DNA of 17,854 bases from the NCBI GenBank assembly GCA_903879995.1, contig CAIRNW010000009.1, positions 1 to 17,854 of the forward strand, read 5' to 3'. Below the pieces are notes generated by a model. The model saw only the letters and a list, made by a program, of their open reading frames with translations, ran no database searches and had not been told where the DNA came from. Both the position numbers and the translations under genes were made by a program. Positions 1-17,854 of this stretch are shown here, one piece after another. This DNA is from an uncultured Bacteroidota bacterium (lineage in GTDB: Bacteria > Bacteroidota > Bacteroidia > Chitinophagales > Chitinophagaceae). Numbering within the stretch: position 1 is the first letter of the stretch; each line of letters starts with the position of its first letter.

Positions 1-141
1 TCTGGGACTGAGCCACCAGAGAGGGTGGGGATACCCAGGAGGGGGGATCTAGGGGGTGCTATTTAACGTATCCCTGTTCTATGGATAATATGACTGTGGC
101 AAAGCCATCCATCAACACATGAAGGCTTGTGATGACTGATT
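1..141. repeat. Left copy of a perfect 141-bp terminal inverted repeat
   Basis: Bases 1-141 are the exact reverse complement of 17714-17854, checked base by base. The match breaks at position 142 (g, where the other copy would give t). The outer 60 bp hold 40 G or C by hand count, against 24 of 60 in the next line. The inner part encodes the last 26 codons of the small minus-strand gene at 59-292. Because the match runs to the very end of the window, the repeat may continue outward, so 141 bp is a minimum. Confidence 0.97.
2..56. other. GC-rich nested hairpin and G-tract cluster at the left end
   Basis: Two nested stems can be read. The outer is CTGGG (2-6) with CCCAG (34-38), the inner is CCACC (13-17) with GGTGG (24-28) around the loop AGAGAG, with unpaired internal segments on both sides. 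Overlapping this, the plus strand has four G-tracts (23-25, 27-30, 41-46, 52-56) separated by 1, 10 and 5 bases, a loose G-quadruplex pattern. No T-run follows, so it is not a standard terminator. Its function is unknown. A recombination or end-processing site is possible. Confidence 0.55.
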
Positions 142-292
142 GTTCCAGTTCATGACGATTGCTTGATTCGTCACTCTCCATCAGCTCAATATTGGTTTTG
201 ATCGTATCGAGGAGCATCTGAGATACTTCCAAATGGAACATCAACTCATCAGTATTTGTAAATGGCACATATTTTACTTCCTGATTGCTCAT
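59..292 (-). CDS. Small hypothetical protein with its 3' end inside the inverted repeat
   Basis: A 77-residue protein I do not recognise. It looks soluble and mostly helical, with no signal peptide or membrane segment. The ATG at 292 lies 32 bp downstream of a TAGATTTG element (325-332), which supports expression, and it is divergent from the gene at 381. The last 26 codons lie in the left inverted repeat and recur at 17716-17796, where no start is present and an in-frame TAA comes just before. The repeat boundary therefore cuts this gene, so either the gene arose by fusion onto the repeat or the right copy is a truncated relic. Confidence 0.6.
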   Translation of the reverse strand: MSNQEVKYVPFTNTDELMFHLEVSQMLLDTIKTNIELMESDESSNRHELEQSVITSLHVLMDGFATVILSIEQGYVK

Positions 293-324
293 CCAACAAA
301 AATTAATGAAAAAAATTTAAACTG

Positions 325-332
325 CAAATCTA
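325..332 (-). promoter_or_regulatory. Probable -7 element of a Bacteroidota-type promoter for the 59-292 gene
   Basis: On the minus strand these bases read TAGATTTG, an exact match to the TAnnTTTG -7 consensus known from Bacteroides. It lies 32 bp upstream of the ATG at 292. I do not see a TTG at the usual distance upstream, so this is only half a promoter. Confidence 0.4.
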
Positions 333-380
333 GAAAATGATCCTTTTGCGTTCCTACTCACTATTTATAATAAAATAATC

Positions 381-785
381 ATGAGCACGGATAACGTCAC
401 CTCAAATTCAAACCAGCCAGATCAAAGTCTTACTGGGTTAAGCCAACCACCAAACAAGACCAGGAAAAAGCGATACCAGGTAACTGAACAACAATTCCAG
501 GCTGTCCTGGAAAGGAAAATTGAAACTCAGCTCAGGGAATCATTATCCTTCAATTCAATTGAGGAAAAGGCAGCATTTCTGAAACCTGGCAACATTGTAA
601 CATTTAAGCATAAGCTACCAGGTTTTCCCAAAGGGCAAATAGCCATTGCCAAGGTTGAAAGAAACCAATCGGGAGCCATAAAATTAATCAATCCATTCGG
701 AACCGAATCCCCTTGGTATGCCTCTGAACATGAGCTTATCGAAGCTATTGACTGGGAGTGGATGCAACAAAACATTATCAACTAA
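381..785 (+). CDS. Hypothetical protein, first gene of the left plus-strand operon
   Basis: A 134-residue protein I cannot assign to a family. Residues 1-30 are polar, rich in S, N, Q and P, and end in a basic patch (KTRKKR near 27-32). A likely helical stretch follows (about 35-65), then a compact part with a beta-like run around FKHKLPGFPKGQIAIAKV and the segment GTESPWYASEHELIEAIDWEW. It has no signal peptide or membrane segment. The ATG follows an A/T-rich leader without a clear Shine-Dalgarno site. The TAA at 783-785 is one base before the ATG at 787, so the two genes are very likely co-transcribed. The basic N-terminus would fit nucleic-acid binding, but that is a guess. Confidence 0.7.
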   Translation: MSTDNVTSNSNQPDQSLTGLSQPPNKTRKKRYQVTEQQFQAVLERKIETQLRESLSFNSIEEKAAFLKPGNIVTFKHKLPGFPKGQIAIAKVERNQSGAIKLINPFGTESPWYASEHELIEAIDWEWMQQNIIN

Positions 786-786
786 T

Positions 787-1662
787 ATGAGATTACACAA
801 CCAAGAATTAAACAACCTGGCAGTTTACACAGGTGTTCGATACGATGCGCTGAAGCGATTTATCAGGAAGTACAACTTGGATGTTGCCAAGTTGGAGCGC
901 AACGTGAAAAAATTTAAGAACGTAAGGAAAGACCTGGCAGCAGCCGTCTCTGGATATGAAAACAATGATCTTGCCCAGGGATTTGCTCAGGAATACGGGC
1001 TCGATGAAAGCAGACGTGCTGGGGAATTTTTCACCTCCAAACATGGTAAAACAATCCTAAACCAGTTAAAAAGGAACGGAAAGGAGTTTAACCGTGATGT
1101 GGTACTTCAATATTTCGACAAGCTGAACACCGATGATTATAAATGGGCTCGAATCATGGATTTTATTGCAGCAGATTTAGGGTTGAATGTCAATGCTTAT
1201 GAAACCTTTCAGGATCAGGCAAATGATATGGTAAAGACCATAGAAATCCTGTATGAAGCCTACAAAGCCATGAATAACGGGAAAACAGTGATTGCCAAGA
1301 AAACCATCAATGAAATGGTTGACAAGGTTGTTGAGGAAGAAATAACTGAATATAATGAAAGAGCATCCCTAAAAAGACTTGTCATAGATATGACCCAATT
1401 CGAAGCGTTGCTTAATCATGTATTGAACCCACACAACACTAAGGTAACAATAAACAGTGATGATAATGCAGACAGCTACACCTTTGAGGTTAATACAGAT
1501 AAAATGAAAATGTTCCTTGATTTTATTAAAACCTTACCTACACTTAAGGTAATTCAACTAAGGAAGGATGGGAATACACTGTATGTAACTGTCATTAATT
1601 CGGGGAGATTTATTGAATGGGTTCCATTGGTAACCTTCTACAAGGAACAGATTAAGATATGA
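787..1662 (+). CDS. Hypothetical 291-residue protein between the 134-residue gene and a phage-type methyltransferase
   Basis: The frame is open from an ATG at 718, but that would overlap the previous gene by 68 bases and add a low-complexity leader. I chose the ATG at 787, one base after the upstream stop. The product has 291 residues: a basic helical N-terminal region (KRFIRKYNLDVAKLERNVKK, about 23-42), a middle helical region with many charged residues, and a C-terminal third (about 220-291) that looks alpha/beta, with strands such as KVTINSD and TLYVTVIN. I recognise no family. Its last four bases (ATGA, 1659-1662) overlap the start of the methyltransferase, implying translational coupling. 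Confidence 0.75.
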   Translation: MRLHNQELNNLAVYTGVRYDALKRFIRKYNLDVAKLERNVKKFKNVRKDLAAAVSGYENNDLAQGFAQEYGLDESRRAGEFFTSKHGKTILNQLKRNGKEFNRDVVLQYFDKLNTDDYKWARIMDFIAADLGLNVNAYETFQDQANDMVKTIEILYEAYKAMNNGKTVIAKKTINEMVDKVVEEEITEYNERASLKRLVIDMTQFEALLNHVLNPHNTKVTINSDDNADSYTFEVNTDKMKMFLDFIKTLPTLKVIQLRKDGNTLYVTVINSGRFIEWVPLVTFYKEQIKI

Positions 1663-2150
1663 ACGTAAAATATGAAACACTTTATGGTAGATCCAGCGGA
1701 AAGGATGAATGGTTAACACCACCACCTTTGATTGAAGCTCTGGGTGAGTTTGATCTTGATCCTTGTGCTCCCGCTAAACGACCTTGGGATATGGCTAAAA
1801 ACCATTACACAATTGAAGATAATGGTCTGGAGAAAGATTGGAAGGGAAGGGTTTGGCTGAACCCTCCCTATGGCACTTTTACCAAATACTGGATTGAGAA
1901 GGCAGCAAAACATGGCAATTGCATTGCACTGATCTTCAACCGTTCCGATACCAGATTATTTCATGAGCAAGTTTTCCCGAACGCCTTTGCAGTACTTTAC
2001 CTGAAGGGGCGTGTAAAATTTCACCATGTTAATGGCAAACAAGCTGATTCAAGTGGAGCACCATCTGTTCTGGTAGCTTTTGATAATAACAATTCCGAAA
2101 GCCTCAAACATTCAGGGCTTGAAGGATTCTTTATACGTTTAAAGGAATAA
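1659..2150 (+). CDS. Phage-type DNA N6-adenine methyltransferase (Dam-like)
   Basis: A 163-residue protein matching the phage N-6-adenine-methyltransferase family (PF05869 type) by motif. It shows EWLTPP (17-22), FDLDPCA (31-37), the catalytic motif IV NPPY (68-71) and a later GAPSVLVAF strand. Such enzymes transfer a methyl group from S-adenosylmethionine to adenine N6 in DNA and are usually orphan methylases of phages and mobile elements, often shielding DNA from restriction. The glycine-rich AdoMet motif is not in classical form, as is usual in this short family. It is the last gene of the left operon, coupled to the gene before it through ATGA and followed by a strong terminator. Its target sequence cannot be read from the protein. 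It is separate from the Mod enzyme of the central block. Confidence 0.9.
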   Translation: MNVKYETLYGRSSGKDEWLTPPPLIEALGEFDLDPCAPAKRPWDMAKNHYTIEDNGLEKDWKGRVWLNPPYGTFTKYWIEKAAKHGNCIALIFNRSDTRLFHEQVFPNAFAVLYLKGRVKFHHVNGKQADSSGAPSVLVAFDNNNSESLKHSGLEGFFIRLKE

Positions 2151-2190
2151 TTCTCGATTTTATTCATTGTCAGATTTTTTTACGAGAATT
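2148..2190. repeat. Eight-bp inverted repeat overlapping the methyltransferase stop codon
   Basis: AATTCTCG at 2148-2155 pairs with CGAGAATT at 2183-2190 across a 27-base loop containing a T7 run (2175-2181). It begins on the TAA stop and ends six bases before the terminator palindrome at 2197. It may protect the 3' end of the mRNA or add to termination. It could also be chance, given the AT-rich context. Confidence 0.35.
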
Positions 2191-2196
2191 TTGAAG

Positions 2197-2222
2197 AAGG
2201 GTCAAATATTTGACCCTTTTTT
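2197..2222 (+). terminator. Strong intrinsic terminator of the left operon
   Basis: Bases 2197-2218 form a perfect 22-bp palindrome with GGGTC/GACCC in the stem, and a run of T continues to 2222. It lies 46 bases after the methyltransferase stop. Read from the minus strand the stem is followed by CTTCTTC rather than a T-run, so it would serve the converging central operon less well. Confidence 0.85.
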
Positions 2223-2346
2223 CATTGGTATGAATTTTATTTAAAATATTATTTATCTGTGCAATACGAACAAAATTCTGTCGATTTGGGGTGTGGCTAT
2301 TTCTCGGTGGTTTTGTATAGGGATCATTTAAGGATCATGGCTGAAA
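2223..2346. other. Intergenic stretch between two converging operons
   Basis: No reading frame of note. It starts AT-rich and becomes G/T-rich on the plus strand (about 2286-2315). GGATCAT occurs twice (2321-2327 and 2332-2338) as a direct repeat separated by TTAA, 9 bases before the end of the converging 121-residue gene. No T-rich hairpin for the minus-strand operon is visible apart from the palindrome at 2197. Confidence 0.4.
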
Positions 2347-2712
2347 TTAGCCCGCATTCATATCAATTACGAAGTAGATAAATTTGTCGGGAATAATACT
2401 AAATTCAATCTTGTGTATTTTAAAAACCACATAGTTTTGTATTTCCACGGACTGAAAAAACTCATCTAACTTATCTGTGAAGTCTGAATACTTGTAATCG
2501 GGATCACTTTCTTTTAAATTATGGAAGTATTCTGTCCAAAGTTGATTTAACTTTTCATCTTTGATGGTTGGTTCATCCCAAAATTCATCAAACCAGTATC
2601 CTCTGAAAGACTGTGCATCTTCATTAACACCATCCTCTTCGGTAGTAATGTATTCACCAGAAACAGGGCAATAGAAATTGTAATGATCAAGATCTAGATT
2701 AATTATTTGCAT
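2347..2712 (-). CDS. Acidic hypothetical protein, last gene of the central defence operon
   Basis: A 121-residue protein I do not recognise. By hand count it has 26 Asp/Glu against 9 Lys/Arg, so it is strongly acidic, and it is rich in aromatic residues (for example GYWFDEFWDEP around 38-48). It has no signal peptide, membrane segment or catalytic motif. It starts at an ATG 11 bases after the stop of the DUF4268 gene and reads the same way, so it probably belongs to the same transcript. The acidic, aromatic composition would suit a small binding partner or a DNA-mimic-like modulator of the restriction enzymes. Nothing in the sequence proves that, and an ordinary immunity or accessory protein is equally possible. 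Confidence 0.65.
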   Translation of the reverse strand: MQIINLDLDHYNFYCPVSGEYITTEEDGVNEDAQSFRGYWFDEFWDEPTIKDEKLNQLWTEYFHNLKESDPDYKYSDFTDKLDEFFQSVEIQNYVVFKIHKIEFSIIPDKFIYFVIDMNAG

Positions 2713-2723
2713 ATTCTTGAATA

Positions 2724-3839
2724 TTAATCCCGCTGTACTTTTTCCCAGTAGGGATATAAAGCTTTGTAAAAATCTCTCATTGCATCACAGTACCAATCTG
2801 CAATTTGATCCCACGATTGCTCTTCAGCAAAACGCCCATGAAGGGAATCCACAACTTGTTTTGGCATCTCGAATTTTATCCTGGAAGCCTTTTTGTTTTC
2901 TAATCGCTCCCACTCAATAGTACCGTTATGCTTTGCTTGTATCTCATCTTTGTATTTAGCCATAGCATCGATCAATGCTTTGTCGGAATCATCTGAAAAG
3001 TACAATTCCACACGATAAGTGAATCTGCCAATGCAGAAAGCAAACTTGCCTCTGCCTTTCCAGAATCCGATACTATAATGAGGTTTTGAACCAACTCTAT
3101 CCAAGTAATCCAATTTGTTTTCCGCCAGCTTTGATTTAAGTACATTCCAGAACTTTAATAACTGAAGTTCGGATTGTTCCACGGTTTTGCTCTTTTCCTG
3201 CTCTTCCTTTTCTTTCTCCTTGGCATCAATCATGAACTCTTTGGTTTCTGGCAACGGAATGATTTGCTCCACTTGTAAAAACATATCGTCACCCATTGAA
3301 TATGGTGTTGCCCTGAAGCACTGTACTTGAATATCATGTTTCAATAACCACAATACCGTTGAAGTAACCTCTTTACGATAATTGTTGGCTACAAAAATGA
3401 TGCGTTGATCATTACGATTTAGCAGTAGTTCATCTTCGTTTCGCTCTAGGAAGTCCAATAGGTTTTGTTTAGCATCGTCACCTTGTTGCCATCTATCCAA
3501 ATAATCCTGGTAGATTTTAACTAATTGGCTTGTTGTTAGAGTTGAACAGTAAGAAGCATACTTCATTGCTTGCCAAACCACGTTTCTACCTGTATCATCC
3601 AGTTTGTTTTCGATTATGACCAACCCACCATCTTTATCAATTGCCAACAGATCCAATCGCTCATTGGTATCGTTAAAGCCATCGAACTCTTTTTGGATGA
3701 TCAGGAGCTCTTCTCCCAGCATTTCAGGGTTCTTTGCTATCCATTCCTGCAAATGTTCACGTTCTCGTATCTGAAGCTCTTTAAATAGCTTCTGTTCGAG
3801 TTTAACTACGTTGTTATTGGATTTATTAATCTTATACAT
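2724..3839 (-). CDS. PD-(D/E)xK nuclease-like protein with a C-terminal DUF4268 domain
   Basis: A 371-residue protein. The N-terminal half carries a nuclease-type signature: ERLDLLAID (Asp63), then a strand VIIENK (Glu77-x-Lys79), then VVWQAMKYAS (Gln90), the order expected for a PD-(D/E)xK fold like those in NucS-type and restriction proteins. A charged linker (KEKEKEEQEKSK, about 207-218) leads to a C-terminal domain (about 223-366) with HYSIGFWKGRGKFAFCI and EEQSWDQIADWYCDAMRDFY, which I recognise as DUF4268. The ATG at 3839 is one base after the Res stop, so the gene is very likely co-expressed with Res. It may be a second nuclease, or a structural subunit, of the restriction system. Cytoplasmic. 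The family call rests on pattern memory. Confidence 0.8.
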   Translation of the reverse strand: MYKINKSNNNVVKLEQKLFKELQIREREHLQEWIAKNPEMLGEELLIIQKEFDGFNDTNERLDLLAIDKDGGLVIIENKLDDTGRNVVWQAMKYASYCSTLTTSQLVKIYQDYLDRWQQGDDAKQNLLDFLERNEDELLLNRNDQRIIFVANNYRKEVTSTVLWLLKHDIQVQCFRATPYSMGDDMFLQVEQIIPLPETKEFMIDAKEKEKEEQEKSKTVEQSELQLLKFWNVLKSKLAENKLDYLDRVGSKPHYSIGFWKGRGKFAFCIGRFTYRVELYFSDDSDKALIDAMAKYKDEIQAKHNGTIEWERLENKKASRIKFEMPKQVVDSLHGRFAEEQSWDQIADWYCDAMRDFYKALYPYWEKVQRD

Positions 3840-3840
3840 G

Positions 3841-6800
3841 TTATGCCATTATTTTATTAACCACATCCTCCATATCTCTTGCAACTATCATCTTTAAATC
3901 TTGACCTGATTTACGAGATAGCTCTTCAAAGTGTTTAATTCCACAGTCAATTTTGCCTTTTTCAGACGGGCGCAGAAAGTCAACACCAAGTGTTCCCTTG
4001 CTCTCTACTACAAAGTATAATTTCTCTTCGCTATCCTTCTCAAACAGTATTGCCCAATCAGGATTGTATGATCCTAGTGGGGTTTCAATTTTAAACCACC
4101 CTGGCAATTTTGCATAGACCTTGATGTTCTCGTTTCGCTCAAACTCTTTGGCGAGATTCGATTCGATTGCACTGTCGTGAACTACATATTCAAATGGAGA
4201 CTTGCTACTCTCTACCATGTTGCTCTTGAGATAACCCACCAGCTCTTCATTTTCGAACAACTCTTGGCTGTAATACTCATGTTCACCAATTTTACTGTAA
4301 ACGATTCCGTCAACGATGTGCAAGCGCATCTGTTCATTGATGATCTCAATGCATCCTTCAATGAATCGCTGGGGGTTGATCTTGAAATATCTTAGGTTCA
4401 GGCAACCTTGTAAAATTCGAACAATTGATTTTCGGGTGAGGTTGGTTTCATTTTGTAGGTAAGTAACAATATCAGGCAGTACCTGTGCGTCCTGGTCAAC
4501 TTGACCATAGGCTGTTTGCTCATCGCCAACTCTATCTACTCCACCCTTAGTAATATCTAGTTTGCTCTTTGTGTAAACCAATTTGCCTTTGCTTATCACT
4601 AAGCGTTCGTTAATGTTTTTGATACAAGCCTCAATTAGTTTATTGGCATCAAAATCTACTGAGTAAGTTGTTTTGTACTTTATTCGATTCCACAAGTTTT
4701 CAAAGTCTGGGCTAAGCAATACTTCCTTACGAACTTTAATAACCTGCTTGTCCTCGTTCTTTTTAATTTCCAGTTTGCCAGCAACCTGTTTTAAAGTCTC
4801 TATTACCTGCGATTTAATGTGGATAGGCATTTCTTCAGGCAAATCCACTTCACCCGTTCTCAGGTCGTTTTTAAGCAGATCCTGAACCTTTCCACGTGCA
4901 TCGATATAACCCTTTAATGCAAAGTAGCCAAATAATTGCTCTGACTGTTCTTGCCCGTAAAATACTGGGTCATTGCCATCCATTTCAACCGTGATGCTAC
5001 TAAAGCTATGTGGTTGTAATAAACCAAACACAATACCCGTTTCTTCCTCCATTTCTTTTTGGAAGTTCTTTACAAACTCTTCATACGATTCGTTTGCCAT
5101 TACGGTTAATGTGTTGGTGTCAAATCCATGAACACGATCACCATCTTGGTTAACACAAAGCCGTAAACCCCGACCAATTTCTTGCCTACGTGAAATATCT
5201 GTTCCACCAGAATCTTTTAAGGTACAAATCTGAAATACGTTAGGATTATCCCAACCTTCACGAAGTGCTGTATGAGAGAAGATGAAACGCAACTTGGAGT
5301 CAAAGCTCAGTAACTTTTCTTTATCCTTCATGATGAGGTTATAAGTGTCCTCATCATTTTTGGTTTTACCAGTTGTGTCCTTATAATATTCGTACTTATC
5401 CTTGGTGTTGCTAGCCTTTGGTTTCTTATCTAATGCAAAGTAGCCGTTGTGTATTTGGTTTACTTCTTCATTAATGTCACGAACGCCTTCGAACAAGTTC
5501 CTATAACGTGGTCGTGAAATGATTTTCTTGTATTCTTCCTCAAATAAACGAGCATAGACCCCGTTGCTCGGATTGCCATCCGTATCGTATTCACGGTAGT
5601 TACTAACCTTATCAATGAAGAATAAGCTCAGTACCTTAATACCTTTCGGATTCAGTATCAATTCCTTGTTTAAGTGCTCCTCAATAGTTTTGGCAATTTG
5701 AGCACGTTTAATGGCTAAATCATCTGTGCCACCGATACTCATGTTCAAACGGATTAGCACATCATTGGTGAAGTCTATACACTCATTGTCTGTGTCGGTG
5801 TAAATATCTCTTACCATGAAGCCATCATATTGCTCCAGTTTGGTTAGTTGAAGCAAGTCATCTCCAGGCTTAACGTCTTTCTTCTCTCTCTTTGATTTAC
5901 CATCTCTGCCTTTGACGTCCAACTCTAATTTTGCTTTAAACCCATTTTTATTGGAAACCTGCAAGAGCTTTATATACGCTCCTGCTGAGGCAGCACCATC
6001 AACTTTTATTGAGGCTACTTCAATTTGCTTAACCAATTGTTTGTTGTATGCATCAACTGCATCCAATTTGTAAAGCAGGTTCACTTTCTCTTTGTGTGTT
6101 GCAGAGTAGCGAACAATAGCCAATGGTTTAAGATTGTTCACAGACTTCTTACCCAATGGAGTATTTAACACACGTTGGGGTTCATCTACAATAACAAACG
6201 GTCTGGTATCTTGGATTAACGAAATAGGTTTGTAGCCCAACTTGTCGTTATAATTGAGTAATATTCTGTTGGTATTGCTTGAATCATCATCCACATCTTT
6301 GGCAAATGCTTGAATGTTGATGACCATAATCTGGAGTTGATCACTAGTGGCGAAATCCCTAATCTCATTTAGACGGGAACTATCGTAAACAAAGTACTTA
6401 TAGTTTACATTGGCATAGTGCTCCTTCAAATGGGTTTCAGTAATCTGTAAACTCTTGTAAACACCTTCTTTAATTGGAATAGTAGGTACTACAATAATGA
6501 ATTTACTGAATCCATATTGACGGTGCATTTCCATGATGGTTTTGAGGTACACATAAGTTTTACCTGTACCCGTTTCCATCTCCACGCTCAAGTCTAAAGC
6601 ATTACGGTCTATCTCTCCTTGAACGGATGGTTTTAAGCCGTTGCGCAGTTGAATTTTCTGGATATTCTCCAGTATCTGTCCTTCTGTTAATTGCAGTTTA
6701 TTGGCATAACCCAACAGATTTGTACTCTCTTGATTAGCAAACAAGCCGTTTTTAGCCAGGAAATCTGGCGAATACACCGTGAAGTTAGAGTTGCAGGTTT

Positions 6801-6879
6801 CTTGCCCCTTAAACACGTCTACAATAGATTCTATTGCATCTTGTTGGTAGGATAAACTGCTATCAAATTTTATTTTCAT
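3841..6879 (-). CDS. res: Type III-like restriction subunit Res (SF2 helicase plus nuclease)
   Basis: A 1012-residue protein of the usual size for Res subunits. Helicase motifs run in order: Walker A METGTGKT (101-108), motif II DEPQ (232-235), motif III YSATH (258-262), motif V ALREGWDNP (538-546) and motif VI RRQEIGRGLRL (564-574). The C-terminus carries a nuclease core, NPDW (Asp941) and VVESKG (Glu959-x-Lys961), of the PD-(D/E)xK type. In the type III family Res works with Mod: ATP hydrolysis drives communication along DNA from unmodified sites, then the nuclease cuts. All the residues one would look for are present, so the enzyme looks intact. It lies 19 bases downstream of mod. Confidence 0.93.
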   Translation of the reverse strand: MKIKFDSSLSYQQDAIESIVDVFKGQETCNSNFTVYSPDFLAKNGLFANQESTNLLGYANKLQLTEGQILENIQKIQLRNGLKPSVQGEIDRNALDLSVEMETGTGKTYVYLKTIMEMHRQYGFSKFIIVVPTIPIKEGVYKSLQITETHLKEHYANVNYKYFVYDSSRLNEIRDFATSDQLQIMVINIQAFAKDVDDDSSNTNRILLNYNDKLGYKPISLIQDTRPFVIVDEPQRVLNTPLGKKSVNNLKPLAIVRYSATHKEKVNLLYKLDAVDAYNKQLVKQIEVASIKVDGAASAGAYIKLLQVSNKNGFKAKLELDVKGRDGKSKREKKDVKPGDDLLQLTKLEQYDGFMVRDIYTDTDNECIDFTNDVLIRLNMSIGGTDDLAIKRAQIAKTIEEHLNKELILNPKGIKVLSLFFIDKVSNYREYDTDGNPSNGVYARLFEEEYKKIISRPRYRNLFEGVRDINEEVNQIHNGYFALDKKPKASNTKDKYEYYKDTTGKTKNDEDTYNLIMKDKEKLLSFDSKLRFIFSHTALREGWDNPNVFQICTLKDSGGTDISRRQEIGRGLRLCVNQDGDRVHGFDTNTLTVMANESYEEFVKNFQKEMEEETGIVFGLLQPHSFSSITVEMDGNDPVFYGQEQSEQLFGYFALKGYIDARGKVQDLLKNDLRTGEVDLPEEMPIHIKSQVIETLKQVAGKLEIKKNEDKQVIKVRKEVLLSPDFENLWNRIKYKTTYSVDFDANKLIEACIKNINERLVISKGKLVYTKSKLDITKGGVDRVGDEQTAYGQVDQDAQVLPDIVTYLQNETNLTRKSIVRILQGCLNLRYFKINPQRFIEGCIEIINEQMRLHIVDGIVYSKIGEHEYYSQELFENEELVGYLKSNMVESSKSPFEYVVHDSAIESNLAKEFERNENIKVYAKLPGWFKIETPLGSYNPDWAILFEKDSEEKLYFVVESKGTLGVDFLRPSEKGKIDCGIKHFEELSRKSGQDLKMIVARDMEDVVNKIMA

Positions 6880-6898
6880 GAGCTTTACAGTTTATCAG

Positions 6899-8833
6899 TT
6901 AAATGGTATTTACTTCAAGTATTCCGAAGCGTTTCAAGATTTGCATGCTGTTGGTCTTCTCCACATCTGTAAAGCCAGTATCCTTAAAAATCACTTTAGA
7001 TGTAGCTGGTTGTTGCTCTTCCTTCCACTTGCCAATACCCTCTGCTACTGCTGTAGTAATGTTATCACCCAAACATATAAACAATGCTCCCATTCCAATA
7101 TTGAATACTTGCTTATCACCAATTTCCTTTTGCTCAATAGGCATGGTTAAATCCAAGCCATATTTAAGCAGAATTTCATAAAGCACATCCTCTTCGGTGC
7201 GGTTTTCTTTGATATTGCTTCCTGCATTGAATAGGTTATCCTCCAAAGCATCTGGATTGCCATCCCAAGCTCTAATGTTGGAACTATCCAATTTAAATGC
7301 CCTAAAACCAACGTCTATTGTTTTACCCTCTTTGCTGAATAAATCTTCTTTAAACTCTGATATTATCTTTTTACCAGCTCTTCGTATTCGTTCTTTGGTA
7401 ATTTCGGAAATGGTTCTATAACCTACTTTATATGCTTCGCTTTCTTTATCAAGCAGCTCTGGCAATTGTACACAAATGTATTTTCGAGCACCCCCATCCT
7501 CTGAATTTAATTGCATTGTTGCATGGGCGGTCGTCCCTGATCCAGCAAAAAAATCTAAAACATGATCTTCTGAATCTGTTCCCATCTCGACAACTTTGGC
7601 TATCATCTCCATTGACTTTGGGAAATCAAAGTATTTTTTCCCCTCAAATAATTCTTTGACTAACAGAGTCCCCTTCTCTGAATTGTCTTCTTTATCTGCC
7701 CAAACTGATCTAGCCATTTTGGTGCTTTTGCGATATTTTTCAACGATCATAAAACCACCATCTGTCATTTTTTTTGCTGCAATTTCCTTGTTTAGATTTT
7801 CTTTTGCTTTTTCCTTCCCCCATCTCCAAACAGTATTGAAGCCTTGCGACTCTTTGGGGTACAATTCAATAAAATTTGATTTCTTTTCTAAAGATATCTC
7901 ATGTAAATTATTATCTAGTTGACTATCTGGATTAATGTAAAATGGATAATATAAGTTTGGACGGTTCTCTTTGTTAAAGGCGATATTTCGGTTCCTCAAC
8001 TCTCTTAACTCATAGCCTCCAATAGCATCCTTAAAAGGAAATTCTTTATTCGGATTCTTTAAATCATTCAGTTCTGTATTTTGGCTCTTTCCATATACTA
8101 TTATATATTCATGCATTTGTGCTATACCACCGTAATCTCTACCTCTTGGGTTATTTACTATCGTAATTTGTCCGATGAAATTATCTTGTCCAAATATTTC
8201 ATCACATAGTTTTTTGAGATTAGATACCTCATTGTCATCAATCGAAATGAATATAGCACCATTTTCAGTCATTAAGTTACGAGCTAATTTTAGCCTCGGA
8301 TACATCATGCATAACCAATTACTATGGTATCGCCCATCGCTTTCGCTATTTGTGTTAATTCGATTTCCGTCCTCGTCAACTTGTCCCGTTATTGATAGAT
8401 AGTTGCCAAGGTTATCACTGTAATTGTCCTTGTATACAAAGTCCTTACCAGTATTATATGGTGGATCGATGTAAATCAACTTGATTCTATTTGCATAACT
8501 TTTTTGAAGTAGTTTTAATACTTCCAAGTTATCGCCTTCAATAAAAATGTTTTGCGTGGTATCCCAATCTTTGCTGCTTGTTTTGTCGGGGCGCAAGGTT
8601 GCTGTACTAGGTTTATTGGCTTCACGTCTTGCCATGCTTTTGCCAGCCCATGTAAAACGGTAATATTCTTCCTCTGTTTCTATTTCATCACCAAGTAAGG
8701 CTTGGAGTTCCTTAATGTCAATCTTACCTTCCTTAACAATTGTTGGGAATAAGGTTTTAAGCGTTTCTATATTCTGAGCAACAAAATCGGTGCTTTGGCT
8801 CATTGGGTGTCCTTTAACTATCTTTTCCATCAT
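6899..8833 (-). CDS. mod: Type III-like modification subunit Mod (N6-adenine or N4-cytosine methyltransferase)
   Basis: A 644-residue site-specific DNA methyltransferase. The catalytic motif IV DPPYNTG (123-129) comes before the AdoMet-binding motif I FAGSGT (429-434), the beta-class order of type III Mod proteins. The stretch between about 215 and 385 is the expected target-recognition region, and the C-terminal part (about 480-644) is Mod-specific. Mod methylates its recognition site and guides Res. The start is one of two neighbouring ATGs at 8833 and 8830. The upstream gene's stop overlaps them as ATGA, which favours 8833 over the internal Met at residue 11. The recognition region is AT-richer than the 5' part (about 31% against 38% GC over 420 bases each, by hand) and contains an A8 tract (7768-7775). 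Confidence 0.93.
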   Translation of the reverse strand: MMEKIVKGHPMSQSTDFVAQNIETLKTLFPTIVKEGKIDIKELQALLGDEIETEEEYYRFTWAGKSMARREANKPSTATLRPDKTSSKDWDTTQNIFIEGDNLEVLKLLQKSYANRIKLIYIDPPYNTGKDFVYKDNYSDNLGNYLSITGQVDEDGNRINTNSESDGRYHSNWLCMMYPRLKLARNLMTENGAIFISIDDNEVSNLKKLCDEIFGQDNFIGQITIVNNPRGRDYGGIAQMHEYIIVYGKSQNTELNDLKNPNKEFPFKDAIGGYELRELRNRNIAFNKENRPNLYYPFYINPDSQLDNNLHEISLEKKSNFIELYPKESQGFNTVWRWGKEKAKENLNKEIAAKKMTDGGFMIVEKYRKSTKMARSVWADKEDNSEKGTLLVKELFEGKKYFDFPKSMEMIAKVVEMGTDSEDHVLDFFAGSGTTAHATMQLNSEDGGARKYICVQLPELLDKESEAYKVGYRTISEITKERIRRAGKKIISEFKEDLFSKEGKTIDVGFRAFKLDSSNIRAWDGNPDALEDNLFNAGSNIKENRTEEDVLYEILLKYGLDLTMPIEQKEIGDKQVFNIGMGALFICLGDNITTAVAEGIGKWKEEQQPATSKVIFKDTGFTDVEKTNSMQILKRFGILEVNTI

Positions 8834-9606
8834 GCGTTCGTTATACTGTTTTTGAGTAGTTCTATTTGTTTTCTCTTTTGTTGCACTTGGGTGTTGAGCT
8901 CAATCTTTTTGTTAAGTTGAGTCTCTTTTTGTGCATCGTTGGTTAAGGTGATTATTTCTTTTTCTAGTAAAGTGATGCGTTCCAATCGCTCTACATCTTC
9001 TTTGGTTCTCTCAGTTGGTCTGGTTTCAAAGGTGCCAATTATCGCAGCCGTTGTTAATCCTGCAATGCATTGCACATATCCATCGTACAGTACTTTCAAA
9101 TTAGTTGAAGGAACTCTACTAAAGCTAAGTGCTTCTATAAATGCCTCGTGCACTATGTTGGTTGTATTTGAAGCTATGCTGTCGGTTGTGAACTTTTTGT
9201 CAATGGTGCGTTTGTTATTGTCGTTTTGGTTGATGCGTTTGTAGGTAACATTCCAAATGCTGTTCACACCGTCATGCACTATCAACAACATGTGATAAGG
9301 GATATACTTTTGGATTAGGTCAATGATTTTCGCAGCATTTTTGCTCAATGATTCAGTACTTGTTGTTACAGCAATAACCTGTATTTCCTCAAATGTGCTT
9401 TCGTAATCCTGGTATGATGGGACATTCGCATTTGCCTGACTGATGGATGCAATCCAATCAATAGCGGAAATGGCGTTGTAATCATCCAGCACATTCTTCT
9501 CTGCTGAAGTCATATCAAAATTGCGCTTAAAAAATGCTTTGGTGATCTTCTTGTTCACCAAGCACCTTTCGGGCAATTGCAATATGTTGATGATTTGATT
9601 AAGCAT
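8830..9606 (-). CDS. DUF4391 protein of the helicase-Mod-Res locus
   Basis: A 258-residue protein resembling the DUF4391 family, whose members I know as neighbours of an SNF2-type helicase and a Mod/Res pair. No catalytic motif is evident. The N-terminal part (about 1-165) looks alpha/beta, with a strand-like IQVIAVTT and HMLLIVHDG. It includes the start LPERCLVNKKITKAFF typical of the family. The C-terminal 55 residues (about 203-257), such as ITLLEKEIITL and QQKRKQIELLKNSI, predict a coiled coil, suggesting a role as bridge or oligomerisation subunit. Its start overlaps the helicase stop (TAATG, 9604-9608) and its stop overlaps the mod start (ATGA), so all three are probably made in balanced amounts. 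Confidence 0.8.
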   Translation of the reverse strand: MLNQIINILQLPERCLVNKKITKAFFKRNFDMTSAEKNVLDDYNAISAIDWIASISQANANVPSYQDYESTFEEIQVIAVTTSTESLSKNAAKIIDLIQKYIPYHMLLIVHDGVNSIWNVTYKRINQNDNNKRTIDKKFTTDSIASNTTNIVHEAFIEALSFSRVPSTNLKVLYDGYVQCIAGLTTAAIIGTFETRPTERTKEDVERLERITLLEKEIITLTNDAQKETQLNKKIELNTQVQQKRKQIELLKNSITNA

Positions 9607-12600
9607 TATTTGATGATCAAGTAACTTACTAATTCAAACGCATCAGAATGCTGTGCTTTGCTCATTTTGGTTCCACCTGCAAAAGCCAGCGTGTCTAAAC
9701 CTAGTTCATCATCTACACCTTTGATATGGGTTAAAGCCGTTTGAAGCAGAGAAGTATATGTACCCATTTGCTTACCAGCTTTGGTCTCTTTATTAAATGA
9801 ACTTATAAGTGAGGCAAGCACTTCGTGTTGACCCAGGCAAAGTTTCTTGTACAGATCCAAGGTTTTCTTTGGGTTACTTGCTGGAACAAAAACGTCACCG
9901 TTGGCATTGATGTAACATAAGCTGTACGGATGGGTAGCACTATATGTGTTGGTATCCATCAATGCTCCATTCAAGTCATTGAAACAGAATATGACACCAG
10001 GGGTGGCTTCATCTGTATTGGTTGAAGTAATGGCGTAAATGCCTTTAGGGGCTAGTTCAAAATGTTCACGCTCCTCGTGGCTCAATCGCTCCGCATCAAT
10101 TTTAAAGTCATTAAAGGTTAAGTCGGTAATACTGATACCACCTTCAATATCCTCCAAATCCAACACTTTGCTTTGCATTTGTTTGAGTTGTCGTTTACGG
10201 TAATCTAAATCACCGTAGCTCACACTTGGTTCTTCAATAATGTTATCATCTCCCGTAGCAGATACATCCAGGATTTGCATACGTCCTTTCACACGACCAA
10301 TTAAATCAATGTAGGTGTCCAACTCCAAGTTCGGGAAGAAATTTACTAATTGAATCTTATCATTAATGGAACCAATACGGTCGATACGTCCAAATCGCTG
10401 AACAATGCGAACAGGATTCCAGTGTATGTCGTAATTAACCAAATAATCGCAATCTTGTAGGTTTTGTCCTTCTGAAATGCAATCCGTACAGATCAATAAA
10501 TCAATCTCACCCTTGCTATCGGGATAAATCAGATCTCGTTTTTTCGACAGGGGGGAGAAGTTAATCAGGATGTGCCCTAAATCGGGTTTACAGTCTCTTA
10601 AATTCGTTTTGTTGGCATCGCCACCCGTTACCATAGCTGATTTGATTCCAAGCTCCCCAAGAGCCCAGGAGCTCAAATTTTCGTAGAGGTACTTAACCGT
10701 GTCAGCAAATGCTGAAAAGACGATAACCTTCTTGTTTCCATCGTTAAGATTGTTTTCAACTTTGCTTTGAATCAGATTCTTCAGCTCTTGCAATTTTGCA
10801 TCCCTGGTTTCATCAATTACCTTGGTTTGAGCCAACAGGTTTTCCAACCTGCGTTTGTCATCCATCAAATCTTCCTTGCAACGTATCAAGTCCATATCCT
10901 GGAGTAAAACTTTTACTTTACCACCAGTTAATAGGTCATCAAGCAAAGTATCATCTGTATCAATATCTGTAATCTCCAGCTCCTCGTTAAAATATTCAGC
11001 TCTGCTTGCTACTTCTATCTTGTTGAGTAATCCATCTATTTGACGAAGTAAGCCCTCCAACGTTAACCTGAATGAGTGAACTGAACTTTCAAGTCGCTTT
11101 AACAGATTTACTCGCATCAAGTGAATCAAACTGCTTTCACGTTCAATCTGTTTGAATATGCTACCCTTTGAAGTCGTGATGTCATATTTTGCTTCGTAGG
11201 AACTTCGCTTATCATCACGCACATAAGAAAGTGGTGAATAGAAGCCGAGGTTCAATGCATTGAGTTCGTCATTCACCTTGTCCATTGCCTTCAATGAACC
11301 ATTCTTGTCGAAGTCGGTGTATTTGTTTATCGGTGCTAATCGGTCAGGGAATTTGCCAATATCGTTTACATCGTAATACTTCTCGATGTGCTTACGGGAT
11401 CTGGCAATAGTAAGTAAATCTAACAACTTGAAGTAAGAACCATCCAAGCCGTTGATCAAACTTTCCCTGCTCGATGTTGAGCCGTTGTTCGATTTTAACC
11501 AAGCGTTGAACTTGGCTTGAGCTTTCCTTAATGTTTGTTCAATGCTCGCTATCCCATGAGCGGCAAGTGCATCGTCTTGTTGTTCGGTAATAAACGCAAT
11601 CTGATTTTTAATGTCATTCATCCTCGTGTTGACAGGAGTTGCAGAAAGCATTAACACTTTTGTTTTAACTCCAGATTTGATGATGTCATTCATCAAACGT
11701 TGGTAACGAGTAATGGTATTTCTCCTTGGATCGTTGTTTCTGAAATTGTGTGATTCATCGATAACAACCAGATCATAGTTGCCCCAGTTGATGGATTCCA
11801 GGTTGATGTTTCCTGAATAACCGCCAGTCCTGGAAAGATCGGTGTGGTTTAAAACATCAAAGTTTAATCTGTCTTTACTCAGTATGTTTTGTACATCGTT
11901 TAGAGAATATACTAGCCAGTTATCACGCAACTTTTTTGGTGCTAGTACCAAAACTCTGTCGTTACGCATTTGGTAATACTTAATGACTGCAAGAGCTTCA
12001 AAGGTTTTACCAAGTCCGACAGAATCTGCTATAATACACCCACCGTAAGTCTCAATTTTATCAATTGCTCCGAGTACTGCATCTTTCTGAAAGTTGAATA
12101 GGTACTTCCATATTTCAGTTTGTTTAAACCCAATTTTATTAATGCGCTGTTCGTTTTCCTCGTTGATTGTTGTGTTCTTGAAGAGATGATAAAGCGTGTA
12201 TTTATATATGAACTCAGGGCTGTTGTCTTCAAAGGCTTCTTTTACTTTTTTTAGCAGATCACTTTTTAAGTCCTTTGGGCTAATCGACCAGAACTGCTCA
12301 AACAGCTGAAGAAATTGTCCTCCCTGATCCTCGAATTGAGATAGAACAATTGGCATTGGACTTGGCACTGTTCCTAAAGTTACAGTATTCAAATCCTGAG
12401 GGACAATCGAAAAACAATGCGTTTTATCGGGATTCTTGATCAGGATAAATTTTTGTCCTCCAACATTGCCAGCTCTAATCTGGAATTTGTTCTCCAACAA
12501 CTGGTATGTGTTACTAGCCTTATGGGAAGAATTGAGGTCAAAGTACAAGGAAAACTCCTTTAAATCGTATGCAAAACGAGAATCATTGGATGGTTCTGTG

Positions 12601-12764
12601 TCCAGAATCATTTTAACACCCTTCGACTGGCTTAATTCGCTGGATAATTCAAACAAAGCTGGAATAGTAACATATCCAGTTGCAATAAAAATCTCGGAAT
12701 CCTGGTTAATCAGGTTCTGTACCTCGCTTGCGAGCTTTATATCTTGGTTATTTATTAATTGCAT
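9606..12764 (-). CDS. SNF2-type helicase of the extended restriction locus
   Basis: A 1052-residue SF2 ATPase of the SNF2/RapA-like group. Motifs: DSVGLGKT (247-254), DESH (336-339), LSATPVNT (373-380), TDCISEGQNLQ (760-770) and QRFGRIDRIG (789-798). A long charged insert (about 480-675) lies between the two RecA-like halves. Residues 1-160 precede the helicase and resemble, in position and strand pattern (IFIATGYVT), the phospholipase D-like domain found at the start of related defence helicases, but I see no intact HxK signature, so it would be degenerate. Proteins of this kind translocate on duplex DNA. Here it likely moves or remodels DNA for the Mod/Res machinery. Its ATG overlaps the regulator stop (TGATG, 12762-12766). 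Confidence 0.9.
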   Translation of the reverse strand: MQLINNQDIKLASEVQNLINQDSEIFIATGYVTIPALFELSSELSQSKGVKMILDTEPSNDSRFAYDLKEFSLYFDLNSSHKASNTYQLLENKFQIRAGNVGGQKFILIKNPDKTHCFSIVPQDLNTVTLGTVPSPMPIVLSQFEDQGGQFLQLFEQFWSISPKDLKSDLLKKVKEAFEDNSPEFIYKYTLYHLFKNTTINEENEQRINKIGFKQTEIWKYLFNFQKDAVLGAIDKIETYGGCIIADSVGLGKTFEALAVIKYYQMRNDRVLVLAPKKLRDNWLVYSLNDVQNILSKDRLNFDVLNHTDLSRTGGYSGNINLESINWGNYDLVVIDESHNFRNNDPRRNTITRYQRLMNDIIKSGVKTKVLMLSATPVNTRMNDIKNQIAFITEQQDDALAAHGIASIEQTLRKAQAKFNAWLKSNNGSTSSRESLINGLDGSYFKLLDLLTIARSRKHIEKYYDVNDIGKFPDRLAPINKYTDFDKNGSLKAMDKVNDELNALNLGFYSPLSYVRDDKRSSYEAKYDITTSKGSIFKQIERESSLIHLMRVNLLKRLESSVHSFRLTLEGLLRQIDGLLNKIEVASRAEYFNEELEITDIDTDDTLLDDLLTGGKVKVLLQDMDLIRCKEDLMDDKRRLENLLAQTKVIDETRDAKLQELKNLIQSKVENNLNDGNKKVIVFSAFADTVKYLYENLSSWALGELGIKSAMVTGGDANKTNLRDCKPDLGHILINFSPLSKKRDLIYPDSKGEIDLLICTDCISEGQNLQDCDYLVNYDIHWNPVRIVQRFGRIDRIGSINDKIQLVNFFPNLELDTYIDLIGRVKGRMQILDVSATGDDNIIEEPSVSYGDLDYRKRQLKQMQSKVLDLEDIEGGISITDLTFNDFKIDAERLSHEEREHFELAPKGIYAITSTNTDEATPGVIFCFNDLNGALMDTNTYSATHPYSLCYINANGDVFVPASNPKKTLDLYKKLCLGQHEVLASLISSFNKETKAGKQMGTYTSLLQTALTHIKGVDDELGLDTLAFAGGTKMSKAQHSDAFELVSYLIIK

Positions 12765-12964
12765 CAGATAGTATTCTTCTTGGAAACAATTAAATCAGTC
12801 ACATCACAGCCAATTGCCTCTGCAATCTTGTTTAGTTTGGAAAGAGGGGGTTGAACGGTGTTACTACACCATTGTGAAACAGAAGACTTAGTAACCCCAA
12901 GGGCTTCAGCCAACTGTATCTGCTTCATTCCTTTCTCATTAAGAACTTGATGTATCCGATTCAT
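12764..12964 (-). CDS. Short Xre-type helix-turn-helix regulator
   Basis: A 66-residue DNA-binding protein consisting almost only of a Cro/CI-type HTH: MKQIQLAEALGVTKSSVSQW, followed by PPLSKLNKIAEAIGCDVTDLI. The frame is open back to a TTG at 13006, but the ATG at 12964 gives the normal domain start, so I chose it. It sits at the head of the helicase-Mod-Res genes and overlaps the helicase start as TGATG. In restriction loci such proteins (C proteins) commonly time expression so that methylation precedes cutting. A similar role is inferred here. A dyad at 13001-13017, 36 bases upstream of the ATG, is a candidate binding site. Confidence 0.88.
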   Translation of the reverse strand: MNRIHQVLNEKGMKQIQLAEALGVTKSSVSQWCSNTVQPPLSKLNKIAEAIGCDVTDLIVSKKNTI

Positions 12965-13000
12965 CGTTAACTTGATTATGGGTGAAATATAGTGATAAAA

Positions 13001-13017
13001 GTTCAATTTTAATGAAC
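13001..13017. promoter_or_regulatory. Candidate operator for the Xre-type regulator
   Basis: GTTCAATTTTAATGAAC has arms GTTCA and TGAAC around a 7-base AT centre, the size and symmetry expected of a dimeric Cro-like site. It overlaps the stop codon of the primase-helicase gene (13009-13011) and lies upstream of the regulator ATG at 12964. A near-consensus TATATTTC (minus strand, 12984-12991) lies between them, so an internal promoter under autoregulation is plausible. Confidence 0.45.
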
Positions 13018-15402
13018 ATTGCGTATTTCATTAATAATGGAAAAGTTCAAAGGCAGATTGGAGTAAAGCTCCACAATGCAATCATTCCTTAGTGGCCGAG
13101 CCCGACCGACAGCCTGAATAAGTTCCGCTTCAATGAGTTCTAGCTGAATTTGTTGCATCTCCCTGGTTTGGTATGTTGTGAAGCAGAACCTAAAGTCACC
13201 GTGCTCAATTAAGCGCACTTTCATACTGTTTTCCTGGTTGGGATTAAGACCAACAGCAAATGCGATAAGACGGTAAACCAAATCATTATAGTGCGGTGTT
13301 CCAATAACAGCAATGTCAGAGCCATTCAACACGTCATAACCTAGAACATTGTGAAAATGCATATTCAAATCTTCTTGAAAAAACTTGGCTTTGTTTTTCT
13401 TGAATGTGATGATGGGTATATTTCCCACTCGATCTCTGACATCGTTTATCAAATCCTCGGTTAAAGAGGTTCTGCTGTACGAATAATCCGTGTGCTGATA
13501 TACTTTGCCTACTAACTCGACATTGGTCAAATCCAACACATCAATCCTTCCAGGATACATTCTTTCATACAAATGAACCTGAGCCGTGGCTGACATGATT
13601 AGGTGTTTTTTCTCGTTGCTTAACTCCCTCTTAACTACATAGCTTATTTTCTTAATATTTCGAGAGTCTTTAACAAAAGCAACCGAACCAAGGAATTTAA
13701 CCACATTAGTCTTGGTGGGGTGTTTTGCAATTGTCTCGCTTAGCGTATTCCTGTCCACAAAAACTGATGGCATTGGGTTAACCAATCCAGGTTTTGCGCT
13801 TTTAATGCGCTCAATCAGTTCATTTATCTGGATCCCCTCTGGCAGGTAAGCATTCAACAAAATGATATCATCAATGTTGGTACTATCAACCGAAAGCAAA
13901 TCCTTTATCGGGTCTTCATCAAAGATTACAGTGGAGTTGTTGGTTCCCCCCAACAGCAACCGTTGATGGGTGGTTAAAAGTGTTGTGGAGACATCACAAG
14001 TATTTTTAACCTCAGTCAAATACTTTTGAGCGAGGACTGCATCCTGAGCATTCGTTCTGGTGTCAATTTTGGCTGCAACGCTTTTGATGATTTTCTGAAC
14101 AGCTTCATTTAGCCCCATCATATAATAATTATCAATTTTTGAGTTAATTACATTATCTGAAAATCTGGGAACCTCGGGTGTGACAACAGACTCTACCTGC
14201 ATTTTGCGATAAACTTCATCTTTTAAATCATGTGTAGGGAAAGCCAGAACATGACCCTCAAGATTGGTTAAATGGGTCGTTTTTCCAAATCCAGTTGGGA
14301 GCTTGAATATGTAAATCTTGTTATCCTTTGCATCAAGAGCTTCCTTGAATTTTTCGTCAAAAATTCTTTGTGCATCATCTAAACTTATTGTATTGGGCTG
14401 TTTAATCCTTTCAATTTTTCCTATGGGTAGTTTAATACCCAAGAGCAAATTTGGGTGATCGAAATCCTCTTGGTAGGGAGAAAATTTATCTAAACCCATG
14501 GGGAAATACTCCATGAGGGAAGCGTAGTCGATAATCCTTGACTTATACTTATCGTAATGGGTGTTCCCTAACCCATTATGTTTTTTTATGGTATCTTTAA
14601 ACAGCTTTTTTCCTCCTTTTAACCAGTGAAGGGCTGTCGCTATTCCGAATAGTTGTTCATGGTAGAGCCATTTTCCCTCCAAGAAATCCTTGAATATTCT
14701 TACTTTTTCTGCTAGTTTTCCAAAATCTACTTTGTTATTTTTTAATTTTCTTAGGTAGGTTAGATAAGCTTGGTACTCATCTGTCTCAAAACGGGTATCC
14801 TTATTGTAATCTAATAGGGATACCCGTCCTGGGACAAATCTGGACTTTCCATGATCTTCCTCCAATATTACAATGCCAATCATTAAGCATAGCTTATAAA
14901 ATGGTATGGGCTTTTCAGTTATCGGGAATGCTTGAGTTCCTCCAAAAAAGATCCTTGCAGCATCGAAACAAGTTGGATCAGATTCTGGGAATACCCTTTT
15001 CAATCCCTCTCTTATTCGTTTGGCTGTTTCGAAGTCTCTTAATTCGTGATCTGTGAGCAATCCAACACGGAATCTGGGAGACTCATCTGTGTTTCGAAAG
15101 GTTGTGTAATAAAAATTGGGCGTGATGCCGAAGTTGTCGAAACGATCCAAGACTTCCTTGATTGCAATCGTGCCATCAAAGTCAAGGTAATATACCTGCT
15201 GAGAAGCCCAGCTCTGATTGTTAATTGTGCATCCAGTATGTAAAGCAGGAGCGATCGTGTAGCTGTTGGGTGGAGCGGAATGTTGAATTAGTTGATAATA
15301 AGTTAATCCTGTTGGTGACATGTTATTTTTAATAGTTGCTACCTCTTTCGTAGATGGTCGACCCTTTAACCTTAAGGGGGCAATTGTCACGTTGTATATC
15401 AT
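13009..15402 (-). CDS. Primase-like (AEP) domain fused to an SF2 helicase
   Basis: A 797-residue protein. The N-terminal region resembles archaeo-eukaryotic primases of plasmids and phages: YYLDFDG (71-77) gives the two metal-binding aspartates Asp74 and Asp76, followed by SPRFRVGLL (108-116) and FDAARIFFGG (146-155). The C-terminal half is an SF2 ATPase with Walker A LPTGFGKTTH (368-377), FDEDP (494-498), MSATAQ (603-608) and QAVGRAR (763-769). Such fusions typically start and unwind DNA during replication of mobile elements. Around residues 99-107 the histidine often seen before the PRFR segment in similar proteins is not evident, so priming activity is uncertain. It is the first gene of the central operon. 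It could be the replication protein of the element or part of the defence system. Confidence 0.75.
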   Translation of the reverse strand: MIYNVTIAPLRLKGRPSTKEVATIKNNMSPTGLTYYQLIQHSAPPNSYTIAPALHTGCTINNQSWASQQVYYLDFDGTIAIKEVLDRFDNFGITPNFYYTTFRNTDESPRFRVGLLTDHELRDFETAKRIREGLKRVFPESDPTCFDAARIFFGGTQAFPITEKPIPFYKLCLMIGIVILEEDHGKSRFVPGRVSLLDYNKDTRFETDEYQAYLTYLRKLKNNKVDFGKLAEKVRIFKDFLEGKWLYHEQLFGIATALHWLKGGKKLFKDTIKKHNGLGNTHYDKYKSRIIDYASLMEYFPMGLDKFSPYQEDFDHPNLLLGIKLPIGKIERIKQPNTISLDDAQRIFDEKFKEALDAKDNKIYIFKLPTGFGKTTHLTNLEGHVLAFPTHDLKDEVYRKMQVESVVTPEVPRFSDNVINSKIDNYYMMGLNEAVQKIIKSVAAKIDTRTNAQDAVLAQKYLTEVKNTCDVSTTLLTTHQRLLLGGTNNSTVIFDEDPIKDLLSVDSTNIDDIILLNAYLPEGIQINELIERIKSAKPGLVNPMPSVFVDRNTLSETIAKHPTKTNVVKFLGSVAFVKDSRNIKKISYVVKRELSNEKKHLIMSATAQVHLYERMYPGRIDVLDLTNVELVGKVYQHTDYSYSRTSLTEDLINDVRDRVGNIPIITFKKNKAKFFQEDLNMHFHNVLGYDVLNGSDIAVIGTPHYNDLVYRLIAFAVGLNPNQENSMKVRLIEHGDFRFCFTTYQTREMQQIQLELIEAELIQAVGRARPLRNDCIVELYSNLPLNFSIINEIRNVH

Positions 15403-15542
15403 TTTTATCCTTTTTGCATAAGTTTAATCAAAAAGAAGGACAAAACCAAATAAGTAATTGTTTATCAATGTATTATAAATTTATTTTAAGCTGTTAACTT
15501 TAATCTATTTCACAACAAACCACCATTGATGATCTATTTTCT

Positions 15543-15553
15543 TACATAATGTA
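15543..15553. promoter_or_regulatory. Short palindrome upstream of the MerR-like gene
   Basis: TACATAATGTA is a perfect dyad with five-base arms, 19 bases upstream of the TTG of the adjoining promoter. It might bind a regulator acting on one or both divergent genes. Being short and AT-rich it could also be chance. Confidence 0.25.
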
Positions 15554-15572
15554 TATTTTTTTCTTCCAAAAC

Positions 15573-15603
15573 TTGCGAGTGAAAAATATTGGGCTTATAT
15601 TTG
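15573..15603 (+). promoter_or_regulatory. Bacteroidota-type promoter of the MerR-like gene
   Basis: TTG (15573-15575) and TATATTTG (15596-15603) match the -33 TTG and the -7 TAnnTTTG elements known from Bacteroides, with a 20-base spacer. The -7 element ends 19 bases before the ATG at 15623, leaving a short leader. Confidence 0.6.
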
Positions 15604-15622
15604 TACCAGATTCGAAAAGGAA

Positions 15623-16543
15623 ATGACAAGAAGCCATTTACATATAGAACATACTGAAGAGTTCAAAGCACTTGAGGGACTTCTGAGGGCACAAAATGAG
15701 CCAGATGGGCTTATGAACCTCATCAGGAACCCACAATTCGAATTCGACCTGAATTTAAGCTCTAGGATGCTGAATTACCACGAGGCAAATGGTTTCATTC
15801 GCTTCCATAGAGAAGGCACAGCTGGGAAACGGAGGTTTTCACTGGTAAATGCCCTAGGATTTCAATTCAGCCTCTATTTGAAGCGAGTGGGGCTAAATAA
15901 TGACGAGATAGCCCAATTCAATGAGGTACTGAATGGAAAAGATGAAAGGGGTATTTCCGACTGGGATTTGGTGGTTTATATAGTAGCTGCGAGCATCGGT
16001 CATGTTGATATTTGGATTAAGCGAACTCTCAATCTTATTCCAGGTACAGGAAAGGGAAGTAAAATAGAACTAACAACTGACGAAAACGAAGATTTCTTCC
16101 ACTTGAGCAAGGAACTCAGAGAGACCTTCTTCAATGGACAAGGAAACATTTTGCTCAGTGGAAAGTCAGCATTATTCCTGCCAAGGTTTGTCTTTGAGGT
16201 TGATAAATTAAGAGATCAACTGGGCTGGGAGAAACTTTCGCCAGATAACTTCAAGTTGGTACAAGAATTTGGAGAAGAAAAGGCTGAAAAATTTATCGAC
16301 TCGAATGCCGTAATGGTGCTAAATCAACTACCACCATCTGAATACACGAAGATCTATGATATCATACACAGGGACGAGAAGGGCAACCATTTCGGGATTG
16401 AGATTAAACCTTTGAAGATTAACCCCAAAACAAGGTTTCGATCTGATAAGCTCACTACCGACAAGGAAGAATTAAAACAAGCGATAGAAGCTGAGTTGAG
16501 ATTCTTACAGAAGATGCTGGAAAAGCTGAATAAGGGAGGCTAA
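15623..16543 (+). CDS. MerR-like regulator with a long uncharacterised C-terminal region
   Basis: A 306-residue protein. Residues about 43-103 resemble the MerR winged-HTH: LSSRMLNYHEANGFI, then GKRRFSLVNALGFQF, then LKRVGLNNDEIAQF, the order of recognition helix, wing and second helix pair. The 42 residues before it and about 200 after it match no sensor domain I know, and there is no conserved cysteine set for metal sensing. The last 35 residues (KEELKQAIEAELRFLQKMLE) look like a coiled coil, a place where MerR proteins usually dimerise. It is the first gene of the right block and has a readable promoter, so it probably controls itself or the divergent operon. The start ATG at 15623 follows AAAAGGAA, a weak ribosome site. 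Confidence 0.65.
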   Translation: MTRSHLHIEHTEEFKALEGLLRAQNEPDGLMNLIRNPQFEFDLNLSSRMLNYHEANGFIRFHREGTAGKRRFSLVNALGFQFSLYLKRVGLNNDEIAQFNEVLNGKDERGISDWDLVVYIVAASIGHVDIWIKRTLNLIPGTGKGSKIELTTDENEDFFHLSKELRETFFNGQGNILLSGKSALFLPRFVFEVDKLRDQLGWEKLSPDNFKLVQEFGEEKAEKFIDSNAVMVLNQLPPSEYTKIYDIIHRDEKGNHFGIEIKPLKINPKTRFRSDKLTTDKEELKQAIEAELRFLQKMLEKLNKGG

Positions 16544-16563
16544 AATCCATGTAAATATCGAAA

Positions 16564-16641
16564 ATGAAAGCAACCATCATGGCATGGGATGGAAAAACTA
16601 TGCCCTCTAAAAAACGTAAAAAATTAAAAAATGAAAAATAA
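16564..16641 (+). CDS. Possible 25-residue lysine-rich peptide
   Basis: A short frame from ATG 16564 to TAA 16641 lies in the 87-base gap after the MerR-like gene and overlaps the next gene by 11 bases in another frame. The product ends in a basic stretch (SKKRKKLKNEK). The overlap would allow coupling, but length and composition are compatible with chance in A-rich DNA. Confidence 0.25.
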   Translation: MKATIMAWDGKTMPSKKRKKLKNEK

Positions 16642-16873
16642 ATTAAACATCGAAAAGGATTGGCAAGAAGTTGCCGAGAAACACGAAGCATTCACCGCTG
16701 AAATTAGAACTTACCGTTTACATGAAGTTGTATCGCTTTGGCTAACGGAGAACACTGAAAATGTGGATGTGTGGGAACTAACGGATCATGTATGTGACTT
16801 CGTTAGTGACGAAATCAAGAATTACAAATTAGAAAAAAGAACAAAAATTGGATTTAAAAAGGAAATTAATTAA
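16631..16873 (+). CDS. Small hypothetical protein next to the DUF5131 gene
   Basis: An 80-residue protein with no family I can name. It reads as a small helical domain (DWQEVAEKHEAF, EVVSLWLTEN, VWELTDHVCDFVSDEI) with a basic tail. It has no signal or membrane segment. An A-rich leader precedes the ATG, and the stop is 11 bases before the DUF5131 start, so the two are likely co-transcribed. Confidence 0.6.
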   Translation: MKNKLNIEKDWQEVAEKHEAFTAEIRTYRLHEVVSLWLTENTENVDVWELTDHVCDFVSDEIKNYKLEKRTKIGFKKEIN

Positions 16874-16884
16874 ACATTTAAGAT

Positions 16885-17655
16885 ATGAGCAAAACCAAAA
16901 TTGAATGGTCAGACTTGACCTGGAACCCAACAACAGGATGTACAATATGTTCAAAAGGTTGTTTGAACTGCTATGCATTAATATTATCAAAAAGACTCAA
17001 AGCTATGGGTCAATACAAATACAGAAATGAGTTTGAAATTACTGTGCATGAAAGTGAACTTGACCGACCCTACAAATGGAAGAAACCTTTAAGGGTGTTT
17101 GTCAACAGCATGAGCGACCTTTTTCATAAAGATGTTCCTGTGGAGTTCATACAAAAGGTATTCAAAGTGATGAATGATACACCACATATTACCTATCAGA
17201 TTTTAACCAAGCGAGCACACTTACTTTATGAATATGATCAGAAAGGATATCTCAATTGGACGGAAAATATCTGGATGGGCGTATCAGTTGAAAACAAGGA
17301 AGTACTGAAAAGAATAGATTACCTGAGAAAAACAGGAGCAAAAGTTAAGTTCCTTTCCTGTGAACCGTTGCTAGATGATTTGGGGGAATTAAATCTGACT
17401 GGAATTCATCAATGTTTGGTAGGTGGAGAAAGTGGACACGATGCAAGGCCTGTCGAGAAGGGATGGGTTGATAACATCCTGAGACAATGCCGAAAATATG
17501 ATACTGCTTTTTTCTTTAAGCAATGGGGTATGAAGAAGTTTAATCCTGAGCCAACCGACCCAACTATGATTAAGGGGCATATTGAATATTCCAAAGGAGG
17601 TTGCCAGTTGGATGGTCGAATTTACAGGGAGTTTCCTAAAATAAAAGTTGCATAA
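16885..17655 (+). CDS. Phage Gp37/Gp68-like protein (DUF5131 family)
   Basis: A 256-residue protein with the family hallmarks in order: WNPTTGC (13-19), SKGCLNCYA (23-31), RVFVNSMSDLFH, ILTKRAH, WMGVSVEN, KFLSCEPLL, LVGGESGHDARPV and FFFKQWG. The family is found in phages and mobile elements and is thought to have a radical-SAM-like barrel with a cysteine cluster. Its reaction is not established. Cysteines here are Cys19, Cys22, Cys26 and Cys29. The three usual ones fit 19, 26 and 29, and Cys22 is extra and creates a CxxxCxxC (22-26-29) spacing. The usual companion, the three-Cys-motif partner protein, is absent from the window. It is the last gene of the right block, followed by a strong terminator. 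Confidence 0.88.
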   Translation: MSKTKIEWSDLTWNPTTGCTICSKGCLNCYALILSKRLKAMGQYKYRNEFEITVHESELDRPYKWKKPLRVFVNSMSDLFHKDVPVEFIQKVFKVMNDTPHITYQILTKRAHLLYEYDQKGYLNWTENIWMGVSVENKEVLKRIDYLRKTGAKVKFLSCEPLLDDLGELNLTGIHQCLVGGESGHDARPVEKGWVDNILRQCRKYDTAFFFKQWGMKKFNPEPTDPTMIKGHIEYSKGGCQLDGRIYREFPKIKVA

Positions 17656-17673
17656 TGTTTGGTTTTGGTTTTG

Positions 17674-17710
17674 ATCCCCATTGAATTAATTTTCAATGGG
17701 GATTCTTTTT
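17674..17710 (+). terminator. Strong intrinsic terminator of the right block
   Basis: ATCCCCATTGAA (17674-17685) pairs perfectly with TTCAATGGGGAT (17692-17703) around a 6-base loop, then TCTTTTT. It lies 18 bases after the DUF5131 stop and 4 bases before the right inverted repeat, so it would also insulate the repeat from the operon. Confidence 0.88.
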
Positions 17711-17715
17711 AAAAA

Positions 17716-17796
17716 TCAGTCATCACAAGCCTTCATGTGTTGATGGATGGCTTTGCCACAGTCATATTATCCATAGAACAGGGATACGTTAAATAG
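17716..17796 (+). pseudogene. Truncated copy of the 77-residue gene (last 26 codons)
   Basis: The frame SVITSLHVLMDGFATVIL and the rest to the TAG at 17794-17796 is identical to the end of the gene at 59-292. In the same frame a TAA lies two codons before it, so no longer protein can be read here, and the usual start is missing. Confidence 0.75.
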
Positions 17797-17798
17797 CA

Positions 17799-17853
17799 CC
17801 CCCTAGATCCCCCCTCCTGGGTATCCCCACCCTCTCTGGTGGCTCAGTCCCAG
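17799..17853. other. GC-rich nested hairpin and C-tract cluster at the right end
   Basis: Mirror image of 2-56. It has outer stem CTGGG/CCCAG and inner stem CCACC/GGTGG, with the G-tracts on the minus strand. With both copies, the G-rich strand runs 5' to 3' inward from each end of the element. Confidence 0.55.
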
Positions 17854-17854
17854 A

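Follow-up and report, generated by a model that had tools for sequence, protein, structure and literature searches.

Exact 141-bp inverted ends of a Bacteroidota contig with a defence island most likely reflect a k=141 assembly-graph boundary at a longer repeat

Linear replicons with terminal inverted repeats are known, namely those of the Streptomyces and Rhodococcus type. Identical contig ends can also be of an assembler's making: in the passages of the COBRA paper (PMC10914622) that concern MEGAHIT, this assembler breaks at repeats and, in the great majority of simulations, leaves end sequences of maxK length, and a k-list used with it is 21, 29, 39, 59, 79, 99, 119, 141. Here we analysed a window (the whole stretch of DNA under study, 17,854 bp) that is the entire contig C9 of bin G000, a fragmented 2.1-Mb bin (2,102,029 bases in 410 contigs), so that both copies of the repeat described below lie at contig ends.

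In a direct sequence comparison, positions 17714-17854, reversed and complemented, were identical to positions 1-141 without a single mismatch, and the match was broken at position 142, where one side has a G and its counterpart a T. The preliminary description had claimed just this, a perfect 141-bp inverted repeat that closes the window and stops sharply on its inner side, and we confirm both points. A repeat scan (12-base seed, at least 20 nt) scored the end pair as 144 nt at 99% identity, by taking in two agreeing bases past the mismatch, and listed no other inverted repeat in the window. A perfect match of 141 bp is far beyond what chance can account for. Among the readable contigs of the bin, the repeat sequence occurs in these two end copies only (contigs below 3 kb were read as N, which holds for 57 of 57 masked contigs, the longest being 2,993 bases), and inverted ends of at least 15 bp were found in none of the 74 other contigs tested. 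The window has a GC content of 38.5% against 42.0% for the bin and is thus a composition outlier; given this, C9 may be a mobile or a mis-binned contig. The features at and next to the two ends are as follows.

1..141, forward strand: left inverted-repeat copy, a perfect 141-bp match to reversed 17714-17854
59..292, reverse strand: 77-aa gene with its 3' end within the repeat; no Pfam, NCBIfam or PADLOC family
17673..17704, forward strand: terminator-like hairpin of 13 pairs with a T-rich tail
17714..17854, reverse strand: right inverted-repeat copy, holding only the final 26 codons of the 77-aa gene

The two copies are asymmetric: a complete gene ends in the left one, and a fragment of it lies in the right one. 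The inner part of the left copy comprises the last codons of the 77-aa gene, and no open reading frame of at least 25 aa is listed for the outer 58 bp. In a tblastn comparison, residues 51-77 of the 77-aa protein matched positions 17713-17793, with a difference at residue 51. The family of the full-length gene has 22 homologues at E 0.001, 19 of which are exactly 77 aa long. The hairpin lies downstream of the DUF5131 gene and ends about 10 bases before the right copy; the terminator scan returned 11 sites where 12.1 were expected, among which 17673-17704 has the longest stem listed. Because one copy ends a full gene while the other is a fragment behind this hairpin, we read the repeat as a duplication of a segment with the 3' end of the 77-aa gene; a real junction seems to lie at the right inner boundary, and the repeat resembles a partial duplication. 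As single-stranded DNA, the repeat folded no better than shuffled sequences did (z 0.00). One relative of the 77-aa protein, other than the 94% relative discussed below, and one relative of the 291-aa protein encoded further inside (see below) are each listed on a contig of 6,652 bp.

For the length of 141 bp, we compared contig ends across the bin. Of 140 other contigs, 75 were readable (the rest being N), which with C9 gives 76; together with 44 further ends, 195 contig ends entered the comparison, from which all-N contigs and the 3' end of C2 (L004), cut at 20 kb, were left out. Four exact end-to-end dovetails in the range of 20-249 bp were found, of 53, 99, 130, and 141 bp, the last between the 5' ends of C92 and C125, so that an overlap of k=141 recurs between other contigs in one of the four cases. 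Overlaps of 99 and 141 are members of the MEGAHIT k-list as printed in the COBRA paper (PMC10914622), whereas 53 and 130 are absent from that list. One further contig pair has 119 exact bases in common with a one-base overhang and was left out of the clean k overlaps. C9 itself has what marks the boundary of a k=141 unitig, namely a shared end of exactly k followed by a differing base. Eight contig pairs of the bin (C2/C78, C4/C113, C21/C111, C36/C115, C37/C46, C48/C57, C73/C88, and C96/C133) overlap inexactly, over 228-440 bp at 95.9-99.2% identity, which may reflect a mixture of strains in the bin. No unitig continuing outward from the repeat was found among the unmasked contigs of the bin (at least 3 kb), and the neighbours may be unbinned.

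We also simulated k=141 de Bruijn assemblies of random DNA. Linear molecules with inverted repeats of 141, 142, 200, 281, 600, or 2000 bp each yielded a core with inverted ends of 141, as did circles with inverted repeats of 141, 200, 800, or 2000 bp. Inverted ends of exactly 141 on the core were likewise obtained from a flanked insert and from a hairpin-ended molecule whose repeats measured 141 bp or more, and again when the core was present in both orientations with a 300-bp repeat. Repeats of 60, 120, or 140 bp in a linear molecule retained their own size, the contig of a plain circle carried a direct repeat of k, and the single fold-back chimera simulated came out without inverted ends. 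Since all longer simulated repeats gave 141, the exact length sets no more than a lower bound of 141 bp for the real repeat.

We therefore consider it likely, with a probability of roughly 0.8, that C9 is one k=141 de Bruijn unitig produced with MEGAHIT defaults, both ends of which lie in one shared 141-base node. In an element that carries a repeat of 141 bp or more twice, in opposite orientations, both ends of C9 would lead into one graph node, and the assembler would halt at the inner repeat edge on either side and retain k bases; the identity of the assembler and the read support for two real copies are presumed in this account. The length of 141 and the outer ends were most likely set by the assembler, so that the outer ends are probably not biological termini, while the inverted repeat is probably real, measures 141 bp or more, and has real inner edges. 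Against the unitig reading, a length of 141 was seen in only one of the four exact overlaps, with 53 and 130 falling outside the MEGAHIT list; no outward contig was found among the unmasked contigs (those below 3 kb being masked and neighbours perhaps unbinned); and the assembler is a presumed one. On balance, the graph-overlap alternative of the preliminary description, in which k is 141 and a repeat of at least 141 bp extends outward, draws support from the overlaps of 141 and 99 in the bin and from the simulation, with four overlaps making a thin sample.

Between its ends, the window encodes the following proteins.

381..785, forward strand: 134-aa protein, no family
787..1662, forward strand: 291-aa protein of an uncharacterised family, 62 homologues
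1659..2150, forward strand: phage-type adenine methyltransferase (Dam)
2347..2712, reverse strand: 121-aa protein, no family
2724..3839, reverse strand: PDC-S11 candidate defence protein (DUF4268; weak NucS-like stretch)
3841..6879, reverse strand: type III restriction enzyme (Res), REase_III; NCBIfam match under the cut-off
6899..8833, reverse strand: type III DNA methyltransferase (Mod), MTase_III
8830..9606, reverse strand: DUF4391 protein
9606..12764, reverse strand: HKD+Snf2 helicase (PADLOC C3a139)
12764..13006, reverse strand: Cro/CI-type HTH regulator
13009..15402, reverse strand: replication-type protein with a DinG/XPD-like SF2 helicase and an AEP/PrimPol-like part; no Pfam, one PHROG of unknown function
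15623..16543, forward strand: 306-aa protein, divergent from the replication gene; a 27% relative in the same arrangement in L177
16631..16873, forward strand: 80-aa protein, unassigned
16885..17655, forward strand: DUF5131 protein (PADLOC candidates PDC-M41B/M30B)

The neighbouring mod (6899-8833, MTase_III) and res (3841-6879, REase_III) genes identify a type III restriction-modification system. The DUF5131 protein matched PDC-M41B and PDC-M30B strongly, and the NCBI radical SAM mobile pair protein A far under its cut-off. The fold model of the 291-aa protein had low confidence and no PDB match at E 0.001. Nothing encoded in the core, several proteins of which have no family, was recognised as a transposase, integrase, protein-primed polymerase, or telomere resolvase; likewise, Pfam families for protein-primed replication or telomere resolution were absent from the 14 proteins and the 77-aa protein, again with several lacking any family. 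The closest approach to a transposition gene is phrog_296 ("DNA transposition protein"), whose match is confined to the HTH portion of the 80-aa regulator (E 1.6e-4), no transposase family being matched otherwise. A literature search for DUF4391 joined with DUF4268 or type III restriction found none.

The PrimPol/DinG-like fusion has at least 61 protein relatives at E 0.001 among 7,994 candidates scored, none with a precomputed Pfam domain. In loci with relatives of the replication gene (n=62, with up to 10 kb kept on each side), inverted repeats of at least 60 bp occurred in 2 of the 62 (L127 and L139), neither being perfect. In 46 of the 47 loci compared, best-segment identity to the replication protein of the window lay in the range of 23-39%; in the remaining one (L186) it reached 50%, over 83 residues. 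One stretch, L177 8575-21686, has a window-like order, consisting of the divergent gene, the replication gene, an HTH gene, an SNF2 helicase, a methylase, and Res; it lies in a 633-kb Bacteroidetes contig, beside zeta-toxin-like, peptidase, and thioesterase-like genes.

As an exact pattern, the repeat was absent from the viral contigs and genome contigs searched; a near-match search of the whole window against plasmids and phages returned nothing, and neither did a distant-match search of the repeat against 72,556 plasmid and 50,697 phage records. Against 245 genomes, its own included, the repeat matched its own two places and, in each of 5 genomes, a single stretch of 19-31 bp at E 0.01, which is little evidence of anything given about 2.5 such matches expected by chance. 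The 77-aa protein was found in its own genome only among 294 family, 42 genus, and 396 order genomes, and it matched no viral contig, plasmid, or phage. The 291-aa protein was found in its own genome and in one weak match among 345 class genomes; its alignment found only its own genome among 395 phylum genomes, and the protein had no viral-contig match. For the replication protein, 147 genomes gave its own genome and one weak match; used as a single query, it matched none of the viral contigs, and its matches in plasmids and phages were all partial and weak. Its alignment found nothing in a PDB sequence search. No Rfam family matched the window at gathering scores.

What kind of molecule lies behind the unitig is a separate matter. 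We favour a circular or integrated molecule over a linear one, since enzymes that handle linear ends were not recognised. The sub-case that we hold somewhat better than even is that the core is one unique arm of a circular plasmid or a chromosomal island, flanked by inverted repeats of more than 141 bp that are possibly an IS or a duplicated segment. This agrees with the simulated graph. Moreover, relatives of the 291-aa and replication genes are both on a 12,146-bp contig (apparently one and the same, judging by equal size and source); the same two genes span 14.6 kb via the core in the window, which points to a shorter linking path on the 12,146-bp contig. A 94% relative of the 77-aa gene also speaks for this sub-case, the longest contig there being 863,632 bp. 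Against it stand a second arm or flank that was not found in the readable contigs, the lack of a match for the repeat in the 72,556 plasmid and 50,697 phage records, and the lack of any recognised IS family in the core. The other sub-case, which we regard as unlikely, is a linear replicon with terminal repeats of more than 141 bp that were clipped by the graph, the outer piece being a lost short tip or a small contig. The simulation reproduced this picture too, and end-to-end recombination in linear replicons would leave a duplication ending inside a gene, which we counted in its favour; however, no enzyme for linear ends was recognised, and relatives of the replication gene sit on large bacterial contigs, one of which is a complete chromosome (L161). 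That C9 covers almost an entire linear Bacteroidota replicon, with terminal inverted repeats of more than 141 bp, maintenance by a PrimPol-DinG fusion, a type III restriction-modification island, and ends handled by a protein without a family, is likewise a rather doubtful proposition.

Two explanations lie outside the unitig reading. The perfect inverted ends and the replication-type gene in the core would suit a complete linear replicon with true terminal inverted repeats of exactly 141 bp, but 141 is the inferred largest k, the right repeat copy is a gene fragment, and no protein-primed polymerase or telomere resolvase was recognised by Pfam, with several proteins lacking a family; we consider this highly improbable. 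The strict element alternative of the preliminary description, with repeats ending at positions 1 and 17854, finds no support, as it needs a real repeat that equals k by coincidence. A library or assembly chimera as the source of the inverted repeat could draw on the outlying composition of the window and on the eight inexact contig-pair overlaps in the bin; yet the single simulated fold-back chimera lacked inverted ends, and the right copy begins just past a terminator-like hairpin and not at a palindrome, which leaves this explanation improbable.

Under the preferred unitig reading, C9 is probably a section of some larger mobile element that encodes a bacterial defence system. The repeat would probably have arisen by duplication of a segment with the 3' end of the 77-aa gene, in a direction that we infer from the two copies. 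The core would then be a mobile island or replicon that has a PrimPol/helicase-type gene of its own and carries type III restriction-modification genes as cargo, homology being established and activity predicted, and recombination between the copies could invert it. Exact k-long inverted ends resemble those of a complete linear element, and annotation may treat them so; recognising that they most likely stem from the assembly graph helps to avoid a false "complete genome" call and still flags a probable real inverted repeat around a defence-carrying mobile core.

In comparison with known systems, C9 shares with the Streptomyces and Rhodococcus type of linear replicon its perfect inverted ends and a replication-type gene of its own; it differs in that its repeat equals the inferred k and that genes for a terminal protein, a protein-primed polymerase, and a telomere resolvase are unrecognised. 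With the MEGAHIT maxK overlap, as the passages of the COBRA paper (PMC10914622) on it have it, C9 shares exact 141-base end identity, a branch just inside, and a size that recurs in another pair of the bin, whereas it has both ends on one contig and inverted, which makes them one shared node that is not joinable. Among Bacteroidota elements with relatives of the PrimPol/DinG-like gene, integrase/recombinase clusters occur in 21 and 11 of the 62 loci, whereas none was recognised in the window; these elements nevertheless have the same replication-type gene as C9, and L177 has the same gene order as well.
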